A stretch of 64,000 nucleotides of DNA from Blastococcus aurantiacus (GTDB taxonomy: Bacteria > Actinomycetota > Actinomycetes > Mycobacteriales > Geodermatophilaceae). Shown here piece after piece: positions 1 through 64,000 of this stretch; the first letter of the stretch is position 1, and each line of letters starts with the position of its first letter. A model generated the notes under the pieces. The model did no database searches, was not told the DNA's origin, and was given only the letters and a program-made list of their open reading frames with translations. Made by a program: the position numbers and the translations under genes. The stretch covers positions 1 through 64,000 of the forward strand of contig NZ_FNBT01000011.1 of assembly GCF_900102425.1 (NCBI RefSeq), in the 5' to 3' direction.

Positions 1-71
1 TGGACCACGGGGGTGGTCACGAGGGCATGGACCACGGGGGTGGTCACGAGGGCATGGACCACGGTGGTCAC
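1..71 (+). repeat. 27-bp in-frame tandem repeat encoding a His/Gly-rich segment
   Basis: A 27-base unit is repeated head to tail: a copy missing only its first base at 1-26, a full copy at 27-53 and a shortened copy from 54. Each unit encodes MDHGGGHEG, and the run continues into HHMHHGG. The array runs off the left edge, so the copy number is unknown. The multiple of three keeps the reading frame, so the repeat can expand or contract without breaking the gene. Repeats of His, Asp and Met suggest metal (Cu or Ni) binding, which is inference. Confidence 0.85.
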
Positions 72-734
72 CACATGCACCACGGCGGCTCGGTCGCCGG
101 GTTGGCGATGGCCGACACGGGGCCGGACCGCGACGGGTTGCAGCTCGACGTTCTCACCGTCGCCCTGGGGCCGGTGCTGCTGGGGTGGCCGACCGGGCTC
201 GTGGTGCAGGCCCGGCTGCAGGGCGACGTCGTGGTGGATGCGGAGTCCTCCTGGGTGGACGGTCTGGTCGATGTAGTCGCCGAGCGCGACCGAAATCCTC
301 GGCGCGTCGCGCTGGACCACCTTGCGCACTTCCTGCTTCTGGCGGGCTGGCCGACGGCGTCACGGGAAGCCCGCCGGGCGCGAGACGGACTGGGGGAGCT
401 CGACCCTGCGGCCGTTGCGGCTGCACAGAAGGCCGCCGCACGGCTGGCGCGGCGGGTGGCCCGGTCGCGGACCTTTGCATGGTCGGTCAGCGGGCTGGGC
501 GTGGTCGGCGCGTCGTCCCCCGGCGGCCGGCAGGGAGACGTGCTGGACCGGGTCCGGCGGTGGTGCGCGGTCGCAGCGGGGGAGGCCGGTGACGACGACC
601 TGACCTCCACCCCGGTCGAGGAGCTACCCGTTCTGCTCGAGGGGATGGAGCTCGCCGCCGCGCGGCTGGTCGTAGCCAGCCTGTCGCTCGAACGGCAACC
701 AGCGCCTGCCAGGGGTGAGGGGCTCCATGATTGA
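1..734 (+). CDS. His-rich NuoD-like protein of the nuo operon (5' end outside window)
   Basis: The frame is open at the left edge, so the annotated beginning is partial; the first visible ATG is at 27 inside the tandem repeat. After the His-rich N-terminus the protein has a stretch (LGPVLLGWPTGLVVQARLQG) that recalls the beginning of NuoD/[NiFe]-hydrogenase large subunits. A later Arg-rich segment (RRVARSRTFAWSVSGLGVV) recalls their helical core. About 235 residues are visible, far shorter than a NuoD of about 400, and no quinone-site residues could be identified. The stop overlaps the start of nuoH, so it is part of the operon. The NuoD relationship is weak and could be wrong; the operon membership is clear. 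Confidence 0.55.
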   Translation, partial: DHGGGHEGMDHGGGHEGMDHGGHHMHHGGSVAGLAMADTGPDRDGLQLDVLTVALGPVLLGWPTGLVVQARLQGDVVVDAESSWVDGLVDVVAERDRNPRRVALDHLAHFLLLAGWPTASREARRARDGLGELDPAAVAAAQKAAARLARRVARSRTFAWSVSGLGVVGASSPGGRQGDVLDRVRRWCAVAAGEAGDDDLTSTPVEELPVLLEGMELAAARLVVASLSLERQPAPARGEGLHD

Positions 735-1671
735 GACCGCGACGCTCGCCGCCGCCTGGGGCCTGGTGCCCGCGGTCGTCGCCGTGGTCGCAACCGGTCT
801 GCTGCTGGGCCTGGTGGTGGCCGTGATCGACCAGACCGTGCTCACCGGCGGCGGTGCGGGGTCGGGGTTGAGCCCGCTGCGGGAGGGCACCCGGCTACTT
901 CTCGAGCAGCGGCGCACCACGCTGGCTCCCGATGCGCTGCTCTGGCGGACCGGCGTGATCGCCGTGCCGGTGCTAGCTCTGCTGTCGCTGGCCGTCGTCC
1001 CGATTGGCGAACCCACGCTGTGGTCGACCAGCGCTGACCTGGTGTGGTTCAACGCGATGGAGGCGCTGCTGTGGGCCGCGGTGTGGTTGGTCGGCTGGGG
1101 GCCCAACGCCGTGCACGCGCTGACCGGCGGCTACCGGTTCTTGGCCCAAGGGCTGGCCTACGAGCTGCCACTGATGTTCGCCCTCATCACCGTCGGCCTG
1201 GGCGCGGGTTCGCTGCGCTCCACCGACATCGTGGCCGCGCAAGACGACCTGTGGTTCGTGGTCACGATGCCGGTGGCGTTCGTCGTCTTCCTGGCCGGTG
1301 CGGCCGCGTTCTCCTTCTGGGGGCCCTTCGCGGCGCCCGTCGGCGCCGATGTGGCCGGCGGGGTGAGTTCGGAGCTGTCTGGGGTGGACCGGCTGCTCGT
1401 GCAGATAGGCCGCGCCGTCTTCTTAGGGGCGTCTGCGGCCATGGCAGCGGCGTTGTTCCTAGGCGCCGGCGCCGGTCCGGTGCTGCCCGGCCCGGTGTGG
1501 CACCTGCTCAAAACCCTGGCGGTCGTCGTGGCACTGATTTGGGTGGGCCGGCGGCTCCCGGTACTGCGTCCGGACCGGACCGTCGAGATCGGCTGGATGG
1601 TGCTGGTGCCGCTGACCCTGCTGCAGACGCTCGTCGTAGCGGTCCTGGTGCTGACCGACTTCTACGGATGA
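715..1671 (+). CDS. nuoH: NADH-quinone oxidoreductase subunit H-like
   Basis: Membrane anchor subunit that links the quinone site to the proton-pumping arm of complex I. The 318-residue product is hydrophobic with about eight membrane segments, close to the usual length. The best match to the family is the mid-protein segment GWGPNAVHALTGGYRFLAQG followed by LAYELPL, corresponding to the conserved GW-N-K-LG-R-AQ-SYE region. The usual Arg-rich N-terminal loop (ER-LAR-Q-R-GPN) is not recognisable, so this is a divergent copy. The start used is GTG 715; ATG 727, preceded by GAGGGG, is an equally good choice. Both overlap the upstream gene, indicating translational coupling. Confidence 0.85.
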   Translation: MRGSMIETATLAAAWGLVPAVVAVVATGLLLGLVVAVIDQTVLTGGGAGSGLSPLREGTRLLLEQRRTTLAPDALLWRTGVIAVPVLALLSLAVVPIGEPTLWSTSADLVWFNAMEALLWAAVWLVGWGPNAVHALTGGYRFLAQGLAYELPLMFALITVGLGAGSLRSTDIVAAQDDLWFVVTMPVAFVVFLAGAAAFSFWGPFAAPVGADVAGGVSSELSGVDRLLVQIGRAVFLGASAAMAAALFLGAGAGPVLPGPVWHLLKTLAVVVALIWVGRRLPVLRPDRTVEIGWMVLVPLTLLQTLVVAVLVLTDFYG

Positions 1672-1685
1672 GAGGGGAGTGAGAC

Positions 1686-2267
1686 GTGCTGACTGAGCTG
1701 TCCGGCGGGGCGATCGCGGCGGTCGCGGTGCTCGGCGTGTTGGCGGCGGCCGGCGGGATCGCGGTGTTCGTCGTCGACTCGATGGCCCGGGCCACCTTCG
1801 CGCTTCTGGCCTCGTTCCTCGCCGTCGCCGGAATGCTGCTGGTCCTCGACCTGACCTATCTGGCGGTGATCACCGCGCTGATGATGACCATGGAGATGGC
1901 CGTCATGGCCGTCTTCATGATCATGTTCATGATGAACCCGGCCGGCCTGATGCCGATGACCATGGTGCACAACACCCGCGGCTCGGCGGCGGTCGGCGTC
2001 GGCGCGTTCGCCGTGCTGGTCGTCGGCATCTGGACCGTCGACTGGCCGACCCGAGACGGCGAGCCGCCTGCCGATCCGACCCGTCAGCTGGGCGAGGCGA
2101 TCATGGGCAGCCACATGCTGGTGATGCTCGTCGTGGGCATCGGGCTGTTCGCCACCATCCTGGCTGGAACAGTGCTGGCTACCGCCCGCGGGCGCTACGA
2201 CCGGTTCGGTGCTGACTTGAAGGCGTCGCGGCCGGACGACCCGGTGCCCGGAGGGCTGCCGAGGTGA
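1686..2267 (+). CDS. nuoJ: NADH-quinone oxidoreductase subunit J
   Basis: Small membrane subunit of complex I, 193 residues with about five membrane helices. It starts at GTG 1686, preceded by a purine-rich GAGAGGGGAGTGAGA tract. It follows nuoH by only 14 bases. In the standard nuo order nuoI (the two-[4Fe-4S] ferredoxin subunit) lies between H and J, and here there is no room for it. A Met-rich helix (residues about 60-85, with repeated MM and M-E-M) is visible. The last four bases (GTGA) are shared with the start of nuoK. Confidence 0.85.
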   Translation: MLTELSGGAIAAVAVLGVLAAAGGIAVFVVDSMARATFALLASFLAVAGMLLVLDLTYLAVITALMMTMEMAVMAVFMIMFMMNPAGLMPMTMVHNTRGSAAVGVGAFAVLVVGIWTVDWPTRDGEPPADPTRQLGEAIMGSHMLVMLVVGIGLFATILAGTVLATARGRYDRFGADLKASRPDDPVPGGLPR

Positions 2268-2581
2268 GCGCCGAACTGGTCTTGCAGATCGTGCTGACCG
2301 TTGCCGCTGGGCTGATCGGCGTGGGGCTGTTCGGCGCGCTGTCCCAGCAGTCGATCGTCATGGTGATGATGGGCCTGGAGCTGGTACTGGGCGGCGTTCT
2401 GGTGGCCGGCGGCGCGGCCTGGTTCTTCTTGGCTCCCGAGCTGCCCGACGCCCAGATGCTGGTCGTCCTCGCCCTGGTGGTCATGGCGGTGGAGATGGCG
2501 ATGGGGTTCGCGGTCACCATCGCCATCTACCGGACCCGGCAGGTGGACATGGTCGACATGGCCACGGACCTGCGCGGATGA
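2264..2581 (+). CDS. nuoK: NADH-quinone oxidoreductase subunit K
   Basis: Three-helix antiporter-related subunit of complex I (MnhC-like), 105 residues, the usual length. Both intramembrane glutamates important for proton transfer in the family are present: one in GLELVLGG and one in VMAVEMAMG. It starts at GTG 2264, overlapping the nuoJ stop by four bases. Its own stop overlaps the nuoL start in ATGA, so the H-J-K-L-M-N genes form one coupled transcription unit. Confidence 0.92.
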   Translation: MSAELVLQIVLTVAAGLIGVGLFGALSQQSIVMVMMGLELVLGGVLVAGGAAWFFLAPELPDAQMLVVLALVVMAVEMAMGFAVTIAIYRTRQVDMVDMATDLRG

Positions 2582-4455
2582 GCCCGGTGTCCTGGGGTGC
2601 AGCACTGCTGGGCGGACTGGTGCTGCTTCCCGCCGTCACCGGCGCCGGTCTGCTGATCGGCGGACGGCGCCTGGACCGTACGGCGGGGCCGGTGGCGCTG
2701 CTGGTCACGCTGGTCACCGCCGGGCTGGCCGTCGTGGTCGCTGCCGGCCGGCCCGAAGTGTCGGCCCCGTTCCTCGGGATAGTCGAGGGCGGGGACCTGC
2801 GGCTGGCCGTGGACGGGCTGTCGGCCGTGCTGGTCGTCCTTGTCGGTGCGGTGGCGCTGCTGGTCACCGCCTTCGCCGTCGTCGACCTCCCCGACGACGC
2901 CGCCCGGGCCCGCTTCTTCGGCTACTTGCTGCTCTTCGTCGCAGCGATGCTGACCACCGTGACCGCCACCACCCTGCCGGCGCTGCTGCTGGCCTGGGAG
3001 GTGATGGGCGCGACCTCCTACGCGCTGATCGGCTACCGGTGGGCCGAACCCGGCACGCCGACCGACGGCACCCGCGCCTTCCTCACCACCCGGGCCGGGG
3101 ACCTGGGCCTCTATGTCGCCGCTGGCGCCGCGTTGGCCGGAACCGGCAGCCTTGTGTTGGCCGATCTGGCCACCGCAGACGGGGGCTGGCTGCACATGGC
3201 GGCGGCCGGGGTGCTGCTCGCCGCGCTGGGCAAATCCGCCCAGCTGCCGTTCTCCGCGTGGCTGTCCGGGGCGATGTCCGGGCCCAGCCCGGTCAGCGCG
3301 CTGCTGCACTCGGCGACCATGGTCGCCGCCGGCGGCTACTTGCTGCTGCGCCTCCAGCCGCTGCTGGCCGCCACCGGCTGGGCAGCGACCGTCACGGCCT
3401 GGACTGGCGCGCTGACAGCCCTCCTTCTCGGGGCTGTCGCGGTCGCCCAGACCGACCTGAAACAGCTGCTGGCCGCCAGCACCGCAGCCCAGATCGGGTT
3501 CGTCGTCCTGGCCGCCGGAGTGGGGACGACGGCCGGCGGCACCGCGCACCTGGTCGCCCACGCCGCGGTCAAGGCCGGCCTGTTCGTCGCCGCCGGAGCC
3601 TGGCTCACCGCGCTGGGCACCAAACAGCTGGCCGACCTGCGCGGCGCCGCCCACCGATATCCCGGGCTCGGCGCCGCCGCCGCCGTCGCCGCGCTCGCGC
3701 TGGCCGGGGTGCCACCGCTGGCGCTGTGGGCCACCAAGGACGAGGTGCTCGCCGGGGTAGGCGGCGCCGCCTTGCGGATCGTCGCGCTGGCCGCAGCGGC
3801 GGTCTCCGCCGTCTACGCCGGCCGGGTGCTCGCCGTTGTCCTGGCCCGCCCCACAGGGGAGGAGCGGCTCGACACCGAGGAACCCGGCACTCGGCGAGTG
3901 CCAGGCTTGGTCCCGGCGGTCGCCGCGGTGTTCGCGATCCTCGCCGCCGCGTTGGGTGCCCTAGCGATCCCCGCCGTCGCCAACGTGCTCAAGGACGTGC
4001 TCGGTGCCGAGGGGGAGCCGTCCCCGACGGTGGGAGAGCTGCTGCTCTCCGGTGGGCTGGCCCTGCTCGTGCTGGCGGGCACCGTGGGTCTGCTCCGACG
4101 GCGCGCCGATGCCCTGGCCGGACTCGAGCGCAGCCCCCTGGGTTCCTGGGCCGGCCTCGGGCGGCTGCTGTCGGCACGCCCGGCGTTCGCGGTGGCCCGC
4201 GCCGCTGCGATCATCGACGACCGCGTCATCGACCGCGCCGTCTGGGCGGTCGCCACCGGGGCCGGACGGCTGGCCAGGCTGGCCTCCCGTGCCGACGACG
4301 GCCTGATCGACGGCGCCGTCCGCGGCACCGCCCGCGCCGTCCGCCGGGCCGGGGATGCCGCCCGCCGCCCCCAGACCGGCCTGCTGCACCAGTACTACGC
4401 CCAGTCCGTCATAGGCCTGGCCGTCCTGCTCGTCGTCCTGCTGGTGGTGAGGTAG
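2578..4455 (+). CDS. nuoL: NADH-quinone oxidoreductase subunit L
   Basis: Distal proton-pumping, Mrp antiporter-like subunit, 625 residues, the usual length. The TM5 glutamate expected for proton pumping is present at about residue 141 (LAWEVMGATSYALIG). The lysine/proline region GKSAQLPFSAWLSGAMSGPS followed by PVSALLHSATMVAAG is typical. The long amphipathic C-terminal segment (about residues 540-625) ends with a final membrane helix. It starts at ATG 2578, overlapping nuoK by four bases. Confidence 0.95.
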   Translation: MSPVSWGAALLGGLVLLPAVTGAGLLIGGRRLDRTAGPVALLVTLVTAGLAVVVAAGRPEVSAPFLGIVEGGDLRLAVDGLSAVLVVLVGAVALLVTAFAVVDLPDDAARARFFGYLLLFVAAMLTTVTATTLPALLLAWEVMGATSYALIGYRWAEPGTPTDGTRAFLTTRAGDLGLYVAAGAALAGTGSLVLADLATADGGWLHMAAAGVLLAALGKSAQLPFSAWLSGAMSGPSPVSALLHSATMVAAGGYLLLRLQPLLAATGWAATVTAWTGALTALLLGAVAVAQTDLKQLLAASTAAQIGFVVLAAGVGTTAGGTAHLVAHAAVKAGLFVAAGAWLTALGTKQLADLRGAAHRYPGLGAAAAVAALALAGVPPLALWATKDEVLAGVGGAALRIVALAAAAVSAVYAGRVLAVVLARPTGEERLDTEEPGTRRVPGLVPAVAAVFAILAAALGALAIPAVANVLKDVLGAEGEPSPTVGELLLSGGLALLVLAGTVGLLRRRADALAGLERSPLGSWAGLGRLLSARPAFAVARAAAIIDDRVIDRAVWAVATGAGRLARLASRADDGLIDGAVRGTARAVRRAGDAARRPQTGLLHQYYAQSVIGLAVLLVVLLVVR

Positions 4456-4457
4456 TC

Positions 4458-6056
4458 GTGCTGCTGTCCCTCGTAATCTTCCTGCCGGTGGTTGTCGCCG
4501 CCTTGCTGCTGACCGCCCCCCGGCTCAACGGACGGGTGGCGATCGGGGCCTGGGTGGCCGTCTCCGCCGTCGACCTGGCCTTGATCGGCTGGATGTGGTG
4601 GCGCTATGCCGCTGACTCCGAGCCGGGGCCGGCCGGGGTGGTCGACGGGATCGGCTACGAGGTGGACCTGCGCTGGATCCCCACTGTGGACGCCGGCTAC
4701 CACATCGGGGTCGACGGGCTGTCTCTCCCGCTGCTCGCGCTGACCGGTGTGCTGTTCCTGGCGTGCGCGTTGTGGTCGCTGCGCGAGCCGGACCGGCCAC
4801 GCACCTACGCGGCGCTGTTCCTCTTCCTGCAGACCGCTTCTCTGGGCACGTTCGCTGCGCTCGACTTGATCCTGTTCTTCGTCTTCTTCGACTTGACCAT
4901 CGTCGGGATGTACTTCGTCATCGCCGGCTGGGGGCACGGCAATGCCCAGCGCAGCGCGCTGAAGTTCTTCCTCTACACCTTCATCGGCTCACTGGCGTTG
5001 CTGATCGGCTTCATCGGGCTGTTCCTCGGCAGCGAGGAGCGCACCTTCGACATGGTCACGCTGGCGCAGAACCCACCGCTGGCCGACTCCCCGGTCGCCG
5101 GAGGCCTGGTGCTGCTGGCCATCTTCATCGGGCTAGCGGTCAAGACCCCACTGTTCCCGTTCCACACCTGGCTTCCCGACGCGCACACCGACGCCCCCGC
5201 CGCCGGCTCGGCGATCCTGGCTGGGGTACTGCTCAAGCTCGGGACCTACGGCTTCGTGCGGATCGCCATGCCGATCCTGCCCGACGCCTGGTCACGGTGG
5301 GCGATGGTCATCGTGGTCGTGGGCGTGGTCAGCGTGCTGTGGGGGGCGTTCGTCGCACTCGCCCAGGCCGACGTCAAGCGGATGATCGCCTATACCTCGG
5401 TCAACCACATGGGCTATGTGCTCCTCGGCCTGGGGGCGGCCGGCCTGGTGGCGTCGGCCGACGAAGGCGCCCGCTCGGTCGCAACTGTCGGGGCGGTGTA
5501 CCAGATGGTCAGCCACGGCCTGCTCACCGGCGCACTGTTCCTGCTCACCGGCGTGCTGTGGTCCCGCGGGCGCAGCTACGCCTTCGACAAGTGGGGCGGC
5601 CTCGCCCGCCCGGCCCCGGTCTTCGCCGCCCTGCTCGGGGTCGCCGCCTTCGGCTCGCTGGGCCTGCCGGGGTTCTCGGCGTTCGTCGCGGAGTTCCAGA
5701 TCCTCGCGGGCGCTCTCCAGGCCGCGCCGGTAGCCACCGTGTTCGCGGTGACCGGAATTCTGGTCACTGCCGGGCTGCTCTTGCTCGCCCTGCAGCGCCT
5801 GCTCACCGGCCCGACCCGCGTCCCCGAAGCGAAAGCAGTGATGGCGGACGCCGAACCGGTTCCGGCCGGGTCGGGGGAGACTGCCGTCCTAGACCGCCCC
5901 CTGACGACGGGCGCGATGCGGGACGTCTCCACCCGCGAGCTGCTGGTGGTGGGCTCGCTGCTCGTGCTCTCCGTGCTGCTCGGCCTGTTTCCGCGGCCCT
6001 TGCTGGACCTGATCGAGCCCGCCGCGGTTGCGGTCGTGCAGCTGGTGGCCCGGTGA
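4458..6056 (+). CDS. nuoM: NADH-quinone oxidoreductase subunit M
   Basis: Second antiporter-like subunit, 532 residues from GTG 4458, two bases after the nuoL stop. The frame is open far upstream but that part is an out-of-frame shadow of nuoL. Family hallmarks include the segment LAVKTPLFPFHTWLPDAHTD and the downstream KLGTYG. The residue aligned with the essential TM5 glutamate (E144 in Escherichia coli) is aspartate here, about residue 145, in FFVFFDLTIVGMYF. This conservative change keeps an acid, but marks the subunit as atypical. The stop overlaps nuoN in GTGA. Confidence 0.95.
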   Translation: MLLSLVIFLPVVVAALLLTAPRLNGRVAIGAWVAVSAVDLALIGWMWWRYAADSEPGPAGVVDGIGYEVDLRWIPTVDAGYHIGVDGLSLPLLALTGVLFLACALWSLREPDRPRTYAALFLFLQTASLGTFAALDLILFFVFFDLTIVGMYFVIAGWGHGNAQRSALKFFLYTFIGSLALLIGFIGLFLGSEERTFDMVTLAQNPPLADSPVAGGLVLLAIFIGLAVKTPLFPFHTWLPDAHTDAPAAGSAILAGVLLKLGTYGFVRIAMPILPDAWSRWAMVIVVVGVVSVLWGAFVALAQADVKRMIAYTSVNHMGYVLLGLGAAGLVASADEGARSVATVGAVYQMVSHGLLTGALFLLTGVLWSRGRSYAFDKWGGLARPAPVFAALLGVAAFGSLGLPGFSAFVAEFQILAGALQAAPVATVFAVTGILVTAGLLLLALQRLLTGPTRVPEAKAVMADAEPVPAGSGETAVLDRPLTTGAMRDVSTRELLVVGSLLVLSVLLGLFPRPLLDLIEPAAVAVVQLVAR

Positions 6057-7531
6057 ACGACATGGGTGGCATGGGGATGGACGCCGGCGGCGAGGCGCTG
6101 GCCCTGCTCCCCGAGCTGCTGCTCCTCCTCGGCGCGGTCGGTGGGCTCCTGCTTGGCCTGTGGACCCCGCAGGCCAAGCAGTGGCGCGTCCGGGCGTTCA
6201 CGGTCCTGGCCTGCCTGGCCAGCGCCGTCGCCGCGACCGTTGCCCTGCCCCGGGAGGCCGAGCGGGTCTTCGAGGGCGTCTGGGTTGTCGACACCACCAC
6301 CGGCGTCGTGCGGATCACCGTCGCCCTCGGCGTCGCCGTCCTCGTGCTGCTGGCCGGGTCGTCGCTGACCGGGCACCCGCGGGAGACCGAGGCCTACGTA
6401 CTCATGCTGCTCGGCGGCATCGGCGCCGTCGCGCTGGCTGCCAGCGCGGACCTGTTGCTGTTGATTGCCGCCTACTTGCTGGCCAGCGTCCCGCTCTACG
6501 CACTCGCCGGCTTCGCCAAGGACGCCCGCGGCGTCGAGGCCGCGATGAAGTACTACTTGATGGGCGCCTTCGTTGGGGTGCTAATGGTGGTCGGCGTTGC
6601 CGCCCTGGTCCTCGCCGACGGCAGCACGAGCTACATCGACCTCGCGGTCGCGCTCCCGGACGCCCCTGCGCCACTGCTCGCCGTCGGGGTGCTCGGCGTC
6701 CTGGCCGGGGTGGCGTTCAAGGCCGGCGCGGTGCCGGTGCACTTCTGGGTGCCCGACGTCACCGCCGGCACCACCGCGCCGATGGCCGCCTACTTGACCA
6801 CCATCCCCAAGCTCGGCGCGGTCGCAGCGGCCTTCCGACTGCTCGCCGAGCCGTTCGCCGCCCTGCCGCTGGACGTGCCGCTCATGGTGGCCCTGATCGC
6901 GGCGGCCAGCATGACCCTCGGCAACCTCGCTGCGTTCGCCCAAACCGAGCTGCTACGGCTGCTGGCGTACTCGTCTGTTAGCCAGGTCGGCTACCTGTTC
7001 ATGGTGGTCGCCGTCGCCGCGCGCACCGACCTCGCGGTACCTGCCTTGGCCGTCTACCTGGTTGCGTACGCGGTCACCAATATCGCCGCCTTCGCCGCTG
7101 TCGCCGCCTTGCCGCATGCCCGGACGATTGCCGAATGGGCGCAGGAGGCAGGCCGATCCCGGTGGCTGGTGTTCAGCCTCGTCGTGTGCCTGCTCGGACT
7201 GGTCGGCACTCCGCCGACCGCAGTATTCGTCGGCAAGCTGGCCATCTTCGCCGCCACCTGGGACGGGGGACTCGCCTGGCTGGTTGTCGTGGCGGCGATC
7301 AACACGGTGGCGAGCCTCTTCTACTACCTCCGCTGGATAGCGCCGGCCGCCGCAAGCGGGAACGCGGGGTCGTCGGCCGGGGAAATCACGCCGCGTGCTA
7401 GTCCGGGCACCGTGACCGTCACGGCGCAGAAGGTTGCGGGCACTCCGGCCGTCGTCCTGCACGTGGCCGCGGTGGCGTCGCTGGTGCTCGGCCTTGGGGC
7501 GGGGTGGCTCCTACTCGCTTTCCCATCATGA
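6053..7531 (+). CDS. nuoN: NADH-quinone oxidoreductase subunit N
   Basis: Third antiporter-like subunit, 492 residues from GTG 6053, overlapping nuoM by four bases. The short N-terminus MNDMGGMGMDAGG is Met-rich. Segments AFKAGAVPVHFWVPDVTAGT and KYYLMGAF are typical of the family. The TM5 glutamate usually found in a GIELLSLP context is not visible: the aligned segment is AAYLLASVPLY (about residues 137-149). With the Asp in NuoM this suggests altered proton-coupling chemistry. It is the last gene of the operon. Confidence 0.93.
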   Translation: MNDMGGMGMDAGGEALALLPELLLLLGAVGGLLLGLWTPQAKQWRVRAFTVLACLASAVAATVALPREAERVFEGVWVVDTTTGVVRITVALGVAVLVLLAGSSLTGHPRETEAYVLMLLGGIGAVALAASADLLLLIAAYLLASVPLYALAGFAKDARGVEAAMKYYLMGAFVGVLMVVGVAALVLADGSTSYIDLAVALPDAPAPLLAVGVLGVLAGVAFKAGAVPVHFWVPDVTAGTTAPMAAYLTTIPKLGAVAAAFRLLAEPFAALPLDVPLMVALIAAASMTLGNLAAFAQTELLRLLAYSSVSQVGYLFMVVAVAARTDLAVPALAVYLVAYAVTNIAAFAAVAALPHARTIAEWAQEAGRSRWLVFSLVVCLLGLVGTPPTAVFVGKLAIFAATWDGGLAWLVVVAAINTVASLFYYLRWIAPAAASGNAGSSAGEITPRASPGTVTVTAQKVAGTPAVVLHVAAVASLVLGLGAGWLLLAFPS

Positions 7532-7835
7532 GGCGGGACCGCTCTCCCGGACGCTCCCTGCCTTCTTGATCCCGTAGCAGATAGCAGTGCGGCGCTCGGC
7601 CGCTACGGACGTGACGATGAAGCACTAGAGGAGTCCGGGGGGCGACGAGAAGGCTCGCGGATGCGCGCCCGCCCGCGGTCTGCTCTCCACCGTGAGTCCA
7701 CAGGTCGGCGTGCGTGCACAGATGTGGGACGGCATCGCCCGTTGGCGTGCTCCTCGCTGCTAGACAGCAGGTGCTGCGGGGCAGTGGTCAGCGGGCTGGC
7801 AGCGGTTCAGGGAGTCGAGCGATGGAGTTCCGACG
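7532..7835. other. intergenic segment between nuoN and the truncated recombinase
   Basis: About 300 bases with no convincing reading frame. Its right part (from about 7695) resembles the leader of the complete recombinase gene at 34411-34543, sharing GTCCACAGGTCG, CACAGATG and GTGGTCAGCGGGC blocks in the same order. No strong terminator hairpin is visible after nuoN. Confidence 0.6.
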
Positions 7836-7955
7836 ATGGCCAAGCCGCGGCGACAACAAGCAGGCGAAGGCAGCATCAGTAAGTACGCGACGAAGGCAGG
7901 TCCGCGTTTCCTAATCAAGTTCACCGCCGCGCGGGAGGACGGGACCAAGCGCGAG
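7836..7955 (+). pseudogene. truncated tyrosine recombinase (N-terminal 40 codons only)
   Basis: The first 39 codons (MAKPRRQQAGEGSISKYATK onwards, to about EDGTKR) match the start of the complete integrase at 34544 with only a few substitutions. After about 7953 the similarity stops abruptly. The frame then runs antisense into the C-terminal end of the YcnI gene, so nothing after that point is recombinase. All catalytic domains are missing. The upstream leader and GGAG ribosome-binding region (here TGGAGTTCCGACG) are also shared, so this is a broken gene copy rather than a chance match. It suggests an older element whose integrase was cut by a later rearrangement. Confidence 0.85.
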
Positions 7956-7963
7956 GAATCGTG

Positions 7964-8704
7964 TCAGGCGGTGGCGTTCCGACGCCGAGCCGAAAGGCCG
8001 AGCATCAACCCGGCGAGCCCGGCCACCAGTCCAGCGATGCTCAGGACGAAGGCCGTGACAGTCAGCCCGGACGTGCCGGAGTCTGCGGTGCCGGCAGCCG
8101 TGTCGCCGCCAGCGGCAGCCTCGGTCGCGTTGTCGGAAGTGTCGTCGCTGCCCGTCTCCGCGACCAGGGCCAGGACAGGGGCCGGGTCTTCGGGTTCCTG
8201 TCCGTCGATGGTGGGCTCGATCCAGGCCGATTCGCTGCCGTCGTCGTAGATCTGGATGATCGGCAGGGTGAGCTCCTCGACGTCAGGGAACGGGCCGCCG
8301 CTGAAGGAGAAGGTCTGGTACTGCCCTGGGCCGATGCCAGCGCCGGGCTCGGCAGTCCACGTGATTTCGGTGACCGCTTCGCTGACCTCGGTGCCGTGCA
8401 CGTCGACCGGGGGATCGATGGAGCTCCGCGTGAGGGTGGCGGTCCATCCCGGGATGGGCTTGGTCCGCAGCGACGCCAGGGGCGTGTCTCTCGAGATCTG
8501 GACCCGCAGCGTGGTCGTAGAGGCGGTGTCGCTCTCGTTGGGCACGCGGAACGTGACTTCCCCAAATCCGCCGGGAGCGGCGTCCGCGGAACTCACGCCG
8601 ATATGGGCGGAGGCAACACCCCCTCCGACCGTCAGGGCGGCGGTGATGGCGGCCAGGGAGACGGTCAGCATGCGGGTCGCGCGCGGAAGCACGGCGAGCT
8701 CCAT
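7964..8704 (-). CDS. YcnI-like (DUF1775) copper-binding membrane protein
   Basis: Secreted, membrane-tethered protein of the YcnI family, linked to copper delivery or handling. From ATG 8704 it has 246 residues. A signal peptide ends in GGGVASA directly before HIGVSS, so the mature protein would start with histidine, the residue that coordinates Cu(II) in characterised YcnI domains. Mature positions include the typical EVTFRVPNES and WTAEPGAGIGPGQY segments. A single membrane helix near the C-terminus is followed by RRR. ATG 8671 is an alternative start that leaves a more compact signal peptide. It is divergent from the DUF305 gene at 8998. Confidence 0.87.
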   Translation of the reverse strand: MELAVLPRATRMLTVSLAAITAALTVGGGVASAHIGVSSADAAPGGFGEVTFRVPNESDTASTTTLRVQISRDTPLASLRTKPIPGWTATLTRSSIDPPVDVHGTEVSEAVTEITWTAEPGAGIGPGQYQTFSFSGGPFPDVEELTLPIIQIYDDGSESAWIEPTIDGQEPEDPAPVLALVAETGSDDTSDNATEAAAGGDTAAGTADSGTSGLTVTAFVLSIAGLVAGLAGLMLGLSARRRNATA

Positions 8705-8914
8705 TCTCGTGAAGGGACCGGCATGTCGCCGAACCGGATTGTCGACGCATTGGTCGGTCCGGCCTGGTGGTTGGTTCCCGGTCGTGGACCGATGTGAGGT
8801 ACGGCACCGGCAGCTCTTGCACCCGTCCGTGCTCACAACGGCGGCCAGGTGGATGTGGACAGAACCAGTCGCCACGCACGGCGGCGCGGCAGCCTTGCAG
8901 CACGCTACAGCTTG

Positions 8915-8930
8915 CTACTATCCGCTGTAG
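8915..8930 (+). promoter_or_regulatory. candidate BlaI-type operator, site A (DUF305 promoter)
   Basis: CTACTATCCGCTGTAG fits CTA-N10-TAG. A wider inverted repeat, CTACAGC (8905-8911) with GCTGTAG (8924-8930), overlaps it. The embedded TACTAT would serve as a -10 box for the DUF305 gene at 8998. Its first nine bases are identical to the ctaD-facing strand of site B. Confidence 0.55.
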
Positions 8931-8997
8931 TACCGGCGCTCAGCTGGAGTGCTCAGCACGGAGGGCCGACGCCCTGTGACCGACTGGGAGACAGCGC

Positions 8998-9654
8998 ATG
9001 ACCCGAGTCGCCGCGACGCTCGTCCACCTCGCCGCCGCTCTAGGGGCCGTGGTTCTCCTCGTCGGCTGCTCGACTGATCCGGCCGACCCCGGCGCCAACA
9101 GGGCGTCCGCCAACAGCCCCGACGTGGACCAGGCGCCAGGCAGTAGCTCCACAGCTGTGCGAGAGGCCTTTAACAACGCTGACGTGACCTTCGTGCAGGG
9201 CGCGATTCCGCAACAGCACGGCGCCCTGGCCGCGGCCCAGCTCGCTGAGGGGCGGGCCGGCGATGCGCGGGTGCACAGCCTCAGTAGGCGGATCGAGGCG
9301 GCACAGAAGTCCGACGTCGAGACGATGGCGGGTTGGCTGTTCGAGTGGGGTGAACCCCTGCCCGAAGATCAGGATCTTGCGAACCATGGGCCTGACGACA
9401 TCGTCGATGGACCCGGATGGGGGAGCCCGTTCGACGAGGCGTTGGCCCGACTTGAGGTCGCCAGGGGCGTCGACTTCGACCGCTTGCTCCTCCAGGCGAT
9501 GGTGCAGAGTCACCAGAACGCCGTCGACATGGCCGAGACCGAAATCGCCGAAGGGGCCTACCCCGCCGCGGTGGCTCTTGCTCGCGACATCGTCCGGTTC
9601 CGAACTGCGGAGATCGAGGAGATGAAGGCGCTCCTGGTCGACCTCGGCGGCTGA
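8998..9654 (+). CDS. DUF305 lipoprotein with altered metal-site motifs
   Basis: Exported four-helix ferritin-like DUF305 protein, 218 residues, with lipobox LLVGC (Cys24) for membrane anchoring. DUF305 proteins usually carry two paired HH motifs, as the second copy at 28537 does. Here the first is IPQQHGAL and the second is MVQSHQNAV, so one His of each pair is lost. The fold is recognisable from the repeated AL-LA-I--FR-AEI-EM pattern at the C-terminus. Start ATG 8998 follows GGGAGACAGCGC. Metal binding may be weakened or changed; this is inference. Confidence 0.85.
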   Translation: MTRVAATLVHLAAALGAVVLLVGCSTDPADPGANRASANSPDVDQAPGSSSTAVREAFNNADVTFVQGAIPQQHGALAAAQLAEGRAGDARVHSLSRRIEAAQKSDVETMAGWLFEWGEPLPEDQDLANHGPDDIVDGPGWGSPFDEALARLEVARGVDFDRLLLQAMVQSHQNAVDMAETEIAEGAYPAAVALARDIVRFRTAEIEEMKALLVDLGG

Positions 9655-9674
9655 CCTATGAGCAAGGCTCCCGT

Positions 9675-10064
9675 CTAAGGCCGGGAAGGCCAGCGGCCCC
9701 TGCCGATGCTGGCAGCCCGAATCGCTCGCACCACGTCCGTCCCCCTGCATCCCTTGACCAGAAAGCCGGTGGCTCCCGCCTCGCGCGCGGCGCGCACCAA
9801 GGTGGGGGTGGACTCGGCACTGAACATCAGGACGCGGACGTCGGGTCGCTCGTCGGCCAGCAAGCGTGCTGCCTCGAGCCCAGAGCTGTTCGGCATGGAC
9901 ACGTCCATGAGTACGACGTCGGGGCGGACTCTTTTCGCCATCTCGACGGCCTCGTGCCCATCCACGGCTTCCCCGACGGCAGCTATTCCTTCGGTCTCGC
10001 GCAGCAGGTCGAGGACGGCGGCTCGCACGGCGGGATGGTCGTCGGCGATCAGCACGCGAATCAT
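9675..10064 (-). CDS. stand-alone receiver-domain response regulator
   Basis: Single-domain (REC) response regulator of 129 residues, NarL-type receiver. Acidic pocket DD at residues 9-10 (LIADDHPAVRA), phospho-acceptor Asp in VVLMDVSMPNSSG, conserved Ser/Thr in MFSAE and Lys in FLVKG are all present. It ends right after the receiver (GRGRWPSRP), so there is no DNA-binding output domain. Start ATG 10064 is preceded by a strong GGAGGAAG; the longer open frame upstream lacks coding character. No histidine kinase gene is near. It may act by protein contact, or it may be a truncated NarL-family regulator. Confidence 0.85.
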   Translation of the reverse strand: MIRVLIADDHPAVRAAVLDLLRETEGIAAVGEAVDGHEAVEMAKRVRPDVVLMDVSMPNSSGLEAARLLADERPDVRVLMFSAESTPTLVRAAREAGATGFLVKGCRGTDVVRAIRAASIGRGRWPSRP

Positions 10065-10138
10065 CCGCTTCCTCCGTAGTGCGAATCGAACCGGCGCCGA
10101 CAGGCGGTGGGCCGGGCGGCCCCGCGACGGCTTGGCGG

Positions 10139-11896
10139 TCAGGTGGGGTCGGGGTCGTTCGGCCCCTGGCGCTTGCCGCTGCCCGGGACGAGCTCGCTGA
10201 CCCCGGCGTAGGGCTGGTGGCGCTTGCCGGCGTGCGCCTCGTCCTGGAGCCGGTCGATCAGGTGCGGGTAGTGGGCCTCGAACGCGGGGCGCTCGGAGCG
10301 GATCCGGGGGATCTCCACGAAGTTGTGCCGCGGCGGCGGGGAGGAGGTTGCCCATTCCAGGGAGTTGCCGTGGCCCCACGGGTCATCGCGCAGGGCGAGC
10401 TTCCCGTACTTCCAGGACCGCACCACGTTGTAGATGAACGGGATCACCGAGGCCCCCAGCACGAAGCTGAAGATCGTGGAGATCATGTTCAGCGTGGTGA
10501 AGCTGTCGGTGGGCAGGTAGTCCACGTAGCGGCGCGGCATGCCCTGCGCCCCGAGCCAGTGCTGCACCAGGAACGTGCCGTGGAAGCCCACGAACGTCAT
10601 CCAGAACTGCAGCTTGGACAGCCGCTCGTCCATCATCCGGCCGCACATCTTGGGGAACCAGAACGCCACCCCGGCGTAGGCGGCGAACACCACGGTGCCG
10701 AACACCACGTAGTGGAAGTGCGCGACCACGAAGTAGGAGTCCGACACGTGCCAGTCCAGCGGCGGGGAGGCCAGCAGCACACCGGTCAGCCCACCGAGCA
10801 GGAAGGTGACCAGGAACCCGACCGACCACAGCATCGGGGACTCGAAGGTCATCTGGCCGCGCCACATGGTGCCGATCCAGTTGAAGAACTTCAGCCCCGT
10901 GGGCACCGCGATCAGGTAGGTGAGGAAAGCGAAGAACGGCAGCAGCACCGCCCCGGTGGCGTACATGTGGTGGGCCCACACCGCCAGGGAGAGGAAGCCG
11001 ATGGCCAGCGTCGCGCCGACCATGCCCTTGTAGCCGAACAGCGGCTTGCGGGCAAACACCGGGATGATCTCGGTGATGATGCCGAAGAACGGCAGCGCGA
11101 TGATGTAGACCTCGGGGTGGCCGAAGAACCAGAACAGGTGTTGCCACAGGATCGGGCCGCCGTTCTCGGCGGAGAAGATCAACGAACCTAGATTCCGGTC
11201 GGCCAGCAGCGCGAGCAGCGCCGCGGTGAGGATCGGGAAGGCCAGCAGGATCAGGATGGACGTGACCAGAGCATTCCAGGTGAAGATCGGCATCCGGAAC
11301 ATCGTCATGCCCGGCGCGCGCAGGCAGACGATCGTGGCGATGAAGTTGACGCCACCGAGGATCGTGCCGAGACCGGAGACGGCCAGGCCGCCGATCCACA
11401 GGTTCGCGCCGACACCGGGGGTGTGCACGACGTCGGACAGTGGCGTGTAGGCCGTCCACCCGAAGTCCGGGGCGCCACCGGGGGTGAGGAACGAGGACAC
11501 CACCATCGTGGACCCGAAGAGGAACAGCCAAAAAGACAGCGCGTTCAACCGGGGGAACGCCACATCCGGCGCACCGATCTGCAGCGGCATGATCAGGTTG
11601 GTGAACGCGAAGAACAGCGGCGTCGCGAACATCAGCAGCATCAGCGTGCCGTGCATCGTGAACAGCTGGTTGTACTGCTCCGGGGACAGGAACTGCAGCT
11701 CCGGGCGACCCAGCTCGGCCCGGATCAGCATGGCCATCAGGCCACCCAGGATGAAGAACACGAAAGCCGTAACCATGTACATCAGGCCGATCGTCTTGTG
11801 ATCGGTCGTCCGCAGCAGGTTCGACAGGCGCGTCCCCTTGGTCGGCGTGGGGACCAGACCGGGTCGGGAGACAATCGGAGCGGGGGCGATCGTCAC
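10139..11896 (-). CDS. ctaD: cytochrome c oxidase subunit I
   Basis: Catalytic heme-copper oxidase subunit, 585 residues with about 12 membrane helices; reduces O2 at the heme a3-CuB centre. Ligands visible: His82 and His395 for the low-spin heme, His260 with cross-linkable Tyr264 (HPEVY) plus His309/His310 for CuB, His393 for heme a3. The K-channel lysine (TGLKFFNW, Lys336) marks an A-type oxidase. Start GTG 11896. No ctaC, ctaE or ctaF is adjacent, so this is a lone, probably second, copy that must pair with subunits encoded elsewhere. Operator site B lies just upstream, shared with the divergent blaI. Confidence 0.96.
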
Positions 11897-11961
11897 CGTC
11901 GCGACTCACTTCCACGAGTGGGCTGTGGCAACCGGCTGTGCGGGGAGCAAGCGGTCGCCCT

Positions 11962-11977
11962 CTAAGCTGGATAGTAG
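11962..11977 (-). promoter_or_regulatory. candidate BlaI-type operator, site B (ctaD/blaI intergenic)
   Basis: Read towards ctaD the site is CTACTATCCAGCTTAG, a CTA-N10-TAG dyad with TACTAT as a possible -10 box. It sits in the 141-base gap between divergent ctaD and blaI, the place expected for an autoregulated BlaI operator. A second palindrome, CTAGCTAG, follows at 11987-11994. Confidence 0.6.
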
Positions 11978-12037
11978 ACACGTCTCCTAGCTAGAGTCGT
12001 AGATCGAGGGGCTGAACGCCCCAGGCGGGCCCATCCA

Positions 12038-12463
12038 GTGGATCTGCGCAGCTCGAGCACGGGAAAGAAGGCGCGCGTGCGACCGTTCGGAGACCTCGAG
12101 GCAGCGATCATGGCCGAGCTCTGGGATCGGGGGCAGCCGGCGACTGTGCGGGACGTCCTTGCGGCGCTCAACGGGACTCGAAGCCTGGCCTACATCACCG
12201 TCATGACGGTGATGGACAACCTGCACCGCAAGGGGCAACTCGGGCGAGAGATGACCGGGCGCGCCTGGCTGTATCGACCGATCCGTACGCGGGCCGAGCA
12301 CGCGGCGGCTCTGCTGCAGGACGTGCTCGCGGACGCAGGAGACAGGCAGGCAGCGCTGATTCACTTCGTCGCCGACCTGGACTCCGACAGCGTCAGCCAG
12401 CTGCGGTCCGCGGTCGAGGCCGCTCGTCGGCGGGAGAACCAGACGCGAGGCGACACGGCGTGA
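12038..12463 (+). CDS. BlaI/MecI/CopY-family transcriptional repressor
   Basis: Winged-helix repressor of 141 residues, the family's usual size. The N-terminal domain shows FGDLEAAIMAELWDRGQPAT, VRDVLAAL, and YITVMTVMDNLHRKGQLGRE, the typical recognition-helix and wing pattern. The C-terminal helical part supports dimerisation. Start GTG 12038. The four-base overlap with the M56 gene gives a classic repressor-protease pair. In Mycobacterium tuberculosis the BlaI homologue controls blaC and also respiration-related genes, so a respiratory regulon here is plausible. No beta-lactamase gene is nearby. Confidence 0.93.
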   Translation: MDLRSSSTGKKARVRPFGDLEAAIMAELWDRGQPATVRDVLAALNGTRSLAYITVMTVMDNLHRKGQLGREMTGRAWLYRPIRTRAEHAAALLQDVLADAGDRQAALIHFVADLDSDSVSQLRSAVEAARRRENQTRGDTA

Positions 12464-13398
12464 TCGCCGGCCTGAGCCTGCTCGCGACCGCGAGCGTGGT
12501 CCTTGCGTTAGGACCACGCCTGGCGACCACGCCCTGGACTCAGCAGGCACCTCGCCTGGCCATCATGACGTGGCAGGCCTTGACGGTGAGCGTTGTCGTC
12601 ACGGTAGCGCTCGCTGGCGTGACGATGCTGATCCCGCTCACCGCTCTGGCCGGTGGTCTCGGTGGAATGGTGCACGCCTGCGCCGAGAGCATCACCGCGG
12701 CCTACGGCTCATCCCAGTTCCTGCCGGTCAAGCTGGTGGGCGCCGTCCTTGCGGGTGCTCTGCCGATATGGGTCGTCGTCTGCGCTGTCCGGGTCCTCTG
12801 CTCAGGCTGGCGGGATCGTCGTCGACTGCACCGCTCGCTTCGCCTGGTGAGCAGGGATGCCCTTCATGGCGTGGCGGTCATCGACTCGCCTGCTGCGGCT
12901 GCGTTCTGCGTTCCCGGTCGCAACGGGCAGATCGTCATCACGCGTGGAGCCCTCGACCGACTGTCGTCGCGCGAGCTGGACAGCGTCTTGGCGCATGAGG
13001 CGGCGCACCTTCGGGAGCGGCACATCTGGGCCCTCGCCCTGTCGGAGGTGCTGGCCACCGCCTTCCCCGGCGTCCGCCTCTTCGAGGTTGCTCGAGGTGA
13101 GACGCGTCAGCTCATCGAGCTGATGGCCGACGACGCCGCGGCCCGACAGGTGGACCGCGTCAGCGTGGCCTCGGCGATCGTCAGCTTGGTCGAGATGAGG
13201 GCCCCGACGTCCGCGCTGGCCATGGCGCAGGACGCGGCCGTGCTACGGGTCTCGCGGCTGCTCGATCCCCGGCCGCCGTTGGAGCCGTGGCGCTACCGGG
13301 CCGCGGCCTTCGGCGCCTCCGCTGTCATCCTGGTCCCGTTGCTCATCGCGGGATATCCGGCCCTGTGCGCGGCCCTCAGCGACCTCTGCAACATCTGA
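12460..13398 (+). CDS. M56-family membrane metallopeptidase (BlaR1-like protease part)
   Basis: Membrane zinc protease of 312 residues with the HEAAHLRERH active-site motif near residue 180 and four predicted membrane helices. It has no penicillin-binding sensor domain after the last helix, so the inducing signal is unknown. In the family the protease cleaves or inactivates the BlaI-type repressor encoded next to it. Start GTG 12460 overlaps blaI by four bases, and the stop overlaps the cupredoxin start in TGATG, so all three are likely one operon. Confidence 0.9.
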   Translation: MIAGLSLLATASVVLALGPRLATTPWTQQAPRLAIMTWQALTVSVVVTVALAGVTMLIPLTALAGGLGGMVHACAESITAAYGSSQFLPVKLVGAVLAGALPIWVVVCAVRVLCSGWRDRRRLHRSLRLVSRDALHGVAVIDSPAAAAFCVPGRNGQIVITRGALDRLSSRELDSVLAHEAAHLRERHIWALALSEVLATAFPGVRLFEVARGETRQLIELMADDAAARQVDRVSVASAIVSLVEMRAPTSALAMAQDAAVLRVSRLLDPRPPLEPWRYRAAAFGASAVILVPLLIAGYPALCAALSDLCNI

Positions 13399-13856
13399 TG
13401 GGGTCCACCTCGTCGCCCGGCATCCCTCGTCGGGCCGTCCTGATCGGCGGCTTGGCCGGCCTGGGGACGCTGGCGCTGGCTGCCTGCGGTGGCGACAGCA
13501 AAGCCCCGGAGAGCTCGGACGACGCGCCTCAGGGTGACGTGACGGTGCAGCCTGACGGTGCGCAGGAAATTACTGTGGTGGTCCGCGACGACTACGTCTT
13601 CTACCCATCGGCATTCACCGTCACCACCGGACTGGTCCGCATCACCGTGACGAGCGAAGCCGAGCAGATGGTCCACAACCTCGTGTTCACGCCCGGCGCC
13701 GGCCCCGTTGAGATCGACGAGGGGATCTCCATCCTTCCCGCGGGCACCACGGACACCTTCGAGTTCACCGTCGAGCGGCCCGGCGACTACGGGTTCGAGT
13801 GCTCGTTCCACGCCGCGCTCGGACAGATCGGCACGATGACCGTCACGGCGGTCTGA
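13398..13856 (+). CDS. cupredoxin lipoprotein with Gln in the axial-ligand position
   Basis: Small blue-copper-type protein of 152 residues, exported as a lipoprotein: PRRAVLIGG... LALAAC gives a twin-Arg-like signal and lipobox. The type 1 copper ligands are visible: His93 (EQMVHNLVF), Cys135 and His138 (ECSFH). The residue five after the second His, where plastocyanin has its Met ligand, is Gln143 (HAALGQIGT). This is the arrangement of stellacyanins, which have low potentials. It is co-transcribed with blaI and the M56 gene, so its level may be part of the same response. Role as electron carrier or copper donor to an oxidase is inference. Confidence 0.85.
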   Translation: MGSTSSPGIPRRAVLIGGLAGLGTLALAACGGDSKAPESSDDAPQGDVTVQPDGAQEITVVVRDDYVFYPSAFTVTTGLVRITVTSEAEQMVHNLVFTPGAGPVEIDEGISILPAGTTDTFEFTVERPGDYGFECSFHAALGQIGTMTVTAV

Positions 13857-13865
13857 GCCCGCCGG

Positions 13866-14804
13866 TCACTCGTGGGCGATGGCCTCGTGGGACGCATGTG
13901 CCCGGGCCTCGAGCTGGAAGGTCGAGTGCTCGACGCTGACGGGGAAGTGGCCGGCCAGGCACTCCTGCAACTGATCGAGAAGCTGCGGGGCATGTCCATC
14001 CGTGAAGCACAGGTCCTCGATGACCACGTGCGCGGTGAGGACGGGCAGCCCGCTGGTGATCTGCGAGGCGTGCAGCTCGTGGACCTCGAGCACATGCGGT
14101 ACGCCGAGCAGGTGCCTGCGGACCTCGTCAAGATCCAGCCCGGGTGGGGTCGCCTCGAGGAGCACGGACACGGTCTCGCGCAGCAGCTTGATGGTGCGGG
14201 GCACGATCAGGACAGCGATGAGCAGGGAAGCCACGGCGTCGGCCTGTTGCCAGCCCGTCAGCATGATCACGAGGGCGGCGACCACCACCGCGACCGAGCC
14301 GAAGGCGTCGTTCAGCACCTCGAGGAACGCGGCCCGCATGTTCACGTTGTCGCTGCGCCCGCCCCTGGTCAGAACCAGGATTCCGATCGCGTTCGCCGCG
14401 AGACCGACGATGCCGAAGATGATGACCCCGGTCGTGGCGATCTCCGGAGGTTCGAAGAGGCGACGGATGCCTTCGATGAGGATGTAGGTGCCGACGACGA
14501 ACAGGGCCGCTGCCTGCACGGTGGCGCCGAGGACCTCGGCGCGCCGGTATCCCCAGGTGCGCGTGGCTGTGGCCGGTCGCATCGCCAGGCTCGCGGCGAT
14601 CAACGCGATGGCCAGACCGCCGGCGTCGGTGAGCATGTGCCCGGCGTCGGCCAGCAGTGCCAGGCTGCCGGTCAGCAGCGCGCCGACGACTTCGACGACG
14701 AGCACCGTCGCGGTGAGCCCGAGGACGACGGCGAGTCGGCGCCGATGGTCGCTCGGACTCCCCGCTCCGGCGCCGCCGTGCGAGTGCCCGTGTTCGCCGC
14801 TCAT
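13866..14804 (-). CDS. CDF-family cation efflux transporter (CzcD-like)
   Basis: Inner-membrane divalent metal exporter, 312 residues with six helices and a cytoplasmic C-terminal domain. The N-terminus MSGEHGHSHGGAG is His-rich. Metal-site motifs LLADAGHMLTDAGG (TM2) and NMRAAFLEVLNDAFGSVAV (TM5) place it with the Zn/Co/Cd CzcD group. Start ATG 14804 overlaps the methyltransferase-like gene stop by four bases. It is the last gene of the cmtR operon. Confidence 0.93.
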   Translation of the reverse strand: MSGEHGHSHGGAGAGSPSDHRRRLAVVLGLTATVLVVEVVGALLTGSLALLADAGHMLTDAGGLAIALIAASLAMRPATATRTWGYRRAEVLGATVQAAALFVVGTYILIEGIRRLFEPPEIATTGVIIFGIVGLAANAIGILVLTRGGRSDNVNMRAAFLEVLNDAFGSVAVVVAALVIMLTGWQQADAVASLLIAVLIVPRTIKLLRETVSVLLEATPPGLDLDEVRRHLLGVPHVLEVHELHASQITSGLPVLTAHVVIEDLCFTDGHAPQLLDQLQECLAGHFPVSVEHSTFQLEARAHASHEAIAHE

Positions 14805-15430
14805 CGGATCCTCGCCTCCGCGGGCGCGGGTAGGCGGCCGACGCCGGGGACGAACCGTCCGGTAGTCGACGCGTAGGTCCGGTAGCGCCTGGGGTGTGCG
14901 GCGAGCAGGTACGGCTCCTCGATGAGTCGCACCTGAAGTTCCACCGCAACCGTCAAGCACACGAGCGCCACGACCGACAGCCACGTGGGGACCATGAGCG
15001 TCAGCCCGGCCTGGGTGGCGACCATGGCGGTGAAGATCGGGTTGCGGACGAGTGCGAACAGGCCGCCGGTCACGAGATCGGTGCGCTCGGACTCGTCGAC
15101 GCCGATCCGCCACGACGTCCCCATGCCGGATTGCGCCAGCACCACCCCGATGAAGCCCGCGATCACCAGCAGGAGTCCGACGACCGCCATCGCCGAGACG
15201 TCGTCACCCGCGGGCGGTGCGACGACGCCGGCTACGGCCAGCACCAGGGACGCGGCGCTCACCACCAGCGCGAGCACGAACAGGACGCCTGCCCACCAGC
15301 GCAGCGAACCTGGAGTGCCCGAGATGCCGTGGAAACCGGAACTGCCGGTGCGCCGGATCTGCACCGCGGTGCGCACCCCGAACACGACCACGAGCGCGAC
15401 CAGGTAGAGCACGAGCGCGGCGGTGCTCAT
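14801..15430 (-). CDS. isoprenylcysteine carboxyl methyltransferase (ICMT)-family membrane protein
   Basis: Integral membrane protein of 209 residues, about five helices. The C-terminal half has the ICMT/PEMT pattern LVTGGLFALVRNPIFTAMV with the later EEPYLLAAHPRRYRTYASTT. Bacteria have no prenylated CaaX proteins of this kind, so the substrate is unknown; related genes often sit beside metal exporters. Start ATG 15430 overlaps the upstream CDF gene, and the stop overlaps the downstream one, which fixes it in the operon. Confidence 0.85.
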   Translation of the reverse strand: MSTAALVLYLVALVVVFGVRTAVQIRRTGSSGFHGISGTPGSLRWWAGVLFVLALVVSAASLVLAVAGVVAPPAGDDVSAMAVVGLLLVIAGFIGVVLAQSGMGTSWRIGVDESERTDLVTGGLFALVRNPIFTAMVATQAGLTLMVPTWLSVVALVCLTVAVELQVRLIEEPYLLAAHPRRYRTYASTTGRFVPGVGRLPAPAEARIR

Positions 15431-16170
15431 GACGCGGACCCAGCGCAGCAGGAGCAGCCGGGCGAACAGCCGCAGTCGTCGTCCGCGGAGTTTGCCGCGG
15501 TGGGGCGGAGGGCTGCGGCAGGGGAGCAGCAGGCGTCCCCTGCCCAGGCTTCCCTGCCCTCCTTCACGGCCACCGCCGCGATCACGAGCGCGGCGATCGG
15601 GTCCGCCCACGACCAGCCGAACAGGCTGTTGAGAGCCAGCCCCACCAGGAGCACCGCCGACAGATAGGTGCACAGCAGCGTCTGCTTGGAGTCGGCCACC
15701 GCCGACGCGGACCCGAGTTCCCGTCCCGCGCGGCGCTGCAGGTAGGACAGCACCGGCATGATGGCCAGGCTCAGCGCGGCGAGCACCAGTCCGACGGAGG
15801 AGTGCTTGGCCTCGCTGGAACCCAGCAGGGTGCGCACGGCATCGACGGTGACGAAGGTGGCCAGGGCGAAGAAGGAGACGGCAATGACCTTGAGCGCGAT
15901 CTTCTCCCGCGCCTCCGGGTCGCGGCCGGCGAACTGCCAGGCCACCGCTGCAGCCGAGGCCACCTCGATGATCGAGTCGAGCCCGAATCCGATGAGCGCG
16001 GACGACGAGGCGGCCGCGCCCGCGCTGAGCGCGACCACCGCTTCGATCACGTTGTAGGTGATCGTGAGGGCGACGAAGAGCCGGATTCGACGGGTCAGCA
16101 GGGCGCGGCGGTCAAGGCTCGGCGCGCTCACCGCGTTGGATGTCGTCAGGTGCAGGTCTTGCGTGCTCAT
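15427..16170 (-). CDS. cation transporter with Cys-rich tail
   Basis: CDF-type cation transporter of 247 residues with five to six helices. The metal site is in ALIGFGLDSIIEVASA and ALVADSKQT-like (SAVADSKQTLLCTYLS) segments. The C-terminus ends in a Cys cluster (DDDCGCSPGCSCCAGS) after CCSPAAA, which could bind soft metals such as Cd, Pb or Cu. Start ATG 16170 overlaps the cmtR stop in TGATG. It is the first transporter behind the CmtR-type sensor. Confidence 0.9.
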   Translation of the reverse strand: MSTQDLHLTTSNAVSAPSLDRRALLTRRIRLFVALTITYNVIEAVVALSAGAAASSSALIGFGLDSIIEVASAAAVAWQFAGRDPEAREKIALKVIAVSFFALATFVTVDAVRTLLGSSEAKHSSVGLVLAALSLAIMPVLSYLQRRAGRELGSASAVADSKQTLLCTYLSAVLLVGLALNSLFGWSWADPIAALVIAAVAVKEGREAWAGDACCSPAAALRPTAANSADDDCGCSPGCSCCAGSAS

Positions 16171-16496
16171 CAGCAGCACTCCTCATCGGGAGCCAGCAGG
16201 CATGCCTCGGGGTCGACCGCCAGGACGACGCCCAGGAGGTCACCGAGAGCGTGGGCCAGGCGGGAGTCGGCCAGCTCATAGCGCGACCGCCGTCCCTCGG
16301 GGACGGCGACGACCAAGCCACAGCCCCGCAGGCAGGACAGGTGGTTGGAGAGGTTCTGTCGTGTCACGCCCAGCAGTTCGGCGAGCTCCGAGGGGTAGCC
16401 GGGCCCTTCGCGTAGCGCCAGCAACAACCGGGCGCGTGTCGGATCGGACAGGGCGTGACCGAAGCGGGAGAGGACCTCGGCATGGAGGACGGGCAT
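16170..16496 (-). CDS. cmtR: ArsR/SmtB-family metal sensor, CmtR-like
   Basis: Winged-helix metal-responsive repressor of 108 residues. It matches CmtR (the Cd/Pb sensor of Mycobacterium tuberculosis) in the recognition helix LGVTRQNLSNHLSCLRGCGL with both CmtR Cys ligands, and in the C-terminal VVLAVDPEACLL containing the third Cys. It ends in EECC, adding two more thiols. Start ATG 16496 is chosen because the likely operator lies just upstream; a GTG/ATG further up (about 16535) would place the operator inside the gene. It represses and heads the two-exporter operon. Confidence 0.9.
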   Translation of the reverse strand: MPVLHAEVLSRFGHALSDPTRARLLLALREGPGYPSELAELLGVTRQNLSNHLSCLRGCGLVVAVPEGRRSRYELADSRLAHALGDLLGVVLAVDPEACLLAPDEECC

Positions 16497-16512
16497 CACG
16501 GGCAAGACTGTA

Positions 16513-16524
16513 CAGCGATTGCTG
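16513..16524. promoter_or_regulatory. candidate CmtR operator
   Basis: CAGCGATTGCTG is an inverted repeat (CAGC-N4-GCTG) immediately upstream of the cmtR start, inside the TGTACAGCGATTGCTGAATA tract. ArsR-family repressors commonly bind such dyads over their own promoter. Specific recognition by this protein is inference. Confidence 0.5.
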
Positions 16525-16545
16525 AATACAGCCAAGCCTGTCTGC

Positions 16546-17196
16546 TCAGCTCGTCGCGATGAGCTCGAGGTCTTGAGCGATCTCAGCGGATGTGTCCCCC
16601 GCGGAGAACATCACGCGGGCGACATCGTCAGCCCCGAACAGCAGCAGGCTGGTCGCGTGCATCTCGCCGTTCGACTCGGCCAGCGGCACGCCGGCCGCGG
16701 ACTGGGCGGCCTCGACGGCGGCCTGCGAGCCGGTCAGGCCGACGAATCGGTTGGGCAGGCCCTGGTCGAAACGGGCGAGGTAGTTGCCGAGGAACTCCGG
16801 GGTGTCGCGGGCGGGGTCCGTGGTGGCGAATACGACCTGCGTCTGCGCGGCCACCTCATCCGGAACTGACTTCAGTGCCAGGGCGACGTCGGCCATCGTC
16901 GTCGGGCAGATGTCGGGGCAGTTCGCGTAGCCGAAGAACAACAGCGTCGGCGTGCCCGCGGTCTCCTGTGCGAAGGCGAACTCCGCCCCGTCCTGGTCGG
17001 TCAGGACGAAGTCCGGCCGCGGCTGGCCGTCCGCAATCTCTCGGCCGGCATAGGGCCCCTCGTTCGCGGAACTCGACACCGACGCGACGTGTCCCGCGGT
17101 GTGGTCCTCCTCGCCGCCCCCGCAACCGGTCAGAGCGAGGGCGCAGGCGAGGCCGAGAGTCGGGATGGCGGAGAGGACGGAGCGACGACTAGGCAC
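16546..17196 (-). CDS. SCO1/SenC-family copper chaperone lipoprotein
   Basis: Thioredoxin-fold protein that delivers copper to the CuA site of cytochrome c oxidase. 216 residues; lipobox LTGC (Cys25); copper motif CPDIC (Cys93, Cys97) and distal His180 (NGEMHATS), so all three Sco ligands are present. Start GTG 17196 has no good ribosome-binding site but has TAGACT seven bases upstream, so a leaderless transcript is possible. Operator site E overlaps this start. It is probably transcribed separately from the thiol-redox operon to its right. Confidence 0.94.
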   Translation of the reverse strand: MPSRRSVLSAIPTLGLACALALTGCGGGEEDHTAGHVASVSSSANEGPYAGREIADGQPRPDFVLTDQDGAEFAFAQETAGTPTLLFFGYANCPDICPTTMADVALALKSVPDEVAAQTQVVFATTDPARDTPEFLGNYLARFDQGLPNRFVGLTGSQAAVEAAQSAAGVPLAESNGEMHATSLLLFGADDVARVMFSAGDTSAEIAQDLELIATS

Positions 17197-17204
17197 GGTA
17201 GTAG
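17189..17204 (-). promoter_or_regulatory. candidate BlaI-type operator, site E (sco promoter)
   Basis: Read towards sco the site is CTACTACCGTGCCTAG, a CTA-N10-TAG dyad. It covers the sco start codon and the presumed -10 region, where a repressor would block a leaderless promoter. The outer bases extend the dyad to GACTA-N10-TAGTC. Confidence 0.5.
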
Positions 17205-17250
17205 TCTAGGACCTCGTCATGAGGTGGCCGCGCTTGGTCGAAGCGGGCGG

Positions 17251-17934
17251 CTAGATGTCGACGCCACGTTCGCGCAGCCATCCGGTCGGGTTGACGCGCT
17301 GCCCGTTGAGCCCGCCTTCGAAGACCTCGAAGTGCAGGTGCGGTCCGGTCGACTGTCCCCGATTGCCGAGCAGTGCGATGGTCTCGCCCGCGCGGACCGT
17401 CTGCCCCTTCTCCACAGTGATCTTGTCCATGTGCCCGTAGACGGTGACGTCGCCGTTGTCATGAAGGATGTAGACCGCCAGTCCGAATCCCTGGGCAGCA
17501 CCGGCGCGCAGGACGACTCCATCGGCGGCGGCGTACTCCGGGGTCCTCATCGGTGCGGCGATGTCCAGGCCGTAGTGCATGCCGCCCCACCGGCTGCCGT
17601 AGGAGCTGGTGAGTCGACCGTTGACCGGCATCACGGCCCTGGGGCGGGTGGCCTCCTCGCGAGCGGCTCGGGATGCCGCGAGTTCCTGGGCGCGGACGGC
17701 AATCTCTGCCTCGGCGATCTGTGGTCGCGGGTCGACCTCGGCCGGGACATCCCATGGGCCGTCGCCCAGCAGCGTCATGGAGGAAGACGTCTCGTGAGCG
17801 TGTGCGACCGGCGCGCCCAGTCCCCAGCCCCCCTCCCAGAGGCTTGCGGCGATCGCTCCGACGACGACTGTCGCCAGTAGCAACCGGGGTCGGTCGCACG
17901 GAACGGATCTCTTGGAGCGCCAGCGGCTGGTCAC
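17251..17934 (-). CDS. M23-family peptidoglycan endopeptidase
   Basis: Exported LytM-type metalloendopeptidase, 227 residues from GTG 17934. An N-terminal membrane/signal segment (LLLATVVVGAIAASLW) is followed by a short helical linker and the catalytic domain. Zinc motifs are visible: HYGLDIAAP (H-x3-D) and GPHLHFEV (H-x-H). The start overlaps the ccdA stop in GTGA; ATG 17952 is an alternative. It is the last gene of the dsbA-vkor-tlpA-ccdA operon, an unusual place for a cell-wall hydrolase. The second M23 gene at 24274 shares its catalytic domain. Confidence 0.9.
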   Translation of the reverse strand: MTSRWRSKRSVPCDRPRLLLATVVVGAIAASLWEGGWGLGAPVAHAHETSSSMTLLGDGPWDVPAEVDPRPQIAEAEIAVRAQELAASRAAREEATRPRAVMPVNGRLTSSYGSRWGGMHYGLDIAAPMRTPEYAAADGVVLRAGAAQGFGLAVYILHDNGDVTVYGHMDKITVEKGQTVRAGETIALLGNRGQSTGPHLHFEVFEGGLNGQRVNPTGWLRERGVDI

Positions 17935-18764
17935 AGTGAGGACGCCCCCCATCCGCTGGCGGCCAGCCAGGATCGCAGCCAGATCATCACGTAGTCCCAC
18001 GCCCCGGTTACCAGCAGAATGCCGAGCACGATGAGGAGGACGCCGCCCACTCGCATGACGGTGGGTGCATGGCGCCGCGCGAAGGCGGAGAAAGCGAGGG
18101 CACGGCGGAATCCGAGGGCGACGAGCAGGAACGGAATGCCGAGACCCAGGCAGTAGGCCAGGCCGAGAGCGGCTCCGCGAGCGGCGGAGGCCTCCGTGTA
18201 CGCGAGCGTGTTCACCGCCGAGAGGGTCGGCCCCAGGCACGGCGTCCAACCCAGCCCGAACACGACCCCCAGCACCGGGGCGCCGGCGAGCCCCGCCGGG
18301 GGACGACGGGTGATCCGGCGTTCCCGCTGGAGCCAGTGCAGCCCGCCCAGGAAGGCCAGCCCCATGAGGATGGTGACCACTCCCATGAGCCGCGTCAGCA
18401 GGGGCGCCCACTCGAGCAAGAGTCGACCCAGGCCGCCGAACAGGGCGCCGAAGGACACGAACACTGCGGTGAACCCCAAGACGAACAGCAGGGCGCCAGT
18501 TGCTACGCGACGGCGCTCGGCGACAGGTGTGGCAATCACCCCGGCGCCGGCGCGGGTCCCCCCGCCATCGTCGCCGGCGGGTGCCGGTCTGGCGCCGGCC
18601 TCGGCGCCGGTCAGTCCCGCCACGTACGCCAGGTAGCCGGGAACCAGGGGGAGGACGCAGGGCGAGGCGAAGCTGATCAGCCCGACCAGCGCCGCCACAG
18701 CTGCGGCAAGCAGCAAGGAGCCGTCGGTGACGATGCCCGCCAAGGAGTCGCCGAGGTCGCTCAC
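17931..18764 (-). CDS. ccdA: CcdA-family thiol-disulfide transporter
   Basis: Polytopic membrane protein of 277 residues that passes electrons from cytoplasmic thioredoxin to extracytoplasmic thiol proteins, needed for cytochrome c maturation. The paired transmembrane Cys are in SPCVLPLVPGY and GWTPCLGPTL. A longer linker after the first helices (about residues 55-85) is Gly/Ala-rich. Start GTG 18764 and the stop both overlap neighbours by four bases, so it is coupled to the TlpA-like gene before and the M23 gene after it. Confidence 0.94.
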   Translation of the reverse strand: MSDLGDSLAGIVTDGSLLLAAAVAALVGLISFASPCVLPLVPGYLAYVAGLTGAEAGARPAPAGDDGGGTRAGAGVIATPVAERRRVATGALLFVLGFTAVFVSFGALFGGLGRLLLEWAPLLTRLMGVVTILMGLAFLGGLHWLQRERRITRRPPAGLAGAPVLGVVFGLGWTPCLGPTLSAVNTLAYTEASAARGAALGLAYCLGLGIPFLLVALGFRRALAFSAFARRHAPTVMRVGGVLLIVLGILLVTGAWDYVMIWLRSWLAASGWGASSL

Positions 18765-19372
18765 CGTGGAGGCTCCTCAGCCTTCAGCGTGTCCAGGGCG
18801 CGACGCAGCTCTGATTCCGGCACGACGGCCACGTACACCGCTGCTACCTGTCCGGCCCCGTCGAGGAGGATCGTCGTGGGCACGACGTTGGCGGGAAAGC
18901 CGCGGAAGGCGAGTGCGACCTCGCCGCGAGGGTCGAACAGCGACGGGTACTCCGCGCCCACTCCCTCGAGAAAGGCCTCCGCGAGCTGGCGGTCGTCTTT
19001 GACGTCAACGCCCAGGAACTGGACGCCGTCGTCCTTGACGTCCTCGTAGACCGCCTGGAACTCGGGCGTCTCGACGCGGCACGGGGCGCACCAGGACCCC
19101 CAGAAGTTCATGACGGTGATGTCGCCGGCCAGGGACTCCGAGTCGAACTCCGTCCCGTCGAGGAGCTCGCCCCCGAAACCGGGGGCAGTCTCTCGGGCCT
19201 CGGCCGGGATCACCTCACCCAGCGGGGTGCTCTCGTCGAAGTCGAAACTGCCGGCGTCTTCGGTCGACGTGCTCGCGTTGCTTCTTGCCTCGCCCGAGCA
19301 AGCGGTGAGGGCCAGCATCGCGGCGAGGCCGATGACGGGTAGCAGGCGTCGAACGGTTCGGTGGTCAGCCAA
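18761..19372 (-). CDS. TlpA/ResA-like thioredoxin lipoprotein
   Basis: Membrane-anchored thioredoxin-fold reductase, 203 residues, lipobox LTAC (Cys25). Active site WCAPC at Cys94 and Cys97, and the cis-Pro loop is in FPANVVPTTILLD. Such proteins reduce apocytochrome c or Sco-type thiols with electrons from CcdA, whose gene follows with a four-base overlap. A second TlpA-like gene is in the resB operon at 31349. Confidence 0.93.
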   Translation of the reverse strand: MADHRTVRRLLPVIGLAAMLALTACSGEARSNASTSTEDAGSFDFDESTPLGEVIPAEARETAPGFGGELLDGTEFDSESLAGDITVMNFWGSWCAPCRVETPEFQAVYEDVKDDGVQFLGVDVKDDRQLAEAFLEGVGAEYPSLFDPRGEVALAFRGFPANVVPTTILLDGAGQVAAVYVAVVPESELRRALDTLKAEEPPR

Positions 19373-20039
19373 CGAGGGAACTCCAGTACAGCCAGAACCG
19401 CTCCAGGACAGCGGCGACGATGAGCAGGAACCAGGCGGTGAGGACGACGCCGTGCGCGCCGGTGGCAGCCGACGCGACCGCGCGCACCCGGGCCGGCATC
19501 CGAGGCGCGACGGCGGTCAGGTTGTGCAGGGTGACGTACCAGAACGCCGGGATGGTCACCGCCCAGACGACCATGCAGTACGGGCAGAGCGCTTCGATGC
19601 GGTACAGGCTGCTGTAGATCAGCCAGTGCACGAAGACGACGGCTGCAGTGGCGCCTACCTGGAGTCCCGCCCAGTACCACCCGGCCAAGCGCGCCCCGGC
19701 CAGCAGCGCCGCGCCGGTGGCGGCTACGACGGAGAACCCGACGACCCCGAGCAGGGGGTTGGGAAAACCGAACGCCTCGGCCTGCTGACTGGCCATGACC
19801 GAGCCGCAGCTGAGGATCGGGTTGAGGCTGCACGTCGGCACGTAGCTCGGATCCGCCAACAGGGCGTACTTCTCGACTGCGAGCACGAACGAGGCGACAA
19901 GTCCGGTCAGGCCACCAAGTAGCAGCAGCCAGGCAAGGGCACGCGCTGGCCTGCCCGAGTCTTCGTTTGGAGCGTCCGGCCCACCCCGTCCCGGCGCGGA
20001 AGCCGGCGACAACACAGGTTCAGCCGGCGAGCGCAGCAT
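19365..20039 (-). CDS. vitamin K epoxide reductase (VKOR) family protein
   Basis: Membrane quinone reductase of 224 residues that reoxidises DsbA-type proteins. The four expected Cys are present: loop pair Cys70/Cys78 (TCSLNPILSCGS) and active-site pair Cys152/Cys155 (CPYC). About five membrane helices. It overlaps dsbA by 20 bases and the TlpA-like gene by eight, so oxidising (DsbA-VKOR) and reducing (TlpA-CcdA) branches are encoded in one transcript. VKOR is the usual DsbB substitute in actinobacteria. Confidence 0.94.
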   Translation of the reverse strand: MLRSPAEPVLSPASAPGRGGPDAPNEDSGRPARALAWLLLLGGLTGLVASFVLAVEKYALLADPSYVPTCSLNPILSCGSVMASQQAEAFGFPNPLLGVVGFSVVAATGAALLAGARLAGWYWAGLQVGATAAVVFVHWLIYSSLYRIEALCPYCMVVWAVTIPAFWYVTLHNLTAVAPRMPARVRAVASAATGAHGVVLTAWFLLIVAAVLERFWLYWSSLVG

Positions 20040-20661
20040 CGATCAGTTCGACGAAGTCGTCGGTGCTGGTGACCTCGACCTTCTCCCCGTCGAGGAAGAA
20101 CGTCGGAGTGCCCTCCACGCCCAGCGCCAGTCCCTCGTCGCGGTCCTGCAGGACACGCTCGAGGGTCTCGGGATCGGCAACGGCCTCGTCGTACTCGGCC
20201 ATGTCCAGACCCAAGTCTTCTGCGAAGGTCCGGAACAGAGGAGCTTGAGAGGCTTGCTGCTCACCCCACTCCGGCTGCGTCTCGTACATCCGGTGATACA
20301 TGTCCTCGAAGCCGCCCTGCTGCGCTGCGGCCTCCACGGCGACCGCGGCGCTCTCCCCGTTGGCGTGTCCCGGCATCGGCATGTACCGCGCGACGAACGT
20401 GACGCGGCCGTCGTACTCCTCGCGGAGCTGCTCGATGAACGGGTAGGCGGCGCGGCACGCCTCGCACTCGAAGTCGAGGAACTCGACGAGGGTGACCTCC
20501 CCGTCGGGGGCGGTCGACAGGCGGTGGCTGTTCTCTCGCACCACCTGCGGCCCGGCCTCCCCGGTCCCGGCGTCTTCACGGCCGTTGAAGCCGAGGATGA
20601 CGGCGACGGCAACGACGAAGGCAGCCACCAGGGCGGCCGAAATCTTCAGGTTGGTGCTCAA
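20020..20661 (-). CDS. DsbA-like thiol oxidoreductase
   Basis: Membrane-anchored extracytoplasmic oxidoreductase, 213 residues, with an N-terminal helix (residues about 7-25). Active site CEAC (Cys66, Cys69) in FLDFECEACRAAYP; cis-Pro in GTPTFFLDG. Fold matches DsbA/DsbG thioredoxin_4 family. It is the first gene of the five-gene thiol operon ending with the M23 peptidase. Operator site C lies about 95 bases upstream of the ATG. Confidence 0.93.
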   Translation of the reverse strand: MSTNLKISAALVAAFVVAVAVILGFNGREDAGTGEAGPQVVRENSHRLSTAPDGEVTLVEFLDFECEACRAAYPFIEQLREEYDGRVTFVARYMPMPGHANGESAAVAVEAAAQQGGFEDMYHRMYETQPEWGEQQASQAPLFRTFAEDLGLDMAEYDEAVADPETLERVLQDRDEGLALGVEGTPTFFLDGEKVEVTSTDDFVELIDAALAG

Positions 20662-20753
20662 CCGCTCTCCTCGCTCGATCCGTTCGGTGTGGCGGCCTCG
20701 GACCCCACGATTTCCGTCGGGTGAAGTGGGCCTGCGCGCTGGACACCGCTAGC

Positions 20754-20769
20754 CTACGAAGCTACATAG
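20754..20769 (-). promoter_or_regulatory. candidate BlaI-type operator, site C (dsbA/ctaG intergenic)
   Basis: Read towards dsbA the site is CTATGTAGCTTCGTAG, a CTA-N10-TAG dyad. The right part AGCTTCGTAG is identical to that of site H. It lies in the 313-base gap between divergent dsbA and ctaG. I see nothing else in that gap besides this site, site D and the ribosome-binding site of ctaG. Confidence 0.5.
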
Positions 20770-20924
20770 GAGAAGGTACAGGGATCCCTGCTCGTCTAGC
20801 GCTGCGCGTACGGGCTCCGCGAGTCGTTCGAGGTACTCGGTCTACGTCGTCGGCTCCCGGCTCCGCCCGAGGGTCGGCGTGGCGACAGATCGCTGTCCAT
20901 GGTCGGACGACGCTCGAGAGCACT

Positions 20925-20940
20925 CCTACTGCGCAGTAGG
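20925..20940. promoter_or_regulatory. 16-bp perfect palindrome upstream of ctaG, site D
   Basis: CCTACTGCGCAGTAGG is a perfect palindrome 35 bases before the GTG of ctaG. It has the same CTA...TAG ends as the other sites but with 8 instead of 10 bases between. It could be a variant BlaI operator or the site of another dimeric regulator. Confidence 0.55.
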
Positions 20941-20974
20941 CCATGTCCGTTCAGTCGTCTCGAAAGGGGTAGGC

Positions 20975-21919
20975 GTGGAGTCGCACCACGGCGGAATGCA
21001 CATGCCCACCGAGCCGCCGACGCTTCTGCGACTGCTGACCCCACAGTTCGACGCCACGTCGGTGGTTCCTGCACTGGCTGTCGTGGCCCTCGCCGCATAC
21101 CTGTTGGGAGTCCGGACGGTCCGCCGCCGCGGTATCCGGTGGCCATGGCACCGAACCGCGAACTTTGTAGCGGGAATCGTGACCGTTCTGCTCGTTACCG
21201 CCACCCAGGTCATGGGCTACGGGATGATGATCTTCTCCATCCACATGCTGCAGAAGATGGTCTTGACCGTCCCCTCGGCGATGCTGCTGATGCTCGGCGC
21301 CCCGGTGAGCCTGGCTATCCGTGCTCTGCCGCGCCGCGGCTGGGGGGCAGCTGGCCGGTGGCTCTTGTTGCGGACCCTGCGCAGCCCGACTGCGCGCTTT
21401 CTGGCCCACCCCGTCGTCACAACCGCCGTCTTCGTGGGCAGCCTGTACGGCATCTACTTCACGCCCACCTTCGACCTCCTGATGGGCAGCTGGCTGGGAA
21501 ACGTCGGCATGCTGGTCTTCTTCTTGGGGAGCGGCTTGCTGGCGTTCGGGGGGGCGTTCGCGCTGGGGCCCTGGCCGCATAGAGCCTCGGCTCCGGCACG
21601 AATCCTGGAGCTCGGACTGCCCGGCCCACTGCACGCCTTCTTCGCGGTGGCGCTGATGCTGGCCAGCGCCCCTGTCGTCCGCGCTTTTGCAGACCCGCCA
21701 CCCGGCTGGGGCATCGACGTGATGACCGACCAACTGGCAGCGGGGAACATTGTCTGGGGCTTCGGCGAAGTGCCCAGCGTCATCGCCTTCATCATCGTCT
21801 ACCTCCAGTGGAGCCGCTCGGAGGTGGTGCAGACGAGGGTGAGCGACCGCCGTGTCGAGGCCGATCTCGAGGCTTACAACGCGCACCTCCGCACGCTGGC
21901 CCAGGGCCCGCCGAGGTGA
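20975..21919 (+). CDS. CtaG (caa3-type)-family cytochrome oxidase assembly membrane protein
   Basis: Polytopic protein of 314 residues with about seven helices, CtaG_Cox family, involved in copper insertion into caa3-type oxidases in Bacillus. Typical features are the Met/His-rich helix GYGMMIFSIHMLQKMVL and the conserved LGAPVSL. Start GTG 20975 is chosen for its AAAGGGG ribosome-binding site; this gives an N-terminus VESHHGGMHM rich in possible copper ligands. ATG 20996 is an alternative. It is followed by ccsB on the same strand. Confidence 0.88.
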   Translation: MESHHGGMHMPTEPPTLLRLLTPQFDATSVVPALAVVALAAYLLGVRTVRRRGIRWPWHRTANFVAGIVTVLLVTATQVMGYGMMIFSIHMLQKMVLTVPSAMLLMLGAPVSLAIRALPRRGWGAAGRWLLLRTLRSPTARFLAHPVVTTAVFVGSLYGIYFTPTFDLLMGSWLGNVGMLVFFLGSGLLAFGGAFALGPWPHRASAPARILELGLPGPLHAFFAVALMLASAPVVRAFADPPPGWGIDVMTDQLAAGNIVWGFGEVPSVIAFIIVYLQWSRSEVVQTRVSDRRVEADLEAYNAHLRTLAQGPPR

Positions 21920-22079
21920 GGCGGCTACCCGATAAGCCGTCTGGGGCAGTGGCGCCTGCGGTTGATCTGTATCCAGCCGGGCTCGTCGACGTGGCCCGAG
22001 CCGGCCGGGCGCCCGCGCCCGCCATGGCGAGCGAGTCAACAGAAGACCTTTTCCAACGAACCGACCTGAGGGGCTCCCG

Positions 22080-23051
22080 GTGACTTCTGATCAGCTCTCC
22101 ACGCTGTCCGACACCCTGTTCACCACATCCGTCGTCATCTATGCCGTGGCTGCGCTGGCCTTCTGTGCTGAACTCGCATTCGGGCGTACTGGAGTTCGGC
22201 CGAGAAACGAACCGGCCATGGTTGGCGCCGGGGTGGGACAGGTAGGCGATGCGGAGCCCGCCTCGGCGCCGTCCGCAGCCGGACCGGGCGGTCGGTGGGG
22301 GCTGCTTGGGGTACTGCTCACGGGAATCGGAGCTCTTGCCAATGCCGGTGTGCTGGTGGCACGAGGTCTGGCGTCGGGCCGGGTGCCGTGGGGCAACATG
22401 TACGAGTTCGGCACTGCTGCCGTGCTGGCGGGTGCTCTCGCCTACCTGTTCTTCGCCGTCCGGGTGCCGGCGATCCGGCGAATCGGTGTCTTCGTCCTCG
22501 GCATCGTGGTCATCGGAATGGTCCTGATCGGGCTATACCTCTACGCGGAGTCCGGGCCTCTGATCGCCGCGCTGCGGTCGGACTGGCTGGTGGTGCACGT
22601 CTCGGCCGCCATCATCTCGTTCGGCATCTTCCTGGTCAGCGCAGTCGCGAGCGCCCTCTATCTCGTTGCGCTGCGCTGGAGGAAGTCGCCGTCGGATGGC
22701 GAACCGAACGCCGGAGGGCTGGTCGAGAGCCTTCCCAGCTCAGCGGTACTCGATCGAGTCGCGCACCGCGCCGCGGTGTTCGGCTTTCCCATCTGGACAT
22801 TTGCGGTGATCGCGGGAGCGATCTGGGCGGAGTCCGCCTGGGGTCGCTTCTGGGGCTGGGACCCGAAGGAGACCTGGGCGTTCATCTCGTGGGCGCTGTA
22901 CGCCGCCTACCTGCACGCACGCACCACCGCCGGTTGGCGGGGTGCGCGAGCCGCGTGGGTCAACCTGGTGGCCTTCGCGACGCTGGTCTTCAACCTGCTG
23001 TTCGTGAACCTGGTGTCCGCGGGCCTGCACTCCTACGGCGGCGTTTCCTAA
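22080..23051 (+). CDS. ccsB: CcsB/ResC cytochrome c synthase membrane subunit
   Basis: System II cytochrome c biogenesis protein, 323 residues, that binds heme and joins it to apocytochrome together with ResB. The heme-handling WWD domain is visible as WGRFWGWDPKETWAFISW, with flanking His in VVHVSAA and ARTTAGW regions. Start GTG 22080 after TGAGGGGCTCCC. Its partner ResB is encoded 10 kb away at 32068 in another operon of the same island, an uncommon split. Confidence 0.95.
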   Translation: MTSDQLSTLSDTLFTTSVVIYAVAALAFCAELAFGRTGVRPRNEPAMVGAGVGQVGDAEPASAPSAAGPGGRWGLLGVLLTGIGALANAGVLVARGLASGRVPWGNMYEFGTAAVLAGALAYLFFAVRVPAIRRIGVFVLGIVVIGMVLIGLYLYAESGPLIAALRSDWLVVHVSAAIISFGIFLVSAVASALYLVALRWRKSPSDGEPNAGGLVESLPSSAVLDRVAHRAAVFGFPIWTFAVIAGAIWAESAWGRFWGWDPKETWAFISWALYAAYLHARTTAGWRGARAAWVNLVAFATLVFNLLFVNLVSAGLHSYGGVS

Positions 23052-23183
23052 GAACTGTCCTGTGGGGTACAGCGCACCTTGGTCGGCCTACGTTGGCCGA
23101 ACCTGGCCTGCTCAGGCGCTCGGCTCAGTTCTCGAGCCACCCGAAGCTTGGAGCCTGCTCGCAGCGCCCCCCGGTGCTCAGCA

Positions 23184-23756
23184 TCAGGCGGCGCCGTCGG
23201 GCAGAACCCGCCGGATGAGAGACGGCTGGCCCGCCGCCTGGAGCTTCACGACCTCGCCCGGCTGCGGCGCAGCGATCATCTGGCCGTCTCCGACGTAGAT
23301 GCCGACATGGTCGATCCCTGGCCGGGACGGCGAGTAGTCGAAGAACAGGAGGTCCCCAGGTTGGGCCTGCTCAAGAGAGGGGACCGCTCGACCAGCGGTG
23401 GCTTGCTGGGCTGACACGCGGGGGAGTTCGACGCCCTGGCTCCGGTAGACCAGCTGGGTAAACCCGGAGCAGTCCAGGCCCTTGCTGGGATTTGTTCCTC
23501 CCCACAAGTACGGCACCCCGAGGTACTCCTGTGCCTTCGTCACGATCGCTGCACCGGCCTTCGTGCCGCTTGCCGATGCGGCGCTCGTCGCGGGCGCGAC
23601 CAACGGTGAGGCCGACGCCGCCGGCGTGGGCGTCAACCCGGCGGCGAGTGCGGCACCAGCCCAGCCGGCCCGGCTGGCCGCCGTCGACGTCGCGAAGGAA
23701 GCGAGCTGCCCTTGGATCTGGACGATCCGCGACTGCACCTGGGCCAGGCCATCCAC
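23184..23756 (-). CDS. NlpC/P60-family peptidoglycan hydrolase
   Basis: Cysteine peptidase of 190 residues from GTG 23756. An N-terminal helical segment (DGLAQVQSRIVQIQGQLASF) is followed by a Pro/Ala/Ser-rich linker and an NlpC/P60 domain. Catalytic Cys is in GLDCSGFTQLVY, His in DHVGIYVGDG, with a third polar residue in MIAAPQPG. It cleaves peptidoglycan stem peptides in this family. No classic signal peptide is seen from this start, which is uncertain; an upstream TTG is possible. Operator site F lies about 80 bases upstream. Confidence 0.87.
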   Translation of the reverse strand: MDGLAQVQSRIVQIQGQLASFATSTAASRAGWAGAALAAGLTPTPAASASPLVAPATSAASASGTKAGAAIVTKAQEYLGVPYLWGGTNPSKGLDCSGFTQLVYRSQGVELPRVSAQQATAGRAVPSLEQAQPGDLLFFDYSPSRPGIDHVGIYVGDGQMIAAPQPGEVVKLQAAGQPSLIRRVLPDGAA

Positions 23757-23762
23757 TAGGGC

Positions 23763-23789
23763 CGCCCGATCAGTTGAGGTGATCGGGCG
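23763..23789 (-). promoter_or_regulatory. hairpin directly before the nlpC start
   Basis: A perfect 10-bp inverted repeat (CGCCCGATCA and TGATCGGGCG) with a seven-base loop ends seven bases before GTG 23756. In the nlpC transcript the purine-rich GGGCGG that could act as ribosome-binding site is within its 3' arm, so folding could hide it. If translation starts further upstream the repeat would be coding. Confidence 0.5.
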
Positions 23790-23835
23790 CGGGACAAGGT
23801 CCCCGCCCGGCGGCGCGGGCAATTCCAGATCACGA

Positions 23836-23851
23836 CTACGGAAGCTAGTAG
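23836..23851 (-). promoter_or_regulatory. candidate BlaI-type operator, site F (nlpC promoter)
   Basis: Read towards nlpC the site is CTACTAGCTTCCGTAG, a CTA-N10-TAG dyad with TACTAG as possible -10 box. It sits in the 517-base gap between divergent nlpC and the M23 gene, about 185 bases from site H. Confidence 0.52.
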
Positions 23852-24036
23852 CGCGCCATGGAGGGTGTGGAAGGCTCGCCGTGCACCCGTGGCCGCTCCG
23901 TGGCTCATGCGACGAATGGGGACCCGTGGTGCAGGCGGCTCGTGAACCGTGCGCCGCGAGTTGTGCCTCAAACTGTGGCGCCGGGGCCCGGCCGCTCGCG
24001 GCAAGGCTGGCGAGCCCCGTTATCTTTTCGTGACAA

Positions 24037-24052
24037 CTAGCCAGCTTCGTAG
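24037..24052 (+). promoter_or_regulatory. candidate BlaI-type operator, site H (M23 promoter)
   Basis: CTAGCCAGCTTCGTAG, a CTA-N10-TAG dyad, lies about 70 bases upstream of the c-di-AMP riboswitch, where the promoter of that leader is expected. Its right half AGCTTCGTAG is shared with site C. Confidence 0.5.
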
Positions 24053-24119
24053 TACGGTTCCGTCCGGTCCGTGGCGAGCCGCGCTTCTCGATCCGAGAGC
24101 CTCGTACGGACCCCGCCGA

Positions 24120-24255
24120 ACTGCACGTGTCGCACGACCGTGCAGACCGGGGACCCAACGTTCCCCTGGGGTGAATCCTCGGTCCGCGCTCGCGCGCACC
24201 GAGGTAGGGCGCCTTCTGCCCGAACCCGTCAGCTAACTCGGTAGGCGGCGAGGAG
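24120..24255 (+). ncRNA. c-di-AMP riboswitch (ydaO-yuaA type)
   Basis: The conserved sequence blocks of the ydaO class are present in order: GGGGACCCAACGTTCCCCTG followed by GGGGTGAATCC (24148-24178), a variable stem (CGGTCC ... CACCGAGGTAGGGCG), and GAACCCGTCAGCTAACTCGG with TAGGCG (24222-24247). The leader ends in GGCGAGGAGGAACGGAG just before the M23 gene. In actinobacteria this riboswitch class commonly controls cell-wall hydrolases and turns genes off at high c-di-AMP. The exact 5' boundary is estimated. Confidence 0.93.
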
Positions 24256-24273
24256 GAACGGAGAATCGCCGCC

Positions 24274-25539
24274 TTGGCGACGCTGCACAACCAGTCCTTC
24301 CGCACTCCAGTCGTCCCCTTCGCAGTCGCTTCCGAACCGGGCCACAGTGACCGACGTTTTCGTGTCTCCCGAATGGGATCGGCGCTCACGCGCCGGCGGC
24401 GCACCGGCGCTGTTGCTGCCATGACAGCGCTTCTGGTTGGTATGGGGACCGCGACTGCCCTTGCTGCCCCGGCCGCTCGGCTGTCGGAGCACGACGTCGT
24501 GACGGCTGAGGTCGAGAGGATCTCAGAAATGGTCTCGGCGGCCGAAGATGACCTCGAGAAGTTCACTGTCGAGGCAGAGGCCGCGGCCGATGCTTCTCGA
24601 GCCGCGAAGGCGGCATTCGCCGACGCCGAGGCGAAGGCAGCCGCCGCCGCTGCCCAGCTGGAGTCGGCCCGCGCGGCGGTCGACCAAGCGCAGGACGATG
24701 CTGCCGCCCTGGGGCGGGAAGCTTTCATGGGTGGTGCCTCCCCGACTGATTCGGCCGCCGCGTTGCTGGACGCTGCGGGCCCCGCCGAGATGCTGGAGCG
24801 GGCCGCGACGCTGGATCTCTTGGGCGAGGATCGCGCGGAGCGGCTGGCGATGCTCCAGTCGATGCGAGGCACGGAGGAACGCGCGGACCGGGAAGCTCGG
24901 GCGGCGGTCGCGGAGCGCGACGCGGCGGTGCGCGCCTCGGTGGAGGCCGAAGCCGCTGCGGAGGTGCAATTGCAGGCGTCCAAGCAGGCGTACGACGCCG
25001 TGGCCGCCCAGAAACTCTCTTTGGACCAACAGCTCCGCGACGCAGAAATCGAGCTCTTGGCAGCACGAGGGGTGGCGAATCCGTCCGCCGTCCGGGATCA
25101 GGAGCAGCGAGCTGAAATAGCGCAGGCACGCGCCGGTACTGCCGCCCTCGTGGCCGGCCGGGTGACGTCCTGCTACGGGAGCCGGTCGGGAGCCATGCAC
25201 AACGGCGTCGACATCGCTGCCCCGATCGGCACGCCCATCTACGCCCCCGCGGCGGGTGTGGTGCTCGACGCCGGACCGGCGAGCGGCTTCGGTCTCGCCG
25301 TCTACGTCCAGCACGCCGACGGCACCATCACCGTGTACGGCCACATCAACCAGTACTTCGTGCAGGCAGGCCAAGCGGTCGCCGCCGGTCAGCAGATCGC
25401 CGAGGTGGGCAACCGGGGCCAGTCCACCGGCCCGCACCTGCACATCGAGACCCATCAAGGTGGGCTGTACCAGAATCGCGCGAACCCTGTGCCCTGGTTG
25501 GGCGCCCGGGGAATCACGCTCGGCGGAAGTTGTGGATGA
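24274..25539 (+). CDS. M23-family peptidoglycan endopeptidase with coiled-coil domain
   Basis: Secreted LytM-type endopeptidase, 421 residues from TTG 24274; ATG 24373, which begins MGSALTRRRRTGAVAAMTAL, is an equally likely start and gives a tidier signal peptide ending LAAPA. A long Ala/Glu/Asp-rich coiled coil (about residues 75-285) precedes the catalytic domain with HNGVDIAAP and GPHLHIET. The architecture resembles EnvC/RipB-like or Rv-type hydrolases needing activation. It is preceded by the c-di-AMP riboswitch and operator site H, giving two layers of control. Confidence 0.9.
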   Translation: MATLHNQSFRTPVVPFAVASEPGHSDRRFRVSRMGSALTRRRRTGAVAAMTALLVGMGTATALAAPAARLSEHDVVTAEVERISEMVSAAEDDLEKFTVEAEAAADASRAAKAAFADAEAKAAAAAAQLESARAAVDQAQDDAAALGREAFMGGASPTDSAAALLDAAGPAEMLERAATLDLLGEDRAERLAMLQSMRGTEERADREARAAVAERDAAVRASVEAEAAAEVQLQASKQAYDAVAAQKLSLDQQLRDAEIELLAARGVANPSAVRDQEQRAEIAQARAGTAALVAGRVTSCYGSRSGAMHNGVDIAAPIGTPIYAPAAGVVLDAGPASGFGLAVYVQHADGTITVYGHINQYFVQAGQAVAAGQQIAEVGNRGQSTGPHLHIETHQGGLYQNRANPVPWLGARGITLGGSCG

Positions 25540-25549
25540 GGGTTCTCCG

Positions 25550-26380
25550 ATGAGTGACAGGCGTGACGCCAAGGGGACGACGACCGCCTCAGGTACACGC
25601 GAGGTCCCGTTCGCTCGGAAGCCGGTGTGGGAGGCGCTGACCGCCGTCCTTCCGTACTGCCCGGTGTGTGACGTCTCCTACGTCTTCTCCGGAGCCACCG
25701 ACGATCGAGCCGGTTCGAGGATGCGCAAGGGAATGCGCTTCGTGTGCGTTCCGGGACGCCTGGATGGTGCGCCACCGCCGCAGGACGCGGTTGCGGGTGT
25801 GGTCGTCGACTGGGTGGCACAGCGGAGCGTCGGGACGCGGCTGGAGGTGGCGTCGGAGACCTGGCGGACAGGTATCGAGCTCGCTGACGCGGGGGAGGGG
25901 TCCACCCGGGTCACCGTGACGGTGACCCACGAGTCGCGCGGGGGCAACGGGCTGGTGCGCGCCCTGCAGCGGAAGGCGCTGCGGCGAACGGTGCAGCAGA
26001 CCGTGGACTCGGAGCTGATGAAGCTGCCGGATCACATCCGTCAGGCGACCAAGGACAGCAGCGGCTCGTCGCCGGTCGAGCGGGGCTCGAGTTCCTTCGA
26101 ACGCGAGGCAACCGGTCGCGTGCTCCACCTGCGGGGCGAGGTGGACGCCCCGACCGTCAGGCGGCTGCAGCTGCCGCGGGTTCTCGAGGAATCCGAGGTG
26201 GTGGCGATCGACGTCCGCGAGCTCGCCTATATCGACTCTTCGGCGTTCGCGCCCTTGCTCCGGTGGGCGCAGCGCACCTCCCGGGCTGGCCGGCGCGCCG
26301 TCATCCGCGGCACGAATCCGGGCTTCGATGAAACTTTGGGGGTCATGGGGCTGACGTCGGCGTTTATCAGGGAGCGCTGA
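25550..26380 (+). CDS. SRPBCC-like domain fused to STAS domain
   Basis: 276 residues starting at ATG 25550, ten bases after the M23 stop. The N-terminal 170 residues look like an SRPBCC (START-like) ligand-binding fold: PVWEALTAVLPYCPVCD at the start and a C-terminal amphipathic helix LQRKALRRTVQQTVDSEL. The C-terminal 95 residues are a STAS domain with VIDVRELAYIDSSAFAPL-like sequence (AIDVRELAYIDSSAFAPLLR), including the Ser phosphorylated in anti-sigma antagonists. The pairing of a small-molecule-binding domain with STAS is uncommon. Function unknown; a regulatory role is inference. Confidence 0.65.
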   Translation: MSDRRDAKGTTTASGTREVPFARKPVWEALTAVLPYCPVCDVSYVFSGATDDRAGSRMRKGMRFVCVPGRLDGAPPPQDAVAGVVVDWVAQRSVGTRLEVASETWRTGIELADAGEGSTRVTVTVTHESRGGNGLVRALQRKALRRTVQQTVDSELMKLPDHIRQATKDSSGSSPVERGSSSFEREATGRVLHLRGEVDAPTVRRLQLPRVLEESEVVAIDVRELAYIDSSAFAPLLRWAQRTSRAGRRAVIRGTNPGFDETLGVMGLTSAFIRER

Positions 26381-26508
26381 TGCGCCAGCACGTCCGGCCC
26401 CAGGCGCCGAGCATCGCAAGGCGCCACATCGCCGCTGCGCTGCCCGGACGCGATCAACAGTGGTTGACCCGGGAAACCGCAGCGCACGCGACCGCAGGGG
26501 CGTGAACC

Positions 26509-26817
26509 GTGAAGCTCTCGCTGCTGTACTTCGATGGCTGCCCTAACTGGTCGATCCACGACGGGAGACTGCACGAGGCTCTGTTATGGGTCGACCGCGT
26601 AGACGCCGAGATTGACTATGTGGAGGTCGAGAACCTGGAAGCGGCAGAAGCCCTCAGCTTCCGTGGGTCGCCGACTCTGCTCATCGACGGCCGCGATCCC
26701 TTCCTCGAGGAAGAAGCGCCCGTAGGTCTGTCCTGCCGGGTATACCGAACCCCGAGCGGCCTGACGGGAGCTCCGACGGTGGGGCAACTCGTCGAGGTGC
26801 TGGCGAAGGCGCCCTGA
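26509..26817 (+). CDS. small thioredoxin-like protein
   Basis: 102-residue protein with a thioredoxin-like fold: LSLLYFDGCPNW at the start and a cis-Pro-type loop GSPTLLIDGRDPF. It has one Cys in the CPNW motif rather than CxxC, as in thioredoxin-like proteins found in mer and other metal loci. There is no signal peptide, so it is cytoplasmic. Start GTG 26509. Role unknown; mercury or copper thiol handling would fit the neighbours. Confidence 0.75.
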   Translation: MKLSLLYFDGCPNWSIHDGRLHEALLWVDRVDAEIDYVEVENLEAAEALSFRGSPTLLIDGRDPFLEEEAPVGLSCRVYRTPSGLTGAPTVGQLVEVLAKAP

Positions 26818-27116
26818 GAAAGCGGGTCGCCTGACTGCGAGCCGCGCCAACGTGGCCAGGGCTGACGGTTGGCGTGGAGCACGTCTCGTCCGTGATGAGG
26901 CTCGGGGCGGGCCGACCGCCCGTACGCGCGGCGACATCCGGTGGCCGGATAGCGTGACCGAACGGTGGGTTTCGCTGGCATGGACTAATGCGGTCCCCGG
27001 CCTTTGCCCGACTCGGCTCCGCCCTCCAGACGGCGCTCGCGGCGCCGCCAGCCGCAACGCAGTTCTTCCGGGCGCCCAGACGAGTACCAGCCCTGTCGGT
27101 CGGGAAAAGAGACCTC
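26818..27116. other. intergenic segment before the copper storage gene
   Basis: About 300 bases without a convincing gene. An in-frame upstream extension of the copper storage gene exists but it lacks coding character. No dyad of the CTA-N10-TAG type is visible. Confidence 0.5.
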
Positions 27117-27524
27117 ATGACTGTCGCTGCTCAGATGCTGTCGACCTATCCAAGTGATCTCGGCGGGGTGGACCGGGACAAGCTCACTGCCTGTATCGAG
27201 GCGTGCTTCGAGTGCGCTCAGGCGTGCACCGCCTGCGCCGACGCGTGCCTTTCCGAGGACATGGTCGCCGAGCTGACCAAGTGCATTCGCACCAACGCCG
27301 ACTGCGCCGACGTCTGCGACGCCACCGGGCGGGTGCTGTCCCGGCACACCGGTTACGACGCCAGTGTGACGCGCGCGGTGCTGGAGGCCTGCGCGGCGGC
27401 GTGCAAGGCATGTGGCGACGAGTGTGAACAGCACGCGTCGATGCACGAGCACTGCCGGGTCTGCGCCGAGGCGTGCCGCCGCTGCGAGGCCGTCTGCCGG
27501 GACCTCATCGCCTCCCTCGGCTAA
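27117..27524 (+). CDS. Csp-type four-helix copper storage protein (DUF326)
   Basis: Cytosolic Cys-rich four-helix bundle, 135 residues with 18 Cys, many in CxxxC spacing along helices (CIEACFECAQACTACADAC and later CAAACKACGDEC). Csp proteins line the inside of the bundle with thiolates and store many Cu(I) ions. No signal peptide is seen from ATG 27117, so it is of the cytosolic Csp3 kind; the longer frame upstream is not supported. It fits the copper theme of the island and would buffer copper in the cytoplasm. Confidence 0.92.
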   Translation: MTVAAQMLSTYPSDLGGVDRDKLTACIEACFECAQACTACADACLSEDMVAELTKCIRTNADCADVCDATGRVLSRHTGYDASVTRAVLEACAAACKACGDECEQHASMHEHCRVCAEACRRCEAVCRDLIASLG

Positions 27525-27576
27525 AGGCGCCACCCAGCCACCGGCCGTGGTGCTGGCCTGCGGCTGGGCAGGTGGA

Positions 27577-28455
27577 TCAGTACCCGAGCAGCAGGGTGAA
27601 GGCTTGTCCGCCATCGACGGACTGCAACAGGCCATCGTCGGTGACCGCAGCGATCTCCATCGGACCACCGGCGCGGGTGGCGACAGCGACTGCGTGGGGC
27701 GCCGCGCCGACATCGCCGGTCCGGCGCCAGGTGGCTGCGGCGTCGGTGCTGGCCCAAACGTCGCCGTCCGGACTGACCCCGACCGCGGTGGTGCCGTCAT
27801 CGGCCCAGGCGAGGACCTGCAGCAGCGGCGCTGCGTTCACCGGTGTCCAGTTGCCCCCGGCGTCGGTCGAGCGGAGCACACCCTGGGCGGTGGTGGCCAG
27901 CACCGTGCTGCCTTCGGGCGCGGCGGCCAGCGTGTGCGGTTCCGCAGGAATCGTCAGATCCTCCCAGGTTCGGCCGTCGGTGCTGCGGCGAAGCGTGCCG
28001 TCGTAGCCGATCACTCCGCCTCCGGACAGGGCGGTGAGCGCGTGGAAGTCCGACTCGCCGGCCCGCGACAACGGCGTCCAGGTCTGCCCGCCGTCGGTGG
28101 AGGAGATGAGCCCGACCGGGTTGGGCAGGTCGACGCGCAGCCCCGGGTGACCCGACGCCAGGTAGCGATCGGATCCGGTGGCGGTAAAGCCCATCAGGTC
28201 GATGACCGGCCCCAGCTGAGCCGCGGTGCCGTCGTCGCTGACTTCGACGAGCCCTTGGTGCGTGGCCACTAGCAGTGTGTCGTCACCGCGATCGTAGGCG
28301 AGGCCGTGCACATGCCCGGCCGGCAGGCGGTCGGCGTCGGCGGCCGAGGCGGCGTCGGCGGGCGCGGGGGCTGCGTCTGAGCAGCCGGTGAGCGCAGCGG
28401 CCAGGGTGGTTGCGGCCGCGGTGAGGATGTAGCGCTTTGAGCGGGATGTGTGCAT
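27577..28455 (-). CDS. F510_1955-type beta-propeller lipoprotein
   Basis: 292-residue lipoprotein (LTGC, Cys25) with BNR/sialidase-like repeats: SSTDGGQTWTPL, RRSTDGRTWEDL, RSTDAGGNWTPV, ASTDAAATWRRT and QSVDGGQAFTLL. The AGHVHGLAYD start is typical of the F510_1955 family, annotated as glycosyl hydrolase-like but of unknown activity. These proteins often lie beside copper and DUF305 genes, as here. I do not assign an enzymatic function. Confidence 0.85.
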   Translation of the reverse strand: MHTSRSKRYILTAAATTLAAALTGCSDAAPAPADAASAADADRLPAGHVHGLAYDRGDDTLLVATHQGLVEVSDDGTAAQLGPVIDLMGFTATGSDRYLASGHPGLRVDLPNPVGLISSTDGGQTWTPLSRAGESDFHALTALSGGGVIGYDGTLRRSTDGRTWEDLTIPAEPHTLAAAPEGSTVLATTAQGVLRSTDAGGNWTPVNAAPLLQVLAWADDGTTAVGVSPDGDVWASTDAAATWRRTGDVGAAPHAVAVATRAGGPMEIAAVTDDGLLQSVDGGQAFTLLLGY

Positions 28456-28536
28456 GAGTCCTCCGAGATGCGGTGAGGGACGGCTTGGGCAGTTCCGCGG
28501 CGGGGGAGCACTGCGCTCACCCCGCCGCGGAATCGG

Positions 28537-29160
28537 TCAGCCGCCCAGCTCGGTGACCAGCTCCTCCATCTCGGCGATCTCGCCGACCTGGGTATCGCGG
28601 ATGGTCTCAGCCAGCGCCAAGGCATCGCTGTTGCGGCCCTGGTCCAGCTCGGTCTCGGCCATCTCCACGGCGCCGCGGTGGTGCGTGATCATCTGCTGAA
28701 GGAACAGCCGGTCGAATTCCGCGCCGGTGGCGTTCATCAGCGCGGTGATGTCCATGCCACCCATGTCGTCGGACTCCATGCCGCCGTGGTTCATGCCGCC
28801 CATGTCAGCCTCGGCATCCCACTCGGCCAGCCAGCCGTTGAGAATGCCGATCTCAGGCCCCTGCGCTGCTTCGATACGGGAGGCCAGTTCCAACACCAGG
28901 GGGTCGAGCGCGCGCCCGGGGGCCAGCTGAGCCATCTCGATCGCCCCCTCGTGGTGCGGCACCATGCCGCTGGCGAAAGCAATGTCGGCGTCGTTGTGCT
29001 CCACGTCGGCGCTCTCGCTCGCGTTGGCCGAGGGCTGGCTGCTGCTGGCGGAAGTGGACCCTGCGGCGTCGGAGGTGTCCTCGCCACATGCGGCGAGGAC
29101 GAGGGATCCGGCGACCAGGGCGGCGGCAAGGTGGGGTAGACGTGCGGTGGTGCGGGTCAT
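28537..29160 (-). CDS. DUF305 lipoprotein with intact His pairs
   Basis: 207-residue exported DUF305 four-helix protein with lipobox LAAC (Cys25). The two canonical metal-binding patches are intact: GMVPHHEGAIEMA and QMITHHRGAVEMAE. Between them lies a Met/His-rich loop (DMGGMNHGGMESDDMGGMD) like those that bind Cu(I)/Cu(II) in copper-resistance proteins. It follows the DUF6153-like gene and precedes the beta-propeller gene on the same strand, suggesting a copper-handling operon. Confidence 0.92.
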   Translation of the reverse strand: MTRTTARLPHLAAALVAGSLVLAACGEDTSDAAGSTSASSSQPSANASESADVEHNDADIAFASGMVPHHEGAIEMAQLAPGRALDPLVLELASRIEAAQGPEIGILNGWLAEWDAEADMGGMNHGGMESDDMGGMDITALMNATGAEFDRLFLQQMITHHRGAVEMAETELDQGRNSDALALAETIRDTQVGEIAEMEELVTELGG

Positions 29161-29251
29161 GTCAGTGCTGCTCTCTGCTCGAGGGGAATGAAGGCGTGCC
29201 GGACCGCCGCCGGGCCACGAGGTGACAGGGCGGGCGGTGGAGCGGTTCGGC

Positions 29252-29710
29252 CTAGATCCGCAGAACGCAGAGGGCAGAGAGTTCCGGTGGTCGGAGCAGG
29301 GTCACTGACTTGGCGGCACGGGTGAACGCGGGAAGGGCAGCGGTTCGGCTGTGCCGCAGCAGCCGCGGGCCGGCGAGGGCCAACAGCAGGGCTAGGCCGG
29401 CTGCCAGCACAGCGAGGCATAGCGACCACAGGTGCCCGGCGCCGCTGTGCGGCGACGTGTCGCTTCGGCCGTGCGCGGCCGCGCCCGCGACGGCCGCTTG
29501 GTCGGGCGCCGGAATGACTGCGTTGTGCTGTGCGACGGGCATCGCGGCCGCCATGGCGGTGACCGCCGAAGGGGGCTGCTCGCCGTGGGCGGAAATCGCG
29601 GCGGACTGCACCGGCGCGGTGCCGGTGTGGTCGGCGGGGGTGCACTGCAGCCCGTGCATGAACATGACCGCTCCTAGCAACAGCAGTGCTGTCCACAACC
29701 GCGCGCCCAT
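29252..29710 (-). CDS. DUF6153-like membrane protein
   Basis: 152-residue small membrane protein with an N-terminal helix (LWTALLLLGAVMFMHGLQC) and a central helix (LWSLCLAVLAAGLALLLALA), joined by an exported Ala/His-rich linker. This layout, with MHGLQC near the start, fits DUF6153, often found beside DUF305 genes. Start ATG 29710 is chosen for its AGGGGGTGAGC ribosome-binding site rather than an upstream start at 29731. Function unknown. Confidence 0.75.
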   Translation of the reverse strand: MGARLWTALLLLGAVMFMHGLQCTPADHTGTAPVQSAAISAHGEQPPSAVTAMAAAMPVAQHNAVIPAPDQAAVAGAAAHGRSDTSPHSGAGHLWSLCLAVLAAGLALLLALAGPRLLRHSRTAALPAFTRAAKSVTLLRPPELSALCVLRI

Positions 29711-29786
29711 GCTCACCCCCTTGCACTCCACGGTAAGCCGTCTGCGATGTCAGTCGCCGCACTGGCCGCCCCGGGCCGTCGCATCG

Positions 29787-31352
29787 TCAGCGGGACACCG
29801 GCTCCGATTCCGACGCCACGGTTGTGTCGCCCGTGCGCCCGGCACGGCGGCTGACCGAACTGGCGATCAGCATCGACGCGAAGAGGAGGACCGGGAGATC
29901 GCCGGTCCGCGTGTAGAGGGTGAGGGTGGTGTGAAGAGGGACCGTCGCGGTGAGCAACTCAGGGGTGCCGAGCTGTCCCCGCCCCACCACCTTGCCGTCG
30001 GGCAGGATGATCGCGGTGTAGCCGGTGGGTGCGGCCTGCAGGACGGCGCGGTCGGTCTCCCGGGCCCGCATCCGGGCCGCCGCCACTTCGGTGGCCGGCA
30101 CCTCCTCGGTGGTGTACGAGGCGGCGTTGGTCGGCACCAGCAGGACCTGGCCGCCGGCGGTGACGGCTGCCCGGGCGCGGTCGGCGAAGAAGACCTCGTA
30201 GGAGATGACCACACCCAGCGGTCCCGCGGGTGTGCGCAGCAACCCGGGGCCACGGCCAGGGACGGCGTCCCGCGGTACGAGTGCGGTCATGTCGGACACG
30301 CGCTCGAACAGACCGCGGGCCGGGATGTACTCCCCGAACGGGACCCGGTGCGCCTTCTCGTAGCGACCCACGATCCGGCCATCGGGTGACCAGGCCACTG
30401 CGGCGTTGCGAAAGCGAGTGTCTTCGGACTCGGTCACCCCCGCGACGACGGTCGCGCCGGTGCGCCGAGCCAGTGCCGCGACGCCGCCCGCCTCACGCGA
30501 GGTGGCCACCGATCCCGTCACGGCGATGCTGCTCTCCGGCCAGAGCAGCAGATCCAACTCCTGCGGAAGGTCGTCGCTGACAGCGAACAGGCGCTCGGTC
30601 ACTGCCTGTTCATCCGATTGGACGGCGGGGATGCCACGCGGACCGCCGCCTTGCGCCAAGGCCGCTCGCAGCTGGCCGTCCGGCGCGTCATCGGGCGCAG
30701 CCAACACCACACCCATCGTGCTGAGGGCTGCCACGGCGCTGGTGGTCATCAGCTGACGAATCCGTCGGCGGGCCGTGAACAGCCCGGAGATCGCCGCCCC
30801 GGCACCGGTGGCGAGCGCGACGACGAGGAGGGAACCGCCGAGCGGCGCCGCCGCGGCGAACGGTCCGTCCAGCTGCCCCAGCGCAATGCCCGGAATGGGG
30901 AAGCCGCCGAACGGGAACCGAGCGCGCGCGGCCTCCAGCGCCACGAGTGCAGCCGGGACCGTCCACCACCGTGCCGGACGGGGATCGATCAACAGCATCG
31001 CGGCAGCGAACAAGCCGACCTCGAGCACCAAGACGGCGGCGAAGCCCGCCGGGTGGAAGTCGATGAGCCAGGAGAGGGTCGGCCCGAAGAAGCTGAGGCC
31101 GGCGGTCGCGCCCAGGACCAGCCGCTGCCGCCATGACAAACCGACCAGTGCCCAGGTGAGGACGGCGACGCCGATGGGGGCCAGGTACCACGCCGTTCGA
31201 GGCGGCATGCTGACCGCCAGCAGAGCACCTGCGCCCAGTGCGGCGAGGAGGCGGCGCACGCCGGGCAGCCACCGGGCACGCAGACCGAACCGGGACCCTG
31301 GTGTCGACTCCCGTCCGATGGCCGTTGAGGCCCCGTCCTCCACGTGAGTCAT
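29787..31352 (-). CDS. apolipoprotein N-acyltransferase (Lnt)-like protein, Cys nucleophile replaced by Ser
   Basis: 521-residue membrane protein with about six N-terminal helices and a nitrilase-like (CN hydrolase) domain. Lnt transfers an acyl chain to the N-terminal Cys of lipoproteins. Glu273 (LLWPESS), Lys333 (YEKAHRVPFGEY) and Glu341 match the catalytic Glu267, Lys335 and Glu343 of Escherichia coli. The nucleophile position (Cys387 there) is Ser384 here (VVISYEVFF, codon TCC). Either Ser serves as nucleophile, or this protein has another role. It overlaps the TlpA-like gene by four bases, in the resB operon, and many island products are lipoproteins. Confidence 0.85.
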   Translation of the reverse strand: MTHVEDGASTAIGRESTPGSRFGLRARWLPGVRRLLAALGAGALLAVSMPPRTAWYLAPIGVAVLTWALVGLSWRQRLVLGATAGLSFFGPTLSWLIDFHPAGFAAVLVLEVGLFAAAMLLIDPRPARWWTVPAALVALEAARARFPFGGFPIPGIALGQLDGPFAAAAPLGGSLLVVALATGAGAAISGLFTARRRIRQLMTTSAVAALSTMGVVLAAPDDAPDGQLRAALAQGGGPRGIPAVQSDEQAVTERLFAVSDDLPQELDLLLWPESSIAVTGSVATSREAGGVAALARRTGATVVAGVTESEDTRFRNAAVAWSPDGRIVGRYEKAHRVPFGEYIPARGLFERVSDMTALVPRDAVPGRGPGLLRTPAGPLGVVISYEVFFADRARAAVTAGGQVLLVPTNAASYTTEEVPATEVAAARMRARETDRAVLQAAPTGYTAIILPDGKVVGRGQLGTPELLTATVPLHTTLTLYTRTGDLPVLLFASMLIASSVSRRAGRTGDTTVASESEPVSR

Positions 31353-32071
31353 GGCGCACTGGCCCCCGCTGCGGCGCTGGCGACGAGCTGCTCGAGCCGA
31401 GCGGCGGATACCGGCCCGACCTGCCGATCGACGACGCGTCCGTCGGCGGCCACAGCGAGGGTGACCGGCAACCCCGGCACTGCGAGGGCCGTCAGCAGGG
31501 CCTTGTCCTGGTCGATGACGTGCGCGTAGGTCACCTCCAGGCCGCTGAGCAGCGACGCGGCGGCCGAGCGGGTGTCTTGGGTGTTGACTCCCAGATAATC
31601 GACTTCGCCGCCGAAACGCTCGTACGCCGCCTGCAGCAGTGGCATCTCCTCGCGGCAGGGGGCGCACCAGCTCGCCCACAGGTTCACCAGGACCGGTCGG
31701 CCGCCCAAGTCCTCGAGAGCCACGTCCATGTCGCCCGCCAGGCAGGGCAGCCGCAGTGCGGGCACGCCGGCCGCACCGCCGACCGTGGCACCGTCGGCGG
31801 CGAAGGACCCGCAGCCGGCCACGTCGGCGGGGACAGGCACGACACTCGCCTCGGCGTCTGAGGTGTGGCTCGCAGGGCCCAAGGCGCAGCCGGTCACCGC
31901 GATGGCGACGATGACCGACGCGACCGACCGGCGGAGCCGTAGCCGGTGGGCGATCGCCGAGCGGGACCTGATCGCCGTGGCGAGGGGAGACAGGAGCAGG
32001 CCGGGTCGGGACGAGGCACGACCCTCTGGGCGGGGCCAGAGCCGGGGGAGCGTGCCCGCGACACGTCTCAC
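31349..32071 (-). CDS. TlpA-like thioredoxin lipoprotein
   Basis: 240-residue membrane-tethered thiol reductase. Lipobox VTGC (Cys62) follows an unusually long N-terminus, so the true start may be downstream. Active site WCAPC at Cys136 and Cys139, with cis-Pro in VPGLPVTLAV. Extra Cys at about 87 and 110 may form a structural disulfide. It is coupled by four-base overlaps to resB before and lnt after it. Together with ResB it probably keeps the apocytochrome CXXCH motif reduced for heme attachment. Confidence 0.92.
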   Translation of the reverse strand: MRRVAGTLPRLWPRPEGRASSRPGLLLSPLATAIRSRSAIAHRLRLRRSVASVIVAIAVTGCALGPASHTSDAEASVVPVPADVAGCGSFAADGATVGGAAGVPALRLPCLAGDMDVALEDLGGRPVLVNLWASWCAPCREEMPLLQAAYERFGGEVDYLGVNTQDTRSAAASLLSGLEVTYAHVIDQDKALLTALAVPGLPVTLAVAADGRVVDRQVGPVSAARLEQLVASAAAGASAP

Positions 32072-33705
32072 GGCGTGCTGACCGCGTTGCGGTCGTCTGC
32101 CGCGCGTGGCTTCGCCGGCTCGTACGCGGGCAGGTTGGCGAGCACCGCGTCCAAACGTTCCTGGACGTCGCCGCTCCCGCCTCGGGCGAGGCCCGCAAGT
32201 GACACCGTGGTCAACCGGCCGCCGCCGGAGCCGGCCAGCTGCGGGCCGGTGATCCGCGCGAAGACGCGTTCTCGGGGCACGAGCAGGGCGACCAGCAGCC
32301 CGAGGAGCATGGTGATCGCACTGATCAGGACCGCAACCTGTCCCGGGTCGTGGGAGACCTGAAGGGAAGCGAACTCTCGAAAACCGTCGAAGCGAACGAC
32401 TGTGCCGTCCTCGAAGGTCGCGGTCTGTCCGACGCTCAGGTTGGCCTCGCCGATCCGGCCCAGCCTGCCCTGGTCGATCAATGTCTGGTCCAGGGAGAAC
32501 ACCGACTGCGGGTCACCGGCGTCCAGGCCTAGGTAGCCGCGGTAGCCGATGACGGCTACCTGCGGATTGAGCGGTCGTGCGTCCACCGACGTCAGGACGC
32601 CGCCCTGGACCAGTCCTGTGGGGGCGAAGAAGCCTTCCAGGGCGACGCCGTCGCCGGACCCGTCCCCGAGGTCCGGCAGCTTGACCACACCTTCGCTGGC
32701 GAAGGTGGTGCTGTCCCGGGGCAGGAACGGGGCCGCCAGCTGCTCGAAGATGGTGCCGTCGGCCAGCGTCACCGTGAACAGGGGAGTGAAGCCGTGCCCC
32801 GTCACGTACAGGCGGTCGCCCTCGGAGCGGAACGGGTCGTTGACCCCGATCGTCGTCTGCCTCGTCGGCGCGCCCGGCCGGTCTTGAACGCCGATGTCCG
32901 CGGTGAAGGAGGCCGGCGTGCCGTTCAGCTCGTAGGTGGCGCGGAAGTCTTGAAGATCGAAGCAGAGCGGCGTGAGTGAGCTCTGGTCGACCAGAGGTCC
33001 GGCGACGTACCGGTCGTACCGCTGAAACGAGTTGCAGAAGCCGTCGCCCTCGGTGACCAGAATGCTTCCCTCGTATCCCCACATCTTCCCGCTGGCCAGC
33101 GAGACAAGAAGCGCCAGGAGCGAGAGGTGGAAGACGAGGTTGCCGGTCTCCTTCACCCGGCCGCGCTCGGCCGAGATCTCCACGTCGGTCTCGGTGTTAC
33201 GCCTGACCACCCGAAAGCGCGCCGCCCGCAGATCGCTCTCCAGCTGCTCGGCCACGGCCTCCGCGGGCATCGACACCTCTTGGGCGGCGTGAACAGGGAG
33301 TCGATGCAGATGCCGTGGCACGGCCGGCGGGTCGGCCCGTGAGGCTCGTAGGTGCTCGATGCAACGCGGCACCAGGCAGCCGATCAGCGAGATGAACAGA
33401 AGCAGGTAGACCGCGGAGAACCATGGGCTGGAGAAGACGTCGAACACCCATAGCGTGTCGAGGACGGGGGCGAGCTCTGGGTTCTCCCGGAAGTACCGCG
33501 AGACCGCGCTCGGAGTCAGCGACCGCTGCGGGAACAGCGATCCGGGAACAGCCGCCAGCGCCAGCAGGAAGAGCAGCACCACCGCCGTCCGCATGCTGGT
33601 CAACCAGCGCCAGCGGCGCACCAGCCACCGTCCGAGCCGGCGCGGCAGGAAGCTGCGGGCAGCAGCAGGCGGCCGTGCCTCCGGGGGGGCGTGCAGATCG
33701 GTCAC
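32068..33705 (-). CDS. resB: ResB-family cytochrome c biogenesis protein
   Basis: System II cytochrome c synthase partner of CcsB, 545 residues from GTG 33705. Three N-terminal helices (WLTSMRTAVVLLFLLALAAVPG first) plus a large extracytoplasmic domain and a last helix (VAVLISAITMLLGLLVALLVP) match the family. The start is chosen for CAGCGGGGATCTG upstream; an in-frame GTG at 33828 would add 41 Arg-rich residues with no ribosome-binding site. Operator site G lies 181 bases upstream. It heads the resB-tlpA-lnt operon. Confidence 0.94.
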   Translation of the reverse strand: MTDLHAPPEARPPAAARSFLPRRLGRWLVRRWRWLTSMRTAVVLLFLLALAAVPGSLFPQRSLTPSAVSRYFRENPELAPVLDTLWVFDVFSSPWFSAVYLLLFISLIGCLVPRCIEHLRASRADPPAVPRHLHRLPVHAAQEVSMPAEAVAEQLESDLRAARFRVVRRNTETDVEISAERGRVKETGNLVFHLSLLALLVSLASGKMWGYEGSILVTEGDGFCNSFQRYDRYVAGPLVDQSSLTPLCFDLQDFRATYELNGTPASFTADIGVQDRPGAPTRQTTIGVNDPFRSEGDRLYVTGHGFTPLFTVTLADGTIFEQLAAPFLPRDSTTFASEGVVKLPDLGDGSGDGVALEGFFAPTGLVQGGVLTSVDARPLNPQVAVIGYRGYLGLDAGDPQSVFSLDQTLIDQGRLGRIGEANLSVGQTATFEDGTVVRFDGFREFASLQVSHDPGQVAVLISAITMLLGLLVALLVPRERVFARITGPQLAGSGGGRLTTVSLAGLARGGSGDVQERLDAVLANLPAYEPAKPRAADDRNAVSTP

Positions 33706-34543
33706 CAGATCCCCGCTGTCGCCTGGCCACTGCCGGGCGTAGAGGGCTGCGGCTGGAATCCCGGGTTCATGCTCACGGTGGCTCCTCCGACGTGGGGTTG
33801 CGCAGCGACGGCGGCCCGTGCGCGTCACGCCCGGCCCAGTCGTCGTGCTCGAACGGCGGCACGTCGGCCGGGCCGCATGGACACGCTACTGCGCGTCTTA
33901 GTAGACAGCGGGGGCGGATGTCGTGCTCGAGTGCTACGCCTTGGGAGCCAGGACCGAGCAAAGCCGTGGGCCGCGATTGGCGCAAAAAGACTGTTGAGGG
34001 TGCGCCGGCGGTGGCGACCCGCATCGTTCCTCTGCGCAGCGCGGTCCATGACTACACCGGCGAGGTCGCCGAGGGAGGCGACGCGGCTCATCGATCCCGC
34101 CGGCCCGCCAGCGGTCGGCATCATCCGGAGGGGTCTTGCTCGACACGTGGCCCGCCGTCTCGGCGGGCATCGCGCCCTGGAGGGTCCCGTGCTCGACAAG
34201 GGGCATCGGTGCTTTGGGAAGCCAGAGGTCGTTGCTGTCCCACCCCGCCTTGATGCGTTCAAGCACAGGCCGATGAGCGCGACTCGGTGTCTAGCTGCCC
34301 ATGACAGCAGCAGAGGCGGCCGACGGAGCAACTGGAGGAAAACGGCAGGCTAGTGAGCAGCCTTCCGGATGGCTGTGCGTGGCTGCCCGAGCCGCTAGTC
34401 ACTCCCGGTCCACAGGTCGACCGGCATCCACAGATGGGAACCGTCGCCGACCGTCGGATATCTCGAGGGCTACACAACCAGGTACCCGCCACCCGTGGTC
34501 AGCGGGCGGATCGGTTGACGGGTCGAGCACTGGAGGTCCGACG
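33706..34543. other. non-coding segment between resB and integrase
   Basis: About 840 bases with no recognisable gene in any frame; open frames here are Arg-rich and lack coding bias. It holds operator site G and, from about 34411, the leader shared with the truncated integrase copy. Such a stretch is common between cargo and integrase in tRNA-borne elements. Confidence 0.55.
33886..33901 (-). promoter_or_regulatory. candidate BlaI-type operator, site G (resB promoter)
   Basis: CTACTGCGCGTCTTAG on the plus strand fits CTA-N10-TAG; a second offset dyad, CTACT-N9-AGTAG, extends to 33904. On the resB strand the tract reads CTACTAAGACGCGCAGTAG, with TACTAA as a possible -10 box. Confidence 0.5.
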
Positions 34544-34663
34544 ATGGCCAAGCCGCGACGACGGCAAGCAGGCGAAGGCAGTATCAGCGAGTACACGACG
34601 AAGGCAGGTCCGCGCTTCCTGATCAAGTTCACCGCCGCGCGGGAGGACGGGTCCAAGCGTGCA
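34411..34663 (+). repeat. imperfect direct repeat of the 7.7-kb segment (integrase leader and start)
   Basis: This segment and about 7695-7955 share GTCCACAGGTCG, CACAGATG, GTGGTCAGCGGGC, GGTCGAGC/AGTCGAGC and the whole GATGGCCAAGCCGCG integrase start in the same order and orientation, with scattered differences and small indels. The two copies bound a 26.7-kb block and are long enough to recombine. Confidence 0.8.
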
Positions 34664-35746
34664 GTCCTCAGGCGCGGGTTCACGACCAGAAAGGAGGCCG
34701 CCGCAGCCCTGCGCATGGAGATACGTCGCTCCGAGGTGGGGGAGTGGGTGGAGCCGTCGAAGCAACGCCTCGGCGCCTACCTCGCCGAGTGGATCGAAGG
34801 GCAGCGGCTCAGCCCTTCCACGCTGGCCTCGTATCGCAAGAACATCCGGTTGCACATCGATCCCTACCTCGGGGCGCATCCGGTCGCCCGGCTCACCGCC
34901 CCTGCCGTCGACGCATGGATGCGCCAGTTGGAGGCGGCCGGCCGAGCCGACGGCCAGGGAGGCCTCTCTGCCCGGACAGTGCGCTACGTGTACACAATCC
35001 TGCGTTCGGCTCTGGGTGATGCGGTCAAGCAGGGGCGGCTCTCCGTCAACCCGACGGACCGGTCGACGCCCCCGAGCCCGTCCGAGGCCCGCCCTCCAGA
35101 GATGCAGGCGTGGACGGCGTCCGAGCTCGTCCGCTTCCTCGGTTGGGCCGATGGCGACGACCGGGACCTCGCCATGGGCTGGCGGCTTCTCGCGGCCACC
35201 GGGATGCGCCGCGGCGAGGCGCTGGCCCTCCGCTGGCGCGATATCGATCTGGACGCCGGACGGCTCGCGGTTCGCCGCAGCGTCGGGGTGGTGAAGAGCA
35301 AGGGTGCCGGCGAGCAGCTCATCGAGGGCCCGACGAAGACAGGTCGGGCCCGCGTCGTCGACCTGGACTCGGGCACCGTGGCCGCGCTTCGCGCCTACCG
35401 GGCAGCTCGCGGATCCCTGGCCCTCGAACTCGTCCGGGACTCAGCACTCGTTCTCAGCACCCTCGACGGCAGCCACCGCCATCCGGAGCGGTTTTCTCGC
35501 CGTTTCGTCGGCCAGATAGTCCGGGCGCGCAAGGCGCTGGGGGAGGAGGGACTGCCGGTGATCCGGTTGCACGACCTCCGCCACACTCACGCCACTCTGC
35601 TACTGGCCGACGGTGTGCCGGTGAAGGTCGTCTCAGAGCGCCTGGGCCACGCGAGCGCCACGATCACCCTCACCGTCTATCAGCACGTGCACCCCGGCAT
35701 GGGCCGCGAGGCAGCAGACCGCTTCGCCGCGCTGCTGAAGGGCTGA
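34544..35746 (+). CDS. int: site-specific tyrosine recombinase (integrase)
   Basis: Complete 400-residue phage-type integrase. An N-terminal arm-binding domain (residues about 1-65), a SAM-like core-binding domain (about 70-170) and a catalytic domain (about 190-395). Catalytic residues are visible: Arg222 (TGMRRGEAL), His343 and Arg346 (HDLRHTHAT), His369 (RLGHASA) and nucleophile Tyr379 (TVYQH). Start ATG 34544 has GGAGG ahead. It points towards tRNA-Leu 100 bases downstream, the standard layout of an element integrated in the tRNA 3' end. No excisionase gene is recognised. Confidence 0.96.
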   Translation: MAKPRRRQAGEGSISEYTTKAGPRFLIKFTAAREDGSKRAVLRRGFTTRKEAAAALRMEIRRSEVGEWVEPSKQRLGAYLAEWIEGQRLSPSTLASYRKNIRLHIDPYLGAHPVARLTAPAVDAWMRQLEAAGRADGQGGLSARTVRYVYTILRSALGDAVKQGRLSVNPTDRSTPPSPSEARPPEMQAWTASELVRFLGWADGDDRDLAMGWRLLAATGMRRGEALALRWRDIDLDAGRLAVRRSVGVVKSKGAGEQLIEGPTKTGRARVVDLDSGTVAALRAYRAARGSLALELVRDSALVLSTLDGSHRHPERFSRRFVGQIVRARKALGEEGLPVIRLHDLRHTHATLLLADGVPVKVVSERLGHASATITLTVYQHVHPGMGREAADRFAALLKG

Positions 35747-35805
35747 TTGCGGGCGCGAAGTATCACGCGGGTATCACCGAGCGCCCTCAGGCCCGACGAC
35801 GCAAA

Positions 35806-35841
35806 CACCCCGGGTTCCTGACCTGCAGGAACACCGGGGTG
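35806..35841 (+). terminator. hairpin between integrase and tRNA-Leu
   Basis: CACCCCGG-GTTCCTG pairs with CAGGAAC-A-CCGGGGTG around a five-base loop, with one bulged base: a 15-bp GC-rich stem after the integrase stop. No U tract follows, as is common in high-GC genomes. It may also end transcription from the tRNA side. Confidence 0.75.
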
Positions 35842-35847
35842 AGGCTG

Positions 35848-35932
35848 TGTCCGAGGGGGGACTTGAACCCCCACGCCCGATAAAGGGCACTAGCACCTCA
35901 AGCTAGCGCGTCTGCCATTCCGCCACCCGGAC
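35848..35932 (-). tRNA. tRNA-Leu, anticodon GAG
   Basis: 85-nt tRNA on the minus strand. The acceptor stem GTCCGGG pairs with CTCGGAC, discriminator base is A and no CCA is encoded. The anticodon arm is CTAGC-TTGAGGT-GCTAG, giving anticodon GAG; a long variable arm (TGCCCTTTATCGGGCGT) marks a class II tRNA. T-arm GGGGG-TTCAAGT-CCCCC. Its 3' end faces the integrase gene, making it the likely attB of the island. Confidence 0.97.
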
Positions 35933-35987
35933 GAGTGCGGGACAAGACTACCGGAGCCCGTCCGCCGTCCGGAGCACCCCCCGCCGG

Positions 35988-37025
35988 TCAGCTCGCGGCG
36001 ACCGACACCCGGCCCCGGCCGGCCCGCTTCGCCTCGTAGAGCGCGGCGTCGGCGGCGATGTAGAGCCCGCGCCGGTCGTCGGAGTGCTGCGGCAGATGCG
36101 CCACCCCCACGCTGATCGAGAGTGCCAGCAGCGCCCCGTCCGGGAGCTTCATCGGCGTCGAGCGCACCGCGTCCAGCAGGTCCTCGGCCCGCTGCACCGC
36201 CACGTCGGACGAGCACCCGGGCATCAGGACGGCGAGCTCGTCACCGCCCAGTCGCGAGAGCACGGCGTCCTCGGCCCGGACGTTCTCCCGGAGCACGCCC
36301 GCGAGGTGCACGAGCACATCGTCCCCGACCGGGTGGCCCTGGCTGTCGTTGATCGTCTTGAAGGCGTCGACGTCGATGAGCACGAGCGCCGTGCCCGGGT
36401 CGACCGACCGGGCGAGGTGCACGTCCAGGGCGCCGTCGAAGGCCCGTCGCGTGGCCAGGCCGGTCAGCGAGTCGACGGTGACCTGGCGCTGCAGGGCCTC
36501 CACCAGCACCTCCTGCCGCCGGTTGGCGCGTACCAGCAGGACGGCGATGACGGCGAGCACCGCACCGAAGAACGTGAAGTCGGTGACCGCCAGGGGCAGG
36601 GGGAGCAGCAGGACGAGGGTGAGCAGGTCGGACCCGAGCGCGGCGGCGGTCACCAGGACGACCCCCGGCGTCCGGAGGTGGATGGCCGCCCAGAGCACCG
36701 GGAGCGCGTAGAAGGCCTGCGACCCGGCCGAGGTGTCGCCGGTGAGCAGGTTGAGGGTCAGGGTCAGGAGGACGCCGGAGAGCGCGAGGAGCGCGACGGC
36801 GTTCCACCGGTCCAGGACCTCGGGGGGCAGCAGCCGGAACGCCAGGCTCGTGCCCAGCAGGACCACGATCGCCGTCGCGTGGACGGTGCGGGCGAGGGCG
36901 CCGCCGAGAGGGACCTCGAAGACCGGCAGCGAGATGAGCACGGTGGCGCTGGCGAGCGCGATGAGCACACCGCTGTGCGCAGCGGCCCGCGGGTCGCGCG
37001 CCCGGAGCGCGCTCAGCCTGCCCAT
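35988..37025 (-). CDS. membrane-bound diguanylate cyclase (GGDEF)
   Basis: 345 residues: about six N-terminal membrane helices (to residue 175) followed by a GGDEF domain. The active-site motif is GGDEL (LSRLGGDELAVL) and the metal-binding Asp is in LVLIDVDAFKTIND, so synthesis of c-di-GMP is likely; GGDEL is a functional variant. No EAL domain. It lies just outside the island beside tRNA-Leu and is read towards it. A second GGDEF protein is at 58361. Confidence 0.9.
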   Translation of the reverse strand: MGRLSALRARDPRAAAHSGVLIALASATVLISLPVFEVPLGGALARTVHATAIVVLLGTSLAFRLLPPEVLDRWNAVALLALSGVLLTLTLNLLTGDTSAGSQAFYALPVLWAAIHLRTPGVVLVTAAALGSDLLTLVLLLPLPLAVTDFTFFGAVLAVIAVLLVRANRRQEVLVEALQRQVTVDSLTGLATRRAFDGALDVHLARSVDPGTALVLIDVDAFKTINDSQGHPVGDDVLVHLAGVLRENVRAEDAVLSRLGGDELAVLMPGCSSDVAVQRAEDLLDAVRSTPMKLPDGALLALSISVGVAHLPQHSDDRRGLYIAADAALYEAKRAGRGRVSVAAS

Positions 37026-37108
37026 GCAGTTCCTTCGGCGGATCCCCCGCGACGGTGCAGGGGCCTCTCACTCCGGAGGGGGAGCCTGGGCGGTGGCACG
37101 ATCACCCC

Positions 37109-38437
37109 ATGACCGAGGACGCGGCCGCGCCGCTGACCCGAGCCCAGGACGAGGTCGCCGAGCTGCTCTCGGACCTGATCCGCATCGACACGACCAACAC
37201 CGGCAGCACCGCCACCAGCGCGGGGGAGCGGGTCGCCGCCGAGTGGGTCGCCGGCAAGCTCGACGAGGCGGGCATCGGCTCGCGGATCGTCGAGTCCGAG
37301 CGCGGCCGGGCCAGCCTGGTCGCCCGCATCCCGGGCGCCGACCGCAGCCGCCCGGCGCTGCTCGTCCACGGGCACCTCGACGTCGTCCCCGCCGATCCGG
37401 CCGAGTGGAGCGTCCACCCGTTCTCCGGCGAGGAGCGCGACGGCTACATCTGGGGCCGCGGCGCGGTGGACATGAAGGACATGGACGCGATGGTCCTGGC
37501 GCTGGTGCGCGACTGGGCCCGCACCGGCGTGCAGCCCGACCGCGACATCGTGCTGGCCTTCGTCGCGGACGAGGAGGCCGGCGGGAAGCTGGGCGCCCAC
37601 CACCTCGTCGACGAGCACCCCGACCTGCTCGAGGGCTGCACCGAGGCGATCAGCGAGGTCGGCGGCTTCAGCATCACGGTCCGCGACGACCTGCGCCTGT
37701 ACCTCGTGCAGACCGCCGAGAAGGGGCTGGCCTGGATGCGGCTCACCGCTGCCGGCCGGCCCGGGCACGGCTCGTTCGTGCACGACGACAACGCGGTCAC
37801 CCGGCTGTGCGAGGCGGTCGCGCGGATCGGCGCCCACCGCTTCCCGCTCACCCTGACGCCGCCCATGCGCGAGTTCCTGGCCGCGGTGGAGGACGCCTAC
37901 GGAGTCGAGATCGACCCGGCCGAGCCGGAGCTGGCCCTGGCCCGCCTCGGCAGCATCAGCCGGATGATCGGCGCGGCCCTGCGCAACACCGCCAACCCCA
38001 CGATGCTCGACGCCGGCTACAAGGCCAACGTCATCCCGGGCACCGCGAGCGCCACCGTCGACGGCCGCTTCCTCTACGGGCAGGAGGAGGAGTTCGAGCG
38101 CCAGCTCGCCGCGCTCATCGGCGAGGGCGTGCAGCGCGAGTGGCTGGTGTACGACCAGGCCGTGGAGACGACGTTCGACGGGCCGCTGGTCGACCAGATG
38201 GTCACCGCCCTCAAGGCCGAGGACGACGGCGCGCGCCCGGTGCCGTTCACGATGAGCGGTGGCACCGACGCCAAGAGCTTCCAGCGTCTCGGCATGCGCT
38301 GCTTCGGGTTTTCCCCGCTGCGGCTGCCCGCCGACCTGGACTTCGCCTCGCTGTTCCACGGCATCGACGAGCGGGTGCCCGTCGAGTCGCTGCGCTTCGG
38401 CGTCCGGGTGCTGGACCGCTTCCTGCGGTCGGCATGA
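37109..38437 (+). CDS. M20-family metallopeptidase (ArgE/DapE/CPG2-like)
   Basis: 442-residue zinc-dependent amidohydrolase or peptidase. Metal-site motifs: LLVHGHLDVVP (His/Asp), GRGAVDMKDMDAM, and DEEAGGKLGAHHL (Glu-Glu). Dimerisation domain in the middle; the last metal His is probably in TMSGGTDAKSF-adjacent C-terminal region. Start ATG 37109. Substrate is not deducible; it is not next to arginine or lysine synthesis genes. Confidence 0.92.
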   Translation: MTEDAAAPLTRAQDEVAELLSDLIRIDTTNTGSTATSAGERVAAEWVAGKLDEAGIGSRIVESERGRASLVARIPGADRSRPALLVHGHLDVVPADPAEWSVHPFSGEERDGYIWGRGAVDMKDMDAMVLALVRDWARTGVQPDRDIVLAFVADEEAGGKLGAHHLVDEHPDLLEGCTEAISEVGGFSITVRDDLRLYLVQTAEKGLAWMRLTAAGRPGHGSFVHDDNAVTRLCEAVARIGAHRFPLTLTPPMREFLAAVEDAYGVEIDPAEPELALARLGSISRMIGAALRNTANPTMLDAGYKANVIPGTASATVDGRFLYGQEEEFERQLAALIGEGVQREWLVYDQAVETTFDGPLVDQMVTALKAEDDGARPVPFTMSGGTDAKSFQRLGMRCFGFSPLRLPADLDFASLFHGIDERVPVESLRFGVRVLDRFLRSA

Positions 38438-38444
38438 TGCAGGA

Positions 38445-39254
38445 GTGACCTCCTCCACCACCCCCGCACCCACGCCCGGTTCCGTCGCGCTGATCACGGG
38501 GGGCACCGGTGGCTTCGGCCGCGCCCTCGCGACCAAGCTCAAGGCACTCGACGTCACCGTCGTCCTGGCCGACCTCGACAGCGAGCGCAACCGTCAGGTG
38601 GCCGACGAGCTCGGTTGCCCGTTCGTGGTACTCGACGTCTCCGACCGCGCGGCCAACGCCGCCGTCGTCGCACAGGTCGAGGCCGACCACGGCCGCCTGG
38701 ACGCCGCCTTCCTCAACGCCGGTATCGCCGGCAAGTCGCGGCAGGCCCTCGACGTCGACGAGTTCCTCAAGGTCGTGGACATCGACCTGTTCGGCGTCGT
38801 CTACGGCACCGAGGCCGCGCTGCCGGCGCTGCGCCGGGCCGGCGGCGGCTCGATCGTCGTGACCGCCTCGCTCGCGGGTCTCGCGCCGCTGGCCACCGAT
38901 CCCGGCTACAGCGTGGCCAAGGGGGGCGCCATCACGTTCGTCCGCTCCATGGCGGCGCGCGTGATCGACGAGAACATCACCATGACGGCGATCTGCCCCG
39001 GCTTCGCCGACACCGCGATCATCGACGGCATCCGCCAGACGTTCATCGACAACAACTTCCCGATCCTCTCCGCCGAGGAGGTCGCCGACGCGATGATCGC
39101 CGCGTGGACCTCGGGCGAGCCGGGGGCTGCCTACATCGTCCAGCCCGGCATCGGCGCGGTGCCCTACAAGTTCAAGGGCGTGCCCGCGGCCAAGACCGCG
39201 ACCGGCGAGACGGCCGGCGTCCCCGGCGCGCTGCGCCCGGGCTCGGCGACCTGA
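38445..39254 (+). CDS. short-chain dehydrogenase/reductase
   Basis: 269-residue classical SDR. Cofactor motif GGTGGFGRALA, Asp in VLADLDSE suggests NAD(H) preference, NAG motif FLNAGIAG, and the catalytic Ser, Tyr and Lys in VTASLAG and YSVAKGG. Start GTG 38445, eight bases after the peptidase stop, so the two may be co-transcribed. Substrate unknown. Confidence 0.92.
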   Translation: MTSSTTPAPTPGSVALITGGTGGFGRALATKLKALDVTVVLADLDSERNRQVADELGCPFVVLDVSDRAANAAVVAQVEADHGRLDAAFLNAGIAGKSRQALDVDEFLKVVDIDLFGVVYGTEAALPALRRAGGGSIVVTASLAGLAPLATDPGYSVAKGGAITFVRSMAARVIDENITMTAICPGFADTAIIDGIRQTFIDNNFPILSAEEVADAMIAAWTSGEPGAAYIVQPGIGAVPYKFKGVPAAKTATGETAGVPGALRPGSAT

Positions 39255-39839
39255 TCAGTCCGTGCCGCCGGCGTCCTGCTGCGAGCAGGCGAAGAGGAAC
39301 GCCGGCGGCACGTTCCACGGCGTGATCCGCCAGCGCACCGAGCGGAACCGGCGGCGGAGCTCGCCCATCATCAGCGGTGAGTACTGGATCATCACCATGA
39401 CGCCCTGCGGAGTCAGCAGGCCGGGAAGCGCATCCAGGATCCGCTGCCGGAGCTTGCCGTCCAGCGAGGTGAAGGGGATCGCGGAGACCAGGACGTCGGC
39501 CCGCTTCCCGTCCAGGTAGGCATCCACCTTCTCGGCCGAGTCGGTGACGACCTGCAGACGGTCGTCACCGGCGTAGCGCTTCTCGAGGAGCGCGGACAGC
39601 TTCGGGTCGATCTCCACGGCCACCAGCCGGGCGTCCGGCTTCAGCCGGGCCAGGATCTCGCCGGTCTGGACCCCCGTGCCGGCGCCGAGCTCGACCACCA
39701 GGTCGGCGGCGGGGACGTCGGCCAGGTCGAGCATGTCGCGCACCGCGGAGCGGGACGTGGGCAGCACAGCGCCCATCTGGCGCGGATGGGCGACGAAGGC
39801 GGCGAAGAACCGCAACGGGTCCGTCAGGTGCTGTCTCAT
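39255..39839 (-). CDS. class I SAM-dependent methyltransferase (phospholipid N-methyltransferase-like)
   Basis: 194 residues with SAM-binding motif VVELGAGTGVQTGEI, acidic loop VAVEIDPK, and motif IV-like SAIPFTSLD. The N-terminal FFAAFVAHPRQMGAVLPTSR is typical of the PmtA/rRNA dimethylase-like group that methylates phosphatidylethanolamine in some bacteria. Its stop abuts the convergent SDR stop. Substrate is inferred only from family resemblance. Confidence 0.85.
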   Translation of the reverse strand: MRQHLTDPLRFFAAFVAHPRQMGAVLPTSRSAVRDMLDLADVPAADLVVELGAGTGVQTGEILARLKPDARLVAVEIDPKLSALLEKRYAGDDRLQVVTDSAEKVDAYLDGKRADVLVSAIPFTSLDGKLRQRILDALPGLLTPQGVMVMIQYSPLMMGELRRRFRSVRWRITPWNVPPAFLFACSQQDAGGTD

Positions 39840-39958
39840 GCGGTCCTCACCGTTCGGCCGGGCGTCCTCGCCAGCACACTGTCATGAGGCCGACGGGCGG
39901 GCGAGCGCAGGTCGGGGGCAGGTGACGGCCGTCACGCCGCGTCTGGCAGGGTCGGGAC

Positions 39959-40915
39959 ATGCGTGCATGGCGGGTCCACGAACTCGGCGACCCTGCGGAG
40001 GTCATGAGTTTCGACGAGGTCGAGATCCCGACCCCCGGTGAGGGGCAGGTGCTGGTCAAGGTGCGGGCCGCCGCCCTGAACTTCCCCGACATCCTCATGG
40101 CCCAGGGGCTGTACCAGGAGAAGCCGCCGCTTCCGTACACGCCTGGCGTGGAGCTGTGCGGCGAGATCGTGGAGACCGGGCAGCGGGTCATCGGCTCGCC
40201 CGCCGGCGGGCCCGGCGCCTTCGCGGAGTACGCGGTGATGGACGCCGCAGCGGCCTACCCCGCGCCCGAGGGGCTCTCCGACGAGAAGGCCGCCTCGCTC
40301 TACCTCACCTACTCGACCGGGCACGTCGGCCTGCACCGCCGGTCGCACCTGCAGGCGGGGGAGTGGCTGCTCGTCCACGCCGGAGCCGGAGGCGTCGGAT
40401 CGGCCGCCATCCAGCTCGGCAAGGCCGCCGGCGCGCGGGTCATCGCCACGGCCGGCGGCGCCCGCAAGACCGAGATCTGCCGCGAGCTGGGCGCCGACCT
40501 CGTCATCGACTACACGACCGAGGACTTCGTCCCGATCGTCAAGGAGATCACCGGTGGCCACGGCGCCGACGTCGTCTACGACCCGGTCGGCGGCGAGGTG
40601 TTCGACAAGTCGCGGCGGTGCATCGCGTTCGAGGGCCGCCTGCTGGTCGTCGGGTTCACCAGCGGCGTGCACCCGTCGGCGCCGGCCAACCACGTGCTGG
40701 TGAAGAACTACAGCGTCGTCGGCCTGCACTGGGGCCTCTACCGCAAGCACGACCCGGCGCTGTTCCCGCAGGTCCACGAGGAGCTCGTCCGCCTGGTCGA
40801 CGAGGGCCTCATCGACCCGCTGGTCGGCGACGTGCTGCCGCTGGACCAGGCGCCGCAGGCCCTGGCCCGGCTGGGCGACCGCGGGACCGTCGGCAAGGTC
40901 GTCCTCGTCCCGTAG
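39959..40915 (+). CDS. NADPH:quinone oxidoreductase (zinc-free MDR family)
   Basis: 318-residue medium-chain reductase. GroES-like N-terminus (AALNFPDILMAQGLY, PGVELCGEIVE) and Rossmann fold with AGAGGVGSAAIQLGKAAGA. No zinc-binding Cys cluster, as in QOR-type enzymes. Start ATG 39959. It probably reduces quinones or alpha,beta-unsaturated carbonyls with NADPH. The gene stands alone between a divergent methyltransferase and the following gene. Confidence 0.92.
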   Translation: MRAWRVHELGDPAEVMSFDEVEIPTPGEGQVLVKVRAAALNFPDILMAQGLYQEKPPLPYTPGVELCGEIVETGQRVIGSPAGGPGAFAEYAVMDAAAAYPAPEGLSDEKAASLYLTYSTGHVGLHRRSHLQAGEWLLVHAGAGGVGSAAIQLGKAAGARVIATAGGARKTEICRELGADLVIDYTTEDFVPIVKEITGGHGADVVYDPVGGEVFDKSRRCIAFEGRLLVVGFTSGVHPSAPANHVLVKNYSVVGLHWGLYRKHDPALFPQVHEELVRLVDEGLIDPLVGDVLPLDQAPQALARLGDRGTVGKVVLVP

Positions 40916-40946
40916 TGCGTCGGCTCCCGCCTACGCTGGACCGGCC

Positions 40947-41783
40947 ATGACCTACCGATCCCTCCCGCTCGTGCCGGCGAGGGACGGGCTCTCGGCCGAC
41001 TGCTCCCGGTGCGCCGGGCTGTGCTGCGTCGCCCCGGCCTTCGCGGCCTCGGCCGACTTCGCGATCGACAAGCCCGCGGGCACCCCGTGCCGCCACCTCC
41101 AGGACGACTTCCGCTGCGGCATCCACGACCGGCTGCGGCCGGAGGGCTTTCCCGGCTGCACGGTCTTCGACTGCTTCGGCGCCGGTCAGCGGATCACCCA
41201 GGAGACCTTCGGCGGGCGGAGCTGGCGGGAGTCGCCGGAGCTGGCGGCCGGGCAGTTCGCGGTGCTGCCGGTCATGCGGCAGCTGCACGAGATCCTCTGG
41301 TACCTGGCCGAGGCCGCGACCCTGCCGGCCGCGGTCGCGCTGCACCCGGCCGTGGAGCAGGCCCGCGCCGCCACCGAGCGGTTCGCCGGGACGGACGCCG
41401 AGGCGCTACGTGACCTCGACGTGGGCGCCCACCGCGCCGAGGTGGGCGCGCTGCTGCAGCAGGTGAGCGACGCCGTCCGCACGCCACCGGGGCCCGACCG
41501 CCGCGGCGCGGACCTCATGGGCCGCGACCTGCGCCGCACGCGGCTGCGCGGGGCGAGTCTGCGCGGCGCCTACCTGATCGGCGCGGACCTGCGCGGCGTC
41601 GACCTCGGGACGGCGGACCTGCTGGGGGCCGATCTGCGGGCGGCCGACGTCCGCGGCGCCGACCTCTCGGCCTGTCTGTTCGTCACCCGGCCGCAGCTGG
41701 TGGCGGCCCGGGGCGACGCCGCGACGCAGCTGCCGCCGGGGTTGCCGCACCCCGCGCACTGGCAGCAGGACCCGGCTGGGTGA
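40947..41783 (+). CDS. Cys-rich domain plus pentapeptide-repeat protein
   Basis: 278 residues. The N-terminal 70 residues hold a Cys-rich cluster (DCSRCAGLCC, GTPCRHL, FRCGIH, PGCTVFDCFG) similar to YkgJ/UPF0153-type metal or Fe-S binding proteins. The C-terminal third (about 185-245) is a pentapeptide repeat run: ADLMGRDLRRTRLRGASL and so on, forming a right-handed beta-helix. Start ATG 40947. The function is unknown; pentapeptide proteins can mimic DNA, but here the repeat run is short. Confidence 0.85.
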   Translation: MTYRSLPLVPARDGLSADCSRCAGLCCVAPAFAASADFAIDKPAGTPCRHLQDDFRCGIHDRLRPEGFPGCTVFDCFGAGQRITQETFGGRSWRESPELAAGQFAVLPVMRQLHEILWYLAEAATLPAAVALHPAVEQARAATERFAGTDAEALRDLDVGAHRAEVGALLQQVSDAVRTPPGPDRRGADLMGRDLRRTRLRGASLRGAYLIGADLRGVDLGTADLLGADLRAADVRGADLSACLFVTRPQLVAARGDAATQLPPGLPHPAHWQQDPAG

Positions 41784-41790
41784 GCGGAGC

Positions 41791-41994
41791 CTAGATGTGC
41801 GGGCCCGGCAGGTAGGACAGCCGTGCGCGGCGCCGCAGGACGACCTTGCGGGTGCCGTCGGCGTGCAGCTGCAGCCGGGCGAGCTCCCAGCCGCCCACGT
41901 CGGACTGAAGACTCAGCATCGTGGCCGCCGCGGACCGGGACGTGCCCGGCGGGATCCGCAGCGGCGCGAACTCGTAATCGGGGGACGCCTCCAT
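41791..41994 (-). CDS. small DUF5703-like protein
   Basis: 67-residue protein from ATG 41994: DYEFAPLRIPPGTSRSAAAT followed by GGWELARLQLHADGTRKVVLRRR. This pattern (DYEY-LR-P ... GGWEL-R-----GRRKV-LRR) fits actinobacterial DUF5703. Longer upstream starts are possible but lack support. Function unknown. Confidence 0.75.
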   Translation of the reverse strand: MEASPDYEFAPLRIPPGTSRSAAATMLSLQSDVGGWELARLQLHADGTRKVVLRRRARLSYLPGPHI

Positions 41995-42125
41995 CGGCAC
42001 GATTGTGCCTGCCCGTCGCCCGATGGTCACTCCGTCGTTCCCTGGCTCACATCCGCCGCTGGGCCGGACGGTGGTCCTGGCGGCAGGATGGGACCGAAGC
42101 GACCGCACCAGACACGGAGGACGAC

Positions 42126-42389
42126 GTGACCGATCCCGGCACTGCCAACGAAGCGGACCTCGCCGAGCAGGGCGCCCTCGTCGACGGCACCGCCATGGGT
42201 CTCGCGGGCGCCGTGGCCGGCCCCGAGGACGGGGTCCCCGAGGCCGACGCGCTCGAGCAGCAGCTCGCCGCCCGCCCCGGTGAGGCCGGCACCCCGCAGC
42301 GGCCGGTCGGCGACCGGGAGGCGAACGAGGCCGACGTGCTGGAGCAGGAGGCCGACGTCCCGCTCGACGAGGACGACGCCCGCGGCTGA
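42126..42389 (+). CDS. small acidic hydrophilic protein
   Basis: 87-residue acidic protein from GTG 42126 with two similar halves (EADLAEQGALVDG, EADALEQQLA, EADVLEQEADV), probably disordered. It resembles short actinobacterial DUF5709-type proteins. No signal peptide. No function can be assigned, and it could be a stress-related hydrophilin. Confidence 0.6.
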   Translation: MTDPGTANEADLAEQGALVDGTAMGLAGAVAGPEDGVPEADALEQQLAARPGEAGTPQRPVGDREANEADVLEQEADVPLDEDDARG

Positions 42390-42406
42390 GACGTCGCCGG
42401 CCGGCG

Positions 42407-42526
42407 TCAGGGGCCGATGAGCTGCAGCTCGCCCGGGGCGCGGCCGGCGACGAACACCCGGCCGCTGTCCGCGTCGACGGCCAGGCCCTGGGCCTCCGGC
42501 GCGAGCTCGACGACCCGGCCGGCGGG
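42407..42526 (-). pseudogene. C-terminal remnant of a beta-propeller protein
   Basis: On the minus strand a 39-codon stretch reads AGRVVELAPEAQGLAVDADS then GRVFVAGRAPGELQLIGP and a stop. That is the end of an NHL/SMP-30-like repeat protein. A stop codon precedes it in frame and there is no start codon, so only the 3' remnant of a gene is left. Confidence 0.6.
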
Positions 42527-42577
42527 CTAGTCGGTCCCGGCTGATCCCGCCGCGCGGAGCTGCGCTGACGCGCGCGC

Positions 42578-44560
42578 TCAGCCGGCGAGGTCGGCGGCGT
42601 ACTCGGCCAGCAGCCCCGCGAGCCGGGTGCGCCGCGGCCGGACGTCCACCTCGCGGACGGCGCGGACGAGGGCCGCGCCGCTGGCGTGCACGATCGACAG
42701 GTGCTTCTGCGCGCGGGTGAGCGCGGTGTAGACCAGCGGCCGGGACAGCATGCCTCCGGCCTCGGGCGGCAGCACCACGACGACGCCGGGCCACTCCGAG
42801 CCCTGGGCGCGGTGCACGGTGATGGCCCAGCCGTGCCGCAGGTCCGACAACGCCGAGCCGTTCACCGTCACCGGGCCGGAGGCGAACGCCACGTCCAGCG
42901 ACCCCTCGCCGGCCTTGGTGACCACCCCGACCTCGCCGTTGGCGAACCCGATCGGCTCCAGGTCGAGGTGGTTGGCGGTGGCGACGACGCGGTCGCCGGG
43001 GTCGAAGCCGAACACCGTGCCCTCGCCCGGGTTGAGCACGGCCTTGAGCGCCTTGTTCAGCTCGATCGTGCCGGCCGGCCCGCGGTGCACCGGCGTCACC
43101 ACCTGGACCGCACCGGGCTCGATGCCCAGGGCGCGCGGGATGGAGTCGGTGACCAGCTGGACCACCCGTCGCGCCGCCTCGGCCGAGCCCGTGGCCGGCA
43201 CGATGACGACCTCGCGGTCGGGGGAGTCGACCGGCGGCAGCTCGCCACCGCGCACTCCGGTGGCCAGGCGGGCGATGGCCCCGCCCTCCGCCTGGCGGTA
43301 GAGCGTGGTCAGCTCGGTGACCGGCACGGCGCCCGAGTCGATGAGGTCGCCCAGCACGTGGCCGGGGCCGATCGAGGGCAGCTGCGCCGGGTCGCCCACC
43401 AGCAGCAGGTGGGTGCCGTCCTGGCAGGCCTCCAGGAGAGCTGCGGTGAGCTCGACGTCGAGCATCGAGGCCTCGTCGACCACGACGACGTCGGCGTCCA
43501 GCGGCCACTCCTCGTTGCGGGCGAACCCGCCCGTCATGCCCTGCGCGCCGAGCAGCCGGTGCACGGTCACCGCGGGGTGGTCGGTCAGCTCCTCCAGCCG
43601 CTTGGCCGCCCGTCCGGTCGGGGCGGCCAGGGCCACCTCGGTGCCCTTGGACTGGAGCAGCTTCACGATCGCGGCCACCGTCCGGCTCTTGCCGGTGCCC
43701 GGTCCGCCGGTCAGCAGGCTCACGCCCGCGCCCAGCACCTGCGCGACCGCCTGCTTCTGCGCCTCGTCCAGGCCCTTGGCCACCGAGCGCACCGAAGCCG
43801 GGTCGGCGATCCGCTCGGCGGCGGCCGCCAGGCGCGCGACGTTCTCGGCCACCGCCTCCTCGGCCATGCCGAAGCGGGCCAGCGACAGCATCCGCAGCGC
43901 GGGGTCCGGCTCGGCCGGCTCGGTCGGGTCGGCATCCCCGCCCACCCCGCCGTCGTCCTCGGGCATCGGTGGCTCGTGCTCGAGCACCTCACCGCCGTCC
44001 ACGGCCGCCACGATCGCGGCCGCGGGGTCGGTGATGCCCTCGGCGCGGAGCGCGGCGACGACGAGGTCGGCGGGCAGGACGGTGTGCCCGTCCCGCGTCG
44101 CGGTGCGCAGCGTGAGGCCGACGATGGCCCGGCCCCGGCGGGCGTCCTGCCGGTCGGCGCCCTTGAGGACGGCGATCGCGAGTCGGTCGGCCTCGGCGAG
44201 GGAGACCCCCGACAGGCTGAGCAGCGCCCACGGGTCGTCGCGCAGCCGCCGCGCGGCGTCGGGCCCGAGCGTGTCGGCCACGCCCGCGGCGAGCTTCGCC
44301 TGCAGCCCCGCGGCGATCAGCAGCTCGACCACCTCGTAGGTGGGCTGCGCGGCCAGGAAGCTGGAGAACAACCGCTCGGCGCGCTGCCGCCCGACCCGAG
44401 GCAGCTTGAGCAGCCGGTCGGCGGTGACGTCGTCGGGCGCGGTGATGTTCACGCCGGGCAGCTCCGCCGCCGTCCGTCGGCCGAGACCCGGCCACAGGCC
44501 GGCCGCGCAGAAGGCGGCGAAGACCGGGTCGCCGCCGGTCGCCGGCAGGGGAGCGGTCAT
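42578..44560 (-). CDS. RecD2-like ATP-dependent DNA helicase
   Basis: 660-residue SF1B helicase. N-terminal HhH-type domain (LKLPRVGRQRAERLF), then the helicase core: Walker A GGPGTGKSRTVAA, Walker B VVVDEASML, motif III LLLVGDPAQLPSIGPG, motif V/VI AITVHRAQGSEWP and YTALTRAQKHL. RecD2 acts alone, without RecBC, moving 5' to 3' on DNA in repair. Start ATG 44560 overlaps the aldo/keto reductase stop by four bases. The much longer open frame upstream belongs to other genes read antisense. Confidence 0.93.
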   Translation of the reverse strand: MTAPLPATGGDPVFAAFCAAGLWPGLGRRTAAELPGVNITAPDDVTADRLLKLPRVGRQRAERLFSSFLAAQPTYEVVELLIAAGLQAKLAAGVADTLGPDAARRLRDDPWALLSLSGVSLAEADRLAIAVLKGADRQDARRGRAIVGLTLRTATRDGHTVLPADLVVAALRAEGITDPAAAIVAAVDGGEVLEHEPPMPEDDGGVGGDADPTEPAEPDPALRMLSLARFGMAEEAVAENVARLAAAAERIADPASVRSVAKGLDEAQKQAVAQVLGAGVSLLTGGPGTGKSRTVAAIVKLLQSKGTEVALAAPTGRAAKRLEELTDHPAVTVHRLLGAQGMTGGFARNEEWPLDADVVVVDEASMLDVELTAALLEACQDGTHLLLVGDPAQLPSIGPGHVLGDLIDSGAVPVTELTTLYRQAEGGAIARLATGVRGGELPPVDSPDREVVIVPATGSAEAARRVVQLVTDSIPRALGIEPGAVQVVTPVHRGPAGTIELNKALKAVLNPGEGTVFGFDPGDRVVATANHLDLEPIGFANGEVGVVTKAGEGSLDVAFASGPVTVNGSALSDLRHGWAITVHRAQGSEWPGVVVVLPPEAGGMLSRPLVYTALTRAQKHLSIVHASGAALVRAVREVDVRPRRTRLAGLLAEYAADLAG

Positions 44561-45537
44561 CGCTCCGCCAGGCGCTCGGGATAGCCGGCCGGCGCCGCCG
44601 ACACGTCCTCCAGCGCGGTGCGGATGGCGGCCGGGAGGCGGACGCCGTCGGCGTCGAGCGAGGCCTGCAGCTGCTGGGCGGTGCGCGCGCCGACCACGGG
44701 GGCGACGACGCCGGGCCGGTCGCGGACCCAGGCCAGCGCCACGCCCAACGGGCTGGTGCCCAGCCCCTCGGCCGCGGTGATCACCGCCTCGACGATCCGG
44801 TCGGACTTGGCCGAGCGCAGCCCGTCGATGAACACCTGCCACTGCTGCGAGGCGCCCCGGGACTCCGACGGCGTGCTGTGCCGGTACTTGCCGGTGAGCA
44901 AACCGCGGCCCAGCGGCGACCAGGCCAGCACGCCCAGGCCGAGCGCCTCGGCGGCGGGTACGACCTCGCGCTCGACGCCGCGCTGCAGCAGCGAGTACTC
45001 CATCTGCGTGCTCACGATGGGCGTGCGGCCCGGCCAGGCGCGCTGCCAGGTGGCGGCCTGCGCGGTCTGCCAGCCGGAGAAGTTGCTGATGCCGATGTAG
45101 CGGGCGCGGCCGGAGGAGACGGCGAGGTCGCAGGCGGCCAGCGTCTCCTCCAGCGGCGTGGCGTCGTCCCAGGCGTGCAGCTGCCACAGGTCGACGTGGT
45201 CCAGGCCCAGCCGCTGCAGGGAGGCGTCCAGCGCCGCGAGCAGGTGCCCGCGGGAGGCGCCGCGCCCCATGGGGCCCGGTCCGGTCCGGCCGGCGGCTTT
45301 CGTGGCGACGAGCACGTCGGAGCGGGGGACGACGTCGGCCAACAGGTGACCGAGGATCCGCTCGCTCTCGCCGTCGCAGTAGACGTCGGCGGTGTCGACC
45401 AGCGTGCCGCCGGCGTCGACGAAGGCCGTCAGCTGCATCGCGGCCTCGTCCTCGTCGGTGTCGCGGCCCCAGGTCATCGTGCCCAGCGCCAGCCGGCTCA
45501 CGACCAGACCGCTGCGCCCCAGCGCCCGTTGTTCCAC
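44557..45537 (-). CDS. aldo/keto reductase
   Basis: 326-residue NADPH-dependent oxidoreductase with (beta/alpha)8 fold. Catalytic Asp-Tyr in [12 protein letters not shown], Lys in VATKAAG, His in [13 protein letters not shown] site in the C-terminal GARTAQQL segment. Start GTG 45537. It is coupled to the RecD2 gene but no functional link is evident. Substrate unknown. Confidence 0.92.
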
Positions 45538-45700
45538 GACCGGCCAACCTACCGGCGACCGGCCGCGTCCACCGGCGAGCACCTCCAGCCTCGGAGCGGC
45601 GCGCCCGGACCCGTCGCGGGCGCCGCCTAGGGTGACCGCTCGTGCGTGCCAGCCTGATCCCGACGTCGTCCGCCCTCCTCGCCGGTGGAGGGCCGCGCTG

Positions 45701-46555
45701 ATGGGCTGGGTCGAGGCCGTCGTCCTGGGCGTCGTCCAGGGGCTGACCGAGTTCCTGCCGATCTCCTCCAGCGCACACCTGCGCGTCGTGGGCGAGGCCT
45801 TCGGGTGGGACGACCCCGGCGCCGCCTTCACCGCCATCACGCAGATCGGCACCGAGGCCGCCGTCCTGCTGTACTTCCGCCACGACATCTGGCGGATCAT
45901 CACCGCCTGGTTCGCCTCGCTCGGTGGCGGCCGCAAGGGCGACCCGGACGCGCGCATGGGCTGGCTGATCATCGTCGGCAGCCTGCCCATCGGCATCCTC
46001 GGGCTGCTGTTCGAGGAGGACATCGAGACGACGTTCCGCGACCTGCGGGTCGTGGCGACGACCCTCATCGTGTTCGCGCTGATCCTGTACGCGGCCGACC
46101 GGGTGGGCGCCAAGCAGCGGCAGCTGGACCAGCTCACCGTGCCGCACGGCATCGGCTACGGGTTCGCCCAGGCGCTGGCCCTCATCCCGGGCGTCTCCCG
46201 CTCCGGCGGCACGATCACCGCCGGGCTGTTCCTCGGCTACTCGCGCGCCGCGGCTGCCCGCTACTCGTTCCTGCTGGCCATCCCGGCGGTGCTGGCCTCG
46301 GGCTTCTACCAGACCTACGACGAGCTCAGCGGCGACGACGGCGCGGGGGTCGGGGTGTCCTGGGGGCCCACGATCCTGGCCACGGTGCTCGCCTTCGGCG
46401 TCGGCCTGAGCGTCATCGCCTGGCTGCTGCGCTACCTCGACCGCGGCTCGTTCACGCCGTTCGTCGTCTACCGCATCGCGCTGGGCGTCCTGGTGCTCGT
46501 GCTGGTCTTCGCCGGCGTGCTCGACCCCGAGCCGGTTGCGTCGTCCGTCCCCTGA
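45701..46555 (+). CDS. uppP: undecaprenyl-diphosphatase
   Basis: 284-residue membrane phosphatase (BacA) that recycles undecaprenyl diphosphate for peptidoglycan synthesis; its overproduction gives bacitracin resistance. Conserved motifs: [17 protein letters not shown] near the N-terminus and [14 protein letters not shown] in the middle, containing the catalytic Glu, Ser and Arg. About eight helices. Start ATG 45701 preceded by GTGGAGGG. Confidence 0.96.
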
Positions 46556-46559
46556 AGGA

Positions 46560-46597
46560 CCCCGCCGCCACCCACCACTCGCAGGCTCGCGGCGGGG
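46560..46597 (+). terminator. hairpin after uppP
   Basis: CCCCGCCGC and GCGGCGGGG form a perfect nine-bp stem directly after the uppP stop, with a 20-base loop. No U tract. Likely a GC-type terminator. Confidence 0.6.
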
Positions 46598-46628
46598 CCC
46601 TGCGCCGGGGCCGCATACGCTCGCGCCC

Positions 46629-47330
46629 GTGACCACGGTGATCCTGCTCCGGCACGGGCGGACGACGGCCAACGCGGGCGGGATCCTGGCCGGCTGGACG
46701 CCGGGCGTGCAGCTCGACGAGACCGGCGCCGCCCAGGTCGCCGCGGTGGGTGAGCGGCTGGCGAAGGTGCCGCTGGCCGCGGTCGTCAGCAGCCCGCTGG
46801 AGCGGTGCGTGCAGACGGCGACGGCGGTCACGGCGGGGCGCGACCTCGAGCTGCGCACCGACGACCGGCTCGGTGAGGCCCGCTACGGCGACTGGACGGG
46901 CCGGACGATCAAGGAGCTGGCCAAGGAGCCGCTCTGGAAGGTCGTGCAGCAGCACCCCTCGGCCGCGGTGTTCCCCGGCCCGGAGGGGGAGGGGCTGGCG
47001 CAGACCCAGGCCCGGGCCGTCGCCGCGGTGCGGGCCATCAACGCCGAGCTCGGGCCCGACGCCGTCTGGCTGGCCTGCAGCCACGGCGACGTCATCAAGG
47101 CCGTGCTGGCCGACGCGCTGGGCCTGCACCTGGACCAGTTCCAGCGGATCGTCGTCGACCCCGCCTCGATCTCGGTGGTCACCTACACCGAGACCCGGCC
47201 GTTCGTGGTCCGCGTCAACGACACCGGCGGTGACGTCTCCGCGCTGGTCCCGCCGCCGCCGAAGAAGCGCGGGCGCCGGACGCGGTCCTCCGACGCCGTC
47301 GTCGGCGGTGGCTCCGGCGCACCTGCCTGA
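46629..47330 (+). CDS. histidine phosphatase (MSMEG_4193-type phosphomutase-like)
   Basis: 233-residue member of the phosphoglycerate mutase superfamily. RHG motif with catalytic His in LLRHGRTTANAGG; second His in ACSHGDVIKAVL; Arg in SPLERCVQTA. The Pro/Lys/Arg-rich tail PPPPKKRGRRTRSS is likely disordered. Start GTG 46629. In actinobacteria it commonly precedes DUF3090 and SCO1664-type genes, as here. Substrate unknown. Confidence 0.92.
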   Translation: MTTVILLRHGRTTANAGGILAGWTPGVQLDETGAAQVAAVGERLAKVPLAAVVSSPLERCVQTATAVTAGRDLELRTDDRLGEARYGDWTGRTIKELAKEPLWKVVQQHPSAAVFPGPEGEGLAQTQARAVAAVRAINAELGPDAVWLACSHGDVIKAVLADALGLHLDQFQRIVVDPASISVVTYTETRPFVVRVNDTGGDVSALVPPPPKKRGRRTRSSDAVVGGGSGAPA

Positions 47331-47382
47331 CACCCCGGTGCTGTCCGGGCAGGCCCGCGGCCCGTCCGCGTAACCTGGGCGC

Positions 47383-47934
47383 GTGCCCCGTCAGGTCCAT
47401 CTCTTCGATCGTCCGAGCCGGTTCGTCGCCGGCACCGTGGGCCAGCCAGGGGACCGCACCTTCTACCTGCAGGCGTCCGACGGCAGCGGCCGCACGGTCA
47501 GCGTCGCGCTGGAGAAGACCCAGGTCCAGGTCCTGGCCGACCGCATGGCCGAGCTGCTCGACGAGGTGTCGGGTCGCGCCGATGCGGTGATCCCGCCCGA
47601 CGCCGACGTCGACGACCTCGATCCGCTGACCCCGCCCGTGGACGAGGAGTTCCGGGTCGCCGCCATGGGTCTGGCCTGGGACGGGGCCGAGCAGGCCGTC
47701 GTCGTGGAGGCCGTGGCCGCCGGTGAGGAGCCGATCGAGGAGGACGCGATCCTCTCCGACAGCGACGAGGGCCCCGACGCGCTTCGGGTGACGATCACCC
47801 CGATGGCGGCCCGGGCGTTCATCGCCCGCGCGCGGCGCGTGATCTCCGCGGGCCGGCCCTCCTGCCCGCTGTGCTCTCTGCCGCTGGACGCGACCGGCCA
47901 CGTCTGCCCGCGGCAGAACGGCTACCGCCGCTGA
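47383..47934 (+). CDS. DUF3090 family protein
   Basis: 183-residue actinobacterial protein, DUF3090: LFDRPSRFVAGTVGQPGDRT near the start and a C-terminal zinc-ribbon-like motif CPLCSLPLDATGHVCPRQNG with three Cys and one His. It lies between the histidine phosphatase and the SCO1664-type gene, a conserved trio in actinobacteria. Function unknown. Confidence 0.92.
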   Translation: MPRQVHLFDRPSRFVAGTVGQPGDRTFYLQASDGSGRTVSVALEKTQVQVLADRMAELLDEVSGRADAVIPPDADVDDLDPLTPPVDEEFRVAAMGLAWDGAEQAVVVEAVAAGEEPIEEDAILSDSDEGPDALRVTITPMAARAFIARARRVISAGRPSCPLCSLPLDATGHVCPRQNGYRR

Positions 47935-47947
47935 CCGGCGGCATGCG

Positions 47948-48697
47948 ATGAGCGAGCAACCCGCCGAGCCGGTCCTCCGGCCACCAGCCGACGACGCCGA
48001 GGCCCTGCACCTGCTGCGGACCGGCGAGATCGACCTCGAGGGCCGGATGCTCGACGCCTCCAACGTGACGCTGGTGGGCGCGATCCGCTCCGGCGACCTC
48101 GGCGGGGAGTGCGTCTACAAGCCGGTGGCGGGGGAGCGGCCGCTGTGGGACTTCCCGGACGGCACCCTCGCCGGCCGGGAGATCTCCGCGTTCCTCGTCT
48201 CCGAGGCCACCGGCTGGCGGGTCGTGCCGCCCACGGTGCTGCGCGAGGGCCCGTTCGGGCCGGGCATGGTGCAGCTGTGGATCGACGGCGACGAGGACGT
48301 CGACCTGGCCGAGTTCGTGCGCCGCGACGACCCCGCGCTGCGGCGCATGGCGGTGTTCGACGCGGTGGTGAACAACGCCGACCGCAAGGGCGGGCACATC
48401 ATCCCGATGCCCGACGGCCACGTGTACGGCGTCGACCACGGCATCTGCTTCTCCGTCGAGCCCAAGCTGCGGACGCTGCTGTGGCGCTGGGCCGGCCGCC
48501 CGATCCCGCTGGCCGCGCTCGAGGTGCTCGAGCGGCTGTCCGAGGAGCTGCTGGGCGACCTGGGGGAGCAGCTGCACGAGCACCTGACCCGGCGCGAGGT
48601 GCGCCGCACGCAGCAGCGGGTGGCCGAGCTGCTGCGCACCAAGCTCCACCCCGAGCCCAGCGGCGACTGGCCCGCCCTGCCCTGGCCGCCCTTCTGA
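47948..48697 (+). CDS. SCO1664 family protein
   Basis: 249-residue protein with a distant PI3/4-kinase-like (HipA-related) fold: GGECVYKPVAGERPLWDFPD (phosphate-binding Lys), AVFDAVVNNADRKGGHI (catalytic-loop Asp and Asn) and VYGVDHGICF (metal Asp). It may phosphorylate a small molecule or protein; untested. Start ATG 47948 is 13 bases after DUF3090, indicating one operon. Confidence 0.92.
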   Translation: MSEQPAEPVLRPPADDAEALHLLRTGEIDLEGRMLDASNVTLVGAIRSGDLGGECVYKPVAGERPLWDFPDGTLAGREISAFLVSEATGWRVVPPTVLREGPFGPGMVQLWIDGDEDVDLAEFVRRDDPALRRMAVFDAVVNNADRKGGHIIPMPDGHVYGVDHGICFSVEPKLRTLLWRWAGRPIPLAALEVLERLSEELLGDLGEQLHEHLTRREVRRTQQRVAELLRTKLHPEPSGDWPALPWPPF

Positions 48698-48749
48698 GCT
48701 GACGCGCCGCTGTTTGCGTTCGGAGCACCGGCTCGGCGAAGGTGTCGGG

Positions 48750-49583
48750 GTGGGCGACCTCGGAACGGACACGCAGGTGGAGCAGGTCGACGAGGGGCGC
48801 TTCCGCGCGACGCCGTCGCCCGCGTGGAACATCTGGGGGCCGATGGGGGGCTACATCGCCTCCTTCGCCCTCCGGGCCGTGGGCGCGACCGTCCCGGAGC
48901 ACGAGCCGGCCGCGTTCTCCTGCCACTACCTCGGGGTGGCCCGCCCGGAGCCGATCGACATCGAGGTGCGCAGCGCCAAGCCGGGCCGCACGGCCGGCTC
49001 GTCGACCGTCGCGATCACCCAGGCCGGGAAGCCCATCCTGAATGCGATGGTGTGGGCGGTCGCCGGCGTGGAGGGCCTCGAGCACGACGAGTCGGTGGCG
49101 CCCGCCGTGCCCGGTCCCGACGAGCTCCCGTCGCTCGACGCGCTGGGCCGGCGCGAGGGCTCCGGGACGGTCATCCCGTTCTGGGACAACATCGAGAGCC
49201 GGCCGGTGGACGCCGACGGTCCCGGGCGGCCGGACGGCCCGCGCCCCGCCGTCTGGCAGCAGTGGCTCCGGTTCCGCGAGACCCCGACGTTCGCCGACCC
49301 GTGGGTCGACGCCACCAGGTCACTGGTCCTGGTCGACTTGCCGAGCTGGCCGGCCGCCGTCCGCCCGCACGCCTGGCAGCGGCCGGCGTTCACCGCTCCC
49401 ACGCTGGACCTCAACGTCGCCTTCCACCGTCCCGCGACGGACGAGCCCTGGCTGCTCTGCGACGGCTCCGCGCCGGTGTCCACCCGGGGCATGTTCGGCT
49501 GGCGGGCCAACGTGTGGTCGCCGGGCGGGAAGCTCCACGCCTCCGGGGGCGGCCAGTGCCTCTACCGCCGCCTGCCCTCCTGA
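48750..49583 (+). CDS. acyl-CoA thioesterase-like, double hotdog
   Basis: 277-residue protein with two hotdog domains (TesB/thioesterase family): N-terminal FRATPSPAWNIWGPMGGYIA and C-terminal DLNVAFHRPATDEPWLLCDG, SPGGKLHASGGGQCLYR. Probably hydrolyses acyl-CoA. Start GTG 48750 preceded by GAAGGTGTCGGG; TTG 48714 is possible. Confidence 0.87.
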   Translation: MGDLGTDTQVEQVDEGRFRATPSPAWNIWGPMGGYIASFALRAVGATVPEHEPAAFSCHYLGVARPEPIDIEVRSAKPGRTAGSSTVAITQAGKPILNAMVWAVAGVEGLEHDESVAPAVPGPDELPSLDALGRREGSGTVIPFWDNIESRPVDADGPGRPDGPRPAVWQQWLRFRETPTFADPWVDATRSLVLVDLPSWPAAVRPHAWQRPAFTAPTLDLNVAFHRPATDEPWLLCDGSAPVSTRGMFGWRANVWSPGGKLHASGGGQCLYRRLPS

Positions 49584-49598
49584 CCGGAGCGTCCCGAC

Positions 49599-49991
49599 GT
49601 GCCGCACCGCAGCCGCCTGTCCATCCTGCTGCTCGACCTGCCGCCGGAGCACCTCGCCGCGGGTAGCGCGTTCTGGGCCGGGGCCACGGGGCGCCCGGCC
49701 ACGCCCGAGCCGGAGGACGCCGACTGGGCCTCCCTGGGCTCGTTCGCCGACGGCTGGCACGTCGAGATCCAGCGGACCGGGGAGGGGACGCCGCCGCGCT
49801 GGCACGTCGACGTCGAGACCGACGACATCCCCGCCGAGGTGGCCCGGCTCGAGGCCCTGGGCGCCACCCGCTACCGGGACATGGGGCCGGGACGGTTCTG
49901 GCAGATGAAGGATCCCGCCGGTCTCGTCTTCTGCGTCGTCGGCGTCCAGACCGGCGAGGAGTTCGAGCGCCACGCGGTCACCTGGCCCTGA
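49599..49991 (+). CDS. VOC (glyoxalase-like) family protein
   Basis: 130-residue vicinal-oxygen-chelate fold protein: LSILLLDLPPEHLAAGSAFW at the start and KDPAGLVFCVVGVQTGEEF at the end, the usual beta-alpha-beta-beta-beta pattern. Metal ligands are not fully conserved. Start GTG 49599, 15 bases after the thioesterase gene. Function unknown. Confidence 0.85.
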   Translation: MPHRSRLSILLLDLPPEHLAAGSAFWAGATGRPATPEPEDADWASLGSFADGWHVEIQRTGEGTPPRWHVDVETDDIPAEVARLEALGATRYRDMGPGRFWQMKDPAGLVFCVVGVQTGEEFERHAVTWP

Positions 49992-50000
49992 GCCCGCCCG

Positions 50001-50717
50001 CTACTCCAGGTCCACCGAGGCGATCATCGCGGCCGCGAGGGCGGCGTCGCCGTCGACGGTGAGCGCGTCGAGGGGCACCCGCCGCCACACGGCCAGCAGC
50101 AGGTCGCCGGCGGTGCCGGTCAGGGTCGCCACCGGGACCGGCCGCGAGCCCGCGAAGAGCGTGCGCTCCGCGTCTGCGTCGACGGCGTGGAGGACCACGG
50201 GGTGGGCGTCGGCCGGCGGTCCGTCGGGCAGCGCCCCCAGGACCATGACCTCCAGCCACTCGTCCAGCCCGTCGAGCGCGAGGTCGGCCGGGATCGGGTG
50301 GACGTCGCCGAGCACCTGCTCCGCGTCGGCGGTGTGCACCGCCGCCTCCTGGGCCTGCCTGCGCAGCACCCAGGCGACGTCCTGCCGCCGCGCCCACGTC
50401 CAGACCCGCTCGGCCGGATCGGCGCCGGCCAGCGCGGCCTCCAGCTCCGCGCTCCGGGCCGCGGCGTAGCCCAGCAGCTCGTCGTCGGGGTGCCGGACGG
50501 GCTGCTCGTAGGCGGAGGGGTCCTGCGCGCGCGTCCGCACCACCCACGCCCAGAAGCGCTGCACCTCGGCCAGGTGCCACACCAGGTCCGCCAGCGACCA
50601 GTCCGGGCAGCCCGGCACCCGAGCCCTCCAGCCGTGGGCGAGGACGCCGGCGGCCGTGGCCTCGGCGAACCGCGCGTTCGACCGCCGCAGCGAGGGCAGG
50701 TACTCGTGGATCTCCAT
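50001..50717 (-). CDS. mycothiol-dependent maleylpyruvate isomerase-family (DinB-like) protein
   Basis: 238-residue protein of the DinB/MDMPI superfamily. N-terminal four-helix bundle with metal-binding His in DLVWHLAEVQRFW and AAVHTADAEQ, and a C-terminal MDMPI_C domain. In actinobacteria it may use mycothiol as co-substrate. Start ATG 50717, divergent from mshC, a mycothiol synthesis gene, which supports the mycothiol link. Confidence 0.9.
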   Translation of the reverse strand: MEIHEYLPSLRRSNARFAEATAAGVLAHGWRARVPGCPDWSLADLVWHLAEVQRFWAWVVRTRAQDPSAYEQPVRHPDDELLGYAAARSAELEAALAGADPAERVWTWARRQDVAWVLRRQAQEAAVHTADAEQVLGDVHPIPADLALDGLDEWLEVMVLGALPDGPPADAHPVVLHAVDADAERTLFAGSRPVPVATLTGTAGDLLLAVWRRVPLDALTVDGDAALAAAMIASVDLE

Positions 50718-50793
50718 GGCGTGTCCTCCTCCGCCGACGGCCGGACCGGACGTGCGGGCCGGTGACGTCGGAGCTGCAATCTAGGCTCGGGTC

Positions 50794-52044
50794 GTGCTCT
50801 CCTGGCCCGCTCCGCTCCTCCCGACCCTGCCGGGCACCGGTCCCGCGCTCAAGGTCCACGACACCGCGCTCGGTGAGGTGGTCACCACCAGCCCGGACCG
50901 GACGGCGCGGATGTACGTCTGCGGCATCACGCCCTACGACGCCACGCACCTCGGCCACGCCGCGACCTATCTGGCCTTCGACCTGATCAACCGGGTCTGG
51001 CGGGACGCCGGCCACGCCGTCCACTACGTGCAGAACGTCACCGACATCGACGACCCGCTGCTCGAGCGCGCGAACCGCGACGGCGAGGACTGGGTCGTCC
51101 TGGCCATGCGCGAGACGGCGCTGTTCCGCGAGGACATGACCGCGCTGCGGGTGCTGCCGCCGGAGGACTACGTGGGCGCGGTGGAGGCGATCCCGCGCAT
51201 CGTGGGCTACATCGAGCACCTGCTCGACGCGGGCCTGGCCTACGTGCTGGACGACGGCACCGGCGACGTCTATCACGACATCTCCCAGGCGCCCGGCTTC
51301 GGCGGCGAGTCCGGCTACGACGAGGCCACCATGCTGGGCTTCTTCGCCGAGCGCGGGGGAGACCCCGACCGGGCCGGCAAGCGGCAGCCGCTGGACCCGA
51401 TGCTGTGGCGCGGTGCGCGCCCGGATGAGCCGTCCTGGCCCGGCCCGCGCGGCATCGAGGGCCGGCCGGGCTGGCACATCGAGTGCGCCGCGATCGCCTT
51501 GGACACCGTCGGCATGGGCTTCGACGTGCAGGGCGGCGGGAGCGACCTGGTCTTCCCGCACCACGAGTACTCCGCCGTGCACGCCGAGGCGCTGACCGCC
51601 ACCAAGCCCTTCGCCCGGGCCTACGTGCACGCGGCGATGATCGGTCTCGACGGCGAGAAGATGAGCAAGAGCCGCGGGAACCTGGTCTTCGTCTCCAAGC
51701 TGCGCGGCGAGGGCGTCGACCCGATGGCGATCCGGCTGGCACTGCTCTCGGGGCACTACCGCACCGACCGCGCCTGGACGCCGGCCCTGCTCCGGCAGGC
51801 CCAGGAGCGGCTGGGGACCTGGCGGCGCGCGGTCGCCCAGGACACCGGGGCTCCGGCCGGGCCGGTGCTGAAGGGCCTGCGCGAGCGGCTCACCGACGAC
51901 CTCGACAGCCCCGGGGCCATCGCCGTGGTCGACGCCTGGGCCGCGGCGACCCTGGGCGGCACGGGGGAGCGCGAGGACCAGGCGCCGGCCATCGTGTGCG
52001 ACGCCGTCGACGCGCTCCTCGGCGTCGCGCTGCAGGACTGCTGA
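50794..52044 (+). CDS. mshC: L-cysteine:1D-myo-inositol 2-amino-2-deoxy-alpha-D-glucopyranoside ligase
   Basis: 416-residue mycothiol synthesis enzyme that joins Cys to GlcN-inositol using ATP. It is a class I cysteinyl-tRNA synthetase relative: [18 protein letters not shown] (HIGH-type motif and zinc Cys), [20 protein letters not shown] and KMSKSRG. It lacks the tRNA-binding domain, so it is MshC and not CysS. Start GTG 50794. The stop overlaps the next gene in TGATG. Mycothiol is made only in actinobacteria. Confidence 0.96.
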
Positions 52045-53075
52045 TGGCGGTCGCCCCGTTCCGGTTCACCGACCGGGCCGCCCGCGAGCGCGCCGAGGAG
52101 CAGCTCGCCCCGGCGGCGTGCCGGGCGGTGGCCTCCCGGGGCCGCGCGCGACCGGAGGCGGAGGACCCGCTGCGGACGGCGTTCGAGCGGGACCGCGACC
52201 GCATCCTGCACGCCAAGGCCTTCCGCCGGCTCAAGCACAAGACGCAGGTCTTCCTCAACCCCGACGGCGACCACTTCGTCACCCGGCTGACCCACACGCT
52301 GCAGGTCACCCAGGTCGCGCGGTCGCTGGCCCGCGCCCTCGGCCTGAACGAGACGCTCGCCGAGGCGATCGCCCTGGCCCACGACGTCGGGCACTCGCCG
52401 TTCGGGCACATCGGCGAGGACGCGTTCGACCCCTACGTCCCCGGCGGCTGGCACCACGCGGCCCAGGGCGTGCGCATCGTGGAGGTTCTCGAGCACCTCA
52501 ACCTCACGTGGGAGGTACGCGACGGCGTCCGGGCGCACAGCTGGAAGATCACCCCGCCGCCGTCCACCCGCGAGGCGGAGTGCGTGCGGTATGCCGACCG
52601 CATCGGCTACCTGTCGCACGACGCGCTGGACGCCGTCCGCGCCGGCGTGCTGCGGCCCGACGAGCTGCCGGCCAGCAGCCGTGCGGTGTTCGGCGAGCCG
52701 GGCAGCCAGATGGTCGGCGCCATGATCGACGCCGTCGTCGCCGGCTCGCTCGCCCCCGGGGCCGATCAGGTGGTCATGGCGCCCGAGCCGCTCGAGGCCA
52801 TGCACGAGCTGCGCGCCTTCATGTTCGAGCGGGTGTACGCCTCCGAGACCGCCGCCGGGCAGAAGCACGTGGCCATCGACGTGATCCGCCGGCTCGTCGA
52901 CCACCACCTGGCCCACCCCGAGCTGCTGCCGGAGTCCTACCGCGACACCGAGGCCGACGCCGTCACGCAGGTGGTCGACTACGTGTCCGGGATGACCGAC
53001 CGGTTCGCGCTGTCCACGCACGACCGCCTCTTCGACGACGACGCCACGTCCCGCATGACCCCGCTCCTGCGGTAG
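52044..53075 (+). CDS. deoxyguanosinetriphosphate triphosphohydrolase-like protein
   Basis: 343-residue HD-domain phosphohydrolase. Metal ligands: TRLTHTLQVTQVARSLARAL (His), ALAHDVGHSPFGH (HD) and RYADRIGYLSHD (Asp). It matches the actinobacterial dGTPase-like group that converts dNTP to deoxynucleoside and triphosphate. Start ATG 52044 overlaps mshC by one base. It ends before the convergent SHOCT gene. Confidence 0.92.
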   Translation: MAVAPFRFTDRAARERAEEQLAPAACRAVASRGRARPEAEDPLRTAFERDRDRILHAKAFRRLKHKTQVFLNPDGDHFVTRLTHTLQVTQVARSLARALGLNETLAEAIALAHDVGHSPFGHIGEDAFDPYVPGGWHHAAQGVRIVEVLEHLNLTWEVRDGVRAHSWKITPPPSTREAECVRYADRIGYLSHDALDAVRAGVLRPDELPASSRAVFGEPGSQMVGAMIDAVVAGSLAPGADQVVMAPEPLEAMHELRAFMFERVYASETAAGQKHVAIDVIRRLVDHHLAHPELLPESYRDTEADAVTQVVDYVSGMTDRFALSTHDRLFDDDATSRMTPLLR

Positions 53076-53084
53076 TCCTGAGGT

Positions 53085-53399
53085 CTACCGGTCGTCGCTG
53101 AGCGCTGCGCTGCGCGCGGCGCCGTGCTCCGCGGCGGTGATCACGCCACGGCGGTGCAGATCGTCGAGCTCGGCCAACCGCTGCTCCAGGGACCTCCGCG
53201 AAGCTCCGAGCGGACCGTCGGCCAGGCGAGCGGCGATCTGGGCGTGCGCCGCCAGCGGGTCCAGCCCGCTATCGCGGAGCACGCGCCGGCTCCGTACGGC
53301 GCCCACCACGACCATGGCGAAGACGCCGGCTATGAACAGCGCGACGACGCCGAAGGCGACGAGGAAGAACGGCGGGAAGTCACCGAAGCCGGGGTCCAT
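53085..53399 (-). CDS. small membrane protein with SHOCT domain
   Basis: 104-residue protein from ATG 53399: one N-terminal helix (FFLVAFGVVALFIAGVFAMVVVG by position 10-32) and a C-terminal SHOCT motif (LEQRLAELDDLHRRGVITAA-EHGAAR). The SHOCT motif is usually an oligomerisation tag. Function unknown. Confidence 0.8.
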   Translation of the reverse strand: MDPGFGDFPPFFLVAFGVVALFIAGVFAMVVVGAVRSRRVLRDSGLDPLAAHAQIAARLADGPLGASRRSLEQRLAELDDLHRRGVITAAEHGAARSAALSDDR

Positions 53400-53473
53400 G
53401 CGCGCAACACAGGGGACCCGGGGCCGCGCGGGCAGCAGCGTCACGAACGGGCTACCTGCGGCTCGACCGTCGC

Positions 53474-54343
53474 TCAGGCGCCGCCGGCCGAGCCGTCCCG
53501 GCGCTTGAGGTAGCGCTCGAACTCGCGGGCGATCTGGTCGCCGTTGGCCTGGGAGAGGTCGACCTCCGTGGCCCGCTCCTCGAGGGAGCGCACGTACTCG
53601 ACGACCTCCTCGTCCTCGTTGGCCATCTCGTCGACGGTGGTGACCCAGTCCTCGGCCTGCTGGGGGAGCGCCCCGACGGGGACCGCGATCTCGAGGACCT
53701 CCTCGACCCGCCGCAGCAGGGCCAGCGTCGCCCGCGGGGAGGGCGGCTGGGAAACGTAGTGCGGCACCGCGGCCCAGAAGCTGATCGCCGGCAGGCCCGC
53801 CTGCACGCAGGCGTCCTGGAAGATCCCGAGGATCCCGGTGGGTCCCTCGTAACGGGAGGTCTCCAGGCCGTAGGCCTGCGCGGACTCCTCGTCGTAGGCG
53901 GACCCGGTGACCGGCGTCGGCCGGGTGTGCGGCGTGTCGGCCAGCAGCGCTCCCAGGGCGACGACGGTCTGGACGTCGAGCTCCTCGAGCAGGCCGATCA
54001 GCTCGGCGCAGAAGCCCCGCCACCGCATGTTCGGCTCGATCCCGCGGATGAGCACCACGTCCCGGGGGCTGCCCGGGGGCCGGGCCACCGAGATGCGGGT
54101 GGTCGGCCACTCGATGCGCCGGTTCACGCCGCCGATCAGCGACACGGTGGGCCGGTTGACCTGGAAGTCGTAGTAGTCCTCGGGGTCCAGGGCGGCCAAG
54201 GGCTTGGCGTCCCAGATCAGCTCGAGGTGCTCGACCGCGCCGGTCGCGGCGTCGCCGGCGTCGTTCCAGCCCTCGAACGCGACGACCACCACGGGGTCGG
54301 TGAGTTCGGGCAGGTCCTCGGCGCTGGGCTTCGGGTCGATCAC
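53474..54343 (-). CDS. PAC2-family protein
   Basis: 289-residue PAC2 (proteasome assembly chaperone-like) protein common in actinobacteria: VVVAFEGWNDAGDAATGAVEH at the start, VLIRGIEPNMRWRGFC and VVALGALLADTPHTRP in the core. It may act with the proteasome or as a hydrolase-like scaffold; no activity is proven for the bacterial group. Start ATG 54343 on minus strand. Confidence 0.92.
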   Translation of the reverse strand: MIDPKPSAEDLPELTDPVVVVAFEGWNDAGDAATGAVEHLELIWDAKPLAALDPEDYYDFQVNRPTVSLIGGVNRRIEWPTTRISVARPPGSPRDVVLIRGIEPNMRWRGFCAELIGLLEELDVQTVVALGALLADTPHTRPTPVTGSAYDEESAQAYGLETSRYEGPTGILGIFQDACVQAGLPAISFWAAVPHYVSQPPSPRATLALLRRVEEVLEIAVPVGALPQQAEDWVTTVDEMANEDEEVVEYVRSLEERATEVDLSQANGDQIAREFERYLKRRDGSAGGA

Positions 54344-54556
54344 CCCTGCGAGCCTACGTCGCCCCGACGACGGCGCGGGTCGGATGACCCGCGCGTGTGA
54401 ACAGGGCGGAGGTCGTCAACTGCGTTGCGCGGGAGTGAGACCATGGGCTCGACATCGGGACCGCTCAAGCCTGGGCAGACCCGCCGGGGGTGCCGGAGCT
54501 CGTCCACGGAGCTGGAGCCCGCACACCCACAGCCACGCAGTACTGGGGTATCGCCT

Positions 54557-58357
<3,801 letters not shown>

Positions 58358-58360
58358 GAG

Positions 58361-59341
58361 CTAGGCGCCGACGGTCTCGGCGTGCAGCGCCGCCGCGCCG
58401 CGACCGTCGGCCTTGACCCCGTAGAGCGCCAGGTCCGCCCGTCGCATCAGCTGGGCGGCGGTGTCGCCCGCGAGGCGCTCGGCGACGCCGGCGGACACGC
58501 TGACGTCGGGGACCAGCGCGCAGAGGTCCCGCACGACGACCAAGGCCTCGGGGCCCGACAGCCCGGGAGCCAGCAGGGCGAACTCGTCGCCGCCGTGCCT
58601 GGCCAGGACGGCGCCGGACGGCAGCGCCTGCCGCCAGCTGTCGGCCACCCGGCGGAGCAGGCGATCGCCGGCCTCGTGACCGGCGGTGTCGTTGACCTGC
58701 TTGAAGAGGTCGAGGTCCAGGAGCGCAGCGGACACGCGCAGCTCCGGCCGCCGGAGGTGCTCGTCGAGCGCCTCGTCGAAGCCGCGCCGGTTCGCCGGAC
58801 CGGTCAGGGCGTCGGACCCGGCATCGGAGGCACGCAGGACCAGGGTCCGGGTGACGGCGGCGAGGGTGACGACCACGACGGCCAGCGCAGCCGGGGTCGC
58901 GACCGGCGCGTCACCCCGCAGCAGCAGCGCCGCCGACGTCGCCCCGACCGCCGTCAGGACGTGCACCAGGGCCACCCGGCGGTCGGCGAAGAAGCAGGCG
59001 ATGACCCCGACGAAGGCGCTGATCGACCCGCAGACCGCGGCCGTCATCGGGTCCGGGCTGATCAGCGTGACGAGTCCGATCAGGGCGCAGCCGAGGGTCA
59101 CGAGTCCGCCCAGGACGACGCGGGGGGTGCCGCTGCCCCAGCGGAACACCGCCCCGCCCACCGTCACGGCCAGCACACCCGCGGCGGCGACGGCCCAGCG
59201 GCGGGCGAGGTGGTCGGAGCCGCCCGATGCCGCCACCATGGCGGCGCAGCCGCCGGCGACGAAGAACAGCCCCAGCGTGTGGGCCAGCGCGCGGGGGGAG
59301 GCGAGGTCGCGCGCGCCCTGCTGCTCCGTGGATCTCCCCAC
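58361..59341 (-). CDS. membrane-bound diguanylate cyclase (GGDEF)
   Basis: 326 residues with about six helices (to residue 165) and a C-terminal GGDEF domain. Active site motif RHGGDEFALLAP is canonical; the metal Asp is in ALLDLDLFKQVND. Start GTG 59341. It is convergent with metH and resembles the GGDEF protein at 35988 in layout, so the two may be paralogues. Confidence 0.9.
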   Translation of the reverse strand: MGRSTEQQGARDLASPRALAHTLGLFFVAGGCAAMVAASGGSDHLARRWAVAAAGVLAVTVGGAVFRWGSGTPRVVLGGLVTLGCALIGLVTLISPDPMTAAVCGSISAFVGVIACFFADRRVALVHVLTAVGATSAALLLRGDAPVATPAALAVVVVTLAAVTRTLVLRASDAGSDALTGPANRRGFDEALDEHLRRPELRVSAALLDLDLFKQVNDTAGHEAGDRLLRRVADSWRQALPSGAVLARHGGDEFALLAPGLSGPEALVVVRDLCALVPDVSVSAGVAERLAGDTAAQLMRRADLALYGVKADGRGAAALHAETVGA

Positions 59342-59454
59342 CCGGCCCTCATCGGCGCGCGGGCGGGAGTCCTGGAGCGCTGCGCCGTGGCGTCACGGCA
59401 TGCTCCCCCGGAAGGGGCGGCCGGGTGCGCGATCCGGCGCAGCCGGCCGCCGGG

Positions 59455-60852
59455 TCACTCGACGACGAGGACGTCGGCGAAGGACGTCGAGTGGCCGCTG
59501 GTGAACGGGTGCTCACCCGGCTGCCCGGGCGCCTGAAAGGTCGACAGCGACCCGGACGGGACGACGAGGTCGAAGGAGCCGTCGTCCGCGGTCAACGTCA
59601 CCGTGGCGTCGCCGCTGTTGAACACGGTGACCCGCGAGCCGGCGGCCACCGGACCGGCGACGTGGAAGCGCTCGTCGTCGACGAGGACCCCGACGGAGAG
59701 CTCGCCGTGGTCGTGGCCGGCCATGGGCTCGAACGCCGCCCCGTCGCCCGGGCCGCTGGTCGCGGCCGGCGCGGTTGGTGCGGTGGACGCCGTCGGCGGA
59801 GGGGACGCCGCCAGTGCGACGGCCAGCGCCACGGTCGCGAGCATGGGGAGCACCTCGCCCGCCGCGAAGCGGCGGAAGCCGCGGCCGTCACCGGCCCGGA
59901 GGCGGGGGAGGGTGCGACGGCGGTGCTGCCACCCGATCAGCCCGAGCAGGACCAGCCCAGCGGTCTTGGCGAGGAGGAGGGCGCCGTAACCGCTCCCGAG
60001 CGCGTCGAGCACCGCACCGCTTCCGCCGAGCACCAGCCAGGCGGCGAGGACGCCGGAGCCCGCGGTCACCAGGAAGCAGGCCAGCGCCAGCCGGCTGTAC
60101 CGGGGCGCGGCGGTGGCCGCTGCCGCGACGCGTCGTCCGTGGACGAGCAGGGCGAGGAGCCCCCCGATCCACACGGTCGCGGCGACCACGTGGACGGCGA
60201 GGGTCGTGACGGCGGCGAGGTGGTCCTCGGCCGCCGAGGAGTGGCCGCTGAGCAGTACCGGGAGGACGAGCGCCGTGAGCGCCACGGCCAGCAGGATCCG
60301 GGCACCGGCCGCAGTGCACCGGGACGCGGTGGCCGCGACGACGGCCGCGAGCACGACCCCGAACAGGGCGGCGCGTCCGGCCCCGGTCTCCTCGACGAAC
60401 ACCCGGAGCGAGGCCCAGGACAGGTCCATGGGCGCAGAGCCCACCAGCCGGCTGAGGGTGAGGAGCGCGCCGATCGCCGTGGCCGCGACCCAGGTGAGCG
60501 CCCAGGCAGCCGTCGCGCGCAGCGCCCTCCGCGACTCGTCGGGCAGCGCCCCGCGGCCGGGCAGGAGGACGGCGGCGAACAGCAGCGTGCCGACGGTGCC
60601 GACGGCGGCGACCCGGCCGGCCAGCGTCGCGATCGGGAGCCCCCACTCGACCAGCCGCCCGGCGGCGGGCAGCCCGGTCGTGTCGGGAGCGCGTTCCCCG
60701 GCGCCGACCGCCAGCGCCCAGAACAGCAGGGCGCCCAGGCCGACCACCGTGAGGAGCGCCGCGACGACGAGCCGACGGCGCCCGCTCCGCGGTGGCGCAT
60801 CCTGGACCGCTGCTGTCAGAGGGGCCGGCAGCACCGGCGCCACCGTGCTCAC
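59455..60852 (-). CDS. CopD-family copper membrane protein with C-terminal cupredoxin-like domain
   Basis: 465 residues from GTG 60852. About nine membrane helices with a CopD core (HVVAATVWIGGLLALLVHGRR, LSGHSSAAEDHLA) thought to move copper across the membrane. A final extracytoplasmic domain of about 90 residues (from MAGHDHGELSVGV) is cupredoxin-like: VTVFNSGDATVTLTADDGSF and PGEHPFTSGHSTSFAD. It lacks the Cys needed for a type 1 copper site. Start overlaps the copC stop in GTGA. Confidence 0.9.
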   Translation of the reverse strand: MSTVAPVLPAPLTAAVQDAPPRSGRRRLVVAALLTVVGLGALLFWALAVGAGERAPDTTGLPAAGRLVEWGLPIATLAGRVAAVGTVGTLLFAAVLLPGRGALPDESRRALRATAAWALTWVAATAIGALLTLSRLVGSAPMDLSWASLRVFVEETGAGRAALFGVVLAAVVAATASRCTAAGARILLAVALTALVLPVLLSGHSSAAEDHLAAVTTLAVHVVAATVWIGGLLALLVHGRRVAAAATAAPRYSRLALACFLVTAGSGVLAAWLVLGGSGAVLDALGSGYGALLLAKTAGLVLLGLIGWQHRRRTLPRLRAGDGRGFRRFAAGEVLPMLATVALAVALAASPPPTASTAPTAPAATSGPGDGAAFEPMAGHDHGELSVGVLVDDERFHVAGPVAAGSRVTVFNSGDATVTLTADDGSFDLVVPSGSLSTFQAPGQPGEHPFTSGHSTSFADVLVVE

Positions 60853-61421
60853 CCGCGTCGCCGCAGCCGGGTCACGACGACCGCGACGAGACCGACGAGG
60901 ACGACGGCTCCTGCGGCCGGCCACACCAGGGACATGCCCTCATCGGCCGCCGTCGCGGTGGCGGCGAGCTCCACCGCCTCCGCGGACGGCTCGGGGCCCG
61001 TGGCAGCCGGGTCCGCCCCCGCGGTCACGGCGAAGTCGAAGGTGCCGGACAGGGGGTGCCCGTCGGAGGACGTGCTGCGCCATTCGACGCGGTAGGCCCC
61101 CGGCGGAGCGTCCGGGGCGACGGCCTGGGTCACCGTGGCGCCGCTGATGTCGGCGGAACCGGACGAGACCGAGGCGCCGTCGGGCCCGGTGACCGCCACG
61201 AGGGTGCCGAGAGGGAGCGGCTCACCGGTGAATTCCAGCTCGACCACGCCGGGTGCTCCGGTCACGGTGGTGCCGTCCGCCGGGCTCGTGCCGACCAGGC
61301 CGTCGTGCGCGAGTGCGGACGACGGGAGGCCGAGCACCAGCGCGCAGGCGGCGACGGCCGGCGCGAGCACCGACGACGCCCGGCGGATGCCCTGCCCTCC
61401 GGACGCGCGACGAGAAGTCAT
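60849..61421 (-). CDS. CopC-domain copper-binding protein
   Basis: 190-residue exported CopC protein. Signal peptide ends in SSALA with mature N-terminus HDGLVGTSPADG, giving the N-terminal His of the Cu(II) site; further ligands may be Asp and His in STSSDGHPLSGTF. A C-terminal helix and RRR anchor it to the membrane. Start ATG 61421; ATG 61430 is possible. It forms a two-gene unit with copD. Confidence 0.92.
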   Translation of the reverse strand: MTSRRASGGQGIRRASSVLAPAVAACALVLGLPSSALAHDGLVGTSPADGTTVTGAPGVVELEFTGEPLPLGTLVAVTGPDGASVSSGSADISGATVTQAVAPDAPPGAYRVEWRSTSSDGHPLSGTFDFAVTAGADPAATGPEPSAEAVELAATATAADEGMSLVWPAAGAVVLVGLVAVVVTRLRRRG

Positions 61422-61724
61422 GCCCGGCATTCGTCGCCGAGCCCCGTTCCGGTTGGCGGGCGGCGGAACTTCCCGGGATCGACGGGCCCGGAGCCGCGTC
61501 CGGGCGGCCCCGGCAAAAACATTCCGCAGCGGATGAACCGATCGGTCACGTGGTGCCGAAGACCACATGGACAGCGCGGCGGCAGGGTTCTCCTGCTCAC
61601 TTCCCCCGCTGACCGGGGTCATCCGACCGGTTCGACGGCAGGCGCACCGACGCGCCCGGCCGGCACTAAGGGCGATCGGTACGCAACCGCCGCCCGGGAA
61701 CCACTCCGATCAGAGGAGCACACC
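61422..61724. other. intergenic segment between copC and the CHRD gene
   Basis: About 300 bases between divergent genes with no coding frame. The right part contains AGAGGAGCACACC directly before the CHRD start. No clear operator is seen. Confidence 0.5.
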
Positions 61725-62495
61725 ATGCGCAAGGCACTCGCACTGCCCACCATCGCCATTGCCGCCGCGGCCTTCCCGCTGATGGCCATGTCCACCGCGT
61801 CGGCCCACGAGGGCGCCAGCAGCTACCAGGCCGACCTGGGCACGCTGAACCAGTCGGGCGTCACGGGCACCGGGATGGTGACGCTGGACGGCAACACCGC
61901 GACCGTCATGATCGAGGCGACCGGCCTGCTCGCCGGTGCACCCCACGCCCAGCACTTCCACATCGGTGCGCAGGGCACCTGCCCGACCGACGCCGCCAAC
62001 AAGGACGGGGACGCCTTCCTCAGCACGACCGAAGGTGCCCCCTTCTACGGCGAGATCGGCACCTCGCTGACCCTGACGGGCGACACCAGCCCGGACAGCG
62101 GCCTGGCCGTCGACCGCTTCCCGACCGCCGAGGGCGGCTCGTTCACCTACAACCGCACCCTCGAGGTCACCGAGGACGTGCACAAGGCGTTCGAGGCCGG
62201 CACCGCCGTGCTCGTGGTGCACGGCTTCGACCAGAACGGCAGCGGGACCTACGACGGCGACGTGAAGAGCGACCTCGACCCGACGCTGCCCCAGGAGGCG
62301 ACCGCTCCCGTCGCCTGTGGCGCCCTGAACACCGCGCAGATGGGCACCGCGCCTTCCGGCGGTGCCGAGACCGGTGCAGGTAGCACGGCCGGCATCGAGA
62401 ACCAGGGTGCCATCGGCGTCGGCGCCCTGGCTGCCGTCGGTGCGGCTGCCGCCGGTGCCGTGGCCTACCGCCGTCGTCAGGCCGACCAGGCCTGA
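61725..62495 (+). CDS. CHRD-domain surface protein
   Basis: 256-residue exported protein. Signal peptide MRKALALPTIAIAAAAFPLM ... STASA, then a CHRD domain (YQADLGTLNQSGVTGTGMVT, HAQHFHIGAQGTCP). The C-terminal helix GAIGVGALAAVGAAAAGAVA followed by YRRRQ is a membrane anchor or sortase-type sorting tail, though no LPXTG is seen. Start ATG 61725 after AGAGGAG. It precedes a class F sortase gene, a frequent pair. Confidence 0.88.
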   Translation: MRKALALPTIAIAAAAFPLMAMSTASAHEGASSYQADLGTLNQSGVTGTGMVTLDGNTATVMIEATGLLAGAPHAQHFHIGAQGTCPTDAANKDGDAFLSTTEGAPFYGEIGTSLTLTGDTSPDSGLAVDRFPTAEGGSFTYNRTLEVTEDVHKAFEAGTAVLVVHGFDQNGSGTYDGDVKSDLDPTLPQEATAPVACGALNTAQMGTAPSGGAETGAGSTAGIENQGAIGVGALAAVGAAAAGAVAYRRRQADQA

Positions 62496-62502
62496 TCCGG
62501 CT

Positions 62503-62545
62503 GCCCGGTCGCTCGGGAGGCAGCACGCCTCCCGAGCGGCCGGGC
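62503..62545 (+). terminator. long hairpin terminator after the CHRD gene
   Basis: A 19-bp stem (GCCCGGTCGCTCGGGAGGC against GCCTCCCGAGCGGCCGGGC, one G-U pair) with a five-base AGCAC loop, beginning seven bases after the stop. No U tract follows. Partial read-through to the sortase gene is possible. Confidence 0.85.
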
Positions 62546-62587
62546 ACACCCCGCTCGATCCCCGGCTCGACCCCTGGAAGGACGCCC

Positions 62588-63307
62588 GTGACCGAGCCCA
62601 GCGCCCGTCGACCGAGTGTGCGCACGTGGATCGCGCTGGCGGTGGCCCTCACCGTCGTGGCAGCGATCGCCGTCGTGGTGGCGGTGACCGGGCAGCAGCA
62701 GGCCCCGCAGCCCGCCGCGGCCACCACGGACCCGAGCCGGTCCTCGTCCTCCACCGCCCCGATCCCGAGCTCGCCTGAGCCCCCGGTCCCGGAGGCACCC
62801 GGCACCCCGGCCGCCGACGCCCCGGTCGTGGCCGCCCCGGCCGTGGCCGCCCCCGTGTCGGTCGGCATCCCGTCCATCGACGTCGCCAGTGACCTGATGC
62901 GGCTGGACCTGAACGACGACGGCACCGTCGAGGTGCCTCCGCTGGAGCCCGACGACAAGGCCGGCTGGTACCAGCGCGGCCCCGCCCCCGGAGCGGTGGG
63001 CCCCGCCGTGATCCTCGGCCACGTGGACTCCGCCGAGCACGGCCCGGGCATCTTCTTCGACCTCGGTGCTCTGCAGCCCGGGGACGAGGTCGAGGTCGCC
63101 CGCGCCGACGGCACGGTCGCCGTCTTTGCCGTCGACCGGGTGGAACGCCACCCCAAGAACCAGTTCCCGACCATCGAGGTCTACGGCAACACCTCCGACG
63201 CCCAGCTGCGGCTGATCACCTGCGGCGGCGACTTCGACTCCGGCGTGCGCAGCTACGAGGACAACGTGATCGCCTTCGCGACCCTGACGGGCACCCGCCC
63301 CGCCTGA
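62588..63307 (+). CDS. class F sortase
   Basis: 239-residue membrane-anchored transpeptidase: N-terminal helix (residues about 12-33), Pro/Ala/Ser-rich linker to about residue 90, then the catalytic domain. Catalytic His in VILGHVDSAEHG, Cys in LRLITCGGDFD, Arg in GVRSYEDN. Class F is the typical actinobacterial class and attaches surface proteins. Start GTG 62588. Its partner may be the CHRD protein before it. Confidence 0.93.
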   Translation: MTEPSARRPSVRTWIALAVALTVVAAIAVVVAVTGQQQAPQPAAATTDPSRSSSSTAPIPSSPEPPVPEAPGTPAADAPVVAAPAVAAPVSVGIPSIDVASDLMRLDLNDDGTVEVPPLEPDDKAGWYQRGPAPGAVGPAVILGHVDSAEHGPGIFFDLGALQPGDEVEVARADGTVAVFAVDRVERHPKNQFPTIEVYGNTSDAQLRLITCGGDFDSGVRSYEDNVIAFATLTGTRPA

Positions 63308-63356
63308 GCCCGGTAGGCGCGTCCGGCGCGAGCGGAGCGCTCCCTAGACTCCGCCC

Positions 63357-64000
63357 GTGGCTGGAAGCGGGCGCGAGCCGGGAACCCCTGCGACGGCCGA
63401 GGGCCTTCGGGCGGTGCTGTTCGACATGGACGGCACCCTCGTGGAGACCGAGGAGTACTGGGGCGAGGCGATGTTCGAGCTCGCCGGCCAGCTGGGGGGG
63501 CGGATGTCGGCCGAGGCCCGCGCGGCGACGGTCGGCACCAGCATGCGGGTGGCCATGGACATCCTCTACGCCGACCTGGGCGTCACCCGCACCGAGGAAC
63601 AGACGCGGGCCGACGTCGAGCAGATCATGGACGCGGTCGCCCGCAGGATGAGCGAGCGGCTGATCTGGCTGCCGGGCGCGCAGGAGCTGCTCGCCGCCGT
63701 CCACGAAGCCGGGCTGCGGACCGCCCTGGTGACGACGACGCCGCGGCGGCTGGCCGACCTGGTGATCACGCACATCGAGGCCGCGTTCGCGGACGGCCCG
63801 TTCGACGTGACCGTCTGCGGGGACGAGGTGCCCGCGCGCAAGCCCGACCCGGCGCCCTACCTGCAGGCGATGGCGGCCCTCGGGGTATCGCCCGGGGAGT
63901 CCGTCGTCATCGAGGACTCGCTGGTGGGGGTCACCTCCGGCCTGGCGGCGGGTGCCGCGGTGCTGGGGGTGGCGGGGCTGCAGGCGGTGTCACCGGCATC
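63357..64000 (+). CDS. HAD-superfamily hydrolase (3' end outside window)
   Basis: Incomplete at the right edge: 214 codons visible from GTG 63357. HAD motif I FDMDGTLVET with nucleophile Asp, motif II Thr in ALVTTTPRR, motif III Lys in ARKPDPAPYLQA and motif IV VIEDSLVGV are all present. It matches the beta-phosphoglucomutase/phosphatase-like group with a helical cap. Substrate not deducible. Confidence 0.9.
   Translation, partial: MAGSGREPGTPATAEGLRAVLFDMDGTLVETEEYWGEAMFELAGQLGGRMSAEARAATVGTSMRVAMDILYADLGVTRTEEQTRADVEQIMDAVARRMSERLIWLPGAQELLAAVHEAGLRTALVTTTPRRLADLVITHIEAAFADGPFDVTVCGDEVPARKPDPAPYLQAMAALGVSPGESVVIEDSLVGVTSGLAAGAAVLGVAGLQAVSPA

Follow-up and report, generated by a model that had tools for sequence, protein, structure and literature searches.

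The window, 64,000 bp of a Blastococcus aurantiacus contig, contains a mobile-looking island. A tyrosine integrase gene (34301..35746, plus strand; PF00589) adjoins a gene for tRNA-Leu (35847-35932, minus strand), and an integrase fragment (7814..7951, plus strand) is a 138-bp direct repeat of positions 34522-34659 (91% identical; 39 aa are 90% identical). A separate contig, C10, contains a 27-nt copy (96%) of the 3' end of the tRNA. The island encodes a YcnI-like DUF1775 protein (7964..8704, minus strand; PF07987), a DUF305 protein (8998..9654, plus strand; PF03713) and the cytochrome oxidase subunit I CtaD (10139..11896, minus strand; PF00115), which the genome encodes in three copies (the others 94% and 90% identical). 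It further encodes Sco (16546..17196, minus strand; PF02630), a row of genes in the order dsbA, VKOR, tlpA, dsbD/ccdA and M23a (17251..20661, minus strand; PF13462/PF01323, PF07884, PF00578, PF13386 and PF01551), ctaG and ccsB (20879..23051, plus strand; PF09678 and PF01578), an NlpC/P60 hydrolase of uncertain start (23184..23756, minus strand; PF00877), the M23 peptidase M23b (24274..25539, plus strand, start at 24274 or 24442; PF01551) with a c-di-AMP riboswitch (24104..24262, plus strand; RF00379, 79.3 bits), and resB, tlpA and lnt (29787..33828, minus strand; PF05140, PF08534 and PF00795/PF20154). Among the 30 island genes scanned, none encoded a beta-lactamase.

Divergent from ctaD is blaI (12038..12463, plus strand, start at 12038 or 12077), whose product matches the BlaI/MecI/CopY family PF03965 with 79.1 bits (curated cutoff, 22.6). 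The sole solved chain matched in a sequence search was 2g9w (79.6 bits), which we take to be BlaI of Mycobacterium tuberculosis (Rv1846c). The regulator does not contain a single cysteine. It is followed by the gene for an M56/M48-like membrane metalloprotease (12460..13398, plus strand), a membrane gluzincin with an HExxH motif and three cysteines (C74, C150 and C310), and the protease gene is directly followed, with overlapping ends, by a cupredoxin gene (13398..13856, plus strand; PF00127 and PF13473) with a lipoprotein-like signal, as read by eye. The model of the protease matches BlaR1 (structures 8exs and 8exp). The C-terminal extracellular penicillin-binding domain is absent: the protein has 312 aa, of which six follow the last helix, and no penicillin-binding or other extracytoplasmic domain was found by Pfam.

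The earlier note had pointed to seven CTA-N10-TAG sites at promoters, an observation that was confirmed and proved to carry more weight than the note had given it. All of the sites were found where it had placed them, and an eighth, CTAGCTAGAGTCGTAG at 11987-12002, had been missed, 25 bp from the site at 11962. The sequence sharing between sites that had been described (CTACTATCC; AGCTTCGTAG) was correct by inspection. The full element, as seen in relatives, is a 19-bp palindrome, CTMCKA-N7-TMGKAG; the dyad is real but not the symmetric unit, being made of one outer arm and the opposite inner arm of this palindrome. A matrix was built from 127 sites in other genomes, leaving out the window; in the window it ranked exactly the eight sites first (17.5 to 22.7 bits), and the next score was 10.4 bits. 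Operator 1 (8915..8933, 21.7 bits) lies 65 bp before the DUF305 gene (8998) and 211 bp before the divergent ycnI. Operators 2 (11959..11977, 18.3 bits) and 3 (11984..12002, 17.7 bits), 25 bp apart, lie between ctaD and blaI, in the promoter of blaI itself. Operator 4 (17186..17204, 19.7 bits) overlaps the proposed GTG start of sco, and operator 5 (20754..20772, 22.7 bits) lies between the divergent dsbA operon and ctaG. Operator 6 (23833..23851, 19.7 bits) is 77 bp before the called nlpC start, operator 7 (24034..24052, 18.4 bits) ends 52 bp upstream of the M23b riboswitch, and operator 8 (33886..33904, 17.5 bits) precedes the resB-tlpA-lnt genes. By our own gene calls, seven of the eight are intergenic, the exception being operator 4; since the nlpC frame is open far upstream, the intergenic status of operator 6 depends on the called start at 23756.

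Chance had been estimated to yield about four such triplet pairs per 64 kb, but 100 dinucleotide shuffles gave only 0.57 per window (standard deviation, 0.70; maximum, 3), compared to the 8 observed. A pattern scan of the genome (4.16 Mb) found 22 pairs, 14 of them outside this island, and from these 14, about 0.08 pairs would be expected in the 25 kb considered here. In 28 nonredundant loci of the family (near-duplicate loci L052, L053, L068 and L072 left out), 136 pairs were counted versus 5.2 expected. The spacing was sharp: besides the 136 pairs at N10, N7 (113) and N13 (34) were overrepresented too, versus 2, 2, 3 and 1 at N8, N9, N11 and N12. Family genomes with this BlaI had a median of 26 CTA-N10-TAG pairs versus 13 in those without it (29 versus 46 genomes; another 37 of the 112, which lacked a BlaI result, were left out). 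The earlier note had also placed a -10 box inside the site. A box at a fixed position there was not supported: the base that would be the last T of TANNNT was a T in 31% of 111 oriented sites; in the same sites, a TTG-type -35 word was not enriched at a fixed distance.

Of the outcomes that the earlier note regarded as refuting, the two accessible to computation, equal density inside genes and lack of conservation upstream of orthologues, were not seen, which supports its interpretation. In related loci a site was present before sco in 17/17, dsbA in 12/12, M23a in 10/10, ctaD in 5/5 and resB in 4/4 cases, and before ctaG in 9/12, blaI in 22/29, M23b in 8/14, nlpC in 2/3 and ycnI in 1/2 (not counted were gene hits that began beyond residue 45 or lay within 300 bp of a locus end). 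In the window, M23a lacks an operator. Genes likely to be internal to operons had no sites in front (VKOR, 0/14; dsbD, 0/23; M56, 0/27), and neither did csp (0/5), CDF1 (0/12), CDF2 (0/11), arsR (0/12) or tlpA2 (0/13). DUF305, which had been counted among the targets, is not supported as a conserved one: none of its 7 homologues in relatives has a site.

In Nocardioides, Arthrobacter, Actinomadura and Lentzea and on plasmids, BlaI-M56 pairs are again accompanied by the palindrome. Distant loci contained 153 sites versus 0 to 1 in five simulations. Two or more sites of 17 bits were present in 31 of 32 distant loci with an M56 homologue versus 3 of 38 without one; the sites track the BlaI-M56 pair across actinobacterial families. 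Still, 17 of the 38 loci lacking such a homologue had one or more sites (4 in L125), and the BlaI-M56 pair of a Streptomyces plasmid (L169) had no site of 17 bits. The loci were collected via their BlaI, and finding BlaI beside the sites is therefore in part built into the sample; one search behind the counts used the best 80 of 217 hits. In 36 of the 70 distant loci, chosen by eye for having sites, few of the sites fell within genes: of 142 that reached 15 bits, 3 lay inside called genes, which cover 78% of the DNA of these loci.

The same genome contains a second BlaI-M56 pair beside cydA (L087 and L176-L205). In all of the 30 loci that matched best, taken from 86 genomes with a match, the promoter region of this BlaI contains a related operator, TCTAC-N5-GTAGA. 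The two systems are paralogous and their palindromes have the same CTA-N7-TAG core, but the cydA-linked operator occurs mostly in tandem. The regulators differ in a segment that is presumably the recognition helix (LAYTTVMTV in the cydA-linked BlaI, ALTTVHTV in the island BlaI). Moreover, a cysteine pair conserved in the island-type proteases is absent from 29 complete cydA-linked proteases.

Since the same palindrome lies beside relatives of both genes in many actinobacteria, the island BlaI and its partner protease are, judged from sequence, likely to form one switch for oxidase, copper, disulfide and cell wall genes. BlaI is predicted to bind the eight palindromes, by analogy with its family as a dimer, and bound BlaI would hold off the oxidase, disulfide, cytochrome c assembly and cell wall genes, as well as its own gene through operators 2 and 3. 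The partner protease, once triggered, would remove BlaI and thereby release the genes, again as in the family. That BlaI, the palindromes and these genes make up a regulon is probable.

The signal is the least certain part. The trigger may be copper or thiol stress outside the membrane, a proposal we make tentatively. It would be sensed by the protease directly, with Cys74 and Cys310 as a putative copper(I) site or disulfide. The cysteine pair is conserved in 33 of 33 sequences, a count that still includes the four near-duplicate loci mentioned above; in 54 sequences picked from 120 listed, C74 and C150 were invariant and C310 was conserved in at least 90%. Among 31 operator-bearing distant loci, C74 was present in 28 and a cysteine within the last 25 residues in 29. 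C74 belongs to the loop that joins helices 2 and 3, and C310 to the C-terminal tail, both predicted to be outside the membrane; model confidence in the loop is low (below 50 for residues 60-69, with blocks in 61-90 averaging 45-60).

Alternatively, BlaI could bind the palindrome while the signal, like that of the beta-lactam systems, is cell wall damage; the regulon would then serve envelope repair, and the protease would sense lipid II or fragments of peptidoglycan. The target genes elsewhere include NlpC, CopC, DsbA, ResB and cupredoxin genes. From the 36 loci, 146 target genes were cut to 107 by removing BlaI itself, proteins of <75 aa and duplicates, and 107 control genes were drawn at random from 438 eligible nontarget genes of the same loci. 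NlpC/P60 was the most frequent Pfam family in the targets (10) and was not among the first 25 families listed for the controls (lowest count shown, 2); LGT was found in 3 of the 107 targets. These numbers speak for a cell wall signal, as do the operators of M23b and nlpC in the island and a report that overexpression of M. tuberculosis BlaI lowers ftsQ (PMC12565901). CopC (6 versus 3) and AhpC/TSA (5 versus 4) were common in nontarget genes too, so that the enrichment in copper genes stems in part from the islands as such and not from the operators. However, the 312-residue protease has no penicillin-binding or other extracytoplasmic domain, and the conserved targets in the family are mostly oxidase, Sco and thiol genes, so that a cell wall signal appears rather unlikely.

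BlaI might also control only itself and its neighbors, keeping the load of acquired genes low and answering to no specific environmental signal. In line with this, all eight operators lie between the integrase fragment and the integrase, and the best of 8 CTA-N10-TAG pairs scored with the matrix elsewhere in the genome reached 13.1 bits. The conserved cysteine pair of the protease and the recurring functional themes of the targets point to a specific signal instead, and we consider mere housekeeping improbable. That another regulator of the island binds the palindrome and the BlaI-M56 pair is merely carried along is very improbable. BlaI binding is a prediction, the loci were collected by BlaI, and the island also encodes an ArsR protein and a response regulator; but ArsR, the sole alternative binder tested, was present in 9 of 28 family loci, all of which have sites, the sites track M56 across families, and a related palindrome is found in the promoter region of the paralogous BlaI at cydA. 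An artefact of composition, by which TA-rich triplets are commoner in intergenic DNA, where the sites lie and A+T may be higher, is practically negligible in view of the sharp spacing, the orthologous placement and the near absence of sites from shuffles and simulations.

The preferred reading, a BlaI-M56 switch responding to copper or thiol state, differs from the known systems. In the BlaI-BlaR1 and MecI-MecR1 systems of staphylococci, the operator core is TACA/TGTA (PMC7253601), compared to CTMCKA-N7-TMGKAG in the site matrix here, and BlaR1 and MecR1 have the penicillin sensor domain that the island protease lacks; the targets here would be respiration, thiol, copper and cell wall genes. 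The copper repressors CopY/CopR share PF03965 with the island BlaI, which also has copper-related genes nearby. However, the metal ligands of CopY are in a C-terminal CXC motif and its operator is RNYKACANNTGTMRNY (PMC7253601); the cysteine-free island BlaI is devoid of such ligands and its operator is different. The regulon of M. tuberculosis BlaI includes ATP synthase genes and sigC, as stated in PMC7924339, PMC5874750 and PMC8265638, and its overexpression lowers Rv1303 of the ATP synthase operon as well as ftsQ (PMC12565901); energy and division genes have thus already been tied in print to an actinobacterial BlaI. Unlike the mycobacterial regulator, the island BlaI is located in a mobile-looking island, with oxidase assembly, disulfide and NlpC/M23 targets. 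New beyond the earlier note are the operator geometry, the spread beyond the family, the candidate sensing site in the protease and the second, paralogous system at cydA.

With more reserve, we suggest that actinobacteria may control their two terminal oxidases through parallel BlaI-M56 relays without a sensor domain, one of them core and located at cydA (TCTAC-N5-GTAGA), the other mobile (CTACTA-N7-TAGTAG) and in command of spare copies of the aa3 oxidase and of cytochrome c, disulfide, copper and cell wall machinery; the protease of the mobile relay would sense the copper(I) or thiol state via cysteines in its outer loop and tail. A comparison with the cydA-linked system would be a clean way to learn which residues of the proteins recognize either operator. 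The names of BlaI- and M56-type genes in actinobacteria derive from beta-lactam resistance. If the proposal is true, one BlaI-M56 branch would be a transferable switch joining respiration, copper handling, disulfide formation and wall hydrolysis, its regulon would be readable from the genome with one 19-bp matrix, and there would be a direct handle on what activates M56 proteases without a sensor domain.

The window holds eight pairs of CTA and TAG separated by exactly ten bases; the expectation is 0.57, and none of 100 shuffles gave more than 3. The whole 4.16-Mb genome has 22 such pairs. The earlier note, which had assigned seven such sites to a regulon of the BlaI/MecI/CopY-family regulator (BlaI; 12038-12463, plus strand), was right about the enrichment, but its list overlooked an eighth pair at 11987. 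In 28 non-redundant loci around BlaI homologues (520,832 bp; family f1 except for one locus, L079), the spacing between CTA and TAG peaked at 10 (n = 136; 5.2 expected), 7 (n = 113) and 13 (n = 34), and the off-peak spacings 8, 9, 11 and 12 were found 2, 2, 3 and 1 times. Such a pattern is expected of a CTACTA-N7-TAGTAG palindrome whose outer arms are degenerate. Alignment of 135 distinct sites gave C-T-(A/C)-C-(T/G)-A-N7 followed by its mirror image. With a matrix built from 127 sites, all in genomes other than that of the window, the eight operators (8915, 11959, 11984, 17186, 20754, 23833, 24034 and 33886) scored 17.5 to 22.7 bits; the ninth-ranked site reached 10.4 bits and lies across the end of a host gene outside the island, and 0.15 sites above 12 bits were expected in simulated windows. 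Nothing above 8 bits was found by matrix scan in three island-flanking stretches of other genomes (L081, L083 and L085). Elsewhere in the genome, a CTA-N10-TAG pair on contig C13 (85324-85339) lies 91 bp before another ctaD copy, about as far as operator 3 (11984) lies from the island ctaD; it scored 0.1 bits and is either a chance occurrence or a decayed site.

The window opens contig C7 of the host genome. Third-position GC is 0.77 to 0.92 in most genes up to about 35.75 kb (0.95 in ctaD) and 0.97 to 0.98 in the next two genes, and a tyrosine integrase adjoining tRNA-Leu marks the end of the lower-GC stretch. The first 138 bp of the direct repeat pair 7814-7951 and 34522-34659 (91% identical) are the start of an integrase gene that persists as a fragment, which likely marks the inner border of a composite island. 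Fragment and integrase enclose all eight operators; the NADH-dehydrogenase subunit genes (727-7531; four checked, two read by eye) lie outside. The element carries genes for an oxidase and its assembly (ctaD, sco, ctaG), cytochrome c assembly (ccsB, resB, tlpA, dsbD), disulfide chemistry (dsbA, VKOR), copper-type proteins (DUF305, YcnI-like, cupredoxin, DUF326) and the envelope (two M23 hydrolases, one NlpC hydrolase, lnt). The genome has two further ctaD copies, 94% and 90% identical to that of the island, and one further resB (63%). On contig C10, 27 nt (107071-107097) match the 3' end of tRNA-Leu (35847-35873) at 96% and are a possible second attachment site. Since two exact 27-bp tandem copies open the contig (1-54), the left island end may be an assembly break. 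By name, close BlaI relatives come from Blastococcus, Geodermatophilus, Modestobacter, Klenkia and Trujillonella, which belong to the Geodermatophilaceae.

Sites before orthologous genes were sought in the 28 loci plus four flanks (600,832 bp) at a threshold of at least 12 bits. The matrix was trained on the same family loci, so their 188 sites are not independent counts, whereas those of the window and of distant loci are. None of the 188 lay inside homology-recognised gene stretches (252,444 of the 600,832 bp), and 145 were located from -40 to 350 bp upstream of a gene so recognised. A site was present upstream of every sco (17/17), dsbA (12/12), ctaD (5/5), resB (4/4) and M23a (10/10), and of some copies of ctaG (9/12), blaI (22/29), ycf48 (9/14), lnt (5/8), tlpA1 (14/23), STAS (6/10), M23b (8/14), cupredoxin (6/13) and ccsB (2/13). 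The counts were zero for VKOR (0/14), dsbD (0/23), M56 (0/27), tlpA2 (0/13), arsR (0/12), CDF1 (0/12), csp (0/5) and DUF305 (0/7), which for some of these genes fits an operon-internal position. DUF305, named earlier as a regulon member, is a single-gene target in the window, yet this is not conserved in relatives. The window's own M23a, among the dsbA genes at 17251-20661 (minus strand), lacks an operator, unlike its ten relatives.

The family loci were gathered by their BlaI, which is present by construction; the M56 metalloprotease was found in 28/28 and ArsR in 9/28. Family genomes with this BlaI (n = 29) had a median of 26 CTA-N10-TAG pairs, compared with 13 in those without (n = 46; P = 2.7e-8, kinship ignored). 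We infer that BlaI is the binder of the island palindromes. A second BlaI-M56 pair of the genome is divergent to cydA (C9:427737-428084, L087:10737-11084) and is likely a regulator of cytochrome bd. In the 30 best-matching family loci (L176-L205) of 86 genomes with a match, TCTAC-N5-GTAGA lay between this BlaI and cydA in all 30, as two palindromes in 29 and one in 1; CTAC-N5-GTAG occurred there in 59 copies and at none of the other spacings from 0 to 15. Both operators share a CTA-N7-TAG core but differ in their arms, and the two BlaI proteins differ in their recognition-helix regions. This is consistent with a pair of paralogous repressors whose operators have diverged. Earlier reports assign ATP synthase genes and sigC to the BlaI regulon of Mycobacterium tuberculosis (PMC7924339, PMC5874750, PMC8265638) and describe an effect on ftsQ (PMC12565901); therefore, a link of a related BlaI to energy and division is already known. 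Our literature search found no paper on the CTMCKA-N7-TMGKAG operator, on a mobile BlaI-M56 regulon with such gene content or on a cydA-linked BlaI-M56 pair.

In the most likely mechanism, BlaI would occupy the operators as dimers and repress both blaI itself and the spare genes for respiration and the envelope that the island carries. Stress at the outer face would open the M56 protease (12460-13398, plus strand), BlaI would then be cleaved, and the gene set would be expressed. A c-di-AMP riboswitch (24104-24262) starts 52 bp past an operator and precedes M23b (24274-25539, plus strand), a wall hydrolase likely under two control layers, BlaI-type operator and riboswitch.

Beyond the family, we analyzed 70 distant loci (67 from a named-genome scan, best 80 of 217, and three plasmids). 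They held 153 sites of at least 17 bits, versus 0 to 1 in five simulations. At least two such sites were found in 31 of the 32 loci with an M56 homologue (raw counts, kinship ignored); of the 38 loci lacking one, 3 had at least two and 17 at least one. Rhodococcus erythropolis and Mycolicibacterium gilvum plasmids carry perfect-arm palindromes. In 36 distant loci chosen for having sites, 3 of 142 sites of 15 bits lay inside called genes, which make up 78.1% of the DNA. Among 107 distant target genes, NlpC/P60 was the top Pfam family (10), followed by DsbA-like thioredoxin, CopC, BNR repeats and methyltransferases (6 each), ResB and AhpC/TSA (5 each), cupredoxin (4) and Lgt (3). Among 107 other genes from the same loci, NlpC, DsbA and ResB were absent from the first 25 families (lowest count listed, 2). 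Thus, the mix of thiol and cell wall genes described in the earlier note is also seen in loci outside the family. Set against neighboring genes, enrichment in copper functions is weaker: CopC (6 targets, 3 controls) and AhpC/TSA (5 targets, 4 controls) are common among the controls too. Within 20 kb, an Actinomycetes MAG (L116) has 12 sites of 17 bits and an Actinomadura locus (L119) has 10, several of which precede genes that are probably the methyltransferases of the Pfam tally. In three Lentzea loci (L132, L135 and L146), operators precede putative CsoR-like genes, as read by eye; if this reading is true, the switch would be wired to copper export in Lentzea.
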